DNA from: Sphingobium sp.
GTDB taxonomy: Bacteria; Pseudomonadota; Alphaproteobacteria; Sphingomonadales; Sphingomonadaceae
DNA: 64,000 nucleotides
NCBI GenBank assembly: GCA_017744605.1
Contig: JAGIAZ010000001.1
Location: 372,001 to 436,000, forward strand
Direction of reading: 5' to 3'
How positions within the stretch are numbered: position 1 is the first letter of the stretch; the number at the start of each line of letters is the position of its first letter. The notes under the pieces are model-generated. The model ran no database searches and was not told the origin of the DNA. It worked only from the letters and a program-made list of their open reading frames with translations. This document shows positions 1-64,000 of this stretch, one piece after another. The position numbers and the translations under genes were made by a program.

Positions 1-1
1 T

Positions 2-232
2 CCGATCGAACGGCGCACGCGACGCCTCGCGCTGCTGGAGTTGGTGGCCGGCACGCTCATTCTCTATCCACGCTATGTCGATCCGGCGACCGGCCTACCG
101 TGCTCTCCCGAAATATTGGTGCAACGGCATCTCGCCGGATGGAAGCCAAGATCCACGATCCTCAGTCGGCTGCGAGGCCTCCAAGGCAAAGCGGTCGTCG
201 CAGGTCGGCGTCTCGCAGGAGCGGCGGCATGA
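2..232 (+). CDS. kpsC: KpsC C-terminal end (capsule Kdo-linker glycosyltransferase), cut by window edge
   Basis: The reading frame is open from the window edge to a TGA at 230-232 and encodes the last 76 residues of a protein. The segment LYPRYVDPATGLPC followed by a Pro-Glu pair is the typical C-terminus of KpsC. In group 2 capsule systems KpsC is a cytoplasmic beta-Kdo transferase that extends the poly-Kdo linker on phosphatidylglycerol. Its stop overlaps the ATG of the next gene (ATGA at 229-232), so the two are translationally coupled. Only the tail is visible, so domain content and catalytic residues cannot be checked. The identification rests on this motif and on the kpsS neighbour. Confidence 0.8.
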   Translation, partial: PIERRTRRLALLELVAGTLILYPRYVDPATGLPCSPEILVQRHLAGWKPRSTILSRLRGLQGKAVVAGRRLAGAAA

Positions 233-1476
233 CACAGCGGCAGCCAGGCAGCTTTCTCTTCCTGCAAGGTCCGCCGGGTCCCTTCTTCGCGCACCTGGCG
301 GCAGGACTCGAAGCCGAGGGCCATCGGTGCAACCGCATCAATTTTCACGGCGGCGATTGGCTGGATTGGCGGCGGCAGGCACTCAATTTCACAGGCGACC
401 TGAACGCCTGGCCGGACTATCTCGATAACGTCCTCACCGATCTCGCCGTCACCGACATCATCCTCTTCGGCGACTGCCGCCCGCTCCATGAGCGCGCGGT
501 CACGCTCGCGAATGAGCGGCGGGTGGTCGTCCATGTCTTCGAGGAAGGCTATATTCGGCCCGACTGGGTCACGCTCGAGCGCGGCGGCGTCAACGGGCAT
601 TCTCGCCTTCCGCGCGACCCGCAGGCCTATCTGCGCCTAGCGGAAGGGTTGCCCGCGATCCCGGCCTATCCGCCGATCCCCGCCTCGTTCCGGCAGCGTG
701 CACTCGAAGCGCTCGCTTATTTCACGGCGGGCTGGCTGCTGAGGCCCTGCTACCCGCGCTACCGATCGCACCGGCCTTATCCGGCATCGATGGAATTCCT
801 GGGCTGGGCGCTGCGCTTCGCCACCCGGCCGATCTCCCGCGTTCGCGCCGCGATCACCCAGCGGCGGCTGGGGCGAAACGCGTATTTCGTGCTGCCGCTG
901 CAACTCGATTCCGACCATCAAATCAGAACCCACTCGCCATTTTCCGGGATGACGGAAGCGATCGCACAGGTCGTCTCATCCTTCGCCCGACATGCGCCGG
1001 CCGACACCATGCTGGTGATCAAGGAGCATCCTCTGGACAACGGCCTCAAGGGCTGGCGGAAGGTTGTCTACCGTATCGCGCGCGCCTCCGGCGTATCGCG
1101 GCGGACCCTCTTTCTTGAACATGGCGATATCCAGGCGCTTGTGACCCGCGCCGCGGGCGTCGTGACGGTCAACAGCACGACCGGTACGCTCGCGCTCTCG
1201 GCGGGCACACCGGTCGCGGTGCTGGGAGTTGCGGTTTACGATCTCGCCGGGGTTACGCATCAGGGCGAACTGGACACGTTCTGGGTTGCGCCCGGAAAAC
1301 CGCAGCTCGAAATATATGACGCATTCTGCCGGGTGCTCGTCTCCCGCTGCCTGCTGCGCGGCGGCTTCAGCAACGAAAACGCGCGCGCTCATCTACTGCC
1401 CGCCACCGTCGCGAAGCTCTGCCAGCGCATCGACGTCGACACCATGGATCCACCAGCGCGTACGGTGAGCGCATGA
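229..1476 (+). CDS. kpsS: KpsS-type capsular polysaccharide beta-Kdo transferase
   Basis: This 415-residue protein starts at the ATG overlapping the kpsC stop; a longer in-frame start at 100 would run inside kpsC. Family hallmarks visible are EEGYIRPDW at about 105-113, KEHP at about 265 and VNSTTGTLAL near 314. KpsS places the first Kdo on the lipid acceptor and KpsC extends it, giving the conserved glycolipid end of group 2-type capsules; this is family knowledge. The length matches KpsS (about 390-420). It is a cytoplasmic, membrane-associated enzyme with no membrane segment seen. The stop overlaps the following glycosyltransferase start (ATGA at 1473-1476). Confidence 0.9.
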   Translation: MTQRQPGSFLFLQGPPGPFFAHLAAGLEAEGHRCNRINFHGGDWLDWRRQALNFTGDLNAWPDYLDNVLTDLAVTDIILFGDCRPLHERAVTLANERRVVVHVFEEGYIRPDWVTLERGGVNGHSRLPRDPQAYLRLAEGLPAIPAYPPIPASFRQRALEALAYFTAGWLLRPCYPRYRSHRPYPASMEFLGWALRFATRPISRVRAAITQRRLGRNAYFVLPLQLDSDHQIRTHSPFSGMTEAIAQVVSSFARHAPADTMLVIKEHPLDNGLKGWRKVVYRIARASGVSRRTLFLEHGDIQALVTRAAGVVTVNSTTGTLALSAGTPVAVLGVAVYDLAGVTHQGELDTFWVAPGKPQLEIYDAFCRVLVSRCLLRGGFSNENARAHLLPATVAKLCQRIDVDTMDPPARTVSA

Positions 1477-2759
1477 ACCTGCTCCCCAGATTGGTCGTGG
1501 GCGAGTGGCGCACCTCGGGGACCTGTTCGAGCTCGCCGCCCGGACAATGGCGGTATCCGCCAGAAGTCGTGCTGGATCTATCCCGGCTGCTGTCGCGCGT
1601 GCGGCACCCCTCCCCGACCGGGATTGACCGGGTGGAGATGGCTTATGCCCGCACGCTCTCCCGGCTCATCCCGGATCGCTTGCGCTTCGCGGCCGTGCAT
1701 CCAACCGGCGTCTATGGGCGCCTGCCCTCCCGAAGCGTCGAGGAGTTCCTCAACCGTACCGAGGAGCGGTGGGAAAGTACCGGCGGTGCTGAACGGCGCA
1801 TGCAAGGGCAACTCGCCGCGGTAAACCATTGCTGGCTTCTGCGGCCTCGTCCCGTGCCGGATGGCACCGCGCAACGCGTCCTGCTCCAGGTGTCTCCGCA
1901 TCATCTGCAGCACTCCGCGATCATTGCGCGGAAGCTGCGCCGGGAATGTGCGCGGTTCGTATGCATGGTCCACGACCTCATCCCGATCACTCATCCCGAA
2001 TATGCCCGACCGACCGGATCCGACCTTCACGAGCGCCGAATGCGATCGGTCGAGACATTCGCCGATGGCATTCTGGCGAACTCGCAAGCCACGCTCGACG
2101 TGTTCCTCCAGCGACCGGAGGCGCATTCGTCCGGGCGCCCGGCTCGGGTGGCGCGGCTTGGCGTGGATCCTACTTGGCTCCGCCCGACGCCTTCGCGCGC
2201 GCCGAATCGCAGCTATTTCGTGTGCCTATCCACGATCGAGCCGCGCAAGAACCATCTGCTGCTGCTCCACATCTGGCGATCGATGATCGAAGCGCTCGGC
2301 GCCGAGCAGGTTCCGACCTTGTATCTGGTCGGCCGACGCGGATGGGAGAACGAGAATGTCGTCGACATGCTCGATCGCTGCCAGACCCTGCGAGGCTGCG
2401 TGCGGGAACTCCCCCGGCTGCCGGATAGTCAACTCCGGGATCTTCTCGCCGGCGCGCGCGCGCTGCTCATGCCGTCCTTCGCGGAAGGGTTCGGAATGCC
2501 GATTTCCGAGGCATTGGCCGCCCGTGTCCCGGTCATCGCGAGCGACATCCCTGCCCATCGCGAAGCAGGCGGCCCGGCGCCCGACTATATTGACCCGATC
2601 GACGGAACCGCCTGGCGCCAGGCCATCCTCGATTATTCCGCGCCGGCGAGCGCGCGCCGCGCCGCGCAGAAGACCCGTCTCTGCCATTGGCATCCAGTCA
2701 CCTGGGACGCGCATGTGAAGACAGCGCTTTCGCTTGTCGAGGAGGTGGCGGCATGCTGA
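1473..2759 (+). CDS. Glycosyltransferase family 4 (GT-B fold), capsule locus
   Basis: This 428-residue protein has the C-terminal signature of retaining GT4 enzymes: STIEPRKNH near 253-259 and FAEGFGMPISEALA near 335-348, which contains the E-x7-E nucleotide-sugar-binding motif, followed by PVIASDIPAHREAGG. The N-terminal part contains HDLIPITHPE, a segment often seen in mannosyltransferase-type GT4 proteins. It probably transfers a sugar from a nucleotide donor during synthesis of the capsule repeat unit. Donor and linkage cannot be told from sequence. It overlaps kpsS by 4 bases and the permease gene by 7, so it lies inside the capsule operon. No signal peptide is seen. Confidence 0.85.
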   Translation: MNLLPRLVVGEWRTSGTCSSSPPGQWRYPPEVVLDLSRLLSRVRHPSPTGIDRVEMAYARTLSRLIPDRLRFAAVHPTGVYGRLPSRSVEEFLNRTEERWESTGGAERRMQGQLAAVNHCWLLRPRPVPDGTAQRVLLQVSPHHLQHSAIIARKLRRECARFVCMVHDLIPITHPEYARPTGSDLHERRMRSVETFADGILANSQATLDVFLQRPEAHSSGRPARVARLGVDPTWLRPTPSRAPNRSYFVCLSTIEPRKNHLLLLHIWRSMIEALGAEQVPTLYLVGRRGWENENVVDMLDRCQTLRGCVRELPRLPDSQLRDLLAGARALLMPSFAEGFGMPISEALAARVPVIASDIPAHREAGGPAPDYIDPIDGTAWRQAILDYSAPASARRAAQKTRLCHWHPVTWDAHVKTALSLVEEVAAC

Positions 2760-3577
2760 CCCGCAAGGAGAGCCTGCGCCGGCTTCTCTGGGAGCTGACC
2801 GACGGATTTGATGCTCAATGCCATGTCGTCGGCGGCATGATCATTCGCGAGCTGCACACCAGATATGGCCGCGACAATATCGGCTATCTGTGGATGCTGG
2901 CCGAACCGATGCTCCTGGCGGGCGCGGTGTCGCTGCTCCATTTCGGCGGGGATCGCGGAGGGAGTCACTATGGCTCGGACCTCCGCGTGATTCCGTTCAG
3001 CCTGACCGGCTACTGCGTCTTCATCATCTTCCGCTCGATCGTGTCCCGCGCCGAAACCACCCTTGAATCGAATAAGGCGCTGCTCTTTCACAAGACGGTC
3101 TCGATATTCGACATGCTTCTCGCGAGGACGTTGCTCGAATTTCTATCGACGGTGACCGCGCTGGCGCTGTTGTTGAGCGGCGCGGTCGCCGTCGGTCTCG
3201 CCGATCCCCCGGCCAGACCGCTCCTGCTTCTCGCGGGCATCGTTCTTTTGACCTGGCTCTCCTTCGCTGTTTCGATGTCGATTTGCGCCGCCACCCATTT
3301 CAGCAAGGCGGTCGCCAAGCTGATCCATCCGGCGGTTTATATCCTGATGCCCCTCTCCGGGGCCTTCTTCGCGCTGAGCTGGATACCCGAGCCCTATCGC
3401 TCCTGGATCGCGTGGCTCCCGATCGTTCAGATCTTCGAAATGGTTCATAGCGGCCAGTTCGAGAGCATCGAGCAGCCGATCTACGACCCGCTGTACATCA
3501 TCGCATGGTGCCTCGGATTGACCGTCCTGGGCCTTCTCTCCCTGCGCGTCCTGCGTCGCCACGTTCACCTGAGCTAG
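2753..3577 (+). CDS. kpsM: Capsule ABC transporter permease, KpsM family
   Basis: This 274-residue integral membrane protein has several hydrophobic segments and the ABC2-type export pattern. The start region contains IIRELHTRYGRDNIGYLW, the amphipathic N-terminal motif of KpsM, BexB and CtrC proteins. ATG 2753 is chosen because it follows GGAGGTGG and overlaps the preceding stop by 7 bases; a start at 2687 would run into the upstream gene. With KpsT it moves the lipid-linked polysaccharide across the inner membrane. Its ATPase partner is not adjacent but about 13 kb away at 16214, also on the plus strand. Confidence 0.9.
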   Translation: MLTRKESLRRLLWELTDGFDAQCHVVGGMIIRELHTRYGRDNIGYLWMLAEPMLLAGAVSLLHFGGDRGGSHYGSDLRVIPFSLTGYCVFIIFRSIVSRAETTLESNKALLFHKTVSIFDMLLARTLLEFLSTVTALALLLSGAVAVGLADPPARPLLLLAGIVLLTWLSFAVSMSICAATHFSKAVAKLIHPAVYILMPLSGAFFALSWIPEPYRSWIAWLPIVQIFEMVHSGQFESIEQPIYDPLYIIAWCLGLTVLGLLSLRVLRRHVHLS

Positions 3578-3581
3578 CCAG

Positions 3582-4859
3582 ATGCCCACCAACCCAGCCT
3601 CCATCGACGATCTGCCGGGATCAGCGAGTTCGCTTCGGCACGCGGCCTATCGCGCCGATGACCAGCCCGAACCGGCACCTGCCCCCCATATCGATTTTAC
3701 CCAGCTCAAGGTGCCGAGGGTCGCGCCCAATGGCTGGGTGGAACCGGAGGATGACGACGATTTCGAAGCACCGAAGTCCAACGCCCGCCTGCTGCTGCTC
3801 GCCCTGCTTTTGATCGTCTTGCCCACGTTGCTCGCCGCCGGCTTCGAATATCTTGTTGCGGCGGACAGATATGAGTCCGAAGCGAAGTTCATCGTTCGCG
3901 CGCCGCAGATGACGCCGAGCTCGACAAGCCTGGGGCAGATGCTGGGCCTTGCGAATGGCACGACACCGGCCGACGCGCACAGCGTTGGCGAATATCTGCT
4001 TTCACATGACGCCGTGGATGCGCTCGGACAAAAGACGCTCACCGGGATATTCCGCCGGCCGGAAGCCGACTTCGCGACCCGGCTATGGTTCGCCGAGCCC
4101 AAACCGGAAACGCTGCTCAAATATTATCGCGACATGGTGCGGGTCACCAGCAGCACGGAAACCGGCATCACCACCCTGAGCGTTCAGACCTTTCGGCCGA
4201 CCGATTCCAAGGTGCTGGCGGATCAGCTGCTTCGGCTGGGCGAAGAACGGGTGAACAGCCTTAATCAGCGCATGCTCAACGACGGCCTGGCCGCAGCGGA
4301 TCGCCAGGTTCGGGATGCCGAAATGGAAGTCGAGCGAACCGCCGCCGCGCTGACCCGGTTCAGGCAATCGCATCGGGATATCGACCCCGAACGTAGCGGC
4401 GCTGCTCAGATCCAGCTCGCCTCTTCGCTGGAACAGGCCGCAGCCACCGCGCGGGCAAACTTCGAAGCCATGGCCGCGAAAATTCCGCCCTCGGCACCAC
4501 AATATGCAGCAGCCGCGCGACAGGTTCACGCGCTGGAAGCACAAGTGAGCGCGGCGCGCGCGCGGATGGCGGGTTCATCCCAATCGCTGGCGGCCGGGCT
4601 TGGCGAATATGAGGAGCTGCGCATCAAGCAGGATTTCGCAGCGAAGCGCTATCAAGCCGCGGCGACCAGCTACCAGGGCGCGCGCGAGCAACTCCTGAAG
4701 CAGCAGCTGTTCATCGTCTCGGTCGTGAAACCCAATCTTCCCGGCAAGGCCTTGTTTCCCAAGAGGCTGTTGACCGTCGCGACGGTCTTCTTCGGCCTCC
4801 TTCTCACATTCTCCGTCGGATGGCTGGTCTTCGCCGGCGTCCGCGAACACGCAGCATGA
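3582..4859 (+). CDS. kpsE: Capsule export inner-membrane adaptor, KpsE/BexC/CtrB family (PCP-3)
   Basis: This 425-residue protein has a cytoplasmic N-terminus of about 69 residues, a membrane helix at about 70-92, a long periplasmic part with heptad-like helices (about 225-375), and a second membrane helix at about 398-419. This is the layout of polysaccharide co-polymerase 3 proteins, which link the KpsM/KpsT transporter to the outer-membrane export channel. The conserved PNLPGKALFPKR sits just before the second helix. The start is 4 bases after the kpsM stop. The cytoplasmic N-terminal tail is longer than in E. coli KpsE (about 382 residues in total). The matching outer-membrane component is encoded at 12332-13477. 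Confidence 0.88.
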   Translation: MPTNPASIDDLPGSASSLRHAAYRADDQPEPAPAPHIDFTQLKVPRVAPNGWVEPEDDDDFEAPKSNARLLLLALLLIVLPTLLAAGFEYLVAADRYESEAKFIVRAPQMTPSSTSLGQMLGLANGTTPADAHSVGEYLLSHDAVDALGQKTLTGIFRRPEADFATRLWFAEPKPETLLKYYRDMVRVTSSTETGITTLSVQTFRPTDSKVLADQLLRLGEERVNSLNQRMLNDGLAAADRQVRDAEMEVERTAAALTRFRQSHRDIDPERSGAAQIQLASSLEQAAATARANFEAMAAKIPPSAPQYAAAARQVHALEAQVSAARARMAGSSQSLAAGLGEYEELRIKQDFAAKRYQAAATSYQGAREQLLKQQLFIVSVVKPNLPGKALFPKRLLTVATVFFGLLLTFSVGWLVFAGVREHAA

Positions 4860-4869
4860 GCGACAAAAG

Positions 4870-7314
4870 ATGATCTCCACCCTGAAACTGAGGAAGTCGG
4901 CGGGCGTGCGCGTCTCCCTGCCCGTACATCGCCTGATCGCCCAGGCCAATCGGGCCCGGACCGAGCAAAACTGGCGGATGGCCGCCGAATGCTATGAAGC
5001 CGCGCTCGAGCGCGACGATCAGCTCACCCATGTCTGGATCCAACTCGGCCACGCGCGGAAGGAACAAGGCGATCTCGGCGCCGCGCATTCCGCCTATCTT
5101 CGCGCGGTGGAAACCGGCGACGGGGACAGCGACGCATATCTCCATCTTGGCCATGTCGCAAAGCTTCGCGGCAACATCCCAGGGGCCGCGCGGCACTATA
5201 TCGAATCTGCCCGGCGCGCGCCTGCCAATTTGGACAGCATCGTTGAAATTCAAACCCTTCTCGCAAGAGGCGCCGACATCGACATGGAAACCCTGCTCAG
5301 CCTGGTTGATGAGGAATTGCATCAACCCGCGTCACGACCCGCTCCTCTGGTCAGCCAGGCGGCCCTGAAGGCCGAAGTCGCGATGAGCGAACTGCTCGCC
5401 GCGCTCGGCCGCGACGGCGGCGAAACGGCTTCGGTGATGGAGCAGACCACGGAAGCCGCGGCATTCATCAAGACGCTGGCGCAGACCTGGAACGACAATC
5501 CCCAGACCGGACAGTCCCAGCCGGCGCTCATTTTCGACGTCTCCGACCTTCTGACCTATTTCAAGAAAGTCCGGTCGCCGACCGGCATTCAGCGCGTTCA
5601 GATCGAGACGATCGTCAGCGCGATGCATGCCGGTACGACCAGCGTGCAAGTCTGCTGCTTTGTTGAGCACCGCGACGAATGGGTCGAGATCCCGGCCACT
5701 CTGTTCCTCCGACTGTGCAAGCTGAGCCTCGACGACGATGCCGGGGAATGGAATGGGGAACTCGCCAAAGCCTTCGTTCTCCTGAACATCGCGGACTCCA
5801 TCCAATTTCCCGATGGAGCCTTCCTGATCAATCTGGGCACGTCATGGTGGCTCCAGAATTATTTCCTTTTCATCAGGCGCGCGAAGCAGATGCACGGCAT
5901 CCGTTACGTGCCCTTCGTCCATGACATGATCCCCGTGCTGCGCGGGGAATTTTGCCCCAAGGTCTTGACCCAGGATTTCATCTCGTGGGCCATCGGGGTT
6001 TTTGAGCATGCCGATTATTTCTTCGTCAATTCGGAGGCGACGAAAAGCGACCTGATCAAGGTCGGCGAATATCTCGGCCGCTCCGTCGACCCGTCGACTG
6101 TTTCCGTGGTTCGCCTCGATGCGGACTACCGCAAGCCGGTCAAACGCGATCGCCCGCTATTGCGCAAATGGGGGCTTCAGGAAGCGAAGTTCGTGCTGTT
6201 CGTCTCGACGATCGAACCGCGGAAAAATCACCTCCGCGTGTTTGATGCCTGGATCTCGCTGCTGCGTCGTCATGGGCCGAAGAAGACGCCGATGCTGGTG
6301 TGCGTCGGCCATCCCGGATGGCTCAACGATGCGATCCACGAACAATTGAACGCGCATGAGAGCCTCCGCAATCACATCCGGATGCTTTCACAGATTTCCG
6401 ATGCTGAACTCGCGCAGCTATACGAAAAGTGCATGTTTACGATTTACCCGAGCCACTATGAGGGCTGGGGTCTGCCGGTCACGGAATCGCTCTGCTATGG
6501 GAAGGTTCCGCTGATCTCCGACGTGTCCTCGCTTCCCGAAGCCGGCGGCCCGTTCGCCGTGTATTTCGATCCAGATTCCACCAATGAGTTCGTCGAGGGG
6601 CTGGAGCGGCTGATGTTCGACGCGGGTTTCCGCCGCGAACGCGAACAGAAAATTCGCACCGAATTCCAGCCGAGGTCCTGGGCCGATATCGCGGAACAAA
6701 TGGCCGGCGACGTCATCGCGTGGAAGGGTGAGGCGCGCGCGATGTATCCGGTCGTGCCCCGTGCCAAGCTCGGCAGCTATCACCCCTTCGGACGCAATCT
6801 CGAGATGCGCGTCTGGCCGGCGATGCGTTCGGGTGAGGTCTATCGCGCAGGGACAAATTGGTGGGGCCCCGACAACTGGGGCTGCTGGGCAAAGCCCGGC
6901 GGCGGGCGGCTGGAGATCGGCCTGCCGAGCGGCACGGCGGTGAGGCTGTATCTGCGTCTGCATGGCTTGCCCTCGACGCCGTGCCCGTTCAGCATCGCGG
7001 TGGATGGCGAGGCGCCCGTCGCGCATGGCACTTTGGGGCCGAGCGAACTGAAATGGGTTCCGGTCGACGTGCCGGCCAGGGCGGAGTTCCTGTCTTCGAC
7101 CAAAATCGAGATATCCAGCGACGCTTGTGAGGATTTGCGCGGGGTGACGGACGATTCCGACCCGCGCGTTGTCTCGATCGGTGTCGCCGGGTTCTTCATC
7201 TGTGAGGAAGAAGATTTCGTCGCGCGTTCGGCATTTCTAGAAGCCGCGGCCCTTGGCAATGTCGACGATCTCGCATTCAATCGCGAACCGTCCAACTACA
7301 TCCCGTTGAGCTGA
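4870..7314 (+). CDS. TPR-containing glycosyltransferase, three-part protein
   Basis: This 814-residue protein begins with tetratricopeptide-like helical repeats (about 15-130; for example AECYEAALERD and GDLGAAHSAYLRAVE). A linker leads to a GT4 glycosyltransferase region (about 215-620) with VSTIEPRKNH near 445-451 and YEGWGLPVTESLCYGKVPL near 530, including the E-x7-E motif. The last 170 residues form a separate domain of unknown family, rich in Trp and Gly at its start (NWWGPDNWGCWAKPGGG), possibly beta-sandwich. It starts 10 bases after kpsE and ends one base before the next gene, so it belongs to the capsule operon. It probably adds a capsule sugar; the role of the tail is unknown. Confidence 0.8.
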   Translation: MISTLKLRKSAGVRVSLPVHRLIAQANRARTEQNWRMAAECYEAALERDDQLTHVWIQLGHARKEQGDLGAAHSAYLRAVETGDGDSDAYLHLGHVAKLRGNIPGAARHYIESARRAPANLDSIVEIQTLLARGADIDMETLLSLVDEELHQPASRPAPLVSQAALKAEVAMSELLAALGRDGGETASVMEQTTEAAAFIKTLAQTWNDNPQTGQSQPALIFDVSDLLTYFKKVRSPTGIQRVQIETIVSAMHAGTTSVQVCCFVEHRDEWVEIPATLFLRLCKLSLDDDAGEWNGELAKAFVLLNIADSIQFPDGAFLINLGTSWWLQNYFLFIRRAKQMHGIRYVPFVHDMIPVLRGEFCPKVLTQDFISWAIGVFEHADYFFVNSEATKSDLIKVGEYLGRSVDPSTVSVVRLDADYRKPVKRDRPLLRKWGLQEAKFVLFVSTIEPRKNHLRVFDAWISLLRRHGPKKTPMLVCVGHPGWLNDAIHEQLNAHESLRNHIRMLSQISDAELAQLYEKCMFTIYPSHYEGWGLPVTESLCYGKVPLISDVSSLPEAGGPFAVYFDPDSTNEFVEGLERLMFDAGFRREREQKIRTEFQPRSWADIAEQMAGDVIAWKGEARAMYPVVPRAKLGSYHPFGRNLEMRVWPAMRSGEVYRAGTNWWGPDNWGCWAKPGGGRLEIGLPSGTAVRLYLRLHGLPSTPCPFSIAVDGEAPVAHGTLGPSELKWVPVDVPARAEFLSSTKIEISSDACEDLRGVTDDSDPRVVSIGVAGFFICEEEDFVARSAFLEAAALGNVDDLAFNREPSNYIPLS

Positions 7315-7315
7315 C

Positions 7316-8314
7316 ATGGATGTCCCGTCCCAGATCGGCGCCAGGAAGGATGTTCTCCTGATCGCCTTTCCCGATTTCGATCCGTTCAACCTCCCCTCGC
7401 GCGCCGTTCTCGGCAACCTTGTCGCCCGGCTTCCACGCATGTCTGTTCATATCGAGGAGCAGTGGGCGGCGGTCGATATGGAGCTTCTGAGAGGGAGGCT
7501 CGCCGAGCGGGCCAGCGCGTTCAAGCGCTGCGTGGTGGTCGGCATCGGCGCGGGAGGGAGGGCCGCCTTGCTGTTCGGCCGCTTGCTCGCGGCCGAACAG
7601 ATCCTCGTCTGGGCTCCCAGCGGCGGCGTTCCCTCGATCGGATTCACGGAAACCGCGACCGCCGCCTACGGGACCAGGGAATTCGACCGTCCCGGCCAAA
7701 CGGTTCATATATGCACGGCGTCGGACACCGAGGCCGCCGATATGGCGCTATTGCGGACCTGCTGGCCGAAGGAGGGCGAAGTCCGCGTGGATCACTGTGA
7801 TCTGCCCTATCCGCTGCTGCCCATGGCGCTGAGAGAAACCGGACGCATGGTTCTCGCCATTCGCTCCGCCGTCAACGGCAAGCCCGGTGAAAAACAGCGC
7901 GACCTTGGCCAATCCTGGAGAACGGCGTTCCGCCACAAAATCGATCTCGACCTTGCAGCAAGCGGGACGGTTCCGGGCGGAGCCTTTCGGCTCGCCGGAC
8001 AGTTCCAGAATTTGGGCCCTCGCCCATTGGACCTCGACGCGCTCAACGCCGAACGCATCCTGATGGGCGCCAGAATCCGCCCGCCGGAAGCCGAGCAGCC
8101 GCACGAGCGCCGATTCCAATTCACCGGATCATCACTGCCCGCCGGAGAAGCCATGCCGTTCCATATCGTCGTTGACAGGGATTGGGCGATGGAGGGAACC
8201 ACAATCAGCATCGCGCTGGTCTGCGAAAGGAGCTTCTGGTTCGACAACTACGGTTTTCCAAGAGCGGATCTACATTTGTCCGATGAGCATCGGAACCATC
8301 GACTGGTGGCTTGA
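7316..8314 (+). CDS. Unknown capsule-locus protein, possibly alpha/beta-hydrolase-like
   Basis: This 332-residue protein was not assigned to a family with confidence. The first half alternates strands and helices and contains VVVGIGAGGRAALLFGRL near 80-97, which resembles a nucleophile-elbow region (G-x-x-x-G) of an alpha/beta hydrolase fold, but the usual serine is replaced by Ala-Gly. The second half looks like a beta-rich domain, roughly comparable in size to the tail of the preceding TPR-glycosyltransferase. No signal peptide or membrane segment is seen. The gene starts one base after the upstream stop, so it is co-transcribed with the capsule genes and may act in polysaccharide synthesis or modification; that is inference. 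Confidence 0.5.
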   Translation: MDVPSQIGARKDVLLIAFPDFDPFNLPSRAVLGNLVARLPRMSVHIEEQWAAVDMELLRGRLAERASAFKRCVVVGIGAGGRAALLFGRLLAAEQILVWAPSGGVPSIGFTETATAAYGTREFDRPGQTVHICTASDTEAADMALLRTCWPKEGEVRVDHCDLPYPLLPMALRETGRMVLAIRSAVNGKPGEKQRDLGQSWRTAFRHKIDLDLAASGTVPGGAFRLAGQFQNLGPRPLDLDALNAERILMGARIRPPEAEQPHERRFQFTGSSLPAGEAMPFHIVVDRDWAMEGTTISIALVCERSFWFDNYGFPRADLHLSDEHRNHRLVA

Positions 8315-8404
8315 TCCGATCACGCCAACCGAATTGAAACGATATTTGTCTCAATCTGGACGGGTCGGACCGATCTTTCAGGTGCCCAGTAGAACAGATG
8401 GCGT

Positions 8405-10420
8405 GTGACTGAAATATTCACCTCCATTTTAGCCGGCGCCTTGGCTGAGGTTGCCAAGGCCGCGACCGTCGGCAACGTCGCCAACGCCGTTATCGGCAAT
8501 CGAGCGGATGCGCTGCTCCTGCGCTCAATCCGGGCGATATCCGCCGGATTCCGATATCTTTCAGGGTCGAAGGACGCCGCCAGTGCCGTTGTCATCGCCC
8601 GGTCCGTCGAAGCGGCCTTCCAGCGAAGCATGGCGCGTTATATCAAGACCATCGCCTTTCAGACCGCCGATCCCGACGAACAGGTGTTCGTGGCCGATCT
8701 CCGGCGCGCGACAAGGGCCGTTCGATCCGATGACGGCTTGCCCCACCTTGTCGGATTGGCGGATGCCGTGCGCCCGTTGCTCGCGGACATGCGACACCCC
8801 GAGACTCAGGTCGATTGCGACATCTCCACACCGCTCGTTCTCGCGCTCAGAAATTGGTGCGAGCACGCGGTCGGCCCCATGCCGGAAGCGTTCGAACGTC
8901 TCCTGACGGAAGCCGCGCCCGACGCCGGCCCGCCCTGGATTGCCTGCTTCCGCGATGAACTGGCCGCAGAATTGCTCAAAAATCCCGCCTTCGAGCGTCT
9001 GCTCATGGCAAGTAACCTGAGCGACGCGGCGGAGAGCGGCGCCGCCATCCGAACCCTTGCCCGTTCGCTGCAATCCAAGCTACATACAATGGATGCGACA
9101 CTGGTGGGTGTCGACACCAAAGTCGATCGGATCGCGCTGCATCAGGATGAGCAGCTTGCCCATTTACGCCAGCTCAACGCCCTTCTGTTCCAGTCGGGAA
9201 GTCCGCCCAGCCCCGAGATGTCGAGCCGCGTTTTAACGGGCGCGATGTTTGGGGCGAGCGGTCAGGCGATCTCGACCGCCTTGATCTTCGTGCAGATATT
9301 CGGAACCTATTCCCCGGTCGATGCCCTTGGACGCGAGACCAGATCGTCGCTGATCCGCGAAGCTCACGCACGGCTTGCGGAGGCGGCCGGCGAAGCAGCT
9401 TATGTCGGCAGGATCGACGGCGGTGAATTCGACATCATCATGCGCGACGTCGCGTCCTCAACCGATGCCACCCTGTGCTGCGACCGGATTGCGCAGGCCT
9501 TCTTATCTCCCTTCGATGCGGGAGGAACACCCATCCTGCTAAGGCCGAAAATGGGCGTTGCGATCTCGCCAGAGCATGGCTTCGCGCCCGAGGCCCTCCA
9601 ACGAAACGCGGATCTCGCCCTGCGCTCAGCGCTTGCTTACGGCTCCAAGGACATTGTCGTCTATGTTCCGGAGCTTCGCACCGATGCGCGCGACCGCAAG
9701 CAGCTCGAGATCGACCTACGGCGAGCGATCGAGGCGAACGAGCTCCATCTCGTGTTCCAGCCGGTCATAGAATTGGCCGGCCGGCGGCTTGTGGGCTATG
9801 AAGCCCTCGTTCGCTGGGTCCATCCGTCACGCGGCCCGATCTCACCATCGACCTTTGTGCCGATCGCCGAGGAGGCTGGCCTAATCGTCGCGATCGGCGA
9901 TTGGGCGCTGCGTACCGCGTGCGTTCACGCGACCCAATGGCCGGATGACGTTCGCGTGGCCGTCAACATCTCGCCTATTCAATTTGCCAATCCTGCTTTC
10001 CCCTCGGTTGTCATGAGCGCGCTTGCCGACACGGGTTTGTCTGCCGATCGGCTCGAACTCGAGATCACGGAGGGCGTCTTCCTAGCCGAAGGTCAGACCA
10101 CGTCCGAAACCTTCGCGGCGCTAAAAAAAGTCGGGACGCGGTTGGTCCTCGACGATTTCGGGACCGGCTATTCCAGCCTCGGCTATCTGAAGCAGGCGCC
10201 CCTGGACAAGATCAAGATCGATCAAAGTTTTGTGCGCCGCGTTTCCGTCGCTGGCGGCCGCGATGCGGCGATCATCAGATCGATCGTCGGGCTTGCCAAG
10301 GCGCTCGGCATGGAGACGACAGCGGAAGGTATCGAAACCGAAGACGAGCTCTTGCTCGTTGAGCAACTCGGCTGCACGTACGGCCAAGGATATTTCTTCG
10401 GTCGTCCGCATCAGGCGTGA
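8405..10420 (+). CDS. Cyclic-di-GMP phosphodiesterase (degenerate GGDEF plus intact EAL domain)
   Basis: This 671-residue protein starts at GTG. Residues 1-290 belong to no recognised family and are mostly helical. A GGDEF-like domain follows (about 280-425) whose active-site loop reads RIDGGEF, so diguanylate cyclase activity is unlikely. The C-terminal EAL domain (about 435-671) keeps YEALVRW near 465, VNISP, EITEG near 553, DDFGTGYSS near 583, KIDQSFV and TAEGIE, the residues needed for metal binding and c-di-GMP hydrolysis. It is the last gene of the plus-strand capsule block, 90 bases after the preceding gene, which suggests a link between c-di-GMP level and capsule output. No membrane segment is obvious. 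Confidence 0.88.
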   Translation: MTEIFTSILAGALAEVAKAATVGNVANAVIGNRADALLLRSIRAISAGFRYLSGSKDAASAVVIARSVEAAFQRSMARYIKTIAFQTADPDEQVFVADLRRATRAVRSDDGLPHLVGLADAVRPLLADMRHPETQVDCDISTPLVLALRNWCEHAVGPMPEAFERLLTEAAPDAGPPWIACFRDELAAELLKNPAFERLLMASNLSDAAESGAAIRTLARSLQSKLHTMDATLVGVDTKVDRIALHQDEQLAHLRQLNALLFQSGSPPSPEMSSRVLTGAMFGASGQAISTALIFVQIFGTYSPVDALGRETRSSLIREAHARLAEAAGEAAYVGRIDGGEFDIIMRDVASSTDATLCCDRIAQAFLSPFDAGGTPILLRPKMGVAISPEHGFAPEALQRNADLALRSALAYGSKDIVVYVPELRTDARDRKQLEIDLRRAIEANELHLVFQPVIELAGRRLVGYEALVRWVHPSRGPISPSTFVPIAEEAGLIVAIGDWALRTACVHATQWPDDVRVAVNISPIQFANPAFPSVVMSALADTGLSADRLELEITEGVFLAEGQTTSETFAALKKVGTRLVLDDFGTGYSSLGYLKQAPLDKIKIDQSFVRRVSVAGGRDAAIIRSIVGLAKALGMETTAEGIETEDELLLVEQLGCTYGQGYFFGRPHQA

Positions 10421-10510
10421 CAGACCGCGGGAGCGAACCGGAAAACGCCTCCGACTGCACGCGCAAAGCGCCACTTTCCCGGGTTCACTCCCTCAGCCCG
10501 GTGGGCATAT

Positions 10511-11233
10511 TCAGGTCGTGCGGCGACCGAATATGCGAACACCGTGATAGCCGCCGTGGTTGGTATGCTCGAGGAGCAGCACCTCAATACCGTGCCGGAC
10601 GGTCAGCGCCACGACCCGGGTGAGATCATAGTCATACATCAGGATCGCGCCCGACGGCGAGCTTTCCTCGCATAGCACGCGCATCGTCCTGCCGTCATAC
10701 ACGGCCTCGTCGGACATGGCCGTGATCGCCGATATCGGATTTCGATCGCGATAGATCGTGAGCTGGATCGAAATAACGCCGCCAGGCTTCAACCTGCCAA
10801 GGAGATCATCCAGGATGGCATAGCCACGCTCGGGAGGAATATGCTGGAAGACGATGATGGAATTGATCCAATCGAGATCTCGCACATCGACCGTGGAGGT
10901 GAACGTTATGTTGGCTGGCGCATTACGCCGCGCCTCCTCCAGCATGCCGGGGGAGATGTCGATTGCGAACACCTCCTGCGCGACATCGGCCATTCCGCGC
11001 GACAGCCGCCCGACACCACAACCAAAATCCAGGGCGCGATTCAGCGTGATTTCGCCGAAATGAGCGCGCAAACGACCCAGGAGGTAGGCGATTTCAACTT
11101 TGCCGGTTTGCCAGAATTCCGCGAGAATTTCCGGCGTCAAATTTCTTCTCAGGAAACGCTCGTGGCTGAGGACTCCGAAATACGGTTCTCCTTCGCCAAT
11201 CATTCTCCAGTCAGAATCGGTATCACGCCCCAC
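10511..11233 (-). CDS. Class I SAM-dependent methyltransferase
   Basis: This 240-residue protein carries the SAM-binding glycine motif LDFGCGVGRLSR near 65, then the acidic strand end VFAIDISPGML and the motif-III-like region RLKPGGVISIQL. This is a Methyltransf_11/25-type Rossmann enzyme. The start is GTG at 11233, preceded by AGGAG at good spacing and by an in-frame stop just upstream. It is the last gene of the leftward capsule block, about 110 bases after the preceding gene, and converges with the EAL gene. A role in methylating a capsule sugar or chain end is plausible but not shown. Confidence 0.75.
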   Translation of the reverse strand: MGRDTDSDWRMIGEGEPYFGVLSHERFLRRNLTPEILAEFWQTGKVEIAYLLGRLRAHFGEITLNRALDFGCGVGRLSRGMADVAQEVFAIDISPGMLEEARRNAPANITFTSTVDVRDLDWINSIIVFQHIPPERGYAILDDLLGRLKPGGVISIQLTIYRDRNPISAITAMSDEAVYDGRTMRVLCEESSPSGAILMYDYDLTRVVALTVRHGIEVLLLEHTNHGGYHGVRIFGRRTT

Positions 11234-11342
11234 GGATTACGCTCCTGCATCATAGAATTAGCCTGCTAACGCATGGCCGATGACAGTTCAGCGACATCAT
11301 ATGAGCGCGTGAAGCGTCCGCACCAGTGATTCTACGGAAGCC

Positions 11343-12335
11343 TCACATCTTCCTTGCAATATACTGATAAGCGATCCCAAATGGGGTGACACCTCCATCC
11401 GGAACGACCTCGAGCGGCACGAAGCCTTCCTCGCATAGCAGTTCAAGCATCGAAGCCTGATCGATGGCATGGATCTCGCCGGTCGGATCGCGCCCCTCAC
11501 CGGCCAGATATTGTGACGTATGATAGTCATACCCGTATAAGTACGAAGGTATTTGCAACACCGTCACGCCATTAGGGCGCATCGCCTTCAATAACCGCCT
11601 GACAATATCCATCATCATCGGCGGAGGCATGTATTGAAGGGCGCCAACCGCATATATTAAATCATATTCTGACAAACCATTGGCGATAGTGGCCACGCTA
11701 GAAACGGAAATATTGTTCAAATCGAGCGATTCCGTCGCGACATCGATTTGGCGAATATCCTTCTCAAGAGCCTCTATCACGTCCATTCTGGACGAAATTG
11801 GCCCGAGACCTCTGATCAGGCGATAAGCTTCGACACCCAGCACCGCCACGCTAATGGGCATAGCCGGGCGCAGGCCATATCGCTCAAGACACCGCAGGAG
11901 CGCCTCCGCCTCCCCGCGCCCCCTCTCAAGCGCGCTAGCGACATGCCAGCGATTGCTGCGCGCCTCATATGGACGCTCGTTTCGGCGCAGCCAGTGATCA
12001 TGGCGACCTAGCCCATTGTCACGCCATGCGGCAAAGGTGAGCGCGTATAGCGCGTCGAGTTCGGCCGGGCTGGCGGCGAGGTCGGTCCGAGGCTGACGAT
12101 GGGACTCCTGGACATCCGCGCACGCCTCGCCGACGCGCAAGCGCCGTGCCTCGGGGCACCCATAGAAGAGGTCGACAAGATCCCAGAGCGTAGGGCTCCC
12201 GGCGATGTGGCCGCCAGCGATGGCCACGCTCTCCAACTCGCGGCCGAGAAAGCGTTGATATCCCCGCGCGACGTCCTGGATGGTAGGCCGGCTCCCACTC
12301 TCATCCGCACGAATGGCGCCCGGATCCTCGCTCAT
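11343..12335 (-). CDS. Methyltransferase-like protein with DUF4214-like N-terminus
   Basis: The 330-residue protein begins with a helical segment containing GYQRFLGRELE, like the DUF4214 repeat found in glycan-linked proteins. The C-terminal 170 residues resemble a SAM methyltransferase fold: the order is IDVATESLDLNNI, then YDLIYAVGALQYMPP, then LKAMRPNGVTVLQIPSY. The glycine-rich SAM loop is not clear, so activity is uncertain. The ATG overlaps the stop of the polysaccharide export gene (ATGA at 12335-12332). Composition drops in the C-terminal half (11343-11800), which is more AT-rich than its neighbours. It is likely involved in modifying the capsule polysaccharide or its lipid anchor. 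Confidence 0.6.
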   Translation of the reverse strand: MSEDPGAIRADESGSRPTIQDVARGYQRFLGRELESVAIAGGHIAGSPTLWDLVDLFYGCPEARRLRVGEACADVQESHRQPRTDLAASPAELDALYALTFAAWRDNGLGRHDHWLRRNERPYEARSNRWHVASALERGRGEAEALLRCLERYGLRPAMPISVAVLGVEAYRLIRGLGPISSRMDVIEALEKDIRQIDVATESLDLNNISVSSVATIANGLSEYDLIYAVGALQYMPPPMMMDIVRRLLKAMRPNGVTVLQIPSYLYGYDYHTSQYLAGEGRDPTGEIHAIDQASMLELLCEEGFVPLEVVPDGGVTPFGIAYQYIARKM

Positions 12336-13477
12336 TGGGTCAACACCTTCGCGGTGTAGAAGGGTGAGAAGAACAGGCTCAGCACCTGGATCGCCTTCGT
12401 CGGGATGTTCGCGCCGGCATTGGCGATGTAAATCACATCGCGCGGACGCATCTCGAAACGCTGGGCGAGAAAATAGCTTTCCGGTCGGCGCATGTTGATC
12501 TTGTAGGCGACCGGCCGGGATGCCTCCGTCGGGGAACCGTCGAATTCGGCAGGCTCATAGCGGAAGACGAAAATCGCCGCCGGGTTCGCGCGCTCATCCA
12601 TCGGCCCGCCACTGCGGCCGATGGCCTCGACAAGCGATACGCGCGGGCTTTGGAACGGGATCTCCGAGACCTTGCCGGTCGCGCCCAGGATCGTGAAGGT
12701 GCGCGGCCGATAGGTCACCGAGACGCGGTCCTGAGGGAGAAGACGGAGGTCGTCGGGCGATCCGGGTTCGATGGAACTTAGCGGCTCCTCAGCCGACCGG
12801 TCGGCCCGGTTGATCTTCACCAGACTGTCGAGGCTGGGGTTGGCGGCACCGCCAGCGATCGCGACCGCATCGAGGATCCGTTCGCGCGCCAGGGTCAGCG
12901 GCAGGCGCCCAGGCTTCTTCACATCGCCCTGAACCACGACGGTATTGTTCACGTTCTCGCGGATCGCCACCATCACCTGCGGGTTTTCGGAATTTCGCCG
13001 ATATGCGGCGCTCAATTCGGCCGCGAGCTCATCCGGCGTCTTCCCGCCCGCTATGATATTGCCGACCCAGGGGATCGTGATACGGCCATCGCGCCCGACC
13101 ATCACCGGCGGCAGGTTCTCGCCATTGCTGGTCGCCGGCGTAAATCCCATCGAAGCGAGGCGTGAACCGAAGAGCGAGGCACCGACCTCATAGACGGTGA
13201 TCTGAAGCACATCACCCGGGCCGATCGTGTCCACCATACCATCGGTGGCAAGCAGCGCGAGACGCCCCTTCCCTGTCGTCGGAGATCGGGTGATCCGCAC
13301 AAGGGCTGCCTCATCCATGTCAACCAAATCGAAGTCGCCGAGTTCGCGTTGCGCGCGGGAAATCTCGCCCGCGGTTGGGCCGCTGGTCGGCAATGCGGCA
13401 CAGCCGCTCAGCGATATCGTGCCGATCAGGAGCAGGGTTGCCGTCAGGCGCTTGGCGCCGCGCGTGCGCGAGATCAC
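12332..13477 (-). CDS. Outer-membrane polysaccharide export lipoprotein (KpsD/BexD/Wza class)
   Basis: This 381-residue protein has a lipoprotein signal ending in the lipobox LSGC (Cys near 26). The polysaccharide export (Poly_export) domain begins near IGPGDVLQITVYEVG and runs through the segment DGRITIPWVG and the alpha-beta unit AGGKTPDELAAELSAAYRR. SLBB-type beta-grasp regions follow (NTVVVQGDVKKPG). The C-terminal helix (TKAIQVLSLFFSP) fits the amphipathic helix that spans the outer membrane in OPX proteins. It would form the export channel working with KpsE, KpsM and KpsT. It is flanked by a glycosyltransferase upstream and a methyltransferase-like gene downstream with ATGA overlaps on both sides. 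Confidence 0.9.
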   Translation of the reverse strand: MISRTRGAKRLTATLLLIGTISLSGCAALPTSGPTAGEISRAQRELGDFDLVDMDEAALVRITRSPTTGKGRLALLATDGMVDTIGPGDVLQITVYEVGASLFGSRLASMGFTPATSNGENLPPVMVGRDGRITIPWVGNIIAGGKTPDELAAELSAAYRRNSENPQVMVAIRENVNNTVVVQGDVKKPGRLPLTLARERILDAVAIAGGAANPSLDSLVKINRADRSAEEPLSSIEPGSPDDLRLLPQDRVSVTYRPRTFTILGATGKVSEIPFQSPRVSLVEAIGRSGGPMDERANPAAIFVFRYEPAEFDGSPTEASRPVAYKINMRRPESYFLAQRFEMRPRDVIYIANAGANIPTKAIQVLSLFFSPFYTAKVLTQ

Positions 13478-14865
13478 ATCAATTCTCCGGCGAGGACGGT
13501 CTGATTATCGGGAATGCCTTGAGGCCCGCGAGCCTCCGCGACCCGGGCGAGAATCCGGTGATGGATCGCGTCGATCCGATCGCAATATCGGTTCATGCTG
13601 AAATCTAGCGCTCGCTTGGCGCCCTCTGCCTTCAAATCGTCGCGTAATTGCGCGTTCGCGTCGATCTCTGCGAGCGCTCGACCGATCGCGCCGACATCAT
13701 AAGGATCGACCGTGAGGCTAGCGCCGCCCGCGATCTCCGGCAGCGCCCCTTCCGAGCCCACGACGACGGGCGTCCCGGCCGACATCGCTTCGAGCGCGGG
13801 CAGGCCAAAGCCTTCGTAAACAGACGGGAAGATGATCGCGCGCGCGCCGGCGACAAGCTGCTCGAGATGTTCGGCCGGAAGATAGCCGAGCCGCCGCAGG
13901 CGTCCCTGCTCGCGCGCGACCGCCGCGCCATCTCCGTTCAGAAGCTGGAGCTGGTCCTCCGAGCGCCAGGCCGTGGGCCCGGCGATGACCAGTGGCGTGT
14001 CGAGGCACGCGGCAAGATAAGCCTCGATCAGCCGCTTGACGTTCTTTTTCGGCTCGATCGCGCCGACGAACAGAAAATAGCCGCCCGCCTCCAGGTTGAA
14101 GAGCGCCCTGAGATTCCGCGCCAGCACCTCGGGCGGCAATGCCGCATGCCGGCGCGCCGGCAATGCCTGGTAGGTATTGGTCACATGATCGGGCGCGATC
14201 GGCAGATGCTCAAGGATGTCCCGGCGAGAATGCTCCGAAACGGTCAGGACATGCGCGGCTTCAGCGATACAGGCATGCAGCAGCCGCTCGTGATAGCGTT
14301 TGTCCTCAAGGCTCAGATAGGGCAACCGCAACGGCACCAGATCGTGGATCGTGTAGACATTCCGCGAGCCGATCATCCGTATCGGAATCGGATATGTCCA
14401 ATGCATGATGTCGGGTGGATTCGTCATGCTGACCGGCATCAGCGTCCCGAAACGCCGCAGGTAGCGCTGTCCAAGATTGAACAGCGCGTTGAATGTGACG
14501 AGGCGATCGAATGGCGGCATCATCTCGGTGACGCCTTTTCGGATGACGCGGCCGTTCATGGGCACGTCGACAAGGCGCCTGGTGCCGGGTCGAAGCATTT
14601 GACGGCGCAGGGAACGGAGCAGCGACCGGCGAGCAGGTGTTTCCTCGCGGGACTGGTCCGCTGCAAGCGCGGAAAAAAAGATCGTTTCCCGCTGCTGCGG
14701 TTGCACCACCGCCGGGACGTTGAGCCCATAGACCAGATCAATCGAGCGGCCGAGCTGGCGGCAAGCCTCTGCCAGCGAGCGCCCATAGGTCGCGACGCCG
14801 GTCCCCTGCCCCATCGCCAGATTGAAGCCGTCGATCCCGACGCGAATGGTCGACCGATCATTCAT
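13474..14865 (-). CDS. Glycosyltransferase family 4, capsule locus (second of tandem pair)
   Basis: The 463-residue protein has the GT4 C-terminal signature: GAIEPKKNVKRLIEAYL, then SVYEGFGLPALEAMSAGTPV with the E-x7-E motif, and GALPEIAGGAS. The N-terminal half contains MHWTYPIPI and YTIHDLVPLRLPYL, which recur in the preceding gene, so the two are tandem paralogues. It overlaps both neighbours by ATGA. It is a predicted cytoplasmic, retaining sugar transferase acting in capsule assembly. The donor sugar and linkage cannot be deduced. The N-terminal DGFNLAMGQGTGVATYGR matches the start of many sphingomonad GT4 proteins. Confidence 0.85.
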   Translation of the reverse strand: MNDRSTIRVGIDGFNLAMGQGTGVATYGRSLAEACRQLGRSIDLVYGLNVPAVVQPQQRETIFFSALAADQSREETPARRSLLRSLRRQMLRPGTRRLVDVPMNGRVIRKGVTEMMPPFDRLVTFNALFNLGQRYLRRFGTLMPVSMTNPPDIMHWTYPIPIRMIGSRNVYTIHDLVPLRLPYLSLEDKRYHERLLHACIAEAAHVLTVSEHSRRDILEHLPIAPDHVTNTYQALPARRHAALPPEVLARNLRALFNLEAGGYFLFVGAIEPKKNVKRLIEAYLAACLDTPLVIAGPTAWRSEDQLQLLNGDGAAVAREQGRLRRLGYLPAEHLEQLVAGARAIIFPSVYEGFGLPALEAMSAGTPVVVGSEGALPEIAGGASLTVDPYDVGAIGRALAEIDANAQLRDDLKAEGAKRALDFSMNRYCDRIDAIHHRILARVAEARGPQGIPDNQTVLAGELM

Positions 14866-16130
14866 GCTGGCACCTTGCTGTTCACGGTGCCCTGACCGAG
14901 CGTGTCCGCGTAAAGCGCGCGCAGCCGGCGGGCGTAGATTTCGGGGGTAAAATTCTTGCCGCGGTTGAAGCCAGCCGCACGGAGCCGGGCGCAGAGCGCG
15001 TCATCGCTTTCCAGACGCTGGATCTCCCGGGCCATCGCCGCGACGTCGTGCGGGTCCGCCAGAAGCGCGGCGTCGCCCGCGACTTCCGCGGTCGCGCCGC
15101 CATGTGAAGCGAGCACCGGACAACCAAGCGTCATCGCTTCGGCGATCGGCAGGCCGAAGCCTTCTGCCAGCGACGGGAACAACAGCGCGCGAGCCCGCCG
15201 CATCAGGCCGATCAGCTCGTTGCGCGGCACCCACGCCATCCGCCGCACTCCGACGAATTCGCGGAGGTCCGCTTCGACATCCTCCTCGCCATCGACCTCC
15301 GGCCCGACAATCACGAGCGGCAGTCCCGATCCGCTTTGCGCGTGCGCGCGAGCGAGGCGTCCCAGATTCTTCCGTCGCTCGACGCGGCCGCAAAAGAAGA
15401 AATAGCGCCCCGATCGCAGATCGTCCGGCAAAGCCGGATCGAATTGGAGCGGTGTTTCGATCGCCTGATAGGTGTTGGTCACCTTACGGGGATCGACACC
15501 GAGATGATCGATCACCGAGGCGCGCATCGTCTCCGAGACCGTCACGAACCCATGCGCCTGCCGCGCGATCGCCCGGAGAATCCCGCCATGCCGACGGCCG
15601 GGGATCGGCGTGAGGTCGGGGTGCGTGATCGGGATGAGGTCGTGGATCGTATAGAGGTTTTTCGCGCCGACGACATAGAGCGGGATCGGGTACGTCCAGT
15701 GCATGACCTCGGGGGTCCGGTCGAAAGTCACCGGCAGCGGGCGACCGTGGATGTTGAAAAAGACCTGCGCTTCCCGGAAAACGTCGGGCGCCAGCCAACG
15801 CACCGGGTCGGCGGCGTCATCGTGGCTGACCACGGCCGCGGCCCTGGGCGCGACGCGCGCGGCCGACAGCCACCGGGCAAAGCGCGGCCGTGAAATCTGT
15901 TCGGTCTGACGGCCGTCATCAAGGATCAGCGCCTTTGCCCCCGCACCCTCAAGGCAGGATGCCAGGACACGCGCATAGGTCGCCACGCCGGTCCCCGACT
16001 GGTCGAGGAGCATCCGGCTTTCGAGGCAGACCTGAACCGGAGCGCCACCGTTCAACGTCTCGACGCGCCGAACGAAATTCGGATCGTAGATCGAGAGCAG
16101 TCGTTCAGAGTTGGAAAGCTGGAACGTCAT
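14862..16130 (-). CDS. Glycosyltransferase family 4, capsule locus (first of tandem pair)
   Basis: The 422-residue protein shows CGRVERRKNLGRLARAHA, then SLAEGFGLPIAEAMTLGCPV with the E-x7-E motif, and GATAEVAGDAALLADP, typical of GT4. It shares MHWTYPIP and YTIHDLIPITHPDL with the next gene. The ATG at 16130 is preferred; an in-frame TTG at 16154 would add eight residues (beginning FLWGYNS) and is less likely. It is the first gene of a leftward four- to five-gene block (two glycosyltransferases, export lipoprotein, methyltransferases). The block diverges from kpsT across an 83-base gap, which probably holds promoters for both directions. Confidence 0.85.
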   Translation of the reverse strand: MTFQLSNSERLLSIYDPNFVRRVETLNGGAPVQVCLESRMLLDQSGTGVATYARVLASCLEGAGAKALILDDGRQTEQISRPRFARWLSAARVAPRAAAVVSHDDAADPVRWLAPDVFREAQVFFNIHGRPLPVTFDRTPEVMHWTYPIPLYVVGAKNLYTIHDLIPITHPDLTPIPGRRHGGILRAIARQAHGFVTVSETMRASVIDHLGVDPRKVTNTYQAIETPLQFDPALPDDLRSGRYFFFCGRVERRKNLGRLARAHAQSGSGLPLVIVGPEVDGEEDVEADLREFVGVRRMAWVPRNELIGLMRRARALLFPSLAEGFGLPIAEAMTLGCPVLASHGGATAEVAGDAALLADPHDVAAMAREIQRLESDDALCARLRAAGFNRGKNFTPEIYARRLRALYADTLGQGTVNSKVPA

Positions 16131-16213
16131 GGAATTGTAACCCCATAGGAACAATTGCCTTGACGGCTCCCGGCAATGCCGGAGAAATATCGTTTTCCGG
16201 AAGGACTGGCGCG

Positions 16214-16876
<663 letters not shown>

Positions 16877-17169
16877 AGTTACGGCTCGCATCGCCGAGTA
16901 CTCCGCAAATCCCGGTCCACCGTCGACGTGGCGCGAATTCGCCGTCCGGGTCTCTAATTGGATCAAAAGCCGACTTCCCGCAGACATGACGGGCGAGCGA
17001 ACGGTGCCTTCTCTTGCCCCCAAAGAATCGCAATCCGATTACCCGGCCTGATGATGAGCTTCGCTAGTGATTTCCCTAGCGGGATAAGAAAATCGCGCTG
17101 TCCAGAGGGGTTCAGCGCGCGCGGCCGTCACGCGATTGCAACAAGCAACACCTAGGCGCGGCTCGCGCA

Positions 17170-17189
17170 AATTGCGGTTTTCCGCAATG
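17170..17189. promoter_or_regulatory. Palindrome AATTGCGG-N4-CCGCAATG, possible operator
   Basis: The near-perfect inverted repeat has arms AATTGCGG and CCGCAATG around TTTT. Almost the same element, with a perfect second arm, occurs at 19271-19290 upstream of the AraC-type gene pair. Two copies of one palindrome in non-coding DNA 2 kb apart suggest a binding site for a dimeric regulator. The bound protein is unknown. Confidence 0.4.
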
Positions 17190-17300
17190 CCAATTTCGAA
17201 CGGAGGGGAGCCGCCCGACAAGACGCCCCGCAACAGTGCGCACCAATCGCGGATGACGGCTCCTGTGCCGATCCGCTCCCTTTCCGGTCCTGTCTTGTTC

Positions 17301-17329
17301 TTGCAATCTAGAGAGCTTCTGCGTAACAG
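17301..17329 (+). promoter_or_regulatory. Sigma-70-like promoter for the structured RNA
   Basis: TTGCAA at 17301-17306 and TAACAG at 17324-17329 are separated by 17 bases. Transcription would start near 17336, just before the folded region at 17348-17492. The match to the sigma-70 consensus is moderate, and the position is what makes it notable. Confidence 0.4.
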
Positions 17330-17335
17330 ATTTGC

Positions 17336-17492
17336 CGCGTGCGGAAACGCAGGCGGAGGCGTGGAAACCTCCTGAAAAGAGAGCCGGCAAGCTTAGGCTA
17401 CCGGGCAGCGGACGCGTATGTCCAAGGCCCAGCCTAAAGGCGTTCGCGCCTGACTCTTTTCAGGTTTCCAATGCCCGGTTCCCGCGGCTGCG
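17336..17492 (+). ncRNA. Candidate structured non-coding RNA, rod-like fold (6S-like shape)
   Basis: The plus strand can form one long nested hairpin. GGAAACC (17363-17369) pairs with GGTTTCC (17463-17469). TGAAAAGAG (17373-17381) pairs with CTCTTTTCA (17454-17462). CTTAGGCT (17392-17399) pairs with AGCCTAAAG (17431-17439). GGGC (17403-17406) pairs with GCCC (17427-17430). GGAC (17410-17413) pairs with GTCC (17420-17423). A central internal loop carries a small UUCG-capped hairpin on its 3' side (17439-17450). Outer pairs CGCAG (17348-17352) and CTGCG (17488-17492) extend the rod. The rod with a central bubble resembles 6S RNA, but I cannot name the family. It could also be the leader of the gene at 17575. 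Confidence 0.5.
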
Positions 17493-17493
17493 T

Positions 17494-17511
17494 CGTTCCA
17501 ACTTTGGAACG
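17494..17511. promoter_or_regulatory. Perfect palindrome CGTTCCAA-CT-TTGGAACG
   Basis: Eight-base arms flank a two-base centre, directly after the structured RNA and 63 bases before the 182-residue gene. It may be an operator for a dimeric repressor or a small RNA 3' hairpin. No T-run follows, so a simple intrinsic terminator is unlikely. Confidence 0.35.
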
Positions 17512-17574
17512 CGCTGTCGGCTGCCTGATTTCAGAGCATGTGTAACGAACCCTAGAGATCGTCTAAGGACGCTG

Positions 17575-18123
17575 ATGGACGCTCAAGCGCTGCGAGGCAA
17601 TTTGGCCACCAAGGATGAAGAGACACCCGGCTTTCTTTGCGCCGTCGCCGCTGAATCGGTGAACGACGCGATATTGTTGCTCGATGGCTTGGTGTCCGAG
17701 GCGGAACCGCACCTCAGGCGCGCGCGGGAGATTCTCAACGACTGTGTGGCGGAACAGAACGGTCCATTTTACGCCTCAGGACAAAGTGGTGAAACTCATG
17801 CGACGCCCAAGCCGACGCTTTCGGCCAGCGCGATCGACCTCCTTGTGGAACAGAGGCTCCGCGAGGATGAGGCGCAGCAGGTCGATCTGGACATCCTGGG
17901 AGCGCTGCGTCGCCGAACGCGCGCTCAAGTGGGCGATTTTCACCGGCATCGCCAGCGGGCGATCATGCTCATGATCGAAGCGCTGTCGCTTCTCGACCAG
18001 CTCGGTGATACGGATGCGATCGTCCATCTGCAGTTGGCCATCGACCGGGCAATGGAAGGCGGATCCAGCGAAAGCCCTGGATTGTGTATCGATTCAGTGG
18101 AGCATTCCCGGAAACCGAACTGA
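17575..18123 (+). CDS. Unknown protein, 182 residues
   Basis: The ATG at 17575 follows TAAGGAC at suitable spacing. The protein is hydrophilic and helical, with charged heptad-like stretches (LLVEQRLREDEAQQVDLDIL) and no signal peptide or membrane segment, so it is probably cytoplasmic. I do not recognise the family. It stands alone between the structured-RNA region and the convergent AraC-type genes. Earlier in-frame starts extending back to 17332 would overlap the structured region and lack a ribosome site, so they were not used. Confidence 0.6.
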   Translation: MDAQALRGNLATKDEETPGFLCAVAAESVNDAILLLDGLVSEAEPHLRRAREILNDCVAEQNGPFYASGQSGETHATPKPTLSASAIDLLVEQRLREDEAQQVDLDILGALRRRTRAQVGDFHRHRQRAIMLMIEALSLLDQLGDTDAIVHLQLAIDRAMEGGSSESPGLCIDSVEHSRKPN

Positions 18124-18164
18124 CGGACCACCGCCTCCGCTGCTGAGGTAAGCCCGCTCCAGGG

Positions 18165-18563
18165 TCAGGAGGTCCTCAGGGCGTCGCCGATACGAAGCGT
18201 TCCATCGCGCATTTTCCGTCGCCAGCAGCCGGGCGTCACACCCAGCTCGCGCCGGAATGCCGTCGTGTAATGACTTTGGCTGGCAAAACCGCAGTCACAG
18301 GCGATTTCAGCGAGGGTCCGGCGCTCATCGTAGAGCAACGCGGCCGAGCGCACGATCCGGCGCCGGAGGTGCCATTTATAAGGCCCGATTCCGACGGAAT
18401 TCTTGAAGGCCTTCGAGAAACAGGTGGGCGCCATATCAAATCTCGCGGCAATGACCGCCACCTCCAGCGTTTGATTGATCTGATCGAACATCAATGCCTG
18501 AGCCTGCTTGAGGACATGCGGGGGAAGTGTCGCTGGTCTTTTGCACGTTCGATACCGTTCCAT
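18165..18563 (-). CDS. Short AraC-family transcriptional regulator (DNA-binding domain only)
   Basis: The 132-residue protein consists almost wholly of an AraC/XylS DNA-binding domain with two helix-turn-helix units: LEVAVIAARFDMAPTCFSKAF and LAEIACDCGFASQSHYTTAFRR, ending GVTPGCWRR. There is no sensing domain; full AraC regulators are about 250-300 residues. The start at 18563 (MERYRT) is chosen because GGGGGAGGC precedes it; an upstream in-frame TTG at 18617 is weaker. It lies 78 bases after a second protein of the same kind and is probably co-transcribed with it. Targets are unknown. The region on the other strand up to 18123 is a convergent gene. Confidence 0.8.
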   Translation of the reverse strand: MERYRTCKRPATLPPHVLKQAQALMFDQINQTLEVAVIAARFDMAPTCFSKAFKNSVGIGPYKWHLRRRIVRSAALLYDERRTLAEIACDCGFASQSHYTTAFRRELGVTPGCWRRKMRDGTLRIGDALRTS

Positions 18564-18641
18564 GCCTCCCCCTTGTTTCGAACCGGCCATCATCTGGCCG
18601 GATCCCCCTCCGCCCAAGCCATGGCGGACACCTTCGTCAGT

Positions 18642-19043
18642 TCACGCCTTTCTATCCGGATGCGTTCGCCGCCATTTTCCCGGCGTGATCCCGGTCACAT
18701 GGGTAAAACTGCGGCTGAAATGGCTTTCGTCCGTGAACCCGCAATGGACCGCTATTTCGGTGATGGTCAGGTCGCTCTCCCTCAAGAGGGTCATGGTCTG
18801 GGCCAAGCGGACGCTCCGGAACCTGCTGCTGGGCGTCACACCGACGGAATTCCGAAACGCCTTCGCGAAATGCGACGGTGAAAGGCGGACACTGGCGGCC
18901 ACGTCATCGATGTTGAAACGACCGTAAATCTGCTTTGCGATTTCGGCTTCGGCGATCTTGATTTGCCAGGGCGCCAGCCTGGCCCGACCTTGCATATTCC
19001 GACTGCCCGCGCCTTCGCCCCCATCGTGACCACACGCCGTCAT
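18642..19043 (-). CDS. Short AraC-family transcriptional regulator (DNA-binding domain only)
   Basis: The 133-residue protein has the tandem AraC helix-turn-helix: INDDVAAS-like first unit (FNIDDVAASVRLSPSHFAKA) and TITEIAVHCGFTDESHFSRS as the second, ending GITPGKWRR. The ATG at 19043 is preceded by AAGGAGG at ideal spacing, so the long in-frame extension to 19334 is not used. Like its downstream neighbour it has no effector-binding domain. The two proteins differ in sequence, so the duplication is not recent. A palindrome at 19271-19290 and an AT-rich promoter region lie upstream. Confidence 0.85.
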   Translation of the reverse strand: MTACGHDGGEGAGSRNMQGRARLAPWQIKIAEAEIAKQIYGRFNIDDVAASVRLSPSHFAKAFRNSVGVTPSSRFRSVRLAQTMTLLRESDLTITEIAVHCGFTDESHFSRSFTHVTGITPGKWRRTHPDRKA

Positions 19044-19270
19044 CTCTGCCTCCTTCGAGCGAAAGGAATGGCCGCTTCGCATGAAGCGCCTTCTCCCTTT
19101 CAGCACTCGCTCGCCGGCGCCGTGGTGCATGATGGCCGGACCGGTCGAACGGTGCGTGCAGTTGCTCCTGATATAGAGACACGTGGCGACGTGAATGCTG
19201 GCAAGAGATCGAAAATATTTAACTTTCTCTATAATTATCAGATAGTTGAAAATGTGTTCCAGAATGATGC

Positions 19271-19290
19271 AATTGCGGAATCCCGCAATT
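19271..19290. promoter_or_regulatory. Palindrome AATTGCGG-AATC-CCGCAATT, possible operator
   Basis: Perfect 8-base arms, about 230 bases upstream of the first AraC-type gene. It is the second copy of the element at 17170-17189 and may be an operator for a local regulator, possibly an AraC-type protein encoded next to it, although those often bind direct repeats. Confidence 0.4.
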
Positions 19291-19338
19291 CGGGCGCGCG
19301 GCCCGATCTCCGCGACGCGTGCATCTACCAACACGCCC

Positions 19339-19371
19339 GAAAGCCAGCCGATGGTGCATCGGCTGGCTTTC
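19339..19371 (-). terminator. Strong 15-bp hairpin, likely terminator of the leftward gene at 19419
   Basis: GAAAGCCAGCCGATG (19339-19353) pairs perfectly with CATCGGCTGGCTTTC (19357-19371) around GTG. It lies 48 bases past the stop of the gene ending at 19419. There is no clear T-run on either strand, so termination may need Rho or be bidirectional. Confidence 0.5.
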
Positions 19372-19418
19372 CGGCATGCCCATTCAGCGGGACGGAAGAG
19401 GCCGCGCGCCGATCGCTG

Positions 19419-20078
19419 TCAGTTGGCGGAGGCGGTCGCGGCTTCGCCGATGGAGACCGCGCATCGACCGTAATAGAGATGCTTGAGATCGAAGGTCACC
19501 GCGTCGTTCGCGTTGGTCATGAACATGGTCGCGGCGTTCTGCGCGGCGCTCACCTGATCGATGATGACGAGCTTGGCGGCGACGTCCGAGACGGGTGCCG
19601 TCATTTCCACGCGCTGCGGCCAGAAATCGACCACCCGATCGAACGGATGTCCAACCGCATTACTGGCGATGCCGTCGGGATCGGCGAGTATCCGAGTTTT
19701 GGGATCGACCGGCTCCGGCGGCGAGGTCGAATCGGGCGGCGGCGTCGTGCGCGCCGGGATCGATGGCAGGAAAAGCCTGAAGCTATGAACGCCATCGAAA
19801 ATATATTCGGATGGCGACTGCTCCTTGTTCGGATCGAAGTTCGAGATCCGTCCGAGCTTACAATCGAGAAGGCGCGCCGGAAGCATCTTGGCGAGGTCAG
19901 ACTCGCCGGCGCCGGCCGCACCGGCCTGGTCCTGCGCGACAGCCGCCGCCGAATGCTTGGTCGACGCGCCGCCACGATTCCCGACCAATGTCACCGTGGT
20001 AACGCCGGCTGTTGCCAGCAAGGCCGCGGCGCCAAGCCTAACAATCATCTTGCGACTCCATTTCCTGTCCTCTGACAT
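19419..20078 (-). CDS. Unknown exported or membrane-anchored protein
   Basis: The 219-residue protein has an N-terminal charged stretch followed by a hydrophobic segment (about 11-32, IVRLGAAALLATAGVTTVTL), so it is probably anchored in the inner membrane or exported. A Pro/Ser/Thr-rich linker (ARTTPPPDSTSPPEP) sits in the middle. Two cysteines, in LLDCKLG and YGRCAV, could form a disulfide. The family is not recognised. The gene is transcribed away from the SleB-like hydrolase across an AT-rich gap, and a 15-bp hairpin lies downstream. Confidence 0.6.
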   Translation of the reverse strand: MSEDRKWSRKMIVRLGAAALLATAGVTTVTLVGNRGGASTKHSAAAVAQDQAGAAGAGESDLAKMLPARLLDCKLGRISNFDPNKEQSPSEYIFDGVHSFRLFLPSIPARTTPPPDSTSPPEPVDPKTRILADPDGIASNAVGHPFDRVVDFWPQRVEMTAPVSDVAAKLVIIDQVSAAQNAATMFMTNANDAVTFDLKHLYYGRCAVSIGEAATASAN

Positions 20079-20408
20079 ATTGTCGGCAGTCCCATTGCTT
20101 CCATCCTGGTGATAATTTTGTGCCAGGATTTTACAGGTTTCATAAAAGTAGCGTCGTATTACGCGGGATAATCTGGAATAATTGTCCGCGCTGGTTACAC
20201 AGCAACATTACGCATCAGTGACATTTTATAAATATTATAAAATATATTTTTCAATACTCTAGAATAATCAAACACTTATCAAGATAATATTCACCACGTT
20301 TTGCTCAAATATACATATAATATGAGGGACTTCAATTAGTCATCATGGCAAACAATACGCGCATTTCGCTTCACAGACTTCAACCATCTGCTGATTAGAG
20401 CCGTATTA
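20079..20408. promoter_or_regulatory. AT-rich divergent promoter region
   Basis: This 330-base gap lies between the unknown exported gene (leftward) and the cell-wall hydrolase gene (rightward). Bases 20215-20345 are far more AT-rich than the window average, with several TATAAT-like hexamers, so exact promoters cannot be picked. No gene is seen. Such low-GC islands may also bind nucleoid proteins. Confidence 0.5.
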
Positions 20409-21062
20409 GTGCGGTATCTGCGAGCAATTCATGGTGTGATCCTCGCATGCAGCATCTCGCTCATCTCCCCAGCATCTGCGCAGGACGCCTCACCCCCCAT
20501 TCCACTCGAAGACCATGACCGTGCGGTCGAATGCCTGACCCTCGCGATCGCCTATGAGTCCGGTTTCGAGCCAATCGAAGGCCAGCGCGCCGTGGCCGAG
20601 GTGGTGATGAACAGGGTTCGCGCACCGGGCTTTCCGAAGTCGGTATGCAACGTTGTCTTCGCGGGTTCGACGCGCCGGACCGGTTGCCAATTCACCTTTA
20701 CCTGCGACGGCTCGCTCGCGCGGCGGCTTCCCGAGCGCGTCATGCTCACCGCCCGGACAATCGCGGAGGACGCGCTGAACGGGCGCCTCACGCCGGAAGT
20801 GCCCGGCGCCACCCATTATCACGCCGACTATGTAAACCCCTATTGGGCCCCGTCGCTCATTCGGGTGACGAAGATCGGCGCCCATATCTTCTATCGCTCG
20901 TCCGACGGAGCGGTTCCTGGAGCGATCGCCGCCGGCGGCGAGGGAGAGGTCGGCGGCATGGCCCCATCGGATACCCTGGGCGAGGGAAAGGCCCGGAAGC
21001 GGCCCGAGGCGTTCGCGCCATGGGGCCTGCCGATCCCGAAGAGCGCGGCAGGCGGTCAATAA
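20409..21062 (+). CDS. SleB-like cell-wall hydrolase (Hydrolase_2 family)
   Basis: This 217-residue protein has a signal peptide (cleavage expected after ISPASAQ near residue 25) and the Hydrolase_2 domain seen in SleB/CwlJ. The hallmarks are AIAYESGFEPIEGQRAVAEV with VVMNRV, then CQFTFTCDG, and THYHADYVNPYW. In spores SleB opens cortex peptidoglycan, while the many alphaproteobacterial homologues are thought to act in periplasmic peptidoglycan remodelling. The start is GTG at 20409 with a weak ribosome site, so the exact start is uncertain. It converges with the T2SS operon, 39 bases from the gspK stop. The C-terminal 45 residues look disordered. Confidence 0.85.
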   Translation: MRYLRAIHGVILACSISLISPASAQDASPPIPLEDHDRAVECLTLAIAYESGFEPIEGQRAVAEVVMNRVRAPGFPKSVCNVVFAGSTRRTGCQFTFTCDGSLARRLPERVMLTARTIAEDALNGRLTPEVPGATHYHADYVNPYWAPSLIRVTKIGAHIFYRSSDGAVPGAIAAGGEGEVGGMAPSDTLGEGKARKRPEAFAPWGLPIPKSAAGGQ

Positions 21063-21101
21063 GCGCCGGCATGCTTTAGCGGGGTGCGGCGAACAGCCCG
21101 A

Positions 21102-21959
21102 TCAATCCGACGCCCGGATGACATAGGGACGATCCGCCCTGTCCGGACGATCCGGCAATTCGACCACGACCCGGCGGATCTTGCGGACATTGTCGGGGAG
21201 AGTTGCTTCAACCGTTATGGTGAGCGGCCTGCCGGCAATGGGCGTCGCATCGGTAAACTCGATCGCGGTGCGCTGCCCGGCGAGTTCGCGGGATCTGTCG
21301 ATCGCGATCGGGCTGCCCGGCCCGCTTCCCTCCGCCATGACCGTGATCGCGATCGGATTGGCATAGGTGGGATCGAATTTGCTCGTTCCGGTGTAAGTCG
21401 TCACGATCGGCCTGATGCGTTCGACCAACTTGGCGTCGAAGCCCCGGATCGAACCGAGCTCCTCGACGCTCGCCAGAAAGCCGTTCGGAGGGCGAATATG
21501 CGCGGCGGCATAATAAGGAGCTTCGGCGCCGAAAGGCCGCGGATCATCGTCGCCGTCGGTCCAATCCAAGAGCGAGTCCCGCGCGATCAGGAGCCGCTCT
21601 CCTTCCAGGCCGACCTCTTCCAGCAGCCGGTTGGCAAGTTTCTCATCGAGCCGGCTGATGGGAATCTTGCCGCGCTCGTCCTCGACCTTGATGCGCAGAT
21701 GAGCATCACCGAAACTAAGCTGCCGGGTTCGCCCGTCGATCGACCAGCGCTGCGCCGCGTCGGGCGAGGCGAGCTTGTTGATGGCAAGGGCGATGCCCGC
21801 ATCGGCCGCTGCATTGATCCGAAGCTGGGCTTCCTCCGCCGCGACCTCCTCGACGCGCGATCCGGTCGCCGCCATCACCGTCAACGCCATGGCGGAGAAT
21901 ACCGCGATGCTCGCCACGGCGGCGACCAGCGCATAGCCCTCCTGCCCTTCCCGGTTCAC
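21102..21959 (-). CDS. gspK: Type II secretion minor pseudopilin GspK
   Basis: The 285-residue protein starts with a short leader and a hydrophobic helix beginning GYALVAAVASIAVFSAMAL, where a prepilin peptidase would cut before the aromatic residue. The large C-terminal part fits GspK, including LLDWTDGDDDPRPFGAEA, a region with the typical W-x-D signature. GspK caps the pseudopilus tip with GspI and GspJ. It is the last gene of the leftward T2SS operon, with an ATGA overlap to gspD (21959-21956). Confidence 0.88.
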   Translation of the reverse strand: MNREGQEGYALVAAVASIAVFSAMALTVMAATGSRVEEVAAEEAQLRINAAADAGIALAINKLASPDAAQRWSIDGRTRQLSFGDAHLRIKVEDERGKIPISRLDEKLANRLLEEVGLEGERLLIARDSLLDWTDGDDDPRPFGAEAPYYAAAHIRPPNGFLASVEELGSIRGFDAKLVERIRPIVTTYTGTSKFDPTYANPIAITVMAEGSGPGSPIAIDRSRELAGQRTAIEFTDATPIAGRPLTITVEATLPDNVRKIRRVVVELPDRPDRADRPYVIRASD

Positions 21960-24040
21960 GGAATTTTGCCTTCAGTCTTGAAGGGCTCGAGCGTGTGAAG
22001 CTTGGAGCGCAGCTCTTCGGTTACGGCCCGCCCATCGTCCGGAGTGCGAATGACCTGCGGCTTCAGCAGAACGATCAATTCGGTCCGGTTCTGCTGGGTA
22101 TGATGGCTGCCGAAGAGCCCCCCGATGACCGGCAATCGGGAAAGCACCGGCAGGCCATCCTTCCCGATCGACTGGGAGTCGCGAAACAACCCGCCGAGCG
22201 CGATGACCTGGCCATCCTGGACGGCGACTGACGTTGATATCCGCCGGGTCGAGATCGTCGGCGACGGCGTGGCGGTGCTGCCGCTCCCAACGCTCTGCGC
22301 GTTCGCATTGACGTCGCTGACCTCCTGCGAAACGTCAAGCAGCACGGCGCCGCTCCCGTTGACGCGCGGGGTCACCTTGAGGATGACGCCGGTATCGCGA
22401 TATTCGATCGAATTGACGATCGGCGCCTCGGGGTTCTGCACGCTGACCGCGCTGCCGGCCGAGATCGGCACCTGGTCGCCGACCTGCAGCGCTGCGGTCT
22501 GGTTGTTCAGGGTGATGATCTTGGGCGCCGATACGACCCGCAAATTCGTCCGCTGCTCGAGCGCGTTCAGCGCCGCCGTTATGCTGCGGCCCGCGAGGAA
22601 ATAGGTGAAGCCAGCCTGGCTCGCGGCGGCGGGCATGGCCGTGCCCTCGGTAAGTCGCAGGTTGTTCTCGCCAGTCAGCCAATTCCACTGCACGCCGTAG
22701 CGCAGCTGATCGGTCAGCGTGACCTCGGTGATCGCGGCTTCGATCATCACTTGGAAAGGCGCGACGTCCAACTTGCGAAGAGCGTCCTCGATCATCGCAT
22801 ATTCGCGCGGTGTGCCGTAGACGACGACGGCATTGTTCACCTCGTCGGCGGTGATGTTGCCGCCACCGCCCTCCCCGTTCGCTCCCGATGCCGAACGGTC
22901 GCCCGTTCCTTCCGCGCCGTCCCGGCGATCGCCGCGCGCGCCGCCGGCCGCGCTTGCATCGTCGCGCCTAGGGGCCGGGCCGGTCGCGACCCGCCCACTA
23001 TTCGACTGGGAAGCGAAAGGATCGGCGTTTTCGGTATCGTCGCCGCCGCCCGCATTGCCATAGGCCTTGTTCAGCGTACGCGCGAGATCGCGGGCCCGGC
23101 CGTTCTGCACGCGATAGACGTAGATGCGCTTCTCGGCGCTGGCCCCTTCACGGTCCAGCACCTCGATCCAGCGGCGGACGTCTTCCAGATATTGAGGCTG
23201 CGCGCTGACGGTGAGGATGCCGTTCAAGCGGTCCATCGCGATCAGCCGGACCAAGCCCTTCGTTGGTGCATTGTCAGCGTTGATGAGCTTGTCCAGTTCG
23301 GGCACGATCAGGCGCGCGTCGGTTCGCTCCGGTACGAACAGGCCGAAACTCATATTGCGGAGCCAGTTGACGTCGAACTGCTTGAGCAGATCCCGCGCGC
23401 TGTTGCGCTGGCCGGTGGTGCCGGCGATCGTAACGCGATTGCCTGCACCGTCGACCGATTGCACGACGCCGGGGATCGCCCCATCGAGCACCTTGCGCAC
23501 CTCTTCCGCGTTCACGAACTGCAAGGTGATGACTTCGGTGCCAAAGCCGACGGCATCGGACGCCACGGGCTGTTGCGACGCCGCGGTCGTCTTGACCAGA
23601 TAGCCTTGACCGACCTGGACCAAGCCGAGATTGGCCGCCTTGAGCGCCGTTTCGAAGAGGCCCACGATCTCCGATCGCGCGACGCTGCCCGGCGTGACAA
23701 GGCTCACCTGACCGGTCGCGCCTGGATCGACCTCGATCGGGATTCCGGTCACCTCCTGCACCGAAGCAGCGACCGTCCGCACATCGGCGCCTGGAAGGTT
23801 CAGGCTGATATTGCCCTTCTTCAGCGGCTGCAGGGCAAGCCGGGGCGCGGCTTGAGGAACCGGCGCCTCGCCACCGATGATCGTCGAGCGAACCTGCGGC
23901 TCGGCGCGTTCGGCCTCCGCGACGATCGCCGGTGGCCGGATCATCTCCACCGGCTGCGGCGGGCGGGGTGTGGAGCAGCCCGCTTCCAGCGACACGATAA
24001 AGGCGACTCCCGCGAGCAGGCACGGCTTGAAGGTCATCAT
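21956..24040 (-). CDS. gspD: Type II secretion secretin GspD (lipoprotein form)
   Basis: The 694-residue protein starts at ATG 24040, after AGGAG and overlapping the gspC stop. An in-frame extension upstream to 24484 runs inside gspC and was rejected. The signal ends in LEAGC, a lipobox, so the secretin carries its own lipid anchor and may need no pilotin. N-domains follow (for example the N1-like region around NAEEVRKVLDGAIPG). A Gly/Ser/Asp-rich insert lies near 350-400. The secretin domain contains QVGDQVPISAGS, VILKVTPRVNG and IGGLFGSH. It forms the outer-membrane gate of the T2SS. Confidence 0.93.
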   Translation of the reverse strand: MMTFKPCLLAGVAFIVSLEAGCSTPRPPQPVEMIRPPAIVAEAERAEPQVRSTIIGGEAPVPQAAPRLALQPLKKGNISLNLPGADVRTVAASVQEVTGIPIEVDPGATGQVSLVTPGSVARSEIVGLFETALKAANLGLVQVGQGYLVKTTAASQQPVASDAVGFGTEVITLQFVNAEEVRKVLDGAIPGVVQSVDGAGNRVTIAGTTGQRNSARDLLKQFDVNWLRNMSFGLFVPERTDARLIVPELDKLINADNAPTKGLVRLIAMDRLNGILTVSAQPQYLEDVRRWIEVLDREGASAEKRIYVYRVQNGRARDLARTLNKAYGNAGGGDDTENADPFASQSNSGRVATGPAPRRDDASAAGGARGDRRDGAEGTGDRSASGANGEGGGGNITADEVNNAVVVYGTPREYAMIEDALRKLDVAPFQVMIEAAITEVTLTDQLRYGVQWNWLTGENNLRLTEGTAMPAAASQAGFTYFLAGRSITAALNALEQRTNLRVVSAPKIITLNNQTAALQVGDQVPISAGSAVSVQNPEAPIVNSIEYRDTGVILKVTPRVNGSGAVLLDVSQEVSDVNANAQSVGSGSTATPSPTISTRRISTSVAVQDGQVIALGGLFRDSQSIGKDGLPVLSRLPVIGGLFGSHHTQQNRTELIVLLKPQVIRTPDDGRAVTEELRSKLHTLEPFKTEGKIP

Positions 24041-24558
24041 TGGCTCCTGGTTTCGGTGACGCCCGTCGAGAGAGAACCTCTCGCACCGAACGGAACCGTG
24101 ATCCGCTCCTCGCCACGGGCGAGCATTGCTTCGTTCTGGCGGATGGCGATCACCTGCCATCCGTCGATCCGGCCGCCGACGGGGACGTGCGCAACCCGCC
24201 GACCGGGACCCTGCATGACCAGGAGCTGGTTTCGCCCAACCCTGATGGATCCGGCCACGGTTGGCCCGTCCGGCAGGTTTGCGCCCTGCCCCCCGTTGGC
24301 GGAAGCCGAGGGCCTCGGTGAAAACATGGAGCGCGCGACGATGATCGGCCCGCCCTTGGCCGGCTGGACCGGCCCCGCGACCGGGCCGCCCGCGTCCCTG
24401 CCACCGATCGCGCCGACGAGCGGAGGCGTGACATCGCGATCCGCCACGAACTGGGCGACCAGCCCCAAAGCCAAAGCCGCGCAAAGCAGCAAAGGCAGGC
24501 GGGCCGTTTTATCGAGCGGCGGCGGCGCGGAGGGGAACCGAAGCTTCAAGCTGCACAT
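24037..24558 (-). CDS. gspC: Type II secretion inner-membrane protein GspC-like
   Basis: The 173-residue protein has a short cytoplasmic tail, a membrane helix (ARLPLLLCAALALGLVAQF) and a periplasmic homology region ending in an OB-like part (VAGSIRVGRNQLLVMQG and VGGRIDGWQVIAIRQ). This fits GspC, which links the inner-membrane platform to GspD. It is shorter than enteric GspC (about 270) and lacks a clear PDZ domain. The start is uncertain: ATG 24558 is used, while ATG 24594 would add 12 residues; both overlap the gspM 3' end. It lies directly before gspD. Confidence 0.75.
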   Translation of the reverse strand: MCSLKLRFPSAPPPLDKTARLPLLLCAALALGLVAQFVADRDVTPPLVGAIGGRDAGGPVAGPVQPAKGGPIIVARSMFSPRPSASANGGQGANLPDGPTVAGSIRVGRNQLLVMQGPGRRVAHVPVGGRIDGWQVIAIRQNEAMLARGEERITVPFGARGSLSTGVTETRSQ

Positions 24559-25063
24559 CCATGCTGGAGGATTGCCCGGTGACGAGCGCATCATTGGCGG
24601 TGATCGTGACCGTCTCGACGATCAGCCACGGCGGGGCATTCTGGATTTGCTCAAGGGCGGCGGCCAGTTGCGGCAGCGTCAACCGGGCGGTTGCCCGAAC
24701 TTTCGCCCATCCCGGCCGTCCTTCAGCGTCGCCCGCATCGCGAAATTCGCCGCCCGATTTTTCGATCGCGCGCTGCACGCGCGCTTTCAGCCACTCGCGT
24801 CCGCCTTCCAAATTGGCGGAACTGATCTGGAAATCGACGATGGCCTTCGCTTCCCGCTCGGCCTGCCGGCGCAAGCGCGGGATACCGCCGATCGTGCGCA
24901 AATTATGCTGGTATTGCAACGCCAGCTGCTCACGGCGTTCCTGGCGCGTCGTGAAGCCGTTCATGAGCGGTGCCACGATCAGCATCCAGATCAAGGCGCC
25001 CAGCGCGGTGAGGATCAGTAGCGCGATCAGACGCCGCTCGCGCGCGGAGATCGAACCCATCAT
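24509..25063 (-). CDS. gspM: Type II secretion protein GspM
   Basis: The 184-residue protein has an N-terminal cytoplasmic stretch (SARERRLIALLI), one membrane helix (about 12-32) and a periplasmic ferredoxin-like part, the usual layout of GspM. GspM works with GspL, E and F in the inner-membrane assembly platform. The ATG at 25063 overlaps the gspL stop (ATGA at 25063-25060), and its end overlaps the gspC start. Sequence identity in this family is low, so the call rests on size, topology and position. Confidence 0.8.
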   Translation of the reverse strand: MMGSISARERRLIALLILTALGALIWMLIVAPLMNGFTTRQERREQLALQYQHNLRTIGGIPRLRRQAEREAKAIVDFQISSANLEGGREWLKARVQRAIEKSGGEFRDAGDAEGRPGWAKVRATARLTLPQLAAALEQIQNAPPWLIVETVTITANDALVTGQSSSMDVQLEASVPLRAAAAR

Positions 25064-26061
25064 CTGATCCTCACCCGCGCGGCAATGTCAAACGGCTCGC
25101 CGGCGGGCACGGCAGCCTGCACCTCATCATTCATCGATCGAACGTCGACAAAATTCTGCGAACGGCGCAGCGCGGTGGCGGCGTCGGTCCTCGCCGGCTT
25201 GTATCCCGTCAGCCGCACCGTCGGGCCATCCCAGACATAACGCTGCAGCCAGCTCCCATCCGGCAGCGCGGTGCTCGTCGCGGCCAGGATGCCCAGCGCG
25301 TCATGCTGCCTTCGCAAGGACATCGATTGCGCGACCAGCCCCTGGTTCTGCGCCATCCGGCCTTTGATCACGCGGGCGATGTTGACGGCCGGCTGCTGCT
25401 CCTGGACCAGCGCGTCGAGCCGATCGGTGGCGGCGATATCGCGCCAGGCCGAGACGGCGACGTTCGTCGCCGCCAATATGGCCACCAGCACCCAAAGCGC
25501 CGGCGTCGCGCTACGCGGCTTTTCAAGAATGCCGGAGTCCCGCAACGCCGGCCCAAAATCGATCGGGTGATCTTCGCCACGTCCTTGGGCGCGGACCCGC
25601 ATCGGAACCACACCGGCTTCCTTCACCGCCTGGCCGAGCGCCTGGGCAAGGCTGGCGGGCATGCCGGCGACTTCGACGATGATCTTTCCCGGACCCGACG
25701 GCCCCTTGACCCGGGCCGTCGCGACGACATCCCCGGGCGCGAAGGGAAGAAGCGCCTCGACCTCGAATGTGGCCATGCGCTGGATGTCGCGATCGCTGAG
25801 GACCGGGCACTCGATTTCCCGAACCAGGCAACGGTCGGCGGCCAGATCAATAATGGCTGAAAGCCCGGTCCGGATCGGAGCATCACCGGGCGCGGCGAGC
25901 CCCGAGCCATTAAAATAGAGATGCGGAAAGCCATCGCGGCGAACTGGCCTGAGCCGCCGGGGGACCATCTCCTTCAGCTCGTCGAGCCACCATGCAACGC
26001 CGACCTTCGCCCAATTGGCGAGGGTCCGCATGTCGGCGTTCAGGATCGTCTTCGCCGTCAT
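25060..26061 (-). CDS. gspL: Type II secretion protein GspL
   Basis: The 333-residue protein starts at ATG 26061, after GGAGGAG and overlapping the gspJ stop (ATGA); a longer start at 26103 is less likely. It has a cytoplasmic actin-like part, a membrane helix near 200-217 (LWVLVAILAATNVAVSAW) and a periplasmic domain of about 115 residues. This is GspL topology, although the cytoplasmic part is somewhat shorter than usual. GspL recruits the GspE ATPase to the membrane and pairs with GspM. Confidence 0.8.
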   Translation of the reverse strand: MTAKTILNADMRTLANWAKVGVAWWLDELKEMVPRRLRPVRRDGFPHLYFNGSGLAAPGDAPIRTGLSAIIDLAADRCLVREIECPVLSDRDIQRMATFEVEALLPFAPGDVVATARVKGPSGPGKIIVEVAGMPASLAQALGQAVKEAGVVPMRVRAQGRGEDHPIDFGPALRDSGILEKPRSATPALWVLVAILAATNVAVSAWRDIAATDRLDALVQEQQPAVNIARVIKGRMAQNQGLVAQSMSLRRQHDALGILAATSTALPDGSWLQRYVWDGPTVRLTGYKPARTDAATALRRSQNFVDVRSMNDEVQAAVPAGEPFDIAARVRIR

Positions 26062-26750
26062 CGCTCCTCCACGCATTTGTTGGTGGCGAACTCGATCACG
26101 CACTGACCGTATTTCGTGACCGGCGGCCGGATGATGAGGTCAGGCCACATGCGACGATCGCCATCGGCAAACTGGAGCCGGACGCGAATGAGTTCGGGCG
26201 GTGTCGATCGATCCCACCACCCGTTCTGCCACCCGCGGCGCTGGCCCGGCCGCGCCGACCCGTAATAGCCGATCGCGATGTCGCGGATGCCGTGTAGCAG
26301 GGTGTGCGGCGTCCAGCCAATCAGGTCGGCGCCGCTGGTGTCGATATCGGGCGCGAGGGAATTGGCGCTGAACAGCACCAGATCGCCTTTCGCTGTTCGC
26401 GTCAGCCGGTAGCGCTGGAGCGCATCCGGGGCCGCATTCGCGATCGGCGGCGCGACGAAGGTGAGAACGCCAGCGGTCCCACGCAAATCGATGATAGGCA
26501 GCCCCGAATCCGTGCGCATCACCGGCCGCAGGCGCTCGATACTGCCACGCAAAATGCGTTGAACGGCGACGACTTCCTCAAGTGCGGCCTCGGAGGAGCG
26601 TTCCCTTTTCGCGACGATCCCGGCCGTGACCAGCCCCTGAAGCAGCAAGGTCGCGGCCATTCCCATCAGCCCGAGACTGACCAAAAGTTCGATGAGCGTG
26701 AACCCATCTTCCGCGCGCGCCGGGACGCTCTGGAACTCCGGATCGGACAT
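26058..26750 (-). CDS. gspJ: Type II secretion minor pseudopilin GspJ
   Basis: The 230-residue protein carries the type IV pilin-like N-terminus GFTLIELLVSLGLMGMAAT, with the conserved Glu at position 5 of the mature form. Length and order after gspI fit GspJ, a minor pseudopilin of the tip complex. The leader before the cleavage site is about 16 residues. The gene starts four bases after the gspI stop and overlaps gspL. Confidence 0.88.
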   Translation of the reverse strand: MSDPEFQSVPARAEDGFTLIELLVSLGLMGMAATLLLQGLVTAGIVAKRERSSEAALEEVVAVQRILRGSIERLRPVMRTDSGLPIIDLRGTAGVLTFVAPPIANAAPDALQRYRLTRTAKGDLVLFSANSLAPDIDTSGADLIGWTPHTLLHGIRDIAIGYYGSARPGQRRGWQNGWWDRSTPPELIRVRLQFADGDRRMWPDLIIRPPVTKYGQCVIEFATNKCVEER

Positions 26751-26754
26751 CAGC

Positions 26755-27123
26755 CTACCTGGCCAATCTCAAGGTGCGGACCGCCACGAGTGACCGGCCT
26801 GTTCCGGCGTTCGATATCGAGACCAGCACGTCGTCGAGCTGCACACCGTTCTGGGCGGCCGCGACCGCCTGCCGATGGCTGATTGTCCAATTCAAATCGC
26901 GCCAATGGCCGCGCTCCTCAAGTTGGTCTCCCCGTGGAACCGAACCTTGGGCAAGAAGCGACCGCGCGAGCATGATGGCCTGGCGCTTCTGATCGATCGC
27001 ATGCGTCGCGCGCGCATCGGTGCTGATCACCTCGAACAGGACTCCCGCCATGCCGGCGATGATGGTGAGCGCGACCAGCGTCTCGACCAAGCTGAAGCCT
27101 GCCTGCGAGTCATGCCCGATCAT
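26755..27123 (-). CDS. gspI: Type II secretion minor pseudopilin GspI
   Basis: The 122-residue protein has a short leader and the pseudopilin helix GFSLVETLVALTIIAGMAGV. Size and position between gspH and gspJ match GspI, which helps start pseudopilus assembly at the tip. The ATG at 27123 overlaps the gspH stop (ATGA at 27123-27120), so this start is preferred over an in-frame start at 27165. Confidence 0.88.
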   Translation of the reverse strand: MIGHDSQAGFSLVETLVALTIIAGMAGVLFEVISTDARATHAIDQKRQAIMLARSLLAQGSVPRGDQLEERGHWRDLNWTISHRQAVAAAQNGVQLDDVLVSISNAGTGRSLVAVRTLRLAR

Positions 27124-27557
27124 TGGGCGCGCTCGACCTGGCCCGAAATTGCCCGCACCGACCATCGCCGCTGCCAGGGACCTTCTGTGATGACGATGCG
27201 CCCTCCGGTCGCGCTTCCGTCGGGAAAGAAGTCGATCGAACCATCGGGGGTCGCGGCCGACGCGCCTTCAGGCAAGGTGTCGATGGTCCTGCCATATCCG
27301 TATTGCCGACGATCGGGCGAGGTCGCGAAGCGTATCGTGTTCCCGCTCCGGATGGCCTGGGCGCGCGCGGATCGAAGCGATCTTTCGACACCGACCGCGG
27401 CCCCGCTGAATGTCTGCCAGCGCATCCCCTTGTCGACCGACGGGAAGGCGATGCGGACGATCAGCGTCAGGATCGCAAGTGTGACCAGGGTTTCGAGCAG
27501 CGTGAATCCTTGCTCGGATAAGCGCGCGGCCTGCGCTGGGTCACCAGCTTCCGACAT
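27120..27557 (-). CDS. gspH: Type II secretion minor pseudopilin GspH
   Basis: The 145-residue protein has the pseudopilin start GFTLLETLVTLAILTLIVRI. Its C-terminal part (RSARAQAIRSGNTIRF, then IDFFPDGSATGGRI) is typical of GspH/FimT, where a Gly-rich strand follows a phenylalanine-proline turn. The ATG at 27557 overlaps the gspG 3' end by 17 bases; the longer frame up to 27776 lies inside gspG and is rejected. GspH is a minor pseudopilin that joins the tip complex to the GspG fibre. Confidence 0.88.
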   Translation of the reverse strand: MSEAGDPAQAARLSEQGFTLLETLVTLAILTLIVRIAFPSVDKGMRWQTFSGAAVGVERSLRSARAQAIRSGNTIRFATSPDRRQYGYGRTIDTLPEGASAATPDGSIDFFPDGSATGGRIVITEGPWQRRWSVRAISGQVERAQ

Positions 27558-27981
27558 CTTTGGCCTCCCCCGTGCCGCCGGGCTGTCCATCGGACCCGAG
27601 GCTGTAGACATCCACCTCGCCATGCTCGCCCGGGATGCGGAGCAAATAGGTCCGTCCCCAGGGATCGGTGATCGCCGAGGCGTCGGGCAAAAATGGTCCA
27701 TTCCAGCTCGGCAGCGACGGCGGCGCCTTGATGAGCGCCTCGACGCCCTCCTGCTGGGTGGGAAACCTTCCGGCATCCAGCTTGAAGAGGTTCAGGGCGG
27801 CAACGACATTTTTGGCCTGGATCCGGGCCGTCTGCGATCTGGAGCTGTCCAGATATTTGATGACCTGTGGTCCGACGATCCAGGCCAGCAAGCCGAGGAT
27901 CGCCAGCACCACGAGAAGCTCAATCAGCGTGAAACCCGCTTCCTGATTGCGACTTTTTTCCATGGGTTCATCTCGCCTCAT
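27541..27981 (-). CDS. gspG: Type II secretion major pseudopilin GspG
   Basis: The 146-residue protein has the pseudopilin leader and helix GFTLIELLVVLAILGLLAWI with mature Glu5. The C-terminal pattern (LDAGRFPTQQEGVEAL, then DPWGRTYLLRIPG and YSLGSDGQPGG) is diagnostic of GspG, including the calcium-site loop GSDGQPGG. It is the main subunit of the piston-like pseudopilus. The ATG overlaps the gspF stop (ATGA at 27981-27978). Confidence 0.95.
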   Translation of the reverse strand: MRRDEPMEKSRNQEAGFTLIELLVVLAILGLLAWIVGPQVIKYLDSSRSQTARIQAKNVVAALNLFKLDAGRFPTQQEGVEALIKAPPSLPSWNGPFLPDASAITDPWGRTYLLRIPGEHGEVDVYSLGSDGQPGGTGEAKDVGSW

Positions 27982-29189
27982 GAGGTTAGGGCCAGGTCGT
28001 TGAAGCCGAGGATGGCCGACATGATCGATGCGATGATCCCGGCGACGGTCGTTCCAAGGACGACGGTGATCGCCGGCGTGAGAATGCCGATCAGGCGCTC
28101 CAGTCTGGTTCGGATATCCCGGTCGAGCACGTCCGCGAGACTGGTCAGCATCATCCCGAGCTGGGAAGTTTCTTCCCCAGTGCGAAAAAAGCCGATGGCG
28201 AGGCGCGGCAGAACGCCCGACGCTGCGAGCGGGGCGGTAAGGCCGCCGCCTTCACGCACGCCATCCGCGACACGCTCGATTGCACGCCCCAGCACCTGGT
28301 TGGATATCGTCCGGCGAGCGAGCGACAATGCCACCGGCAATGCCACCTCCCCTTCGATGAGCGCGCCAAGGGTTCTGGCAAACCGGGCGGTCTCGGTCCG
28401 GCGGATGAGCTCGCCGAGTTGCGGCATCGCCAGAAGCAATCGATCGCGCGCCAGTCGCACGCCCGGTTGGCGCAAGGCCGCCATGATACCGAACGCCCCG
28501 ACGCCCAGGGTGATGAGCAGCGCCAGCCCATAGTGGCGCAACAGCCGGCTCGCCGCCATCACCGCGACCGTCGCGGTGGGCAGCTTCTGGGTGGTGTTGG
28601 AGAGCATGCTCTCGAATTGCGGAACGACCATGAGCAGCATGAGCAGGACCACCCCGACCGCGATGATCAGCAGCGCGATCGGGTAGATCATCGATGACAC
28701 CACGAGCCGCCGTAGTTCGGCCTCCTGCTCCATCGTCCCCGCGAGCCTGCTCAGCGCCTCACCGAGCCGTCCATTGGCTTCGCCGGCTTCGGCCATCGCC
28801 ACGGCGGCGGGCGAGAAGAGTTCGCTCTTCTGCGCCATCGCGCGCGAGAGCGGCGCGCCTTCGCGAACATCGCGCAGGATCTGCCCGAGATGGACCGCGA
28901 CCTTCGGATCCTCGACATTCTCCATCGCCAGCGCCAAGGCGCGATCGAGTTGGAGCCCGGCTTGCAGCAACACCGCCAGTTCGCCGATCGTCGTCGCCGC
29001 GGCTTGCCGATCCTTGCTCTTGTGCCTGACGCGCGCCTTTTGTTCGTTCGAGCGCGCCGGGATCAGCTCGACCGGCCGGACGCCGGAACGCCGCAGATTG
29101 CTCGCCGCGGCGCGCAAATCGACACCCTCGACTTGGCCGAGAACTGGCGACCCATCGGATTTGACGGCGCGATATTGGAAGGTCGCCAT
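27978..29189 (-). CDS. gspF: Type II secretion platform protein GspF
   Basis: The 403-residue protein opens with FQYRAVKSDGSPVLGQVEG, a standard GspF beginning, and carries two T2SSF repeats. The hydrophobic helices near 165-190, 215-240 and 370-395 are the three expected membrane spans. FFRTGEETSQLGMMLTSLAD matches the second-domain signature. GspF is the polytopic core of the inner-membrane platform contacted by GspE. The ATG shares one base with the gspE stop (TGATG). Confidence 0.93.
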   Translation of the reverse strand: MATFQYRAVKSDGSPVLGQVEGVDLRAAASNLRRSGVRPVELIPARSNEQKARVRHKSKDRQAAATTIGELAVLLQAGLQLDRALALAMENVEDPKVAVHLGQILRDVREGAPLSRAMAQKSELFSPAAVAMAEAGEANGRLGEALSRLAGTMEQEAELRRLVVSSMIYPIALLIIAVGVVLLMLLMVVPQFESMLSNTTQKLPTATVAVMAASRLLRHYGLALLITLGVGAFGIMAALRQPGVRLARDRLLLAMPQLGELIRRTETARFARTLGALIEGEVALPVALSLARRTISNQVLGRAIERVADGVREGGGLTAPLAASGVLPRLAIGFFRTGEETSQLGMMLTSLADVLDRDIRTRLERLIGILTPAITVVLGTTVAGIIASIMSAILGFNDLALTS

Positions 29190-30934
29190 CAGTCTTCCCC
29201 GGTCGCGACGCGCATGATTTCCTCAAGCGTCGTGAGGCCGGCGGCTGCCTTGACGACACCGTCCGCGAACAGGCTATGCATCCCGGCGGCCTCGCCGGCC
29301 GCCTGGATGTCGGGAGTGTCGGCCCGGTTCAGGATGAGGTGGCTGATATGGTCATCGACGCGCAGGAATTCGTGGAGCGCGATCCGACCCGTATAACCGC
29401 TCCCTCCGCAGTGGCCGCAGCCGACCGCCCGATATAAATGTGGCTCGCGCTGCTGATCGAGGATGGCGCGAATGCCGGCCGGCGCATCGGATGGCTCATA
29501 GGGCGCGCGGCATGCCAAACAGAGGCGGCGCACGAGGCGTTGCGCAAGGACGCCGGTGAGAACGCTCCCCAGCAAAAACGGCTCGGCGCCCATGTTGAGC
29601 AGGCGCGAGACGGCCCCAGCCGCGGTATTGGTGTGGAGCGTCGAGAGGATCATGTGACCGGTCAACGCGGCCTGGACGGCGATTTGCGCGGTCTCGGTGT
29701 CGCGGATCTCGCCGACCATCATCACGTCGGGGTCCTGGCGGAGGAAGGACCGCAGCGCCGTGCTGAAGGTAAAGCCGATCGCCGGATTGACCTGGGTCTG
29801 GATGACGCCGGGCAGACGATATTCGATGGGATCCTCGACCGTGAGCAGCTTGCGCTCCGCGGTGTTGAGCTCGGAGAGCGCCGCGTAGAGGGTCGTGGTC
29901 TTTCCGCTTCCCGTCGGACCAGTCACGAGGACGATGCCATGCGGCCGCCCGATAGCATCCCGGATTTTCGCGGCGAGGTCGGCGTCGAACCCCAGCGCCC
30001 CGAAATCGAGCGCCAGCTTGGAGCGATCGAGAATGCGCATGACGACGCTTTCGCCATGGATCGAGGGCGACGTGGCGACACGCAGATCGATTTCGTTTCC
30101 GCGCACGGGGATGCGCAAGCGCCCGTCCTGCGGAAGGCGCCGCTCCGCGATGTTAAGGCCGGAGATGACCTTGATTCTCGACACCAGCGATTCGCGCATC
30201 GCAGCCGGCAACATTGCCGCATTGCGGAGAATGCCGTCGATGCGAAAGCGCACCGCCAACGCGTCGTCGGTCGGCTCTATATGGATATCGGATGCCCGCT
30301 CATCCGAGGCGCGGGCGATCAGCCTGTTGACTGCGCGAATGACGGGTGCGTCGCTGACCTGGTCCTTGAGGCGCTCAAGATCATCACCATCGACCGCGGA
30401 GTCGACATCCTCGCGCGCTTCGTCTCGCGCCTGATAAAGGCGCTCGATCGCGGCATCGATATCACTTGAACGCCCGACCACCCGCGCGACCGCGCGGCCG
30501 AACATGAAGCCGAGCGCCTCTTCGATAAAGGGGTTGAAGGGGTCGGCGACGGCAACACGGACGCAATTTTCGTCGACGGCGACCGGTACCGCGCGGTTCT
30601 CCCGCAGGAACTCGATTGAAAGATCCGCCCCTTCGATCGCAAGCGATGGAAAATCGGGCGCGAGAATCGTTAGCAGGCCGGCGTAGTCCGCTGCCTCCGA
30701 GGCGAGTCGATCTTCCGAGATCAGCCCGAGTCGCGTCACCACCGCTTCGAGCGATTCGCCGGTCTCGGCATGGGCGAGCTTGGCGCGCTGCAGCGCCTCG
30801 TCGGTCAGCAATTTCCGCGAGACGAACATTGCCTCGAAGCCGACGGAATCCCGCGAAACCGCGGTCTCAGCGTCCTGAACCACCGGCTCCGCATTTTTGT
30901 GCCAGGAACTTCCAATTTTTCCCGCGCCGAACAT
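29189..30934 (-). CDS. gspE: Type II secretion ATPase GspE
   Basis: The 581-residue protein has an N-terminal T2SSE_N region, Walker A GPTGSGKTTT near 337, an Asp box (TVEDPIEY), Walker B (DPDVMMVGEIRD), a His box (MILSTLHTNTA) and a four-cysteine zinc motif (CLAC and CGHCGGSGYTGR). All parts needed for ATP hydrolysis appear present. It powers pseudopilus assembly from the cytoplasmic face. It is the first gene of the operon gspE-F-G-H-I-J-L-M-C-D-K; no gspO prepilin peptidase or gspN is in the window. The ATG at 30934 follows GAAGGCGGGG. The promoter should lie in the AT-rich upstream gap. Confidence 0.95.
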   Translation of the reverse strand: MFGAGKIGSSWHKNAEPVVQDAETAVSRDSVGFEAMFVSRKLLTDEALQRAKLAHAETGESLEAVVTRLGLISEDRLASEAADYAGLLTILAPDFPSLAIEGADLSIEFLRENRAVPVAVDENCVRVAVADPFNPFIEEALGFMFGRAVARVVGRSSDIDAAIERLYQARDEAREDVDSAVDGDDLERLKDQVSDAPVIRAVNRLIARASDERASDIHIEPTDDALAVRFRIDGILRNAAMLPAAMRESLVSRIKVISGLNIAERRLPQDGRLRIPVRGNEIDLRVATSPSIHGESVVMRILDRSKLALDFGALGFDADLAAKIRDAIGRPHGIVLVTGPTGSGKTTTLYAALSELNTAERKLLTVEDPIEYRLPGVIQTQVNPAIGFTFSTALRSFLRQDPDVMMVGEIRDTETAQIAVQAALTGHMILSTLHTNTAAGAVSRLLNMGAEPFLLGSVLTGVLAQRLVRRLCLACRAPYEPSDAPAGIRAILDQQREPHLYRAVGCGHCGGSGYTGRIALHEFLRVDDHISHLILNRADTPDIQAAGEAAGMHSLFADGVVKAAAGLTTLEEIMRVATGED

Positions 30935-31472
30935 GCTACCCCGCCTTCGGTTCCAAATCAGCTCTCAGCTGAACGGAACAGATAAGGTTCTGTATAACCA
31001 GATACCTCTGTAGCATATTATCCTATTGCTACAATAAAGTTTCATATTTTACAGCATGATTCCGTCATCACATAAATAACAATTCCAAAATGGAAGCGAT
31101 TTTTTACGAAAGATCATTTTGATTTTTGGAATCATAACAAATCTGTCATTTTGACTCGATAGCTATTCATCATCGGTAAATGATCGAGTCGTTTTCCGAT
31201 AAATGAAATACCGCCATAATAGGCGGAATAAGCCCGGTTCCGGCTAGTAGGAACAAGCGTTTCCACGCGGGGAGCTTTGCACCCTGCCGGCGAGACGCCG
31301 GTGAGTAGAACGAGGGTCCACGCCATTTCTTCTGATTTAGCGAAGGGGACTTTGCGTGACCGGAGCACAAAGAAAGAAAAAACCGCCGTTCCTTGCGAAA
31401 CGGCGGCCAGTGAAATGCACCTTGTTGAAATGAGACTTTCTATCTGAAGCCAACCTTAACAGGAGACTTGCA
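30935..31472. promoter_or_regulatory. Divergent regulatory region between T2SS operon and PstS-like genes
   Basis: This 538-base gap has an AT-rich half (30960-31200), expected to hold the leftward gspE promoter. A hairpin-dense GC-rich block follows at 31211-31320: CCGCC/GGCGG at 31212-31227, GCGT/ACGC near 31258-31269, and CCGGCG/CGCCGG near 31288-31302. Next is a terminator-like hairpin at 31383-31406 facing leftward. The plus-strand gene start at 31473 is preceded by AGGAG. No protein gene is supported inside, although short open frames exist. Confidence 0.5.
31370..31406 (-). terminator. Leftward intrinsic terminator with long T-run, no obvious gene to end
   Basis: On the minus strand, CCGCCGTT and AACGGCGG form an 8-bp stem (31406-31383) followed by TTTTTTCTTTCTTTG. 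This is a textbook intrinsic terminator. The only gene upstream in that direction is the plus-strand PstS-like gene, so it would stop antisense transcription or an unseen small RNA before it reaches the T2SS leader. Confidence 0.6.
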
Positions 31473-33326
31473 ATGAAGCGTTTCAAGTCCGCGCTCTATC
31501 TGGCGACCGCCGCCAGCATCGCGCTCACCGCCGTCGGCGCCCAGGCGCAAACGAAAATCCCGTTCTCGCCAGGTCAGAGCGCCCCGAGCAACCCGACCGA
31601 CACTGGCAATGCGTCGAGCGTCACGGCCGGTTCGGTCGACTCGCTCCTGGGTACCGGCGCTACGTCGATCCAGAACGTGCTCCGCTCGGAGTGTGCTGCC
31701 ATCGGCACCAACAGCCCGGCATGGGTTCCCGGCGGCACCGGTACGGCAACCACCGGATTGCAGCCGAATTTCGCCTGCATCTACGAGGAAGAAGGTTCGG
31801 GTTTCGGCCGTCAGCAGTGGCGCTCCGTGAACAATGAATGGACCGCGGCGTCGCTCCCGAATAGCCGTTTTGTCGCGGTTAGCACCGCCGCCGGCACCGG
31901 CCACGTCCAGTTCGCGTTCGCCGATTCCTCGCTTCTGGCGTCAGACCTCACCACGTTCAATACGAACGTCAAGGCGACCGCCGGCGATTCGATCATGTTC
32001 CCGAAATATGTGCTGCCGGTCGCCATCGCCTATGCCCCGGTATACGGTCAGAATAAGAACACCGGGAAGGATATGAGCTTCCATATCAGCTCCCCGGTCT
32101 CGATCGGAGGCACTCCGGTCGGCGGTATGCGTCTGAGCCACTCGCTCTATTGCGGGATCTTCAACGGCGACATCACGAACTTCAACGATTCGGCCTTCAC
32201 CACGCCGAACGGCGGCGCCACGCTGCAGGACACGGTGAACGACGACGCGACGCGTTGGGGGAACGATGGCGTTCCGATCCGTCTGGTAGGCCGTATGGAG
32301 AAGTCCGGTACGACCGACATCTTCACGCGCGCCCTGCACGCGCAGTGCACCGGACCGACGAACAAGTATGCTACGAACGCCGAGACGCTGCCGTACAACT
32401 ACTCGACCTCGGGCGTGGACTTTAGCCACGAACGCCCGGACACCGACCTGAAAAACGGCGGTGGCGCCAATGCCGGTTCGACCAACTCGGTAGGCAAGGA
32501 ATACTTCGATACCACGACGAACTCGATCCAACCCTCGATGAACAGCTTGCCGGGCGCGCCCACGTCCTATCCGACCGGCAAAGTCGGTAGCGGCCTCTAT
32601 CTCGTCGCGATCGGCAGCGGTGCGGTTGCCTCCGCCATCGTCGCTCCGGCGGATTACAACCTCAACGGCACGATACTGAACGGCAAAATCGGCTATGTGG
32701 CTAGCGATTACATCGCCAATTCGCCGACCGGTAATGCGCAGCTTCATGCGGCTGCGCTGCGCACGGGCGCTTCGTCGGGCGGCTTCTTTATGCCGGATGC
32801 CCCCTCGGCCGTTCTTGCGATGGGGACCATCGCCCCGCCGCAGGCGACCAATTCTACCAGCGGCGTTTATGACGTCAGCGACACGCGCAAGAATCGCAAC
32901 GGCGTGACGCTCGATCGCGCGGATCCGCTCTCTTGGTACGACGCTCTCTATCCGACGGCGACCACGGGCCTTGCGCAGCCGAGCGATGGATATCCGATCA
33001 CCGGGACCACGCAGTTCCTCGGCTATCGGTGCTACACCCAGCGCAACCGCGAGCATATTGTCAATCTGCTCGGATGGGAAACCGGTGCCGTCACGCATGA
33101 CTGGCAGAATGTCGATCACACCGGCGCGATCCAAGGGATCGTCACGGCATCCAACATCGGCAACCTGCCGGCAGGCTGGGCTCACGCTGTGAACGAGACT
33201 TTCCTGACCAACTCGAGCGAGATCTCGGGCGGTCATACGCTCGGCTCGCTGAATCTGTGGATCCAGGACTCGCCGCTGCCGGGCGGCAACGCCAATTCGA
33301 CCTGCACCGTCGGCATGGGCATGTAA
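31473..33326 (+). CDS. Exported PstS-like substrate-binding protein, first of tandem pair
   Basis: The 617-residue protein has a Sec signal peptide (cleavage after AVGAQA near 26) and a periplasmic-binding-protein fold related to PstS. It keeps the phosphate-loop-like segment EKSGTTDIFTRAL near 276-288. It is much longer than PstS (about 320-350) and has extra loops and several Cys residues. Strong GC-ending codon bias and an AGGAG ribosome site suggest high expression. Divergent placement beside the T2SS operon suggests it is secreted by that system; T2SS-exported PstS/DING-type proteins are known in other proteobacteria. No transporter genes accompany it, so it is probably not part of an ABC importer. 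Confidence 0.75.
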   Translation: MKRFKSALYLATAASIALTAVGAQAQTKIPFSPGQSAPSNPTDTGNASSVTAGSVDSLLGTGATSIQNVLRSECAAIGTNSPAWVPGGTGTATTGLQPNFACIYEEEGSGFGRQQWRSVNNEWTAASLPNSRFVAVSTAAGTGHVQFAFADSSLLASDLTTFNTNVKATAGDSIMFPKYVLPVAIAYAPVYGQNKNTGKDMSFHISSPVSIGGTPVGGMRLSHSLYCGIFNGDITNFNDSAFTTPNGGATLQDTVNDDATRWGNDGVPIRLVGRMEKSGTTDIFTRALHAQCTGPTNKYATNAETLPYNYSTSGVDFSHERPDTDLKNGGGANAGSTNSVGKEYFDTTTNSIQPSMNSLPGAPTSYPTGKVGSGLYLVAIGSGAVASAIVAPADYNLNGTILNGKIGYVASDYIANSPTGNAQLHAAALRTGASSGGFFMPDAPSAVLAMGTIAPPQATNSTSGVYDVSDTRKNRNGVTLDRADPLSWYDALYPTATTGLAQPSDGYPITGTTQFLGYRCYTQRNREHIVNLLGWETGAVTHDWQNVDHTGAIQGIVTASNIGNLPAGWAHAVNETFLTNSSEISGGHTLGSLNLWIQDSPLPGGNANSTCTVGMGM

Positions 33327-33344
33327 CAACCTGACTACCTGATG

Positions 33345-33384
33345 GGGTCTGCGGTCTTAAAAGAGGCCGCAGACCCTTTCTTTT
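33345..33384 (+). terminator. Intrinsic terminator after first PstS-like gene
   Basis: GGGTCTGCGG (33345-33354) pairs with CCGCAGACCC (33367-33376), and TTTCTTTTC follows. It is 19 bases past the stop and should cut down read-through into the paralogue that begins at 33415. Confidence 0.8.
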
Positions 33385-33414
33385 CTACCCGACTTGCCAT
33401 GAAAGGAGAGGGGC

Positions 33415-35262
33415 ATGTCTTTCGACCGCTTGCTACGTCTTTCGATGTTCGTCGGATGCACTTTGATCCCTCTTCATGAAGTAAGCGCGCAAACCCTGAT
33501 TCCCTTTGCGTCAGGTCAGAGCAATCCAAATACCCCGCCCGATGCGGGTAACGGAACAATTCCTTCGTCCGGCGCAAACCTCGACTCATTGCTAGGAACC
33601 GGAACAACCTCGATCGCCGATGTGTTGCGGCAACAATGCCAGCGCATCGGCGATAACAATCCTGCATGGTTTCCTGGCGCAGGAACCCCCTCCCCCGCTC
33701 CGACCGACCTACAACCTTGGTTTTCCTGCACTTATGAGGAGGAAGATTCAGCCTTTGGACGGCAGCAGTGGCGCAGCGCAACCAATCAATGGACCGTCAC
33801 CCTACTCCAAAATGATCGCTTTTCCTCATCAACCGACCACGTTCAGTACGGCTTTTCAGATTCGAGCATCAGTAACACTGATCTAAGTACGTTTGACGTA
33901 GTACTCGGCGGAACAGCTGGAGCACCAGTGTTTTTCCCTCTTTATGTTCTCCCGATTGCGATTGCTTATTCTCCTGTTTATGGGATTAATAGCAGCGGAC
34001 ACGACATGAGCTTCCATATCAGCACACCCATCACGATCGGCGGTGCCGCAGTTGGTGGCATGCGCTTGAGCCACTTACTCTACTGCGGCATCTTCAACGG
34101 CGACATCAAGAACTTCAACGATCCTGCGTTCACCATGCCGAACGGTGGCAGCACGTTGCAGGACACAGCGAACGACACTTCAGGTCGCTGGGCTGCCGAT
34201 GGCGTGCCCATTCGCCTCGTCGGCCGACTAGACAAGGCAGGCGAAACCGACATCTTCACCCGCGCGTTAACCGCGCAATGCACCGGCCTCGTCGCGACCA
34301 ATCGTTACACGCAGCACGCGGAAACGCTACCTTACAGTTCCAACTCCGGGGTCAATTTCAGTGCCGAACGCTCCGACACCGGCCTTCGACCAAGTGGAGG
34401 TATTGCGGCCGGAACTTTCAACCTTGTTGGGCGAGAATATTTCGACGTACCAACCAATAGCATCCGCGTCTCCACCAACAGCGCATCGTGGGCCCCGAGT
34501 TCCTATCCTGCTGGTTCATTCGGCAGCGGCCGATATCTTGTCACGCTTGGCAGCAATGGAGTGCTGGCCGCTATTACTTTTGCGCCCGATTACATGCTTG
34601 GCAACGCGACTTTGAACGGCAAGATTGGGTATATCTCGAGCGCATATATCGCAAATTCACCTAGCGGATCGCCTGGGCTTCACGCTGCTGCCCTTCGCAC
34701 AGGGGCTACGACCGGCTTGTTTCATATGCCGCTGGCAAGTTCGGCGGTGCTCGCGATGGGGACCATCACTCCCCCACAATCTAGCAGCCCCCTCACGGGA
34801 GCTTATGATGTCGGTGACACGCGCAAGAATCGCAATGGAATGACGGTAGATCGTGCGGACCCATATTCCTGGTACGATGTCCTCTATCCAACGCCGACCA
34901 CCGGCCTCGCGCAACCGGCCGACGGATATCCCATCACCGGAACCACGCAATTTCTCGGCTATCGCTGTTATTCGCAGCGCAACCGCGAGCACATCGTCAA
35001 CTTGCTTGGCTGGGAAACCGGGGCTATCACGCATGACTGGCGAAATTTCGATCACACTGGGGAAATCCAGGCAATCCCCGGGGCGTCCAACATCGGCAAT
35101 CTGCCGGCTGGTTGGGCCCATGCCATCACCGAAACGTTCCTGACCAATTCGAGCGAAACCTCGGGCGGCACAACGCTCGGCTCGCGGAACCTCTGGATCC
35201 AGAGCACGCCGCTACCAGGTGGCGGCGCCAATGCGACCTGCACCATCGGCATGGGCATGTAG
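33415..35262 (+). CDS. Exported PstS-like protein, paralogue with altered binding loop
   Basis: The 615-residue protein aligns with the preceding one over its full length (for example MSFHIS, GGMRLSH, LYCGIFNGDI and TQFLGYRCY are shared). It has a signal peptide ending near HEVSA. The phosphate-loop segment reads DKAGETDIFTRAL instead of EKSGTTDIFTRAL, so the Ser and first Thr that bind the anion in PstS are lost. Codon use is clearly less GC-biased than in the first copy, suggesting lower expression or a different history. The ribosome site is AAAGGAGAGGGGC. A terminator lies between the two genes, so this copy may have separate or weaker transcription. Confidence 0.75.
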   Translation: MSFDRLLRLSMFVGCTLIPLHEVSAQTLIPFASGQSNPNTPPDAGNGTIPSSGANLDSLLGTGTTSIADVLRQQCQRIGDNNPAWFPGAGTPSPAPTDLQPWFSCTYEEEDSAFGRQQWRSATNQWTVTLLQNDRFSSSTDHVQYGFSDSSISNTDLSTFDVVLGGTAGAPVFFPLYVLPIAIAYSPVYGINSSGHDMSFHISTPITIGGAAVGGMRLSHLLYCGIFNGDIKNFNDPAFTMPNGGSTLQDTANDTSGRWAADGVPIRLVGRLDKAGETDIFTRALTAQCTGLVATNRYTQHAETLPYSSNSGVNFSAERSDTGLRPSGGIAAGTFNLVGREYFDVPTNSIRVSTNSASWAPSSYPAGSFGSGRYLVTLGSNGVLAAITFAPDYMLGNATLNGKIGYISSAYIANSPSGSPGLHAAALRTGATTGLFHMPLASSAVLAMGTITPPQSSSPLTGAYDVGDTRKNRNGMTVDRADPYSWYDVLYPTPTTGLAQPADGYPITGTTQFLGYRCYSQRNREHIVNLLGWETGAITHDWRNFDHTGEIQAIPGASNIGNLPAGWAHAITETFLTNSSETSGGTTLGSRNLWIQSTPLPGGGANATCTIGMGM

Positions 35263-35278
35263 CAACCCAACCGTCTAA

Positions 35279-35318
35279 GGATATCTGCGGTCTCGATATG
35301 CTACGAGGCCGCAGATCC
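35279..35318 (+). terminator. Hairpin after second PstS-like gene
   Basis: GGATATCTGCGGTCTCG (35279-35295) pairs with CGAGGCCGCAGATCC (35304-35318), with small mismatches. It resembles the terminator after the first copy (both contain CTGCGGTCT and GGCCGCAGA), so it was probably duplicated with the gene. The T-run after it is weak. Confidence 0.6.
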
Positions 35319-35372
35319 CGTTCTCAATTGACGCCTATTCCAAGCGCAAAACCGTGGAAGGCGGTTTTCGCC

Positions 35373-37235
35373 TTATTCCTCACGTTCCAGCACCTGATCA
35401 ACATCATAGCCTAAGCGATCAATCGCCGGTCTCAATATCGGAACTACAGGCGCGAGATAGGATAGGTAATTGCGATACCTGAAACGAGAGCGACGGTAGA
35501 GCGGCTCCGTGACCTGGGCGTAGCTCGCAGTCCGAGCAGCGCGGGTGTTGCTCTGAAAATCGAGCATCGCAGGCTCATATGACAACCCGATATAATCCGC
35601 GATTGCTCTGACTTGCGCTTCCTGGTCGTCTATCAGTTCCTCGTATTTCACGGCCATGTATCGGAGTGGAATTTCTCTCATATAGTGATTCACCAGATCA
35701 GAAATAATTGCAAAATGCTCAGCAGACGATTCCAACGACATTGAGCAATGAAAACCGTGCGTCAGAAAATTCGAATATACCGACGTCACGACATCCAAGG
35801 GATGCCGGATCATATGAATGATAGGGGATTCTGGAAACAACAGATTAATCAAACCCAAATGCGTCTCGTTCAACGGCATCTTGTCGGTGAACCAACGCTT
35901 TGATGGGTCAGCAGCGCCGAATCGGAGTGCTTCGTTGAGATAGTGATCGCGAAGATTATTGATATGACCGACCCGATCACCCAACCAAAGTTCGCTCAAC
36001 GCCTTTGGGTAACCCAAGAGGCTTCCGAGAAGATCCGGAAGCCGTCCGGTCAGAGTATGAATAATCGGCAGCTCGTCGCCAGCCGCAACATCCGAATGCG
36101 CCGTCAAGGATTGCTCTAGCAACGTCGTGCCGGATCGCGGAAATCCTACAATAAAGATCGGCTGCGGAAAATCTGATCGAACGACAGCTCTTGGCAGAAG
36201 CCGAGTCCGTCCTGCCGTGAAAAAATTCTTCAATTCGCCGACAAGCGCGGCAGCCTCATCCCTCAGATAGGCCTGCCCCGTCCGTTCACGAAGCTTCGCC
36301 TTGCCACGATCGAAGGCATCGAACGCTTCATCATAGCGTCCCATCGAGTCCAAGACTTGGCCCTGCTGCAAAAGCGCGATCCCATCATCGGAATCCATGC
36401 TCTCGAGAGCATTTAGGGCCTCCTGCGGTTTTTTTCGTCGGCGCAAGAGTATAGCACGAGCCATACCCACTCGCGCATTCGCCGGCGCCAACGCGTCCGC
36501 CCTGTCGAGCAACGTTTCCGATTGGTCGAAATCCTGAGCAGCCTCTTCCAGCTGAGCCCAAGAGAGAAGGACGGTAAGGTTCGGTCCATGCACGCTATCG
36601 AGCTGTCGAAACATTTCGCGCGCCTCATTGAACTTGCCCTGATCACGCAGCGTGAGGGCCAGATTCCCTTCCAAATCCATCACGGAAATCTCAGGTCCCC
36701 GTCCGATCGGAAGCTTGAGAGCAATTCTGAAATGATGCTCGGCTGCCTTAGGATTGTGTTGCGCCATAAAGACGCGTCCCATCAGGAAATGCGAAAGGAC
36801 CGCTTCCGGAGCAAGCCGGATCAGCATGCGGCCATGTCCCATCGCGCGTGGAACCTCATTTCGCGAGAGATAGAACTCGATCGCGGAAATCCTTACCACA
36901 GGATCGTTTTGATGATGCAGCGCCAGTCGCTCGATGACGATCGTCGCGGCATCGTGGCGTGTCTTCGCGTGAAGAACCCTGAAGAGAGTCTTGAGCCCAT
37001 CCGCATTCAAGGGATCGTGCTGGAGAAGCGCGATCGCGGCTTGCTCCATGGCCGCCAGATCCTGGCACGACCGCGCGCTTTCCAAGGCACCGCTCAGACC
37101 GTCCAAATCGGCTTGAGGCAGTTGATCCGCAAGCGTACGCAGATGGGGGCGACAGCACGCCCTTTCACTCAATCCAGTGCCACAAGCACAGAGTATCGGG
37201 CCAGCGGTTCCCAGAGGGTCGATCTGTGTCATCAT
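35373..37235 (-). CDS. TPR-sulfotransferase with N-terminal cysteine motif
   Basis: The protein of about 620 residues begins with a zinc-type motif CACGTGLSERACC like the SEC-C motif. About 300 residues of tetratricopeptide-like helices follow, then a sulfotransferase domain (about 350-600). The PAPS-binding 5' loop GFPRSGTTLLEQ lies near 360 and the 3' phosphate-binding segment MIRHPLDVVTSVYSN near 475. It should transfer sulfate from PAPS to a protein or glycan in the cytoplasm. It is the last leftward gene after the giant exoprotein and Hint gene. Lower GC than average suggests acquisition. ATG 37235 is used; an upstream TTG at 37262 is possible. Confidence 0.8.
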   Translation of the reverse strand: MMTQIDPLGTAGPILCACGTGLSERACCRPHLRTLADQLPQADLDGLSGALESARSCQDLAAMEQAAIALLQHDPLNADGLKTLFRVLHAKTRHDAATIVIERLALHHQNDPVVRISAIEFYLSRNEVPRAMGHGRMLIRLAPEAVLSHFLMGRVFMAQHNPKAAEHHFRIALKLPIGRGPEISVMDLEGNLALTLRDQGKFNEAREMFRQLDSVHGPNLTVLLSWAQLEEAAQDFDQSETLLDRADALAPANARVGMARAILLRRRKKPQEALNALESMDSDDGIALLQQGQVLDSMGRYDEAFDAFDRGKAKLRERTGQAYLRDEAAALVGELKNFFTAGRTRLLPRAVVRSDFPQPIFIVGFPRSGTTLLEQSLTAHSDVAAGDELPIIHTLTGRLPDLLGSLLGYPKALSELWLGDRVGHINNLRDHYLNEALRFGAADPSKRWFTDKMPLNETHLGLINLLFPESPIIHMIRHPLDVVTSVYSNFLTHGFHCSMSLESSAEHFAIISDLVNHYMREIPLRYMAVKYEELIDDQEAQVRAIADYIGLSYEPAMLDFQSNTRAARTASYAQVTEPLYRRSRFRYRNYLSYLAPVVPILRPAIDRLGYDVDQVLEREE

Positions 37236-37249
37236 TTCCAGCAGAAGTC

Positions 37250-37285
37250 GGGGTGGGAGCAAACCGGACCGCTCCCACCCCTTTT
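37250..37285 (+). terminator. 11-bp hairpin between Hint and sulfotransferase genes, T-run on plus strand
   Basis: GGGGTGGGAGC (37250-37260) pairs perfectly with GCTCCCACCCC (37271-37281), followed on the plus strand by TTTTCTC. Both flanking genes run leftward. It could reduce leftward read-through into the sulfotransferase gene or stop antisense transcription. Confidence 0.55.
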
Positions 37286-37289
37286 CTCG

Positions 37290-38756
37290 TCAGGCCACCT
37301 CAAGCAGCGCTTCGGGCGCGCGCTGCCAATTTGGCGCGGTCATCAGCACGGAAAGCTCAATCCGAACATCGCGACGATCTCCAATCCGCAGCATTGCGGC
37401 GCCATTCGTCCAGCGCCAAGCATGGCTGTCATTCCGCTCGATCGCGGTGAAGCCCTCGCCAAATTCCTCCCCGGCGAGATCCAGAGGAGTGCCGTCGATG
37501 CGAATCTCGGAAATGGCGACCCCCAGATCACGATCATCCGTCACGCTGGGCATGACCGCTGAGAGAACGGAGTGGTTGGAGCGAATGCGCCAGTCAGCGC
37601 CCACAGGTACTTCGAATGCATAGCAGCCGTCCACGACCTTGACCGGGCTATATCGGACGCCATCGGCTTCCAGGGTCAGATCGGCGGTTTCGGACAAAAC
37701 CCAGTTCAGGGCTTCGGCTTGAACCTGGAGGCGGCGGCGGATTTCGGCCAATTGCGGGCCGGCAGCGACCATCGGCGCGTAGGCATTGTCCCAATTTTGC
37801 GGATCGAGACTGCCATCGAGCTCGACGACCTTGCCGGCATTGCCGAAGGCGCGTCGGTTTCCATCGGGGAGATAGGATTCGGCCGGCAGGCCGGCAGCGA
37901 GGACGATATCGTGGGTTTCGAGCTCGATGTGCCAATATCGCACTTCCTCGATCGCTTCCTGGACGATGGTCGCGCCATTGACGAGCTTGCCGACCGGCAC
38001 GAGGACACCATCAACGAAGAGTGAGTGGCCCGGAGAAAAGCCCACATCCTCGAAAGGTATGTTTTCACCGAATGCATGAGCCTTTGCGAATACCGGATAC
38101 GCCATCTTCGGGTCGGCATACCGGCGCGGACGCACGATCATCATCCCCACCCATTTAATCTGTCGAAACTCGCCACTCAGTACCTGAACGAACTCGCCGG
38201 CCTCAAGGTGCTCAACCGACTTCTGCCCCCCAGGCACTGTCAGCCGTGTTCCCTCAACGAAACAGACGGGTGGAGCGGCATAAACGGTTGCGTTCTTGTC
38301 AAACGTCGCAGGAAGCGACAGTCCACCCGGACCAAAGCCATAGTTGCTGACGATATAGCTCTTGAAAGAATCTCCGGTCGTAAAGTGACCACTTTCAGCC
38401 TTCATCGTCTCTGAATTGGTTATCAACAATCCATTCTCTGTAAATCCATGCACCCAAAACGTGACTGGATTATCACTTCCATCAAGAATATCACTAAACT
38501 GAATCGATCCGAACGTGGGCATCGTGTACCCTTCGTAATCGACATAGAATCCAGCTGTATACTGACTAGTCAGAACAGTTACCGTGCCGGGATTCATCGG
38601 CCCAGGCGTTCCAGACGGATCTCCTGCCTCGTAGATTTCTTTAACACCCTGTTGCGCGTTGGATGGTGGAGGACCATCCCCCCAAGCGCTAACTCTGGCA
38701 AAAGCATCGGCACTAAAAGTCACGTTATTGAGCTGATTAAGTTCAAAATCGGCCAT
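37290..38756 (-). CDS. Hint-domain (Hedgehog/intein-type) protein next to giant exoprotein
   Basis: The 488-residue protein has an N-terminal region (1-160) of unknown fold, then a Hint_2 domain (about 163-310). The domain starts CFVEGTRLTVPGG with the catalytic Cys near 165 and continues with FSPGHSLFVDGVLVPVG, ending YLPDGNRRAFGN. A 170-residue C-terminal domain follows. Hint domains cleave their own chain before the Cys, and bacterial Hint_2 proteins are often exported. No classical signal peptide is seen. The ATG at 38756 follows CGGAGAA and lies 47 bases after the giant gene, so co-transcription is likely. The N-terminal 160 codons are clearly AT-richer than the rest, hinting at a mosaic gene. 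Confidence 0.8.
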   Translation of the reverse strand: MADFELNQLNNVTFSADAFARVSAWGDGPPPSNAQQGVKEIYEAGDPSGTPGPMNPGTVTVLTSQYTAGFYVDYEGYTMPTFGSIQFSDILDGSDNPVTFWVHGFTENGLLITNSETMKAESGHFTTGDSFKSYIVSNYGFGPGGLSLPATFDKNATVYAAPPVCFVEGTRLTVPGGQKSVEHLEAGEFVQVLSGEFRQIKWVGMMIVRPRRYADPKMAYPVFAKAHAFGENIPFEDVGFSPGHSLFVDGVLVPVGKLVNGATIVQEAIEEVRYWHIELETHDIVLAAGLPAESYLPDGNRRAFGNAGKVVELDGSLDPQNWDNAYAPMVAAGPQLAEIRRRLQVQAEALNWVLSETADLTLEADGVRYSPVKVVDGCYAFEVPVGADWRIRSNHSVLSAVMPSVTDDRDLGVAISEIRIDGTPLDLAGEEFGEGFTAIERNDSHAWRWTNGAAMLRIGDRRDVRIELSVLMTAPNWQRAPEALLEVA

Positions 38757-38803
38757 GGCTGTTCTCCGTATGATCGTAGAATTGTCGAATTATCTGGAGA
38801 GGG

Positions 38804-41800
38804 TTATCGGCAGTTCGAGTCATCAGGCGCGCTTGAATCCGGGCACCGCTTCCCTCCATTTGCAGACCCGAGAGGCCCGAGGACGTCGACTGTGATCAGC
38901 GAACGACGATTATTCGCCTGATTGTCGCCCGCGGCATTCGCCGCCTGTGCCGCGACTGCGGATGCCGCGGCGGCCGGGGTGGCGACCGCCGGGGTAACCG
39001 CGGCGGCCGGAACGCCCGTGATATCCCCAGCGGCTTTGAAATTATCCGCGTTGGCGACCCTAGCCGCCGCGACGACAACATTGCCGGACGCGCGAACGCC
39101 AGCATCGCCGGCATCCACCTCGCCCACGGGCGCAATGAGGATGACGTTCGAAGCCGGATCGGTGGGCGTGCGCTTGAAGGTTCCGATACCCGCGCCCGAG
39201 ACGCTGCCCGCGCTGTTGACCTCCGCCAAGCCGTTTTCATCGAAGCGCACGGTCACCGGCGGAAAGTTCGACGCGCTCTTTGGGCCTTGACCGGCATTCA
39301 GATCGCCGTTGGAGGACCACATGGTGATATCTCCGGACTGCTGCGTGAACACGCGGCTCTGATTGAGGATGAAGTCGCCGTCGGTGAAGGAACGGATCGC
39401 GCCGCCACGTAGCGTCAGTATGCCTTCGTAACCGAGCGGAATAGAAGCGATCTTGCCGTTCGAGAAGGGTTTGAGGTTCCCCGCTTCGAACAATAACGGC
39501 AGCGTTGTTGGGTTGGCATAGTCGAACGCAGTCGTCCGCCGGCTGGACTGATCGGCGGTCCTGACCACCGAACCGGCAATTACATCACCGCCGGGTCCGA
39601 GGATGGTGAGATCGCCACCCCGAACGGTCTGGAGAGTGGCAAGGCGCAAGTCGACATTGCCCGTGATCACACGTTCCGCCGCCTGCGGCTGGCCCTTGAC
39701 GATGTTGCGGACCGGTTCGCCCAACGGATGATCCACCGAAATAGTCGAGGGATCGAGCGTGTAGGGCGCCAGATTGTCCGTATAGCCACGGCTTGTCGGG
39801 AATAGGGTCTGAACCGCCCGATATCCGCGGATATATTGCTGGTAGGATGGACCGTTGATGTCGCTGACCGCGGCGATCTCATGGAAGTAGAGGCCGTCCA
39901 CGAGGAAATCCTGCTGGCGCAGCGGGTCGACCTTGGCGAAAGCAGCATAGAGGTCCGCCATGCGTTCATAGGCCGCGTCCGCAAGGGTTGCCCGTCCGGT
40001 ATCGGTGTCAGGGAAGGTCTCGCCTCCGAAAATGGCCGCAAAGGCGATCGGGTCATTCGCCTTCAGCCATTCAGCCAGGAGCGGCGCGTAAATGAACTTG
40101 CTCCGGTCGGGACGCTTGTTGCCGAAAGCGTCCGTCACCTGGACGAACAGATCGCCGTCGAGATTGGTCAGATTTTCCGGGTTGAGATAGGTTTCTCGCA
40201 AGGCCGCATAATCGGCGCCGGCCGCCATGCCAAAACGCACGCTCAGCTTTGCCCCATCATCGACAAGCCAGGGGTTATAGTCGTTGCCGATCGTGCGGAT
40301 GCCGCCGGCGAAGCTGTATAGTTTCCTATCGATCGGCGACAGAACATCAGCGGAAGTGACGAACGGACCGAGATCCCGGCCCGCTTCGACGATAAACGTC
40401 CCCGGGCCGCCCAGGATGAAATTATTCGACTTGATGAAGGGCAGCGTCCCCAAGGCCACCGTCGTTCCGGTGATATCGCCTCCCGAGCGAACGCGTGTGA
40501 TATCAGTCGCCGACACGTTCTGACCGTTGAAGAACATGTCGACAATGTCACCGGATGCGGTGATCCGCGCCTGTTTCGGCAGGAAGAGAGCGGATTCGTC
40601 GATATCTCCATCGGTGTAAATACGGATCGGCTCGGGATCGCCCAGGTGCGTGATCCGCTGATTATGCTGCGCGCGAAGCGTCGCATCCGTCGTGGTCGAC
40701 GTCACGAACGGGACCGGCACGACCGGAATGCGCCCAGCCTGCTGGGCAGTGAACGCGCCACCGAGGATGCCCGGGTCCACATCGCTCATACCGAGCGCGA
40801 GATGCTCGATGCTGCCGTGGCTGAAGATCCGTAACTGCCCGTTCACCGACGGATACAGCAGTTGGAACGTATCCTGCGGCAGTTCGACCGCGCCTCGGAT
40901 CGAGGTGAGTTCGAGCGTGGGCGGGAGGAGCTGCACATAGGCGAGCGGCGAAATTTGACCCGGCGCGATATAGGCGGGCTGCTTGCCGAATTCCGTGTCG
41001 GTCCCAACACCCGCCGTCTGGGCGATCGTCGCTGCTTCGTTGGCCGAGAGTCCGAACGCCGCGTTGGGGCTGAAGAACCCGGCCGAGTTGACCGATTGGT
41101 CGACGCCAAGCGCCGACACGCTCGCGATCATTGCGCTGCCCTTCGCCGAGACATCGACCACGGCATCGGACAAACGCACCCGGAGATATTGTGGCGTATC
41201 GAGCGTAATGGGTTCGACGCCCATTTGCGCGATATTGCGCTCCGCATGGATCGTTGCCGCCCCCGTCGCGATGTCGAAACGTCCCCCGAGAATGTCACGC
41301 CCGGCGGCCGCACTCAGCGAGCCGCTTCCGAATGTGGCCATCACGTTGCCGGCATCCGTCGAAGTCGTGGTCACGCCGGAGAGGAGCGAAACGGTGAGGT
41401 CGGAAATATCCCGCCCCGCGCCAATCCGCACATCACCGCCACCCAGCGCGCCAACGCCCGAGGTGAAGTAGCTCGGCGACACGCCCAGTTCGGTATCAAC
41501 GCCGATCTGGCCGACCCGCCAGATTTGCGAAATCGAACCAATCGCCTGGATCGGCGCCGTGCTGGTGCCGCTGGCGCCACCCGAATAAGGTTGCCCCAGA
41601 ACACCCAGCAATGGCGTCCACGCATCGCGTTGCCCCAACACGTCACGGCCGGCATCAATCCAAACGTCGCCGCCACCCTGCGCGAGGACCGGCTGATTGT
41701 CGGTCAAGCCTCTAGGCGACGGAATGAAGGCCGCCATCTCGGTCGCCACGTCTAGATAAGGACTGTCGGGCGAGAAGGTTACGCGCTCGTTCGTGTCGAC

Positions 41801-44800
41801 AATCCGGGCGCTGATATCCGCCTGCGTGACGCGAACGCCGGCCGTATAGACCGCAGCGCTGGCGAACTGCGCTGCTTGTTGGTTCGGCAGACCGAAATAA
41901 CTCGGCTGTGAGACCTGGACCCCGTCATTATTGCGATAGACCGGCTGCTCGCTGCCGCGAAGGTCGACATCACGCGCCGCCGCCAAGGCGATGTTCCCAT
42001 CCCCCGTCCGGATGAATGTCCTGACATGCGCCTCATTGGGCGAATTGGCCGTCGCCTGCTGGTTCGCTGCGCCATATCGGATCACCGGCGCGTTGCGGTT
42101 GGCGGCATAGCCGGTCCGACCGCTGGCGAGCCCGGCCTGATAGGTCGGCTCGAAGGATTGCAGGAACGCGACGATCTCGTTGAGCGGCGCGATGATCCCG
42201 GTGGGCGCGGCAACCGAGCCAGTGAAGCTATATCCCTTGCCCGCGAAATAGCTCACCGCAGCCGCTCGCGCGTCGACGCCCAACCCGGCCGAACTTCCCC
42301 AGGTCAATTGGGTATAGGCATCGTCCTTGAGTTGGTTGAGGCCTCCGACGGTGGTCGTCTGGTCGAGCGTGTCGCCAATGTTGAAATTGACGTTGTTCGT
42401 ATCGGTGGTCGACCGCAGCAAATGGAATTGCAACGGGCCGTTATAAGTCACGGAGCCGCTCGCGGTGAGGCGGTAGGAATATTCCCCCGTCACCGTGAGA
42501 TCCGTGTTCAGCGCGCGATCGACGATCAGCGGGTTGGCCGAGAGATGCTCTCCCGCGCCGGCGACCAGGCGCAGGTCGGACGAATGCATCTCGACATTGC
42601 CATCGAGCAGCGGGAACAGTTCGCCGAAGCCCAGCGTGTCGCCGACCGGGTTGCCGTTCGCATCGACCGCGCCGGCCGCGCCGTTTCCAGTGAGCGCGAG
42701 CGGCGAGTTGACGTAGGGAGCCCCGGAGGTCAGCCCCCCCGGCGTGGCGGCCGAACTCAGCGTGATCGTGAGGGTGGAACTGACACCGGGGTTCGCACCA
42801 GTGCCATAGCTTGCGATGTTCCCGCAGAAGCCGGTCGCGCCGCCGCACGAGAACTGGATCGCCGGCGAATAGCCGCGCGCGCCGCCGCCAAGCTGGTAGT
42901 TGATATAGCCGGGGTCCGACTTATCGCGGAAGGTGAAGAAGCCATCCGAGATCGAGCGGTTCACGGTCAGATTGCCGCCCGCGCGCATGGTGATGACCGG
43001 CGCCTCTCCCCGCGCCGAGCCATCGACACGGTAGAGGAAGGTGGCGAAGCGATCGAGCAGCGCGCCTTCCTTGCCCGGAACGACCTTATACTGCGTCTGG
43101 GTGCCCGAGCTGATCTCGGGGATGACCTGCAGCACGCCCGCATCGACCGCGGCCTGGAGCTGCTGGGGCGAGAATGTCGCGGCGGCGAGGTTCCACTGGC
43201 TCGTCGTTTCAATGTCACCGCGCGCGGTGAGTTCAACACCCGGTCGCAACCTCATACCCGCGAGGCTGCTGCCATCGACCGTGGAGACGTCGAAGTCCTG
43301 GATGAACCTGACGAGCGATTTCGTCCCGTCGCCGAGGGTGAAGTTCTCGGTGAACGGGTTCGCGCCGGTGGCGGCAAAATCGAGCTGGATCGCGCCGTCG
43401 TTTCCGCGGGTGATGCCCGAATATTGTCCGTTGTCGATGAGCTGGTCGAGATCATAGCGCTGGAAGGCTTCCAATTGGATGCTGTCCGCGCCCAGAATCG
43501 TTCCGCGCTGGCTTAGCGAGACCTTATCGCGATTGTCGCCAATGACGGGCGCCCGGAAGGTTACCGTCCCGCCGGTGTCGGGTTCGACATAGCGATAGAC
43601 CGTGGTCGGCGTCCCGGTCGCCGGATCGGTGATGACCTGCGGCACCATACGACCAAGACCGCCGTCCGCCTGGGTGCGCCACGCGCCGACGTCGATGACT
43701 GCGCCCTCCGCGACCGTGATCACCGCGCTGTCACTCGCGACACCAAGGATCACATCGCCAGCGGCCGCCGGACGGGTATCGGTATCGGCATAACCGATGG
43801 TGTGCGTGTCGAGCCGGGAGGTCGAGGTCAAGGTGACCCCGGCATTGCCCCATAGCGTGATATCACCGCCATCGACGGCCGCGTCGCGCGCGGCATCGGC
43901 GGACAGGCCGGCAACGCCAACCCCGGCGGTGCTGATCGTCCCCGCGATTGTGATCGCCCCGACGTCGGATGTCAGGGTCACGCTCTTGGCGTTGATGGTT
44001 TGTCCCTGGTTCAGATCAAGACCGCCCGCGCCAACCCGGACCCAGAAGTCGCCGCCAAAATAGGCGCCATGGCGCGCGATGAAGAGCGCCAGATCGAAGG
44101 TGCCCGTACCGGAGTCGAACGTGAAGGAACCCTGGCGGGAGCCTGTGGCATCCGGGTTGATCGCGGCGTCGAGCGTGATCGCGCCATTGCTGGCGAGCAG
44201 ATTGAGCGTGCCCGCTTTCCCGATATTATTGTCGCTGGCGAGGCGCGACGCGCTGTCCGTCAGGATATTGCCGTTCGCCGCGAAGAGATTGATCGTGCCG
44301 CCGCCGGCCGAGACCGTCACGGCGTCCGCTTCGTCGCCGAAGGTGGCTTCATAACCGGGTGTCTCGAGCGCCGCGCCCGCGAGCGAAATGTCAGTCGCCG
44401 ACTGAATGTCGATAATGCCGGCGCTTGCCCGGATGCGGCCACCTTCGAGGACAGCCGAATGCACGCGGCTCTCAGCTGTCCCGATGCCGATGCGCGCGCC
44501 CGGCGCCGCATTGCCGTCGATCTTGGCATCAGCGTTGGTGCCCACCGCGCTCATCGCGAAATCGCCGGTGGTGAGGAAGCTATAATCCGGCCGGACGGCC
44601 TGGTCGCGCGGATCCGCCAGTTCGCTGCGATCCACGAGGAACGGCGCCCGCAGTGTCAAGGCGGTATCGCCCGTCGAGAAGCTGCCCTTCCCTTCGACAT
44701 ACATGCCGTCGGTCGCGCCCAGCGAAACGCCGTTGGCGAAGCCGGCCGCCGACATATCGTTGGCGCCAAAGGTGAGCGTCACCGCGTCGAGGGTGAAGTT

Positions 44801-47800
44801 GCCGGCGCTGCCGCAGAAACCGACGGTGGCGCACCCGTCCGTCGCCTTGGTGGAGTTCAGCAGCCGGACATTGCCCGCACCCACCACGACCGAACCGTCC
44901 GCCGCGGTGTCGGCGGTCGCGGCCAGCGTCGCGGTATCGAGCACGAGATCGTTGAACTGATGCGTCCCCGCCGAGAAGCGGATCGCGCCGGGCGAACGGA
45001 TCGTAAGCCGCTCCGCGGTCGCCAACTTACCCTCAAGCGACGTGCCGATCGCGCCGGCTTCGCCAGCCGCCGCCGCGTTATCGTCGAACCGAATGGCTTG
45101 GCCGCCGATGGCGACCCATTTGGCAGCGAGGTTCGCATCGTTCGACGCGGAGAAGGTGCCGCTCGAATCCAGCGCGAGCGCGTCGCCGGATATGGAAGCC
45201 GCTCCGATCTCGATCGCGGACGCGCCAGTGCCAGAGCGGGTCATCAGTCGTTCGTTGCCATTGGCGAGCCGGAGCATCGACCCGGCGGTGGTCGAGAGGT
45301 AGTCGGCATCCGATTGGGTCCCGACATTGCCAATTGCCGCGAGCCGCGCGCCATCCTCGATCGCCAGCTTCGAATTGGTCCCACCCACGACCAGCAGCAG
45401 TTCGGGCGCCTGGATTTGCGCATCGCCCGCAACCGTCACGTTCGTCGCCGACGCTGCGATGGTCGTCGTGCCATCGGCATTTTCGGTCCGCTGGCCACCG
45501 ATCAGCAGGCTGGTCGCATTGAGCGCGGCCAGCGTGTTCCCGGTGATCAGGAGGGTGCCATCGCTCGCCTCCCCTTCCTCACCAGCGATAAGGATCTTCT
45601 GGCCAAGAATATCGAACTGGCCGCCCTGCCCGCCATCGACTGCCGTGGTATCGAACACACCCGCGACACGCAGTTCGCTGAGCGGCGCGAGCACCACGCG
45701 CGCGGCGTCGAGCGGCAGTCGGGGCCGCCCGGTCCCGTTCTTGTCGGCCAGGTGGGACAGGTAGTCGGAACCGCCGGTGGTGATGATCTGCGAATATTTG
45801 AGGAAGGTGTCCTTGCTCTGGACGGTGAAAGAATGGCGGGTGGATTCCGCAATACCCGTCCCGGCATAGCCGAACGTGCCGCCGACGATGACGCTTCCGT
45901 CCAGCAAGCGCGTGCTGGTGCCTGGAATCAGCGCTGGCGCGTCCGTGTTCTCGACCAGTCGCAGAGCGCCCGGAATCGACATGGCGTATTTCGCCGGCAC
46001 GAGGAGATATTCGCCGCCGGCAACGCCGTTGCCGCCGTCGAGGAACACGCTGCGGCCGGCGCTGGCGCCATAGAGGTCGACAGGCCCCGCACTGCCGTAG
46101 TCGGCCGAATAACTGGGGTCATAGGGCGCGATCTTGCCGATCTGGTCGACGGGCACGAGTGCGAAGACCTGCCGCTGATCGGCGAACTGATAGCCGATCC
46201 CGGTCGCCGCATTATAGCCGTTGCTGCTGAAGGGATCGCGGTTGAAGCGGTCGAGCACATCGCGAGACCCGCCGACGCCGCTCTGAAATTCATAAGCATA
46301 GACGTCGCCGCCGCCACGGCCATCGAAGAGGGCGCCCGCCTCCTGGACGATCGAATCCGCCGAAAGACGCAGCTCGCCGGTGGGCAGCTTGGTGATCGGC
46401 GTGGTCAGGGTCGGGAAATAATATTCAACGCCATCGGTCGTGGTGCCATAGGGAACGTTCAGCCCCGCACCCGATACGGTGGTGATGCTTCCAGCCCCGA
46501 AGGTGACCGATTTCGTGGGCGTGGCAAACGGCCCGCTTCCATTGGCGAGGCGGATCGCGGCCGAGTTGCCAAGCTCGATCAAACCGAGCGGCGCCGCGAG
46601 ATAACCGTTCTGGACGATGTTCTCCGCAAGGACGCTGATATGGGTGCCGGCGGAGAGCGGCGCGGACGCATTGGGATTGAGGTAGGTGTCGCCGAAGGTA
46701 ATCGTGTGATGGCCGAGCGCCGCGATGTAGAAGGGCATCGTGGCAGCGGCCGTCCTGCCTTCCAGCAGCGCCTGCAGGTTACCGGTGCCGGTCGTGGCGT
46801 AGGTCCGGCCGGCATCGATCGTCAGGTCGCCAGACGTGAGCAGGCCGCCGTCATAGGTCGGCGCATTGGCGACGAAGTTGGAAGTCACCCCGATCAATCT
46901 AACATCGCCCGGTGTCGCGAGCGTGATCGAGCCGATTGACCCGTCGATGTTGATCGCGCCCGCAACGTCGATCCCCTGCGCACCGCCGAACAGTGTGACG
47001 CGCGCGTCGCCCTCATTCGCACCGATGACGGTGTTGGCGCCGAGACGGCTCGCGAGGCGGACATACCCCGCCTTGATCGTCGCGTCGCTTCCGGCGGTGG
47101 CCTTCACGAAGACGTTCGCGTCCGCTGTATAGGGCACGCTGGCGATGAGCGGATCCTGCGAGGTGACCATCAGTGCCTTGCGCAGGGTCAGCGAGAAATC
47201 GCCGTCCAGGGTGAGATTGCCGCGTGCGATCAAGCTGTCGAAACCACTCTGCGCAATGAGCGAGGTCGCGAGGTAGTTTGCGCCCGCTCCATCGCTGGTG
47301 CCGACCGTCGGGTTCAGCCATTCGAGCGTGCCGCCTTCTGCGCGTGCATCGCCGCCCCTCGCGTTAATGGCGGTGGATCCGAGCGTTCCGCCCGCCAGCG
47401 CGGAGATGGTGCCGGCCTTGCTCCACTCCAGATAGGGCGAATAGATGCCGAGGCCGACCGCCTGGTCGACAACGAAACTCGTGCCGCTGATATCTAGCGT
47501 GGCATCGTCATCGCGGACCAGCGTCCCGCCCGAGAATCCATCGGCGCGCGTGGTGCGGGACGATTGGCGCGAAATCTGGCGCGACGAGGCGAGTTCAAGC
47601 GCACCGCCCCCGAGCACGACGGCATCGCGCACCTGCAGGCCGTTGGGACGGAAAGGCGCGCGCGGATTGACGAGCGCGACACCCGAGAGATCCGTCACGC
47701 TGCCTGCGTCGAGCAGGACTCCTTGGCCCTGATCGAGCAGGCCGCGGAAATAGATGAGCCGATCCGCCCCTTCTTTCGTCACCAGTTCTCGGTTGGTCAG

Positions 47801-50800
47801 GAGCCGGCCCGCGATCGCCGGATCGGTGACGCCAGTGGCATTGGCGGCGGATTCAATGAAGCGTCCGGCCTCATCACGCGCCCCGCCGAACGCCTGTGCG
47901 AGATCGTCGACCCCAAGCCCGCCGATGATCAGGCTGCCGACCAGATCATTGCGCTGCGAGATCGTCCCGCCGTGCAGGATGATATTCCCGGCATTATAGA
48001 GCTTGTTCACGGTCAGACTGGCACCCGGAGCGCCGACGATCTGCCCGCCGGCAAGCACGTCCAGTTCGGTGAGCCCGCCCAGCACCAGATTCGCGGCGCG
48101 CCGGTCCCAGAGCGCGTCATTCGTCGTCGGCGCAAGGAACGATTGATCGGTCAATCTCGCGCCCGTGCCGAGCCCGCGCAGGGCCCGGCTCTGGTCCGCC
48201 GACAAGAGCGTGGGCAGCAGCCATTGGGTCAGATCGAACGTTTCACCCGCGCCGACCACGAGCCGCGTGGTTTCGAGGAAGGCCGACTTGCCTCCGCGAT
48301 CGTTCGCAAACACGTCATCGACGATCCGCGAGCGATAGCTCGAAAGCGAGAGCGTCCCGAAGCCCGTCGTGCGGAAGAAGTCCAACCCGATATGGGTGCT
48401 GCCGGCATGATTGTCCGAACCGAAGCTGATGTCCGGCGCGATTAGGTCGAAGGTTCCACCGCCCGCGAAACCGAAGCCCTTGATGCTCGCCGCGCCAATA
48501 TCCACCGTCGAACGGGGCGTGGGCACCAACGCCGGGAAAACCGGATCGACATTGAAGCCGCCGGGAACCGGGGTGAAATCAACCGACTGATTGGTGCCTT
48601 CGATCGGCTTGTCACCAGCGGCATTGCCCTCGGTGTCGCCGAGGATCGCGCCGCTCGCCGTAAGGCTGGTCGAGGCATAGACAGTCGCGTTGATCAACGA
48701 GACGTTGCCGCCCTTCCCGTCCAGCAGGAGGCCGCCGACCGGGGTCACATATCCACCGGAACTGACATCGAGCTGGCCACTGACTCGAATACTGCCGCTC
48801 AGGTCGATGGCTTGCGTCGCGGTCGGGATGCTGCTGCCGATCGCCGCAAAAACGCGCGACGCCGTCGTCAGGCTGATGTTCCCGCCGTCGCTGAACGCCC
48901 CCCCGCGCCGGATACCGGCTTCGGTGAAGTCATTGACCCACAAACCGGCCGTCGAAAGCGAGCCGGTGACGACGACGTCGAACGGATTCAGCGCGCCTGG
49001 ATCATTGTGGAAGAGATAGTCGGCCGGAAGATCATCGCCATTACCGTTGCCATAAAGCCCCTGGCGGAACGCGGATCCATTGCTGAAATTCGCATCCAGC
49101 GTGCCCGCGCTTCGTGGATCGCGCGACTTGCCGAACAGAACGGTCTCGGCCTCGATCGAGCCGGACGGCGCGACGACCGTCCCGTCGAGCCGGATGGTCC
49201 GGCCAGCGGTCAGGGAGAGGGTTCCACCGCGGACGAGCTCGACGGACGACGCACCGGTGATCAACAGCGCGTCCGCGCTCTGAAGCGTGTTGGGCGCAGC
49301 GCCCGCGAACGTGATCGTGCCGGCGGCGGAGAGCGCAAGGTTCGACAAACCCGCGCCCGAAAGCATCTGGTCGTTGAGGAGCAGTTCGGACCAATCCGAT
49401 TCCACCGCCCCGCGCTCGCCATGATAGACGATCATGTCGCCGAGCGAATTGATCGTAAGCCCGCCTCCGGACGGTAGCTGGTACGGAGTGCGCTGGAGGA
49501 GGCGGCTGTCTCCCGCCAGAACGCCGCTCGGACGCTCGGAGAGGTTGATCTGGCGCTGGCCGGCGAAGGCGTTGCCGATGAAGGTGCCATCGACCGCGAC
49601 AGCCGCGGCATCGATGGTCAGCGCGCCGGCATCGCGTCCTTCGTCATAGGCCTGGTCGTAGCGGCGCGTTTCCGTCGTCGCGTTGAGGAAGGTCTTCAGC
49701 GAGCCGAAGCGTGGCTGGATCGAACTGAACCCCTCCGCGACCCCGACATAGACATCATTCGGGTTGGCCTGGCTAATGTCGACGATGCGCCCATCATTGG
49801 TGATAAGCTTGCTGGTCTTGATCAGCCCGGCGGCATAGCTGACCCAGCCACCCGAAAAGTCGATGACCGCGCCGCCAGCCACATGGACGGATGGCGCCGT
49901 GGCTACGTTGACATTGCTGAAATTGGTGAGTTCGCTGGTCTGGAGATTGACGGAGCCGCCCTTGGTCATGAACTCCGCCGCGGAGGCGGATATCTGACTG
50001 GCGAGACTGCCCGCCTCGATCAGCGGCGAGCCGACCCAGGCCACACCATCGTCCCTGACGCCGGTGACCCGCGGATCGACGTAGAGCGTCGCGCCGTTCA
50101 GCGTGAAATTGCCGTCCAGCACCACTTCCCGGTAATTGGGCGTGTCGCGCAATTCGCCGCGCTTGACCGGCGTGATCTCGATCTGATTGCGCGAGGCGTC
50201 GAGCTGGACGTCCTTGAGGCCGCTGACATCGATCACCGCGCCGGTCGCGATATCGATATGGCCCGGATGGGCCGTATCGAACGCGGTCTTCTGCGAGAGA
50301 TCGGAAACCGTGTTCGCGCCCACGGCCACATTTGCACCCGGCGCATAGATCAGGGCGTTCTGCCCCATCACAAGGTCGGTCGCGACCATACCCCCGACCG
50401 GTTGTCCGGGATAAAGGACCTGCGTGCCGATTTCGAGCTGCGACGCCTTGAATTTCGCCGGCGCGTCGGCCGAGCCCTGCGGGATGGTCTCGCCATTGTC
50501 GTCGGCGATCATTTCGATGCCGCTCGCCATCGCCGCGTTCGGGCTTCCGGCAAGCGTGACCTGTCCCGCCGTGAGCGAAATCTTGCCGTTGCGCGAGACG
50601 CTGGTGGTGGTCGAGAGAAGCCCGGAATGCTCGATCGTGCCGTCGGCGCCGGTGCCCAGCGAGATATAGCCGCGCTTGGATTCTATCAGACCGCTGTTGA
50701 CGATCGACCCATCAGCCTGCCCGCTGAACACATAGCTGTTGAGCTTGAAGCCGCGGACATTGGGATCGGGCTCGCTATCGGCACCCGTCGACTGCTGGAA

Positions 50801-51937
50801 AGCGATAGCCCGCCCGGCCTGAAGGCTGACCTGACCGTCGATCGCGCTCAGCGCGCCGGCGGAGTTGATCTCAGGCGCCGTCAGCATGATGAAGCCGCCG
50901 GCCGTGCCGCTGATGTGCGCGCCCGGATCGACGATGATGCTGCCCTCGCGGGTCGCGCTGAACTTGGTACCGTCGCCCTCGGTCATGCCCGACACTAGCA
51001 GCGCCGCGCCATCGAAGGTGCCGGTGGGGCTCGCCGTGCCGTTCGCCGGTGTGAACAGGCCGTTTTCGAGATAGGCGAGGTTGCGCTCGAGGATCGTCGT
51101 CGCCTGAGTGGGGCCCGCGCTCCCCGAAACGAACCGCGCCGCGTTCCCGAGCTCCAGCGTCGAGGCGAGCAGCGAGTGCGTGTTGACCTGCGCGTTCTTC
51201 CCGAAAATGATCCCGCTCTGGTTGAGCACGACCACGGTGCCATCAGCCTGCAGGTTGCCGAGGATCTGGCTTGGCGCGATCGAATTGGTGACTCGATTGA
51301 CCGCCACCCAGCCCGGCTGCGCGGTGCCGTTCTGCTGCTGGTTGAATTGCAGCGTGGTGTTGGCACCAACGTTGAAGCTGTTCCAGGAGAGCAAGGCGCG
51401 CTCCTGCGTCTGGTCGATGACGATCTTGACCTTGCCGTCCGCCGTCGTCGTCTGGGTTGGCAGCCCCGCTCCCTGCCAGGTCTTGAGGCCGGTATCGTCG
51501 AGATTGGCGCTGGCGCTGACCAGCAGTTCATTGGCGCTGTCGGCATTGCCGGCGCGCGCCGCCGCGACGGCCTCCCGGATCGCGTCGGTCGGATCGAGGC
51601 CGTTGGTCGAAAGGCCGTCGGTCACCGTGCCACGGTTGGCGGCGGCGACCGCGTCGCGCGCCGAGATGACATAGGCGCGGATCTGCTCGGCGCGCGAGAT
51701 CGTCGCGCGCTGGCGCGAGAGCGCACCGCTCATCGTAGTGCCGCGCTGCGGGGTCGTCTGCGGCCCCTGTGCTGCGGGCTTGGGCGCGCTTGCTCGCGCA
51801 CCCATGAGGCCCGACAATGTCGCTTGCGCATTGGCCGGGGTGGTCGCGAGGCCGGAGGCGAGCGTAGCGACGCTTGCACCGATCATCAGGAGGGTACGGC
51901 GCTCCAGGCAACCGAGGAACGCTTTACGACTGGTCAT
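38804..51937 (-). CDS. Giant filamentous haemagglutinin-family exoprotein (TpsA)
   Basis: The 4377-residue protein has an extended N-terminus (MTSRKAFLGCLERRTLL) and a signal peptide ending near PANAQA. A TPS (haemagglutination activity) domain lies at about 160-300, with LLSWNSFNVGANTTLQFNQ, GNLQADGTVVVLNQSG and IIFGKNAQVNTHSLLAST. Thousands of residues of Gly/Ala/Asp/Thr-rich beta-helix-type sequence follow. The C-terminus matches the DUF3739 type: MWSSNGDLNAGQGPKS and APVGEVDAGDAGVRASGN. It should be exported through TpsB and displayed as a long fibre for adhesion or biofilm. The frame is intact over 13 kb. There is no obvious toxin or protease domain at the end. It is the largest gene in the window and follows the coiled-coil gene by 90 bases. 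Confidence 0.93.
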   Translation of the reverse strand: MTSRKAFLGCLERRTLLMIGASVATLASGLATTPANAQATLSGLMGARASAPKPAAQGPQTTPQRGTTMSGALSRQRATISRAEQIRAYVISARDAVAAANRGTVTDGLSTNGLDPTDAIREAVAAARAGNADSANELLVSASANLDDTGLKTWQGAGLPTQTTTADGKVKIVIDQTQERALLSWNSFNVGANTTLQFNQQQNGTAQPGWVAVNRVTNSIAPSQILGNLQADGTVVVLNQSGIIFGKNAQVNTHSLLASTLELGNAARFVSGSAGPTQATTILERNLAYLENGLFTPANGTASPTGTFDGAALLVSGMTEGDGTKFSATREGSIIVDPGAHISGTAGGFIMLTAPEINSAGALSAIDGQVSLQAGRAIAFQQSTGADSEPDPNVRGFKLNSYVFSGQADGSIVNSGLIESKRGYISLGTGADGTIEHSGLLSTTTSVSRNGKISLTAGQVTLAGSPNAAMASGIEMIADDNGETIPQGSADAPAKFKASQLEIGTQVLYPGQPVGGMVATDLVMGQNALIYAPGANVAVGANTVSDLSQKTAFDTAHPGHIDIATGAVIDVSGLKDVQLDASRNQIEITPVKRGELRDTPNYREVVLDGNFTLNGATLYVDPRVTGVRDDGVAWVGSPLIEAGSLASQISASAAEFMTKGGSVNLQTSELTNFSNVNVATAPSVHVAGGAVIDFSGGWVSYAAGLIKTSKLITNDGRIVDISQANPNDVYVGVAEGFSSIQPRFGSLKTFLNATTETRRYDQAYDEGRDAGALTIDAAAVAVDGTFIGNAFAGQRQINLSERPSGVLAGDSRLLQRTPYQLPSGGGLTINSLGDMIVYHGERGAVESDWSELLLNDQMLSGAGLSNLALSAAGTITFAGAAPNTLQSADALLITGASSVELVRGGTLSLTAGRTIRLDGTVVAPSGSIEAETVLFGKSRDPRSAGTLDANFSNGSAFRQGLYGNGNGDDLPADYLFHNDPGALNPFDVVVTGSLSTAGLWVNDFTEAGIRRGGAFSDGGNISLTTASRVFAAIGSSIPTATQAIDLSGSIRVSGQLDVSSGGYVTPVGGLLLDGKGGNVSLINATVYASTSLTASGAILGDTEGNAAGDKPIEGTNQSVDFTPVPGGFNVDPVFPALVPTPRSTVDIGAASIKGFGFAGGGTFDLIAPDISFGSDNHAGSTHIGLDFFRTTGFGTLSLSSYRSRIVDDVFANDRGGKSAFLETTRLVVGAGETFDLTQWLLPTLLSADQSRALRGLGTGARLTDQSFLAPTTNDALWDRRAANLVLGGLTELDVLAGGQIVGAPGASLTVNKLYNAGNIILHGGTISQRNDLVGSLIIGGLGVDDLAQAFGGARDEAGRFIESAANATGVTDPAIAGRLLTNRELVTKEGADRLIYFRGLLDQGQGVLLDAGSVTDLSGVALVNPRAPFRPNGLQVRDAVVLGGGALELASSRQISRQSSRTTRADGFSGGTLVRDDDATLDISGTSFVVDQAVGLGIYSPYLEWSKAGTISALAGGTLGSTAINARGGDARAEGGTLEWLNPTVGTSDGAGANYLATSLIAQSGFDSLIARGNLTLDGDFSLTLRKALMVTSQDPLIASVPYTADANVFVKATAGSDATIKAGYVRLASRLGANTVIGANEGDARVTLFGGAQGIDVAGAINIDGSIGSITLATPGDVRLIGVTSNFVANAPTYDGGLLTSGDLTIDAGRTYATTGTGNLQALLEGRTAAATMPFYIAALGHHTITFGDTYLNPNASAPLSAGTHISVLAENIVQNGYLAAPLGLIELGNSAAIRLANGSGPFATPTKSVTFGAGSITTVSGAGLNVPYGTTTDGVEYYFPTLTTPITKLPTGELRLSADSIVQEAGALFDGRGGGDVYAYEFQSGVGGSRDVLDRFNRDPFSSNGYNAATGIGYQFADQRQVFALVPVDQIGKIAPYDPSYSADYGSAGPVDLYGASAGRSVFLDGGNGVAGGEYLLVPAKYAMSIPGALRLVENTDAPALIPGTSTRLLDGSVIVGGTFGYAGTGIAESTRHSFTVQSKDTFLKYSQIITTGGSDYLSHLADKNGTGRPRLPLDAARVVLAPLSELRVAGVFDTTAVDGGQGGQFDILGQKILIAGEEGEASDGTLLITGNTLAALNATSLLIGGQRTENADGTTTIAASATNVTVAGDAQIQAPELLLVVGGTNSKLAIEDGARLAAIGNVGTQSDADYLSTTAGSMLRLANGNERLMTRSGTGASAIEIGAASISGDALALDSSGTFSASNDANLAAKWVAIGGQAIRFDDNAAAAGEAGAIGTSLEGKLATAERLTIRSPGAIRFSAGTHQFNDLVLDTATLAATADTAADGSVVVGAGNVRLLNSTKATDGCATVGFCGSAGNFTLDAVTLTFGANDMSAAGFANGVSLGATDGMYVEGKGSFSTGDTALTLRAPFLVDRSELADPRDQAVRPDYSFLTTGDFAMSAVGTNADAKIDGNAAPGARIGIGTAESRVHSAVLEGGRIRASAGIIDIQSATDISLAGAALETPGYEATFGDEADAVTVSAGGGTINLFAANGNILTDSASRLASDNNIGKAGTLNLLASNGAITLDAAINPDATGSRQGSFTFDSGTGTFDLALFIARHGAYFGGDFWVRVGAGGLDLNQGQTINAKSVTLTSDVGAITIAGTISTAGVGVAGLSADAARDAAVDGGDITLWGNAGVTLTSTSRLDTHTIGYADTDTRPAAAGDVILGVASDSAVITVAEGAVIDVGAWRTQADGGLGRMVPQVITDPATGTPTTVYRYVEPDTGGTVTFRAPVIGDNRDKVSLSQRGTILGADSIQLEAFQRYDLDQLIDNGQYSGITRGNDGAIQLDFAATGANPFTENFTLGDGTKSLVRFIQDFDVSTVDGSSLAGMRLRPGVELTARGDIETTSQWNLAAATFSPQQLQAAVDAGVLQVIPEISSGTQTQYKVVPGKEGALLDRFATFLYRVDGSARGEAPVITMRAGGNLTVNRSISDGFFTFRDKSDPGYINYQLGGGARGYSPAIQFSCGGATGFCGNIASYGTGANPGVSSTLTITLSSAATPGGLTSGAPYVNSPLALTGNGAAGAVDANGNPVGDTLGFGELFPLLDGNVEMHSSDLRLVAGAGEHLSANPLIVDRALNTDLTVTGEYSYRLTASGSVTYNGPLQFHLLRSTTDTNNVNFNIGDTLDQTTTVGGLNQLKDDAYTQLTWGSSAGLGVDARAAAVSYFAGKGYSFTGSVAAPTGIIAPLNEIVAFLQSFEPTYQAGLASGRTGYAANRNAPVIRYGAANQQATANSPNEAHVRTFIRTGDGNIALAAARDVDLRGSEQPVYRNNDGVQVSQPSYFGLPNQQAAQFASAAVYTAGVRVTQADISARIVDTNERVTFSPDSPYLDVATEMAAFIPSPRGLTDNQPVLAQGGGDVWIDAGRDVLGQRDAWTPLLGVLGQPYSGGASGTSTAPIQAIGSISQIWRVGQIGVDTELGVSPSYFTSGVGALGGGDVRIGAGRDISDLTVSLLSGVTTTSTDAGNVMATFGSGSLSAAAGRDILGGRFDIATGAATIHAERNIAQMGVEPITLDTPQYLRVRLSDAVVDVSAKGSAMIASVSALGVDQSVNSAGFFSPNAAFGLSANEAATIAQTAGVGTDTEFGKQPAYIAPGQISPLAYVQLLPPTLELTSIRGAVELPQDTFQLLYPSVNGQLRIFSHGSIEHLALGMSDVDPGILGGAFTAQQAGRIPVVPVPFVTSTTTDATLRAQHNQRITHLGDPEPIRIYTDGDIDESALFLPKQARITASGDIVDMFFNGQNVSATDITRVRSGGDITGTTVALGTLPFIKSNNFILGGPGTFIVEAGRDLGPFVTSADVLSPIDRKLYSFAGGIRTIGNDYNPWLVDDGAKLSVRFGMAAGADYAALRETYLNPENLTNLDGDLFVQVTDAFGNKRPDRSKFIYAPLLAEWLKANDPIAFAAIFGGETFPDTDTGRATLADAAYERMADLYAAFAKVDPLRQQDFLVDGLYFHEIAAVSDINGPSYQQYIRGYRAVQTLFPTSRGYTDNLAPYTLDPSTISVDHPLGEPVRNIVKGQPQAAERVITGNVDLRLATLQTVRGGDLTILGPGGDVIAGSVVRTADQSSRRTTAFDYANPTTLPLLFEAGNLKPFSNGKIASIPLGYEGILTLRGGAIRSFTDGDFILNQSRVFTQQSGDITMWSSNGDLNAGQGPKSASNFPPVTVRFDENGLAEVNSAGSVSGAGIGTFKRTPTDPASNVILIAPVGEVDAGDAGVRASGNVVVAAARVANADNFKAAGDITGVPAAAVTPAVATPAAAASAVAAQAANAAGDNQANNRRSLITVDVLGPLGSANGGKRCPDSSAPDDSNCR

Positions 51938-52027
51938 TGAACGGCTCCGGCGGGGCTTTGGTCGGGACGCGATCCGGCGCGCCCGCGGTGATGCGCAGGG
52001 AATTGGATGATCGGGGGCAAGGCGGGC

Positions 52028-52519
52028 CTATTGGCCATTGGGCTGTCGTCCCCCTTGTGCGGCGGCGCCATCGGGCGCCGGCGTGGCCGGAGGCGGTGTG
52101 CGCCGGGCGCCTGCATCCCACTTGTTGTCATAGACGCGATCGCCCATCGACTGGAGATCGGCCTCAAACTTGCGGCGACCATTGTCGAACGGGAGAAACT
52201 GCCCGCGCTGGTAGCGTTTCTCATAGGCGGCGATCAGCTCGTTCGCGATGCCGACAAGGCGCTCGTTGCGCTCGCGCGCGGCCTTCAGCGCCACCTCAAG
52301 GTCCTGCTGGTTCGCCACCAGCGCGCGGAGCCGGACGATCTCCGCCTGCGCGGATACGAGATCCTCGCGGAGCGCGGTGTTCTGCGCGTCCGCGCTCAGC
52401 GTGGCAACATCCGGTGCCCCAGCAGCCGGCGCCGTCGTCTGGGCAAGCGCCGGGGCAGCAAGAGCAGCCAGCCCAAGGAGGCCGCCGATGACGGCCGAAA
52501 AGAGAGCCTCGCGCCGCAT
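52028..52519 (-). CDS. Periplasmic coiled-coil protein of the TPS operon
   Basis: The 163-residue protein has a signal peptide (cleavage near APALAQ, about 27). A predicted coiled coil follows (about 45-100, rich in Ala, Leu, Glu and Arg: LREDLVSAQAEIVRLRALVA), and the end is Pro/Gly-rich and disordered. The family is not recognised. Its ATG shares bases with the stop of the porin gene (ATGA at 52519-52516), and it lies directly before the giant exoprotein gene. A chaperone or spacer role for exoprotein export is an inference from position only. Confidence 0.65.
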   Translation of the reverse strand: MRREALFSAVIGGLLGLAALAAPALAQTTAPAAGAPDVATLSADAQNTALREDLVSAQAEIVRLRALVANQQDLEVALKAARERNERLVGIANELIAAYEKRYQRGQFLPFDNGRRKFEADLQSMGDRVYDNKWDAGARRTPPPATPAPDGAAAQGGRQPNGQ

Positions 52520-54333
52520 CAGAAGGCCAGGTTGAGATCGAGTTGCAGGACGTCGATCGCGAACGGATCGCCGACGATCTCATTGGCGCTGAGCCAGCGC
52601 GCGCCGAGCACCACATTCTTGTACGGCGCCCAGGCGCCGCCGATGAAATAGCCCTTGGCGTTGGTGCCGCCGAGATGGAAATCGCTGTCGGTGAAGGCGT
52701 CGGGCACCGCATCGCTGCCGAGGCGCTTGTAGCCAGCGTTGATCGCCCACGCGCCCCGATTGGCGCGGCGCGGATTGATCGAGAACAGTTCAGGGTGACC
52801 GATCGAGAAATAACCGGCCCAAGCCTCGTTACTGCCGATCCAGCGCCCCGTGGCGCCAGTGCCGCAAACGATGCCGCTCACGTTGGTAAGCGGACCGCCC
52901 GTCGGGCCTTCCTTACAGTCGTTCTGCGGATCGACGCCGAAATTGTACAGGAAATTGCCAGTCAGCTTGGCCTGCACGCCCGCCGAGATCGGCACGGTGA
53001 CGGAGCCGTTCAGATCCAGGACGCGGAAGGCATATTTCAGGCCGAAATATTGCGGCTCGAACACCGGCGCTGCGCCTTTCTGCGCAATGTCGAAGGTCCG
53101 CAGGAACATGAGCGTGTTGCCCTTGGTCGGATTGAGCGGGATCAGACCATCGGTCGAACAGAAGGTGCTCGGGACATCGAGCGTGTAGACGTCGCATGGG
53201 TCGGAGAGATGACCACGCATATAGGTGAAATCGTGATAGGCGCCGGCCAGGCGGGCTTCGATCCCGCCCGCGAACGTCTTGCCGATCTCGACCTGCCCGC
53301 TGAAGATGTAGCGGTCGCGGAAGTTGCGCTTGTTGAAGGCGCGCGACGGGAAATTGTCGTCGCCCGGATCGAGCGGAAACGCCCCGCCGCGCAGCGCGAA
53401 CATGAAGTCATCGCCGTGGCCCAGGATCTTCGCCACGTCGATCTGCCCCGCCGCGCCATCGAACGCCAGGTCCGGGTCGTACATGAGATCGGTCGTGGTC
53501 AGCGGGTTGTCGAACCGGCCGACCCAGGCAGTGATACCGGGGATGATCTCCCCCTTTGCATAAGCGAGCTGCAGCCACAGATCGCGCTTGCGCAGGCCAC
53601 CCATCATCGTCGCGTTGGTCGAGATCGGGCCGGCATCATCACCGGTGGCGAGCTGGAACCCGAGCTGGAAGCGCTCGGCGACCGTCGCCTCGATACCGAT
53701 GCGCGCGCGCGACTGGAACTTGCTCAGGCGGTTGTTGGTGGCGTTGAGCAGCGGGACGGCGAAAGGCGCCTTGGAAGTAATGTCGTGCGGCCCGGTCGCG
53801 TTGAATGCGGGAACGTCCACGATCTGGTTGGAATTGGTCTTGGCATAGAGGTCCGAGACCGAGCGCAGACGCAAATCCCCGGTCAGGCGAACATTGCGCA
53901 CCCAGTCCGGCGCGGCCTCGCCGGGCGCGGCCCAATGCTCTTCCTTGGCCTGCGCCAGCACCTCGTTGCGCAATTCTTCCTTGATCTGCGCGCGCACCGT
54001 CTCGGGCACATAGGGGACGCGAACGGTTCCGGCCGGCGGCGGCGGCAGCGCCGCCACGGCGACGCCCGACGGCGCGGCGGCCTGGGCCTGGGCGGCGCGG
54101 ACCTGCGTGGCTTCGGCCTGCGCCTGTGCCATCAGCGCGTCGCCCTTGTCCCGGGTCAAAACGCCCTGCTCGACCAGAAGCCGGACAAGATTGACCATCG
54201 CGCTGTCCGACCGGGCGGTTGGCGTGACGGCAGCCTCCTGTGCAAGGGAGGGAGTACACCATAGCAGGGTGACCACCGCCACGCTCGCGCCCAGCGTGCG
54301 ACTCACAGGGCGACCTTTCAACCGAACAGACAT
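52519..54333 (-). CDS. Putative porin (Porin_5-type) with N-terminal helical region
   Basis: The 604-residue protein has a signal peptide (cleavage near PSLAQ, about 32). A helical segment follows (LVRLLVEQGVLTRDKGDALM), a feature of the putative porin family, then an Ala/Gln-rich linker and a beta-barrel. The barrel has many aromatic-ended strands and finishes with DVLQLDLNLAF, a C-terminal Phe expected for outer-membrane barrels recognised by BamA. It lies between tonB and the coiled-coil gene. It may serve as a TonB-linked or accessory outer-membrane protein of the secretion system, or simply as a porin; the cluster position favours the former. Confidence 0.78.
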   Translation of the reverse strand: MSVRLKGRPVSRTLGASVAVVTLLWCTPSLAQEAAVTPTARSDSAMVNLVRLLVEQGVLTRDKGDALMAQAQAEATQVRAAQAQAAAPSGVAVAALPPPPAGTVRVPYVPETVRAQIKEELRNEVLAQAKEEHWAAPGEAAPDWVRNVRLTGDLRLRSVSDLYAKTNSNQIVDVPAFNATGPHDITSKAPFAVPLLNATNNRLSKFQSRARIGIEATVAERFQLGFQLATGDDAGPISTNATMMGGLRKRDLWLQLAYAKGEIIPGITAWVGRFDNPLTTTDLMYDPDLAFDGAAGQIDVAKILGHGDDFMFALRGGAFPLDPGDDNFPSRAFNKRNFRDRYIFSGQVEIGKTFAGGIEARLAGAYHDFTYMRGHLSDPCDVYTLDVPSTFCSTDGLIPLNPTKGNTLMFLRTFDIAQKGAAPVFEPQYFGLKYAFRVLDLNGSVTVPISAGVQAKLTGNFLYNFGVDPQNDCKEGPTGGPLTNVSGIVCGTGATGRWIGSNEAWAGYFSIGHPELFSINPRRANRGAWAINAGYKRLGSDAVPDAFTDSDFHLGGTNAKGYFIGGAWAPYKNVVLGARWLSANEIVGDPFAIDVLQLDLNLAF

Positions 54334-54352
54334 CCAAGAACCCCTTCTGATT

Positions 54353-55084
54353 TCAGTAGGCGCGGCGGCCGCGCACGGTGACTTTCTGCGGAAACTCCAT
54401 CGCCGCCGGCGGGGGATTGAGCCCGCGCACGGCGGCGAGGATCGCCGCGAGTTTCTTCATGGTTTCGTCGTCGCTCCGGCCGCGTCCGGAGAGGAACTGA
54501 ACCCCGGTGACGCGTCCGTCGGGCGTGACGTTGAGCGTGAAATCGGCCGAAAAAACGAGGCGGCTGAGCTTCTCGTCATCCTGCACCCGCTCCTGGAGCG
54601 CCGAGCTCAGGTAGCGGCGATAGAAGGCCTCGCTCATGCCCCCGCCGCCCGCAGCCGCGCCGCAATTGGTGCCAAGGCAAGTACCGCCGCCGCCCGGCGC
54701 ACCGATGCCGCCGCCATTGCCGGCGCGCAGGCCGTAGCTATCGGTGCCAGCCTGCGCGGGCGCGTTGATCGAGACCGGCGCAGCCTGCTGCTGAGGCGTC
54801 TTCGGGGCTTCCACCGGCGACGGCTGAGGCTGTTCGGTGGGTTCGGGCGGTTTCTCTTTCGGCTCCGGCGGTGGCGGCGGAGGAGGCGGTGGCGGGGGCA
54901 ACGGCACTACGTCGACCATCGACTTTGGGTCTTCGGTGATGCTGACCCCGCGAACCGCTGTGAGCTGATGATAGACGTACCATGCGAACGCGACGACAAG
55001 CAGCGCCCCGATCGCCCAGAGCAGGATGCTCATGAGCCGGCTCGAGCGCTCGGGCTCGAACTGGTCGAAGGTCGGCGCGCTCAT
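54353..55084 (-). CDS. tonB: TonB-family energy transducer
   Basis: The 243-residue protein has a cytoplasmic N-terminus, one membrane helix (about 18-40, MSILLWAIGALLVVAFAWYV), a Pro-rich spacer (a run of prolines then EPKEKPPEPTEQPQP) and a Gly-rich stretch. The C-terminal TonB domain includes FTLNVTPDGRVTGVQFLSG and a final NPPPAAMEFPQKV. This is the order expected of TonB, which carries proton-motive energy from ExbB-ExbD to outer-membrane proteins. It follows exbD and precedes a porin gene. A Cys pair (CLGTNC) in the spacer is unusual. Partners among TonB receptors are not in the window. Confidence 0.88.
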   Translation of the reverse strand: MSAPTFDQFEPERSSRLMSILLWAIGALLVVAFAWYVYHQLTAVRGVSITEDPKSMVDVVPLPPPPPPPPPPPEPKEKPPEPTEQPQPSPVEAPKTPQQQAAPVSINAPAQAGTDSYGLRAGNGGGIGAPGGGGTCLGTNCGAAAGGGGMSEAFYRRYLSSALQERVQDDEKLSRLVFSADFTLNVTPDGRVTGVQFLSGRGRSDDETMKKLAAILAAVRGLNPPPAAMEFPQKVTVRGRRAY

Positions 55085-55109
55085 CGCCTGTCCTCACCCG
55101 CACGCCTGG

Positions 55110-55652
55110 TCATGCCGCGGCACTCTCACGAGCAAAGGACGTTCCGCCCCTGCTTTCCCGTCGCGTCCACGCGCGGCCCGCCGGGGCACTCGCGCGGGCG
55201 AAGCGCATGCCGCTCCGGCGCCCGATATCCACTTGCGATGTCTGGATCGGGCCCGTCTGCTTGCCCGTCGCCAGACCGATCTTGCTGAGGTCGAGCTGGC
55301 GGCAGAGGTCGAGCACCTCGGCCACCTTGCCGTATTGCGCCGTCTGATCGCCCTTGAGCGTAATCGGTACGTCCGGATTACTGGCCTTGGCGTTGCGGAG
55401 CCGCGCTTCGAGATCGGCCATCGTCACCGCAACAGCGTCCACGTAAATCTGACCATCAGCCGTCACAGTAATCGCGATCGTCTTCGGCTGGGCCAGGCTC
55501 TGCGCCGCGCTCGCCTTCGGCAAATCGACCTTGATCCCCTGGATCTGCATCGACGCCATCAGGACGAAAATGATGAGGAGCACCATCATCACGTCGACCA
55601 TCGGCGTGATGTTGATGTCGTCGTATGCTTTGCGACCTTTGTTGATTTGCAT
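55110..55652 (-). CDS. exbD: ExbD-type proton channel subunit with C-terminal extension
   Basis: The 180-residue protein starts like ExbD (DDINITPMVDVMMVLLIIF, with the proton-handling Asp in the helix) and has the periplasmic domain (ITLKGDQTAQYGKVAEVLD). It matches ExbD/TolR over about 140 residues. The last 40 residues are Arg/Ser/Ala-rich and unusual for the family. Together with ExbB it drives TonB. It sits between exbB and tonB, 24 and 25 bases from its neighbours. Confidence 0.9.
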   Translation of the reverse strand: MQINKGRKAYDDINITPMVDVMMVLLIIFVLMASMQIQGIKVDLPKASAAQSLAQPKTIAITVTADGQIYVDAVAVTMADLEARLRNAKASNPDVPITLKGDQTAQYGKVAEVLDLCRQLDLSKIGLATGKQTGPIQTSQVDIGRRSGMRFARASAPAGRAWTRRESRGGTSFARESAAA

Positions 55653-55676
55653 GGCCGTTCTCCCCCGCCGCGCCCG

Positions 55677-57464
55677 TTATTCCGCGGTCTGCAGCGCCGG
55701 CGTCGGGCTGCCCTCGGTCTGCATTTCGGCAAGGCGGGTGATGAGGCGGTCGACGAACACGCGCATCTCATCCGAGAGCGCCGAAATTCGACTGTTGAGG
55801 TAGTTGTAGCCGAAGAGGGCCGGGATCGCGCAGGCGAGGCCCGCGATCGTCGCCATCAATGCCGCGGCCATGCCCGGCGCGATCGCCGTCACGTTGACGT
55901 CGCCCGACATGGCCACGCCGCCGAACGTGTTCATCACGCCCAGCACCGTGCCGAGCAGGCCGATGAAGGGTCCGCCCGAAATCGCGATGGTAAGCAGCAC
56001 CAGCCAGCTATCGAGCTTCTGGTTCTCTTCGACCACCACGGCATCGACCGCGGCGCGCATCGCCTCGACGCTTTCGCCCGAGAGCGGGCGCGTGCCGCGC
56101 ACTTGCCGCCGAACCTCCAGCTCTTCGATGCCGGTTTCATAGAGCCTGCCAAGCGGGGCTTGCTCGATTACCGCGAGCTCTCCGGCGCCGACGCCGTTGA
56201 CGTCCTTCATGGGCACGAGATGCTCATGGAGCGACCGGAACCGCTTCATGAACACGCGGTTCGCGCGCACGGCACGGCCGACATAGCGCGCCTTGGACAC
56301 GATCACGGCGATCGCGATCACCAGAATCCCCATGCAGAGCGTGATGATGCCGATGTCGATCGCTTCGATCTTGCCCAGCACGAAGAAGAAGGTGCCGCCG
56401 CCCGCGCTCTGCCGCTCGGCCTTATCGGCCACCGCGACGAGCTTGTTGTTCGGACCCTCGGCCTGCGCGTTGGCAAGGATCATCGCCGCCGGACGCGCGA
56501 CCTTGGAAAGGCGGACCTCGTCCAGCTCGCCGGAGAACGGCCGTCCAGGCGCTCCGCCCAGCGAGATTGGACCGGCCAGCGCCGGAAGCGGCCCTGCCCC
56601 CTTCCCCGCCTCGACGCCGTTCACGTAGAGGCGATATCCCTCAGCATCAGCGACGAAGCCCAGATGCGCCCATTCTCCAGCCTTGAGCGCCGCACCCGCC
56701 TGAACCCGCTGCTCGCCCACCAGCGCGAAGGGCGTTCCGTTCGAAAGACCAAGGATCAGCGAGCCGCGCGCAAAAACGGCCTGCTCGCCATTCGGTTGTT
56801 CCGGCTTGACCCAGGCTTCGATCGTGACCGGCGCGCCGGCCGCCATCGCCAGCGACGGCGAGTCCGGAACGATCAGTTCGCCCTGGCCCTGGAAACGGGC
56901 GGCGCGGGCGATGATGCCATTTTCATCGCTCGCGGGAGCGGCGTTCTGCGCGTTGTTGCGATTGGCGGTGAGGTCCGCCACGGCCTTACCGGCTGTCTCG
57001 CTGAAATGATAAGCGGCGACGGTGTCGGAATCATAGGTGCCCGCGACATTGCTTCCCGCCGGTGCGTTCTTGTTGCCGAAATAGATCCACAACTGGCGCT
57101 TTTCGCCGCCACTGAGATTGGGAACCGATACCCACAGCATCGCGAGATTATTGGATGCGTCATATCGCTCGATATGGAACGGCAGCGGCGTCTTGCCGTC
57201 GGTATCGACGACGCGCAGGTCGGCGCCGTTATCGAGCGCATCGCTGAACGTGAAGTTGCCGTCATGCAGGCGAACCAGCAGCACGGTCCGGCCGATCGCG
57301 CCGCTCAGATTGCCGCCGGTCGGCGTGGCGTCGACCGTCACGGCGCGCCGGTACGGCCAATCCTTGTTCCACCAACCCGAGCTTTGCGCATAGGCTGGCG
57401 CGGAGATCGCGAACATGGCGATCAGCCAGGTTAGAATTAGTCGGAACACAGCACGTACCCCCAT
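55677..57464 (-). CDS. ExbB/TolQ-type channel fused to exported DUF2341 and LamG-like domains
   Basis: The 595-residue protein has a signal peptide (cleavage near SAPAYAQ, about 27). A DUF2341-type domain follows (about 28-140, with WPYRRAVTVD and LWIYFGNKNAPAGSN), then a LamG/concanavalin-like domain (about 150-320, with VTIEAWVKPEQPNG and LDEVRLSKVARP). The MotA/TolQ/ExbB channel occupies the C-terminal 230 residues, with a helix near 375-395 and the signature GGPFIGLLGTVLGVMNTFGG. A normal ExbB is about 240 residues, so the exported part is an addition. It would form the proton channel with ExbD while placing a carbohydrate-binding-like module in the periplasm. It lies directly after tpsB (9 bases). 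Confidence 0.88.
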   Translation of the reverse strand: MGVRAVFRLILTWLIAMFAISAPAYAQSSGWWNKDWPYRRAVTVDATPTGGNLSGAIGRTVLLVRLHDGNFTFSDALDNGADLRVVDTDGKTPLPFHIERYDASNNLAMLWVSVPNLSGGEKRQLWIYFGNKNAPAGSNVAGTYDSDTVAAYHFSETAGKAVADLTANRNNAQNAAPASDENGIIARAARFQGQGELIVPDSPSLAMAAGAPVTIEAWVKPEQPNGEQAVFARGSLILGLSNGTPFALVGEQRVQAGAALKAGEWAHLGFVADAEGYRLYVNGVEAGKGAGPLPALAGPISLGGAPGRPFSGELDEVRLSKVARPAAMILANAQAEGPNNKLVAVADKAERQSAGGGTFFFVLGKIEAIDIGIITLCMGILVIAIAVIVSKARYVGRAVRANRVFMKRFRSLHEHLVPMKDVNGVGAGELAVIEQAPLGRLYETGIEELEVRRQVRGTRPLSGESVEAMRAAVDAVVVEENQKLDSWLVLLTIAISGGPFIGLLGTVLGVMNTFGGVAMSGDVNVTAIAPGMAAALMATIAGLACAIPALFGYNYLNSRISALSDEMRVFVDRLITRLAEMQTEGSPTPALQTAE

Positions 57465-57473
57465 CTTCTAAAA

Positions 57474-59279
57474 TTAAAATTCGCCTTTGAGCGAAAAGCC
57501 GTAGCGCGGGTCCCCACGCCTCGAGACAGGCCCATTCCGAAGCGGCACGCCGATCAGGAATTCACCCGTTAAAGTCTTGAAAAGCCGGTAGCGCACACCG
57601 GCGCCGACGCTTGCGATCCGGAAGCTCGGCGTCTGGCCGAGGGCCGGCGCGCGAACGCGCGCGTAGCCGAAGTCCGCGAAGCTGTAGAAGCGAAGCTGGT
57701 CGAGATACGGCCCGGTATATTGGCCCAGATCGGGCAACTGGCCTTCGATCGAGCTGATGAACCCGTTATCGCCAACCGCTTCGGAGACATAATAGCCCCG
57801 GACGTTGGTCATGCCGCCGATACCGAACTGCTCGTTGGTGACGAGCGGCGAGTCCGCGAACTGCCCCGCGAGCCGAAGCGCCAAGACATAGTCGCCCTGG
57901 AAGGTACGCGAATAATTCGCGTCCAGGTTGAAATGGACGAAATTCTCGTTCGCGTTGAACGAGCGCCCGCGCAGAAAGTCGACCGGCACGCCGACGCCGC
58001 CGTCCGGCAGATCGCACGTCGGGGCGTTGCCTGGGTCGGCCTTGCCGATGCTCTCGCACTTGGTCTGCTTGATGACGCGGAAGCCCGCGGTCGCGCCCAG
58101 CGTCAGGCCGTAGCTCTCATTCTCGCTGGAGCCGGCCAAGGTATATTCGGCCACCAGCGGGATGTAGCGGATCGGCGCCGGGTCGAGCGGTTTGTCTTCC
58201 AGGAAGATGCGCTCGTTGAAATCCTTGAAATCGAGCCCGAAGCTGATCTGCTGGAACGTCTCGCTCGGCAGCCGGTAAACGGCGCGCGCGCCGATCTGGA
58301 AACCGTCGCCCAGAACATTGGTGCCGCCAAGCGCCGCGACATTGCTGTTCGAGGTGTAGCCGTAGATCAGGAACGACCAAGGCGTGCCGACCAGCGGCGC
58401 ATTGTACGACCCGGAGAATACCTCGCTCTGGTTGCGATTCTGCGGCGCGACCGAATAGGTGAGCGAAAGCGTATGCCCCGCCCCCCACAGGTCGGTGTGT
58501 CGAACCGTCGCCGCCAGCCGCAGCGGCTCCGTCGACGGGCTGTTGTCGTTGTTGAGGTCGAGCGAGGCATGGAGCGGCCGGCTGTCGTCGACCTTGAGAT
58601 CGACATCGAGCGTGCCGGGAACCTGGCCGGGCGTGAACTTGGGCTCGACCGTGCGGTCGGCCACGCGGTTTGCCTGCTGGATGTCGCGCTGAAGCGCCTT
58701 GAAATCGATCGGCTGCCCTTCGGCGAGCGATGGCACCTGCGCGCGCACCACCGAAAGCGCGTGATGCTTGGATCCCACCACGCGCACGCGGCCGACGGGC
58801 GTCTCGTTGACGGCGATCTGGACGACGCCCTGCGAAAAGGTCTCCTCGGGCTGGACCGGGATATCGACCAGCACGCCCTCATAGCCCTTGGCCGCATAGG
58901 CATCCTGAAGCGCCTTTTGCGCCGCCATGACATCCTGATTGGTGCGATCGGGGCCGAGGAAGGGATAGATGATCTTTTCGATTTCGGCGGATGAAAGCTT
59001 GGTCGTCCCCGAGACGTCGATCGCCGCGATCATGAACTGGTTCGGCGCCCGCCGGGGCTCGGCGGACCGCGCCTCGGGCGAAGGAGCGGCCGGAGCATCC
59101 TGCGCGGCAACGGCCGTGGGAATGCAGGATGCTCCGACCACCAGGGCCGCGGCCAGCCTCAAGCGCACGCGCAGGGGGGAACGCTTGCGAGAGGCATTGG
59201 CCGCGACTGGCTCTGCGGCGGCGAGGCTGGCCTCGCGCCGTTGGACGGCAATAAGCATAGGAACGCTGAGGTCTCGCAT
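57474..59279 (-). CDS. Two-partner secretion transporter TpsB (FhaC/ShlB/HecB family)
   Basis: The 601-residue protein has a long N-terminal stretch before its signal peptide (LRLAAALVVGASCIPTAVAA, about 40-59), two POTRA domains (POTRA_2 about 83-160, then ShlB-type to about 235) and a 16-strand barrel. The L6-loop motif NVRGYYVSEAVGDNG appears near 490-505, and the chain ends YGFSLKGEF with the terminal Phe signal. TpsB proteins move the TpsA exoprotein across the outer membrane without ATP. The start codon lies one base after the luxR stop, so translation is coupled. The exoprotein gene is 5.5 kb downstream in the same direction. Confidence 0.93.
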   Translation of the reverse strand: MRDLSVPMLIAVQRREASLAAAEPVAANASRKRSPLRVRLRLAAALVVGASCIPTAVAAQDAPAAPSPEARSAEPRRAPNQFMIAAIDVSGTTKLSSAEIEKIIYPFLGPDRTNQDVMAAQKALQDAYAAKGYEGVLVDIPVQPEETFSQGVVQIAVNETPVGRVRVVGSKHHALSVVRAQVPSLAEGQPIDFKALQRDIQQANRVADRTVEPKFTPGQVPGTLDVDLKVDDSRPLHASLDLNNDNSPSTEPLRLAATVRHTDLWGAGHTLSLTYSVAPQNRNQSEVFSGSYNAPLVGTPWSFLIYGYTSNSNVAALGGTNVLGDGFQIGARAVYRLPSETFQQISFGLDFKDFNERIFLEDKPLDPAPIRYIPLVAEYTLAGSSENESYGLTLGATAGFRVIKQTKCESIGKADPGNAPTCDLPDGGVGVPVDFLRGRSFNANENFVHFNLDANYSRTFQGDYVLALRLAGQFADSPLVTNEQFGIGGMTNVRGYYVSEAVGDNGFISSIEGQLPDLGQYTGPYLDQLRFYSFADFGYARVRAPALGQTPSFRIASVGAGVRYRLFKTLTGEFLIGVPLRNGPVSRRGDPRYGFSLKGEF

Positions 59280-59280
59280 A

Positions 59281-60081
59281 TCAGATTTGGATCAGGCCGG
59301 AGGAGAGAGCGATCGCGACGGCATGCACCCGGTTCGCCGCACCGAGTTTGCTGACGATGTTTTCGAAGTGGAGTTCCACCGTTCGTTTCCCGATACCGAG
59401 GTACCGGGCGGCCTCGAGCGGCTTCGCGCCCGCAGCCGCAAGGCGGAGGCAGGCCAGTTCCTTGTCGGTCAGCGGGTCCGCCGGCGCCGTGCTTGGCGGT
59501 ATGATATCCTTGGCGCTGCCATGGAAGCCGATCGCGTGGAACAGGAGGGCCTGAGCCTCGAGCCGCATAAGCGCCGCGATGTCGTCGGCCGCACGCCCGA
59601 GGAGGGTAAGATAGGCCGGCCCCGACAGATAATCCTGGACCGGAATGGCGATGCCGGCGGCAACGCCCCGCACACGCTCCACGCTGAGCCAGGAGCGATG
59701 CTCGTCCGGCAGTTCCAGATTGTCCTTGGTGTTCCAGCCGAAAGGCAGGAGGCCGCGGATCGCTTGCTGGGCGGATGGATCGCCGGCCCGCCAAGGATCG
59801 GCCTCCTCCCCCAGCGAGGACAGAAAACGCAGCGGCGGGCGCTCTGACTGCCGCCCTTCCCCAAGGCTATGACCGATATGCGTGTATCGCGCGCCGGAGA
59901 ACCCGAATGCGGCCGCGAAACGGTGAAGCCATGCACGAAGGTCCGACGGCAAGCTCGCGCCGCCCAGATCGTGCCCGTCAACCATACCGAGAGCACGCGG
60001 AAGCTCCGCGGCCCATACCGGAAAATTTCCGGCGAGCCACGCCCCCCCCTCCTGGTACTCGACGGCACCGCCCACGAACAT
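59281..60081 (-). CDS. LuxR-family regulator, first gene of the secretion operon
   Basis: The 266-residue protein has an N-terminal region of the autoinducer-binding type (about 20-175). The C-terminal LuxR helix-turn-helix includes LTDKELACLRLAAAGAKP and then IGKRTVELHFENIVSKLGA. It should be a cytoplasmic DNA-binding regulator of the operon it heads. No LuxI synthase gene is present, so it looks like a LuxR solo, possibly sensing a signal made elsewhere. Whether it keeps all acyl-homoserine-lactone contacts cannot be decided by eye. The upstream region is AT-rich, and the divergent gene encodes an STN-TonB-like protein. Confidence 0.8.
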   Translation of the reverse strand: MFVGGAVEYQEGGAWLAGNFPVWAAELPRALGMVDGHDLGGASLPSDLRAWLHRFAAAFGFSGARYTHIGHSLGEGRQSERPPLRFLSSLGEEADPWRAGDPSAQQAIRGLLPFGWNTKDNLELPDEHRSWLSVERVRGVAAGIAIPVQDYLSGPAYLTLLGRAADDIAALMRLEAQALLFHAIGFHGSAKDIIPPSTAPADPLTDKELACLRLAAAGAKPLEAARYLGIGKRTVELHFENIVSKLGAANRVHAVAIALSSGLIQI

Positions 60082-60435
60082 TCAGCTTGCCCCCAACTTG
60101 CTCCTGTTACTTGGACACATCGAGGCAGGGATTCTGGCAAAACCAAATGTGACACTTTTGACGTTAAATCGTCATAAATATTTCATATTACGCTTCACAC
60201 AAGCGTTATATAGCCATCAGGTACTAGATCGTTACTTAACTAACACCATATTGGTAGCATTTTTTAGAAAAAAATATTTTTTCATAGAACACAATTAGGA
60301 AGATAATCACCATTTATTATTTCTATATTAAACAGAAGACTCCGATCGTCATCACAAAAGCGCGGCTTCATGGGACGCCATGCGGCCAAAGGTAATCCGG
60401 AATGAGCGTGAATAGCTGAATCGCGAAAGCTGCAT
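60082..60435. promoter_or_regulatory. AT-rich divergent promoter region of luxR operon and STN gene
   Basis: This 354-base gap has a core (60150-60350) of markedly lower GC. It contains an imperfect dyad, TGACG(N6)CGTCA near 60157-60172, and several TATA-like stretches. It probably carries promoters for the leftward secretion operon and the rightward STN gene. No canonical lux box was found and no gene is seen. Confidence 0.5.
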
Positions 60436-61212
60436 ATGATAGAAAAATATCCGGCATCGCCACTCCCCGAGCGCCTTGATGCTCGTCACCGACGCCGTCG
60501 GCTTCTATCCTCGCGGCAAATGTTCTTTCGCCGTTCGCCCCACCGTTATCTCGCGCCCGCCCTTCTGGCCGTGATTGGCATTGCCGGCGTGCCGGGCGAA
60601 CCATTGTGCGCCCAGCAGGCGAACGCGGATGATACCATCGAGTTCGATATCCCCGCGCAGCCGCTGGACACAGCTTTGGCAAAATATTTTCAGGCGACCG
60701 GGGTACAACTTCTCTACGACAGCCGCCTGACGGCCAGTCGGCGATCGACAGCGGTGCGCGGCCGATATTCGCCGCGGGGGGCCCTGCGCCAGCTTCTCTC
60801 GGGAACCGGGTTCGTCGTGCGATACACAAACGCGAATTCCGCGATCATCACCGTACCGGAGGAGCACGACTCAACCCCGCTCATCCCCTTGGGTCGGGTT
60901 GTCGTCCGTGAGCGCATTGGCCCCGCTCGCCTGACGCCGGTCGAGATCCTGGCCTATTATCAGGCTATCGAGGGCGAATTGCGCGAGCAGCTCGGCGCCG
61001 ATCGTCGCACCTCGCGGCTTGCTTTCAATCTCCTGGTTCAACTGCGGATTTCCGAGACAGGCACGCTTTCGGACATCGTCGTCGCCCGAGGCAGCGCCCG
61101 GCAGAACGTCGATCGCGCGGTCGTTGATGTCTTGCGCGATGCGCGCGTGACGCCCCCTTCCCCACTACTGGAGCAGCCGCTCCGCCTTTCCCTCAAGGGA
61201 ATCCGCAACTGA
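60436..61212 (+). CDS. STN domain fused to TonB-like C-terminal domain, exported
   Basis: The 258-residue protein has a signal peptide (after RRSPHRYLAPALLAVIG, cleavage near EPLCAQ). An STN domain follows (about 65-135), with FDIPAQPLDTALAKYFQATG and LYDSRLTASRRSTAVRGRY, as found at the N-terminus of secretins and FecA-type receptors. The last 90 residues resemble a TonB C-terminal domain, with LLVQLRISETGTLSDIVV and a closing PPSPLLEQP, matching the end of TonB at 54353. ATG 60520 is an alternative start that puts the signal peptide nearer the N-terminus. It is divergent from luxR and probably belongs to the secretion/TonB unit. No receptor barrel follows. Confidence 0.72.
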   Translation: MIEKYPASPLPERLDARHRRRRLLSSRQMFFRRSPHRYLAPALLAVIGIAGVPGEPLCAQQANADDTIEFDIPAQPLDTALAKYFQATGVQLLYDSRLTASRRSTAVRGRYSPRGALRQLLSGTGFVVRYTNANSAIITVPEEHDSTPLIPLGRVVVRERIGPARLTPVEILAYYQAIEGELREQLGADRRTSRLAFNLLVQLRISETGTLSDIVVARGSARQNVDRAVVDVLRDARVTPPSPLLEQPLRLSLKGIRN

Positions 61213-61225
61213 GGCCTAAAGCATT

Positions 61226-61687
61226 ATGGCGATATTGATCCACAACACCCGCCGCGAAAATGCCGAACGCATTCTGGAACAGCGCCGGATCAATGCGAAT
61301 GTCGAAATGGGCCGGTGCTACGGGGTCAATAGCGGTCCCTTCTTCTTCCTGGCAGGTCAGGAGGGCAGCGAGGTGCCCAGTGGCGGAGAGCGTCATGAGA
61401 TCGACCTCTTCTTCGAATGCACGCTGCCGTCGACCGAGCCCCTTAGCCGGGCGGAGATCAACCGCGCGCTCGCGACCGGACACTACGAGAATCTGCGCGG
61501 GCATGTTGTCCTTGGCACAGGCATCCGCCCGGGCGTTGTCGAGCAGGCCATCATCATCCCGGATGAACGCGCCTGTCTTACCCTGATTCGGGTCGAACCC
61601 TCCATAAAACCCGGTTTGTGGAGCCGAATTCTCAGGCGGCCGGAAGACCTGCGACCTTTCGACGTGCTGCTGCCGACCACGGCCTGA
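61226..61687 (+). CDS. Unknown 153-residue protein, ADP-ribosyltransferase-like candidate
   Basis: The gene starts 13 bases after the STN gene. The N-terminal LIHNTRRENAERILEQRRI resembles the first motif of RES/ART-type ADP-ribosyltransferases (His followed by a helix). A middle FFFLAGQEGS and a late EQAIIIPDE would be the other motifs of that fold. This is only pattern similarity, and the catalytic set is incomplete by eye. No signal peptide is seen. It may form an operon with the STN gene or be independent. A decayed PIN-toxin gene lies just downstream. Confidence 0.5.
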   Translation: MAILIHNTRRENAERILEQRRINANVEMGRCYGVNSGPFFFLAGQEGSEVPSGGERHEIDLFFECTLPSTEPLSRAEINRALATGHYENLRGHVVLGTGIRPGVVEQAIIIPDERACLTLIRVEPSIKPGLWSRILRRPEDLRPFDVLLPTTA

Positions 61688-62175
61688 GCGCCAGAAAAAT
61701 ACGGCCGGTGAGCCTAGCGCGATCCTGGCCGGCAGGCCGCGCGGCGTGACACGACAGGCAGGCTTATCGCTGGGCGATCGGGCATGCTTGGCCTTTGCGC
61801 ATAGGTTGGGCGCGACGGCGCTCACCACCGACGGGACTTGGGCAGCGCTCGACATAGGAATTCCGATCGAGCTCGCCCGCTGAGCCGGGATTGATCAGCT
61901 TTTTCGAAAATGCGGCGCCATATGGGTCAGAGACCCACGATCCTCAGCGCGGTCTCATCAAACTCCCGATGGCTGAGAACAATTCCGAGGCGCATTGACC
62001 GTACATCGCGATCCAACCTGCGCCGGCGAAAATGACCCAATTTTCTACAATAATATGACGGCAAGCCCGTCGATGGATAGACTAGGCCGAGCAGCTTGTT
62101 TTCGTGATCGGCGGTACAGCTGCGACGGTTGCGAACCCACTTTCAGCGTGATGCGATGAAAGGAGGAGCGGCTCC
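61688..62175. other. Gap with vapC remnant; otherwise no gene seen
   Basis: This 488-base stretch holds the C-terminal remnant of a vapC toxin gene (listed separately). The remaining 290 bases (61884-62175) show no supported gene. A segment at 62021-62040 (CGCCGGCGAAAATGACCCAA) recalls the ends of some insertion sequences, but no transposase is present. Confidence 0.5.
61719..61883 (+). pseudogene. VapC-type PIN toxin, C-terminal remnant
   Basis: Translated in the frame ending at TGA 61881-61883, the sequence gives AGLSLGDRACLAFAHRLGA and TALTTDGTWAALD, then GIPIELAR. This is the conserved second half of VapC PIN-domain ribonucleases, with the acidic residues of LGDR and the late TTD. The first half of the gene, with its start and first catalytic Asp, is missing; upstream is an unrelated gene. 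No vapB antitoxin is adjacent. It is a broken relic of a toxin-antitoxin module. Confidence 0.7.
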
Positions 62176-62550
62176 ATGGCGAAACAGGCAGGCCCTATCC
62201 GCTGCGCCATCCATGAGCGCATGCTGCGCTATGACGAGCGCGTTTGCTGCCGCCTCGTCCGCCCTTGCGGCTATTTCCTTCCCGACAGTGAAACGGGCCG
62301 TAAATTATATGAGTTTCTCGAAATCTGCGCATCAGGCACCGTCGAAATGCGCTACGCCAACGGCTTGGCCGTTCCGCGTTCGCTCTTTTTCTCGCGGTGC
62401 GCGCCGCTCTTGCTGTCACAGAAGGCGCGCGACCGGATCATGGTGACAACGCCTTACGGCTATCGGAGCGGCGCTGAGATCCTCGTTAACCCGGCATCTT
62501 CGAAAGAGCCTTGGGGACCACTGGCCCCTCACCGCTTCCAAGGTCGATGA
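62176..62550 (+). CDS. Unknown 124-residue protein
   Basis: The ATG at 62176 is preceded by AAAGGAGGAG at acceptable spacing, which supports it as a real gene. The protein has several Cys residues (ERVCCRLVRPCGYF and FSRCAP), basic character, and no signal peptide or membrane helix. I do not recognise the family. The following gene starts 55 bases after it. Confidence 0.55.
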   Translation: MAKQAGPIRCAIHERMLRYDERVCCRLVRPCGYFLPDSETGRKLYEFLEICASGTVEMRYANGLAVPRSLFFSRCAPLLLSQKARDRIMVTTPYGYRSGAEILVNPASSKEPWGPLAPHRFQGR

Positions 62551-62605
62551 TCGCCTAGCTAGGACGGTTGCGGCAGACCGAGATCATAGCGCATAAGAAG
62601 CAGGC

Positions 62606-63304
62606 ATGATCGAAGATGAAATCACGACGCTCGTTGAAGAGCATTATGCCGAAGCAGGAGCCAACATATTGCTTCTGTCCAACATCGGCATGCGCCTAAC
62701 CAAGCAAGGCCGCTGGCCGCCTGCCAATGACAAACGCACGCTTTATGAAGTAGCCGAGGCTACTCCAGGAATCGCTTTAATCCGAGACGAAATCGCGAAA
62801 TCATTCATAGCAGTCGTCAAAGTAGGCGAAGAGCAGCGAGCCATTAGTGCGATCACTGACCGCCACAAGCGATTTTTCTTACGGGGCCTTCCGCGCGCCT
62901 TCCTGCTGGCTTTCACCCTTGATACCGCGGAAGGTCAGGTGATGGCCGTCCGGCTCGGCCCGAAGATCAGCTACCTTGCCGGCCCCAACGTCGAGGATGG
63001 CACGATCATTGTCGATGAGGATCTCAGATTGCCCGGACTGGATGCGATCAATCTCGCCGACCTTCCAGATGCCGATGTGGAGAAGCTCGACACGAACATT
63101 CGGGAATGGTGCGATCGCCATCATATCGACCCTAGCTCTCTGGCCCGGGTCGATCACCGATCGCCATCAAAGGCTGCGCCCGCGCCGGCAGCGCCCAAGC
63201 AGTCGAGCGCGCTTGAACGGCTTTATGCCGCGCAGGATCCCGATGTCGCCAAACGCCTGAGCGTTCCGATCGATATTGCGCTCACACTTAGCCGAATGCC
63301 GTAA
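62606..63304 (+). CDS. Unknown protein with OST-HTH/LOTUS-like N-terminal region
   Basis: The 232-residue protein starts with a segment (about 1-75) that resembles a LOTUS/OST-HTH module: GANILLLSNIGMRLTKQGRW, then RTLYEVAEATPGIALI. Such modules bind RNA. A middle part of about 100 residues follows, then a Pro/Ala linker (SKAAPAPAAPKQSS) and a short helical end. The assignment is by pattern only. Its stop overlaps the start of the next gene (TAATG at 63302-63306), so the two are translationally coupled. No homologue is known to me. Confidence 0.55.
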   Translation: MIEDEITTLVEEHYAEAGANILLLSNIGMRLTKQGRWPPANDKRTLYEVAEATPGIALIRDEIAKSFIAVVKVGEEQRAISAITDRHKRFFLRGLPRAFLLAFTLDTAEGQVMAVRLGPKISYLAGPNVEDGTIIVDEDLRLPGLDAINLADLPDADVEKLDTNIREWCDRHHIDPSSLARVDHRSPSKAAPAPAAPKQSSALERLYAAQDPDVAKRLSVPIDIALTLSRMP

Positions 63305-64000
63305 TGGCTAGACCTTCTCGGCGACGGCGTGTCGTCCAGTCGCGTGGCCCACAGCCCATGTATGTCATCGCAGGGCTACCAATAGCCATCCACAGGGATG
63401 CCGTTGCAAATCTCCAAGCGCGACTCCCCCAGGCGATCGTGAAGGGCAATCCGGCCCCGTCGCTGGATGGCGCGCTCTATTCCCCTGCCGCGGTCAACCA
63501 AATTGTACGATCCGTCGGCGAGTTTACCGTGCGCCGACGCACCAACGGCAACGCCCAGCCGGCACCATCCTCCATAACGCTTTTGTTTGTTCCGGCGCCT
63601 GACCAGGAAAACCTGCTCCAGCGCGTCGACTTCGCGGTAATGTCGGCGCCATTGCCAACGCTGATCGCGTTGGATGAACATTATAAGCAGCTCAGGCATG
63701 ATCGGGACGCGGTAGCGGATGCCCTCAGGACCGCCGTCGCGGCGTCCGGCGAAGCTCGGATGAATCTCAACAGGGTCGTGGAGCGCCTTAGCCGTCGGTC
63801 GGACAATGAAGCGCTACTCCTGCCGCCAAGGAATTTCATGACGCCGGAGGGCAATCTTGTCCCCGCGTTCACAGCGATCCGCCGGGGAGATCGTACCTGG
63901 GCTGATCGCCTGGAAGACGTTGGCCCAATACCCCTGACTCATGAAGATGTCCCCAAACGCATTCAGCCATCGCAGACGCGACGCGTCTTCGTGGATGACC
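63304..64000 (+). CDS. Unknown protein, N-terminal part, runs off window edge
   Basis: From ATG 63304 the frame stays open to the window end (232 codons visible). The start has a basic tract (ARPSRRRRVV), and a helical segment lies at about 120-165 (LIALDEHYKQLRHDRDAVADA), possibly a coiled coil. No family is recognised. It shares TAATG with the upstream gene and is probably its partner. An opposite-strand open frame (63376-63699) is judged a shadow. Confidence 0.6.
   Translation, partial: MARPSRRRRVVQSRGPQPMYVIAGLPIAIHRDAVANLQARLPQAIVKGNPAPSLDGALYSPAAVNQIVRSVGEFTVRRRTNGNAQPAPSSITLLFVPAPDQENLLQRVDFAVMSAPLPTLIALDEHYKQLRHDRDAVADALRTAVAASGEARMNLNRVVERLSRRSDNEALLLPPRNFMTPEGNLVPAFTAIRRGDRTWADRLEDVGPIPLTHEDVPKRIQPSQTRRVFVDD

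Follow-up and report, generated by a model that had tools for sequence, protein, structure and literature searches.

A sphingomonad gene cluster for two-partner secretion (type Vb) that carries its own TonB-ExbB-ExbD set was confirmed as a real arrangement and not a chance neighbourhood. It occupies positions 38804-60081 of the window (the whole 64-kb stretch of DNA analysed here) as a minus-strand run of eight open frames in the order luxR, tpsB, ExbB fusion, exbD, tonB, porin, coiled coil and tpsA. Across the sampled genomes, the module built around the ExbB fusion is strictly linked to the DUF3739 exoprotein class, and the strictness of this link is new here. Sequence comparisons support the assignment of the TonB-ExbB-ExbD set to this type of two-partner system. 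We estimate a probability of about 0.6 that the cluster represents a sphingomonad type Vb subtype in which a Ton-type proton motor acts in some way on the TPS step of the DUF3739 giant TpsA. The basis for this subtype is the gene set, its conservation, the co-occurrence with DUF3739 in sampled genomes and the altered ExbB, TpsB and TpsA.

Type V secretion moves very long chains with neither ATP nor a gradient, and how it does so is an open question. Every sampled genome with an intact DUF3739-class exoprotein gene also has its own putative proton motor, and the recurrence of the cluster in distant bacteria calls into question the textbook view of type V export as energy-free. Should the motor act on the exoprotein, it would be an exception to the textbook rule and would make the energy question testable within one operon; otherwise, a Ton system that is private yet receptor-less needs another explanation. 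Either way, exbB2-exbD2-tonB4 of Pseudomonas aeruginosa gain a likely partner, the DUF3739-type exoproteins.

Gene order and genomic distribution

The initial annotation had described a leftward gene order with short gaps or overlaps, and both hold: all eight frames lie where it placed them on the minus strand, the largest gap is 90 bp and one pair overlaps. From luxR to tpsA, the gaps between open frames are 1, 9, 24, 25, 19, -1 and 90 bp, although true gene starts may differ because the frames take the first possible start codon. Terminator-like patterns were no more frequent than background (6 against 6.6 expected); one, at 57495-57480, overlaps the 3' end of tpsB. No Rfam family reached the gathering threshold in the window.

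Among 299 genomes of the phylum, the ExbB fusion (E ≤ 1e-60) and DUF3739 (E ≤ 1e-8) occur in the identical nine, which carry six family labels; in one of them (G688) the fusion match is partial and lies at a contig end. At the level of the order, the fusion was found in 8/246 genomes, full-length Porin_5 in the same eight, and DUF3739 above cut-off in nine, including all eight fusion genomes. The ninth (G376), considered as a case of DUF3739 without the module, yielded only a C-terminal piece by tblastn, with the TPS domain missing from the 20 kb examined, and was therefore set aside as a counterexample. Where the flanks were long enough (72 loci, that is, 88 distinct loci minus 16 with too little flank), exbD and a TonB-like gene were present in all 72, the porin in 70, tpsB in 68 and the coiled-coil gene in 59; tpsB was absent nearby in the remaining four. 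None of 20 ordinary TpsB control loci had any module gene nearby. These controls were hand-selected from the upper end of the ShlB match list; 15 had about 5-7 kb on both sides of the barrel match, and five had one side of 1.6-3 kb, where a module could be missed. The module is not a general two-partner feature, given that ShlB occurs in 106/246 genomes of the order and the module in 0/20 control loci.

The cluster ranges from sphingomonads to Verrucomicrobiota bins and also occurs on plasmids. In Sphingomonas sp. QA11 (L065) and Caulobacter endophyticus (L102) the run is complete, with tpsB, exbB, exbD, tonB, porin, coiled-coil gene and a tpsA frame. Its gene order recurs in relatives with proteins down to about 35-45% identity, which is more than chance. 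Conserved order, the 9/299 co-occurrence, the 72-locus tally and the 0/20 control loci together rule out a chance neighbourhood. The initial annotation had suggested looking for conserved co-occurrence and named confinement to close relatives as an outcome that would speak against the idea; the set is in fact conserved far beyond close relatives.

The distribution also bears on the proposal that these are no more than co-regulated envelope genes carried together, tied to TpsA export neither physically nor functionally. In P. aeruginosa overexpressing vreI, single insertions in the tonB homologue, tpsA, tpsB or PA0696 left virulence in zebrafish at the wild-type level (PMC2729926), as co-regulation alone would allow. 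We nevertheless judge this proposal highly improbable: fusion and DUF3739 share the identical nine genomes, the set survives rearrangements and is kept in every part in a genome where it is split across two contigs (G240), and a Klebsiella plasmid typed as conjugative carries the whole as one unit.

Two genes bordering this set are more restricted. luxR (59281..60081, minus strand), encoding a LuxR-type regulator with Pfam Autoind_bind and GerE domains, sits immediately ahead of tpsB in the window and, among the loci compared, in L040, L063, L064 and L065 alone, as searched with an HMM from the window protein and its matches; it is a lineage-specific neighbour, not core. The gene for a Hint_2-domain protein (37290..38756, minus strand; Pfam), which starts 47 bp downstream of tpsA, is an add-on present in four of the eight genomes tested, the four being Sphingomonas.

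Secretion pair, motor proteins and porin

TpsA (38804..51937, minus strand; 4377 aa) has a TPS domain at about residues 160-265 (PF05860, E 5.5e-18; TIGR01901, E 2.1e-17), as in type Vb exoproteins, and a Pfam DUF3739 match at residues 4202-4311 (E 1.8e-30). Ahead of the TPS domain stands an N-terminal extension of about residues 40-145. An N-terminal motif search matched 40 of 50 TpsA frames and left ten unmatched, some of the 50 being antisense or truncated; in L036 and L040 the extension is small or absent.

TpsB (57474..59279, minus strand) is an Omp85-type two-partner secretion transporter (Pfam POTRA_2 and ShlB). It combines POTRA, of which Pfam marks one, with an ShlB-type Omp85 barrel and the VRGY motif, as type Vb requires, and R494, G495 and Y496 are invariant in 39 sequences. 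The best PDB matches of its AF2 model (pLDDT 83.8) are CdiB and FhaC. Residues 1-74 are modelled with low confidence, and no long helix corresponding to the H1 plug helix appears in that stretch. By a crude signal-peptide finder that leaves outliers in both TpsB sets, the linker before POTRA1 has a median of 20.5 residues (quartiles 11-37, n = 82), compared with 43.5 in ordinary TpsB (40-51, n = 20). The cluster TpsB seems to have this short linker in place of an FhaC-like H1 plug helix. Neither the H1 plug helix nor its linker is required for membership in two-partner secretion.

In the ExbB fusion (55677..57464, minus strand), Pfam DUF2341 and Laminin_G_3 (LamG, ConA-like) precede MotA_ExbB (the MotA/TolQ/ExbB channel), and the DUF2341-LamG part is presumably periplasmic. 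An open-access paper that mentions DUF2341 and ExbB gives no function for such domains. In the alignment, Ala534 stands at the position of E. coli ExbB Glu176, a residue called essential there (numbering as in PMC8599685). Alanine occupies this position in 92/92 fusion frames, four of them from duplicate genomes; the glutamate is kept in 14/17 non-fusion relatives, and the other three have no readable motif. The channel Thr pair is kept (T506 and T539, invariant in 12 sequences). A Sphingobium ExbB3 without that Glu led its authors to doubt that it functions as an ExbB (PMC8599685).

ExbD (55110..55652, minus strand; 180 aa; Pfam ExbD, E 8.4e-34) has the channel Asp (TPMVDV; TPxxD in 91/92 ExbD frames) and an Arg-rich tail, lengths of 133-139 aa being common among its relatives. 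The TonB-like energy transducer (54353..55084, minus strand) has a poly-Pro spacer and, by eye, one TM helix. By itself it has no Pfam match; TonB_2 matches 34/38 members of its family, which assigns it a TonB-type C-terminal domain. The best PDB match of the family profile was HasB (E 4.4e-5); TolA and TonB followed at ~0.003, amid many chance matches to Pro-rich chains. A TonB pattern, GxDx[FY]G[LV], is carried by only 12/84 sequences.

The porin (52519..54333, minus strand; Pfam Porin_5, E 1.3e-141) is predicted by AF2 (pLDDT 84.7) to form a barrel, with 16 long strands by our own count and the N-terminal helices 45-55, 61-85 and 111-131 outside it; the top Foldseek match is OmpM1 (TM 0.41/0.73). 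The tripeptide YVP at residues 108-110, found at the same aligned place in 64/77 porins, is a candidate TonB contact site. Presence in only 36/77 weakened [YF]VPE as a conserved motif of this arm. In the nine cluster proteins, Pfam found no receptor domain of the TonB-dependent kind, with its plug and TonB box. The coiled-coil protein (52028..52519, minus strand), with a signal peptide by eye, has no informative Pfam family and stands in the position of PA0697.

Possible roles of the motor

We hypothesize that TpsB would export its substrate of roughly 4400 residues by way of a barrel lacking an H1 plug helix, with ExbB-ExbD harnessing the proton gradient to power TonB. TonB would pull on a partner in the outer membrane, most likely the adjacent Porin_5 protein via its conserved N-terminal arm, or alternatively TpsB together with the N-terminal extension of TpsA. 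Both the coiled-coil protein and the ExbB LamG domain may help to keep this trans-envelope assembly together. The motor might gate the pore and retain the fibre, as proposed for SiiA-SiiB with the giant adhesin SiiE (PMC6272769). By this analogy, its most likely job would be pore gating and holding the finished fibre on the cell, not pulling the whole chain across. As forms of motor action, we hold fibre retention or pore gating to be a serious if tentative candidate, and the powering or rescue of a very long chain's export a rather doubtful one. A broader proposal, to which we give even odds, is an energised type V class in which a lectin-domain-ExbB motor acts on TpsB, the porin and the TpsA extension, so that export, gating or retention depends on the proton motive force; if true, two-partner secretion would have a second branch, one that is energised.

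Several points count against a motor acting on secretion: an ExbB without the essential Glu, no receptor domain, four of 72 loci without tpsB nearby, a TpsA extension that is small or absent in L036 and L040, and linker lengths from a crude finder. To these we add the zebrafish result for single mutants (PMC2729926), type V translocation in liposomes without external energy (PMC5422565) and the doubted function of Sphingobium ExbB3 (PMC8599685).

The motor might instead serve uptake, with TpsA capturing or anchoring a nutrient source and TonB energising import through the porin. Cooperation of HxuA, HxuB and HxuC for haem is a precedent for TPS with a TonB-dependent transporter (PMC5422565), and the PUMA3 genes of P. 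aeruginosa are under PhoB control, in the phosphate-starvation response (PMC4971064). The window itself holds type II secretion genes (21956..30934, minus strand; Pfam GspE, F, G, N_methyl pseudopilin-like frames, M and D) and a PBP_like_2 protein (31473..33326, plus strand; 617 aa, Pfam), the next gene (33415-35262) having a weaker PBP_like_2 match below cut-off; the PBP_like_2 family also stands beside T2SS and TpsA in G548. Phosphate scavenging would fit, because in P. aeruginosa the locus is responsive to phosphate starvation and includes a phosphatase as well as a type II system. Uptake is nonetheless unlikely in our view: the porin resembles general porins, which are normally passive, no TonB-dependent plug domain was found in the cluster proteins, and in the genomes sampled the module tracks the exoprotein class.

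Adjoining the cluster is the gene of a VreA-like protein (60436..61212, plus strand) with an STN domain and a TonB-type C-terminal domain (Pfam STN, 37.1 bits; TIGR01352, 28.4 bits; both above cut-off). It could belong to a signalling loop in which the Ton complex and the VreA-like protein inform a regulator of the state of the secretion channel, the regulator being an ECF sigma/anti-sigma pair in Pseudomonas and perhaps LuxR here. On two plasmids, genes annotated as STN or TonB, as sigma factor and as FecR/DUF4880 stand beside the module; these, and similar gene sets seen by eye in L150, L154 and L155, are consistent with such a loop. We consider it improbable, since signalling alone needs no private ExbB-ExbD-TonB and Pfam gave no match to ECF sigma or FecR, the families expected of vreI and vreR, among the 36 window proteins scanned. 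Action of the motor on the TPS step remains our preferred reading.

Comparison with known systems

The initial annotation had considered the arrangement not to be a described system, which is incorrect: the P. aeruginosa PUMA3/VreI locus has the same gene set, and the association was reported for that species in 2009, with six further genomes from Pseudomonas, Burkholderia, Rhodopseudomonas and Janthinobacterium (PMC2729926). By gene order as given in the papers (PMC4971064, PMC7035377), not by protein sequence, tpsB-exbB-exbD-tonB-porin-next protein correspond to pdtB-exbB2-exbD2-tonB4-PA0696-PA0697 of the PdtA-PdtB system in PAO1, and the window shows this run together with a giant TpsA. A giant TpsA, VreA (a VreA-like protein in the window) and type II genes lie nearby in both, the hxc cluster near pdtA and the window type II genes near tpsA; the VreA architecture used for comparison is that in PMC2729926. 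The layout of G548 is of the PUMA3 type, and HMMs built for the window families match the proteins of this genome. The window differs in having LuxR, in tpsA being last in the run and followed by the Hint_2 gene, and in having no ECF/FecR pair and no PpiC or YbjN gene among the window proteins scanned with Pfam. A single promoter is named for phdA through PA0701 (PMC4971064), and the PUMA3 TonB system is termed "still uncharacterized" (PMC7035377). We found no paper on DUF3739 in the open-access literature searched.

Classical systems (FhaB/FhaC, CdiA/CdiB) share the TPS domain of TpsA and the POTRA_2 and ShlB domains of TpsB, whereas the cluster described here adds a private Ton motor and a porin, its TpsB apparently lacks H1, and in its TpsA an N-terminal extension usually precedes the TPS domain. 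A review states that no energy source powers type V secretion, and that translocation has been reconstituted in liposomes with no external energy supplied (PMC5422565).

Motors and secretion also meet elsewhere. In SiiA-SiiB of Salmonella SPI4, a MotA/MotB-like proton channel likewise serves a giant adhesin and its retention, but the exporter is a type I ABC system, the adhesin is of a different kind, and the account in PMC6272769 mentions neither TonB nor a porin in the sections on this system. In HxuABC of Haemophilus influenzae, two-partner genes share an operon with a TonB-related gene; HxuC, however, is a TonB-dependent transporter, and the three genes are described without ExbB, ExbD or TonB (PMC5422565). 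Compared with ExbB-ExbD-TonB and TolQ-TolR-TolA, the cluster keeps the channel Thr pair, the ExbD Asp and TonB_2 in 34/38 relatives, whereas its ExbB bears DUF2341-LamG and has Ala in place of Glu176.

Organization and surroundings of the cluster

The cluster described in the initial annotation, a two-partner secretion operon with its own TonB-ExbB-ExbD energy module, is real and informative: eight adjoining minus-strand genes run from 60081 to 38804 (luxR, tpsB, ExbB fusion, exbD, tonB, porin, coiled-coil gene, and tpsA), with domains that support their names. Intergenic gaps, measured on frames taken from the first possible start codon, are 1, 9, 24, 25, 19, −1, and 90 bp. Pfam and NCBIfam matches back the gene names except that of the window TonB, which alone matched neither, and the coiled-coil protein had no informative family among its matches in these databases. 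A terminator-like stem with a T-run (57480–57495, minus strand) overlaps the 3′ end of tpsB; such patterns occur regionally at background number.

Divergent from luxR lies a protein with STN and TonB domains (60436–61212; Pfam/NCBIfam), sharing the architecture described for VreA in excerpts of PMC2729926. No ECF sigma factor or FecR was found among the 36 window proteins scanned. Two loci of another genome (L154 and L155, G613:C105) gave several HMM matches to such VreA-like proteins; one, cut by the locus start, is followed by ECF-like and FecR-like frames (identified by eye) before a 4215-aa TpsA. A Hint_2-domain protein (37290–38756, minus strand) lies 47 bp downstream of tpsA and adjoins a 629-aa protein with TPR and Sulfotransfer_3 domains (35373–37262, minus strand). 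Homologues of the Hint_2 protein (45–49% identity) occurred in all four Sphingomonas genomes tested and were absent from the tested genomes G217, G343, G398, and G240; at loci L064 and L065 their coordinates fit the spot just after tpsA, whose end is outside the sequence there. Beyond tpsA, Pfam also identified a PBP_like_2 protein, adjoined by a gene with a weaker, below-cut-off match to this family, and a type II secretion set (GspE, F, G, pseudopilin-like, M, and D; 21956–30934, minus strand).

Co-occurrence across genomes

A scan of named genomes returned at least 588 stretches matching the fusion, 569 of which encode relatives. The best 80 of the at least 569 were kept, by record title 72 from Pseudomonadota, 7 from Verrucomicrobiota, and 1 from Anaeromyxobacter; the rarer phyla call for caution because many records are metagenome bins. 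Together with seven further loci and the window they formed a set of 88 (duplicates L032–L035 left out), 72 of which had enough flank to count neighbours. In these 72, exbD and a downstream TonB-like gene were always present, the porin in 70, tpsB in 68, and the coiled-coil gene in 59; tpsA lay within 12 kb in 46, a count limited by 10 kb flanks. No nearby tpsB was found in L078 (a split genome), L129, L137, and L138, and in L078 and L137 the same-strand porin and tpsA were also missing. Genome G240 carries exbB-exbD-tonB on one contig and tpsA, coiled-coil gene, porin, and tpsB on another; its parts are kept in one genome though separated, unless the draft hides a link.

Because the fusion served to select these loci, the counts show its companions, and genome draws test the reverse. 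Among 246 evenly sampled Sphingomonadales genomes, the DUF2341-LamG part of the fusion (E ≤ 1e-20) and a full-length Porin_5 (E < 1e-100) occurred in the same 8 (12 for the porin including weak partial matches), DUF3739 over cut-off in 9 (10 at E ≤ 0.001), and ShlB in 106 (105 over cut-off). In the ninth DUF3739 genome, a 794-aa frame (L156, G376:C8) is an orphan C-terminal piece, with no TPS-domain match or other module gene within 20 kb bar a weak STN match. The class draw of 190 genomes gave whole-fusion matches in the window genome, G087, and G169 (there in two pieces). Across 299 Pseudomonadota genomes, the fusion (E ≤ 1e-60) and DUF3739 (E ≤ 1e-8) were found in an identical nine, with six family labels (hypergeometric ~2e-17, shared ancestry ignored); one of the nine (G688) has an incomplete fusion match lying at the edge of a contig. 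None of 20 ordinary TpsB loci, hand-picked near the top of the ShlB list of the order, had a match to the exbB fusion, exbD, tonB, porin, or coiled-coil gene at E 1e-5 within flanks of about 5–7 kb to either side of the barrel match (15/20) or with one side of 1.6–3 kb (5/20). Module loci run alongside yielded fusion, exbD, and tonB in 5 of 6, the sixth being the split G240 locus.

Altered parts of the motor and the secretion pair

DUF2341 and LamG domains precede the channel in the ExbB fusion. The conserved ExbB glutamate, also examined by alignment with TolQ, is replaced by alanine in 92/92 fusion frames (four from duplicate genomes) and kept in 14 of 17 non-fusion relatives, the remaining three having no readable motif; the channel threonines of ExbB and the aspartate of ExbD are retained. 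Excerpts of PMC8599685 report that this glutamate is essential in E. coli, and their authors doubt that a Sphingobium ExbB3 lacking it works as ExbB. ExbD is 180 aa long in the window (55110–55652, minus strand) and mostly 133–139 aa in relatives; its extra Arg-rich C-terminal tail may reflect a frameshift or late change. TonB_2 was matched in 34/38 members of the window TonB's family, the profile of which resembled HasB (E 4.4e-5) and TolA and TonB (~0.003), amid many chance matches to Pro-rich chains.

The linker that joins the predicted signal peptide to POTRA1 is short in module TpsBs, at a median of 20.5 residues (quartiles 11–37, n = 82, including duplicates and one misassigned row), compared with 43.5 in ordinary TpsBs (quartiles 40–51, n = 20). 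The predicted window TpsB structure has no long helix there and otherwise resembles CdiB and FhaC. TpsA (4377 aa; TPS domain 160–265, DUF3739 4202–4311) carries a stretch, often Ala-rich, ahead of its TPS domain. A motif locating this domain matched 40/50 TpsA frames (median position 178.5 from the first possible start), and the TpsAs of L036 and L040 had little or no such stretch. The porin model shows 16 long strands (our count) with N-terminal helices outside the barrel, and its top structural match is OmpM1 (TM 0.41/0.73), which we take to be a stalked porin; YVP at 108–110 is present in 64/77 porins.

Published counterparts and possible role

The initial annotation considered a dedicated energy module in a TPS operon to be, as far as it could tell, not a described system, a view contradicted by the gene set already in print for the P. 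aeruginosa PUMA3 locus (excerpts of PMC2729926, PMC4971064, and PMC7035377). As excerpted, PMC2729926 assigns PA0690 (tpsA), PA0692 (tpsB), PA0693–0694 (exbBD homologues), PA0695 (tonB), and PA0696 to the PUMA3 regulon and notes that other genera also have homologues of TPS, ExbBD, and PA0696 next to PUMA3; PMC4971064 has phdA, pdtB, exbB2D2, tonB4, and PA0696–PA0701 transcribed from one promoter. The excerpted PMC7035377 regards PA0696 as a putative outer membrane porin and PA0697 as structurally like channel-forming colicins, and calls the TonB system uncharacterised. Genome G548 has this published layout: one contig carries an STN protein, GspD-E-F, PBP_like_2, and TpsA, and another a transposase-like gene (PA0691 was originally described as such), tpsB, DUF2341-LamG-ExbB, exbD, tonB, Porin_5, coiled coil, PpiC, and LysR. 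The window, which shares a nearby type II secretion set with PUMA3, therefore very likely belongs to the same kind of locus, the PAO1 example being known to us by published description. In Klebsiella quasipneumoniae, a plasmid that typing classes as conjugative (L180, NZ_CP084804.1) also carries an annotated module, with two filamentous hemagglutinin family proteins, ShlB, ExbB, ExbD, TonB, and a putative porin, plus a sigma factor, DUF4880, a hypothetical protein, YbjN, peptidylprolyl isomerase, LysR, and a TonB-type receptor (weak STN, TonB_2). New, as far as literature searches reach, are the strict tie to DUF3739 exoproteins, the spread, and the altered parts.

Gene association and the anatomy of the parts are direct observations. 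The Ton motor would act on an outer-membrane partner encoded by the same operon; Pfam found no TonB-dependent receptor among the cluster proteins, which leaves the porin arm, TpsB, and the TpsA extension as candidates. A TpsB without plug helix would need another means of closing, which fits gating. Against a need for a motor, type V export can run without added energy in liposome reconstitution (excerpts of PMC5422565), and P. aeruginosa strains mutated singly in these genes showed no phenotype in zebrafish (excerpts of PMC2729926), although PMC5422565, as excerpted, attributes to PdtA a part in infecting nematodes. We infer a variant of two-partner secretion with putative energy coupling. 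Its motor has its nearest functional precedent in SiiA-SiiB: according to excerpts of PMC6272769, this putative proton channel governs how the giant adhesin SiiE is retained, and an uncoupler lowers that retention.
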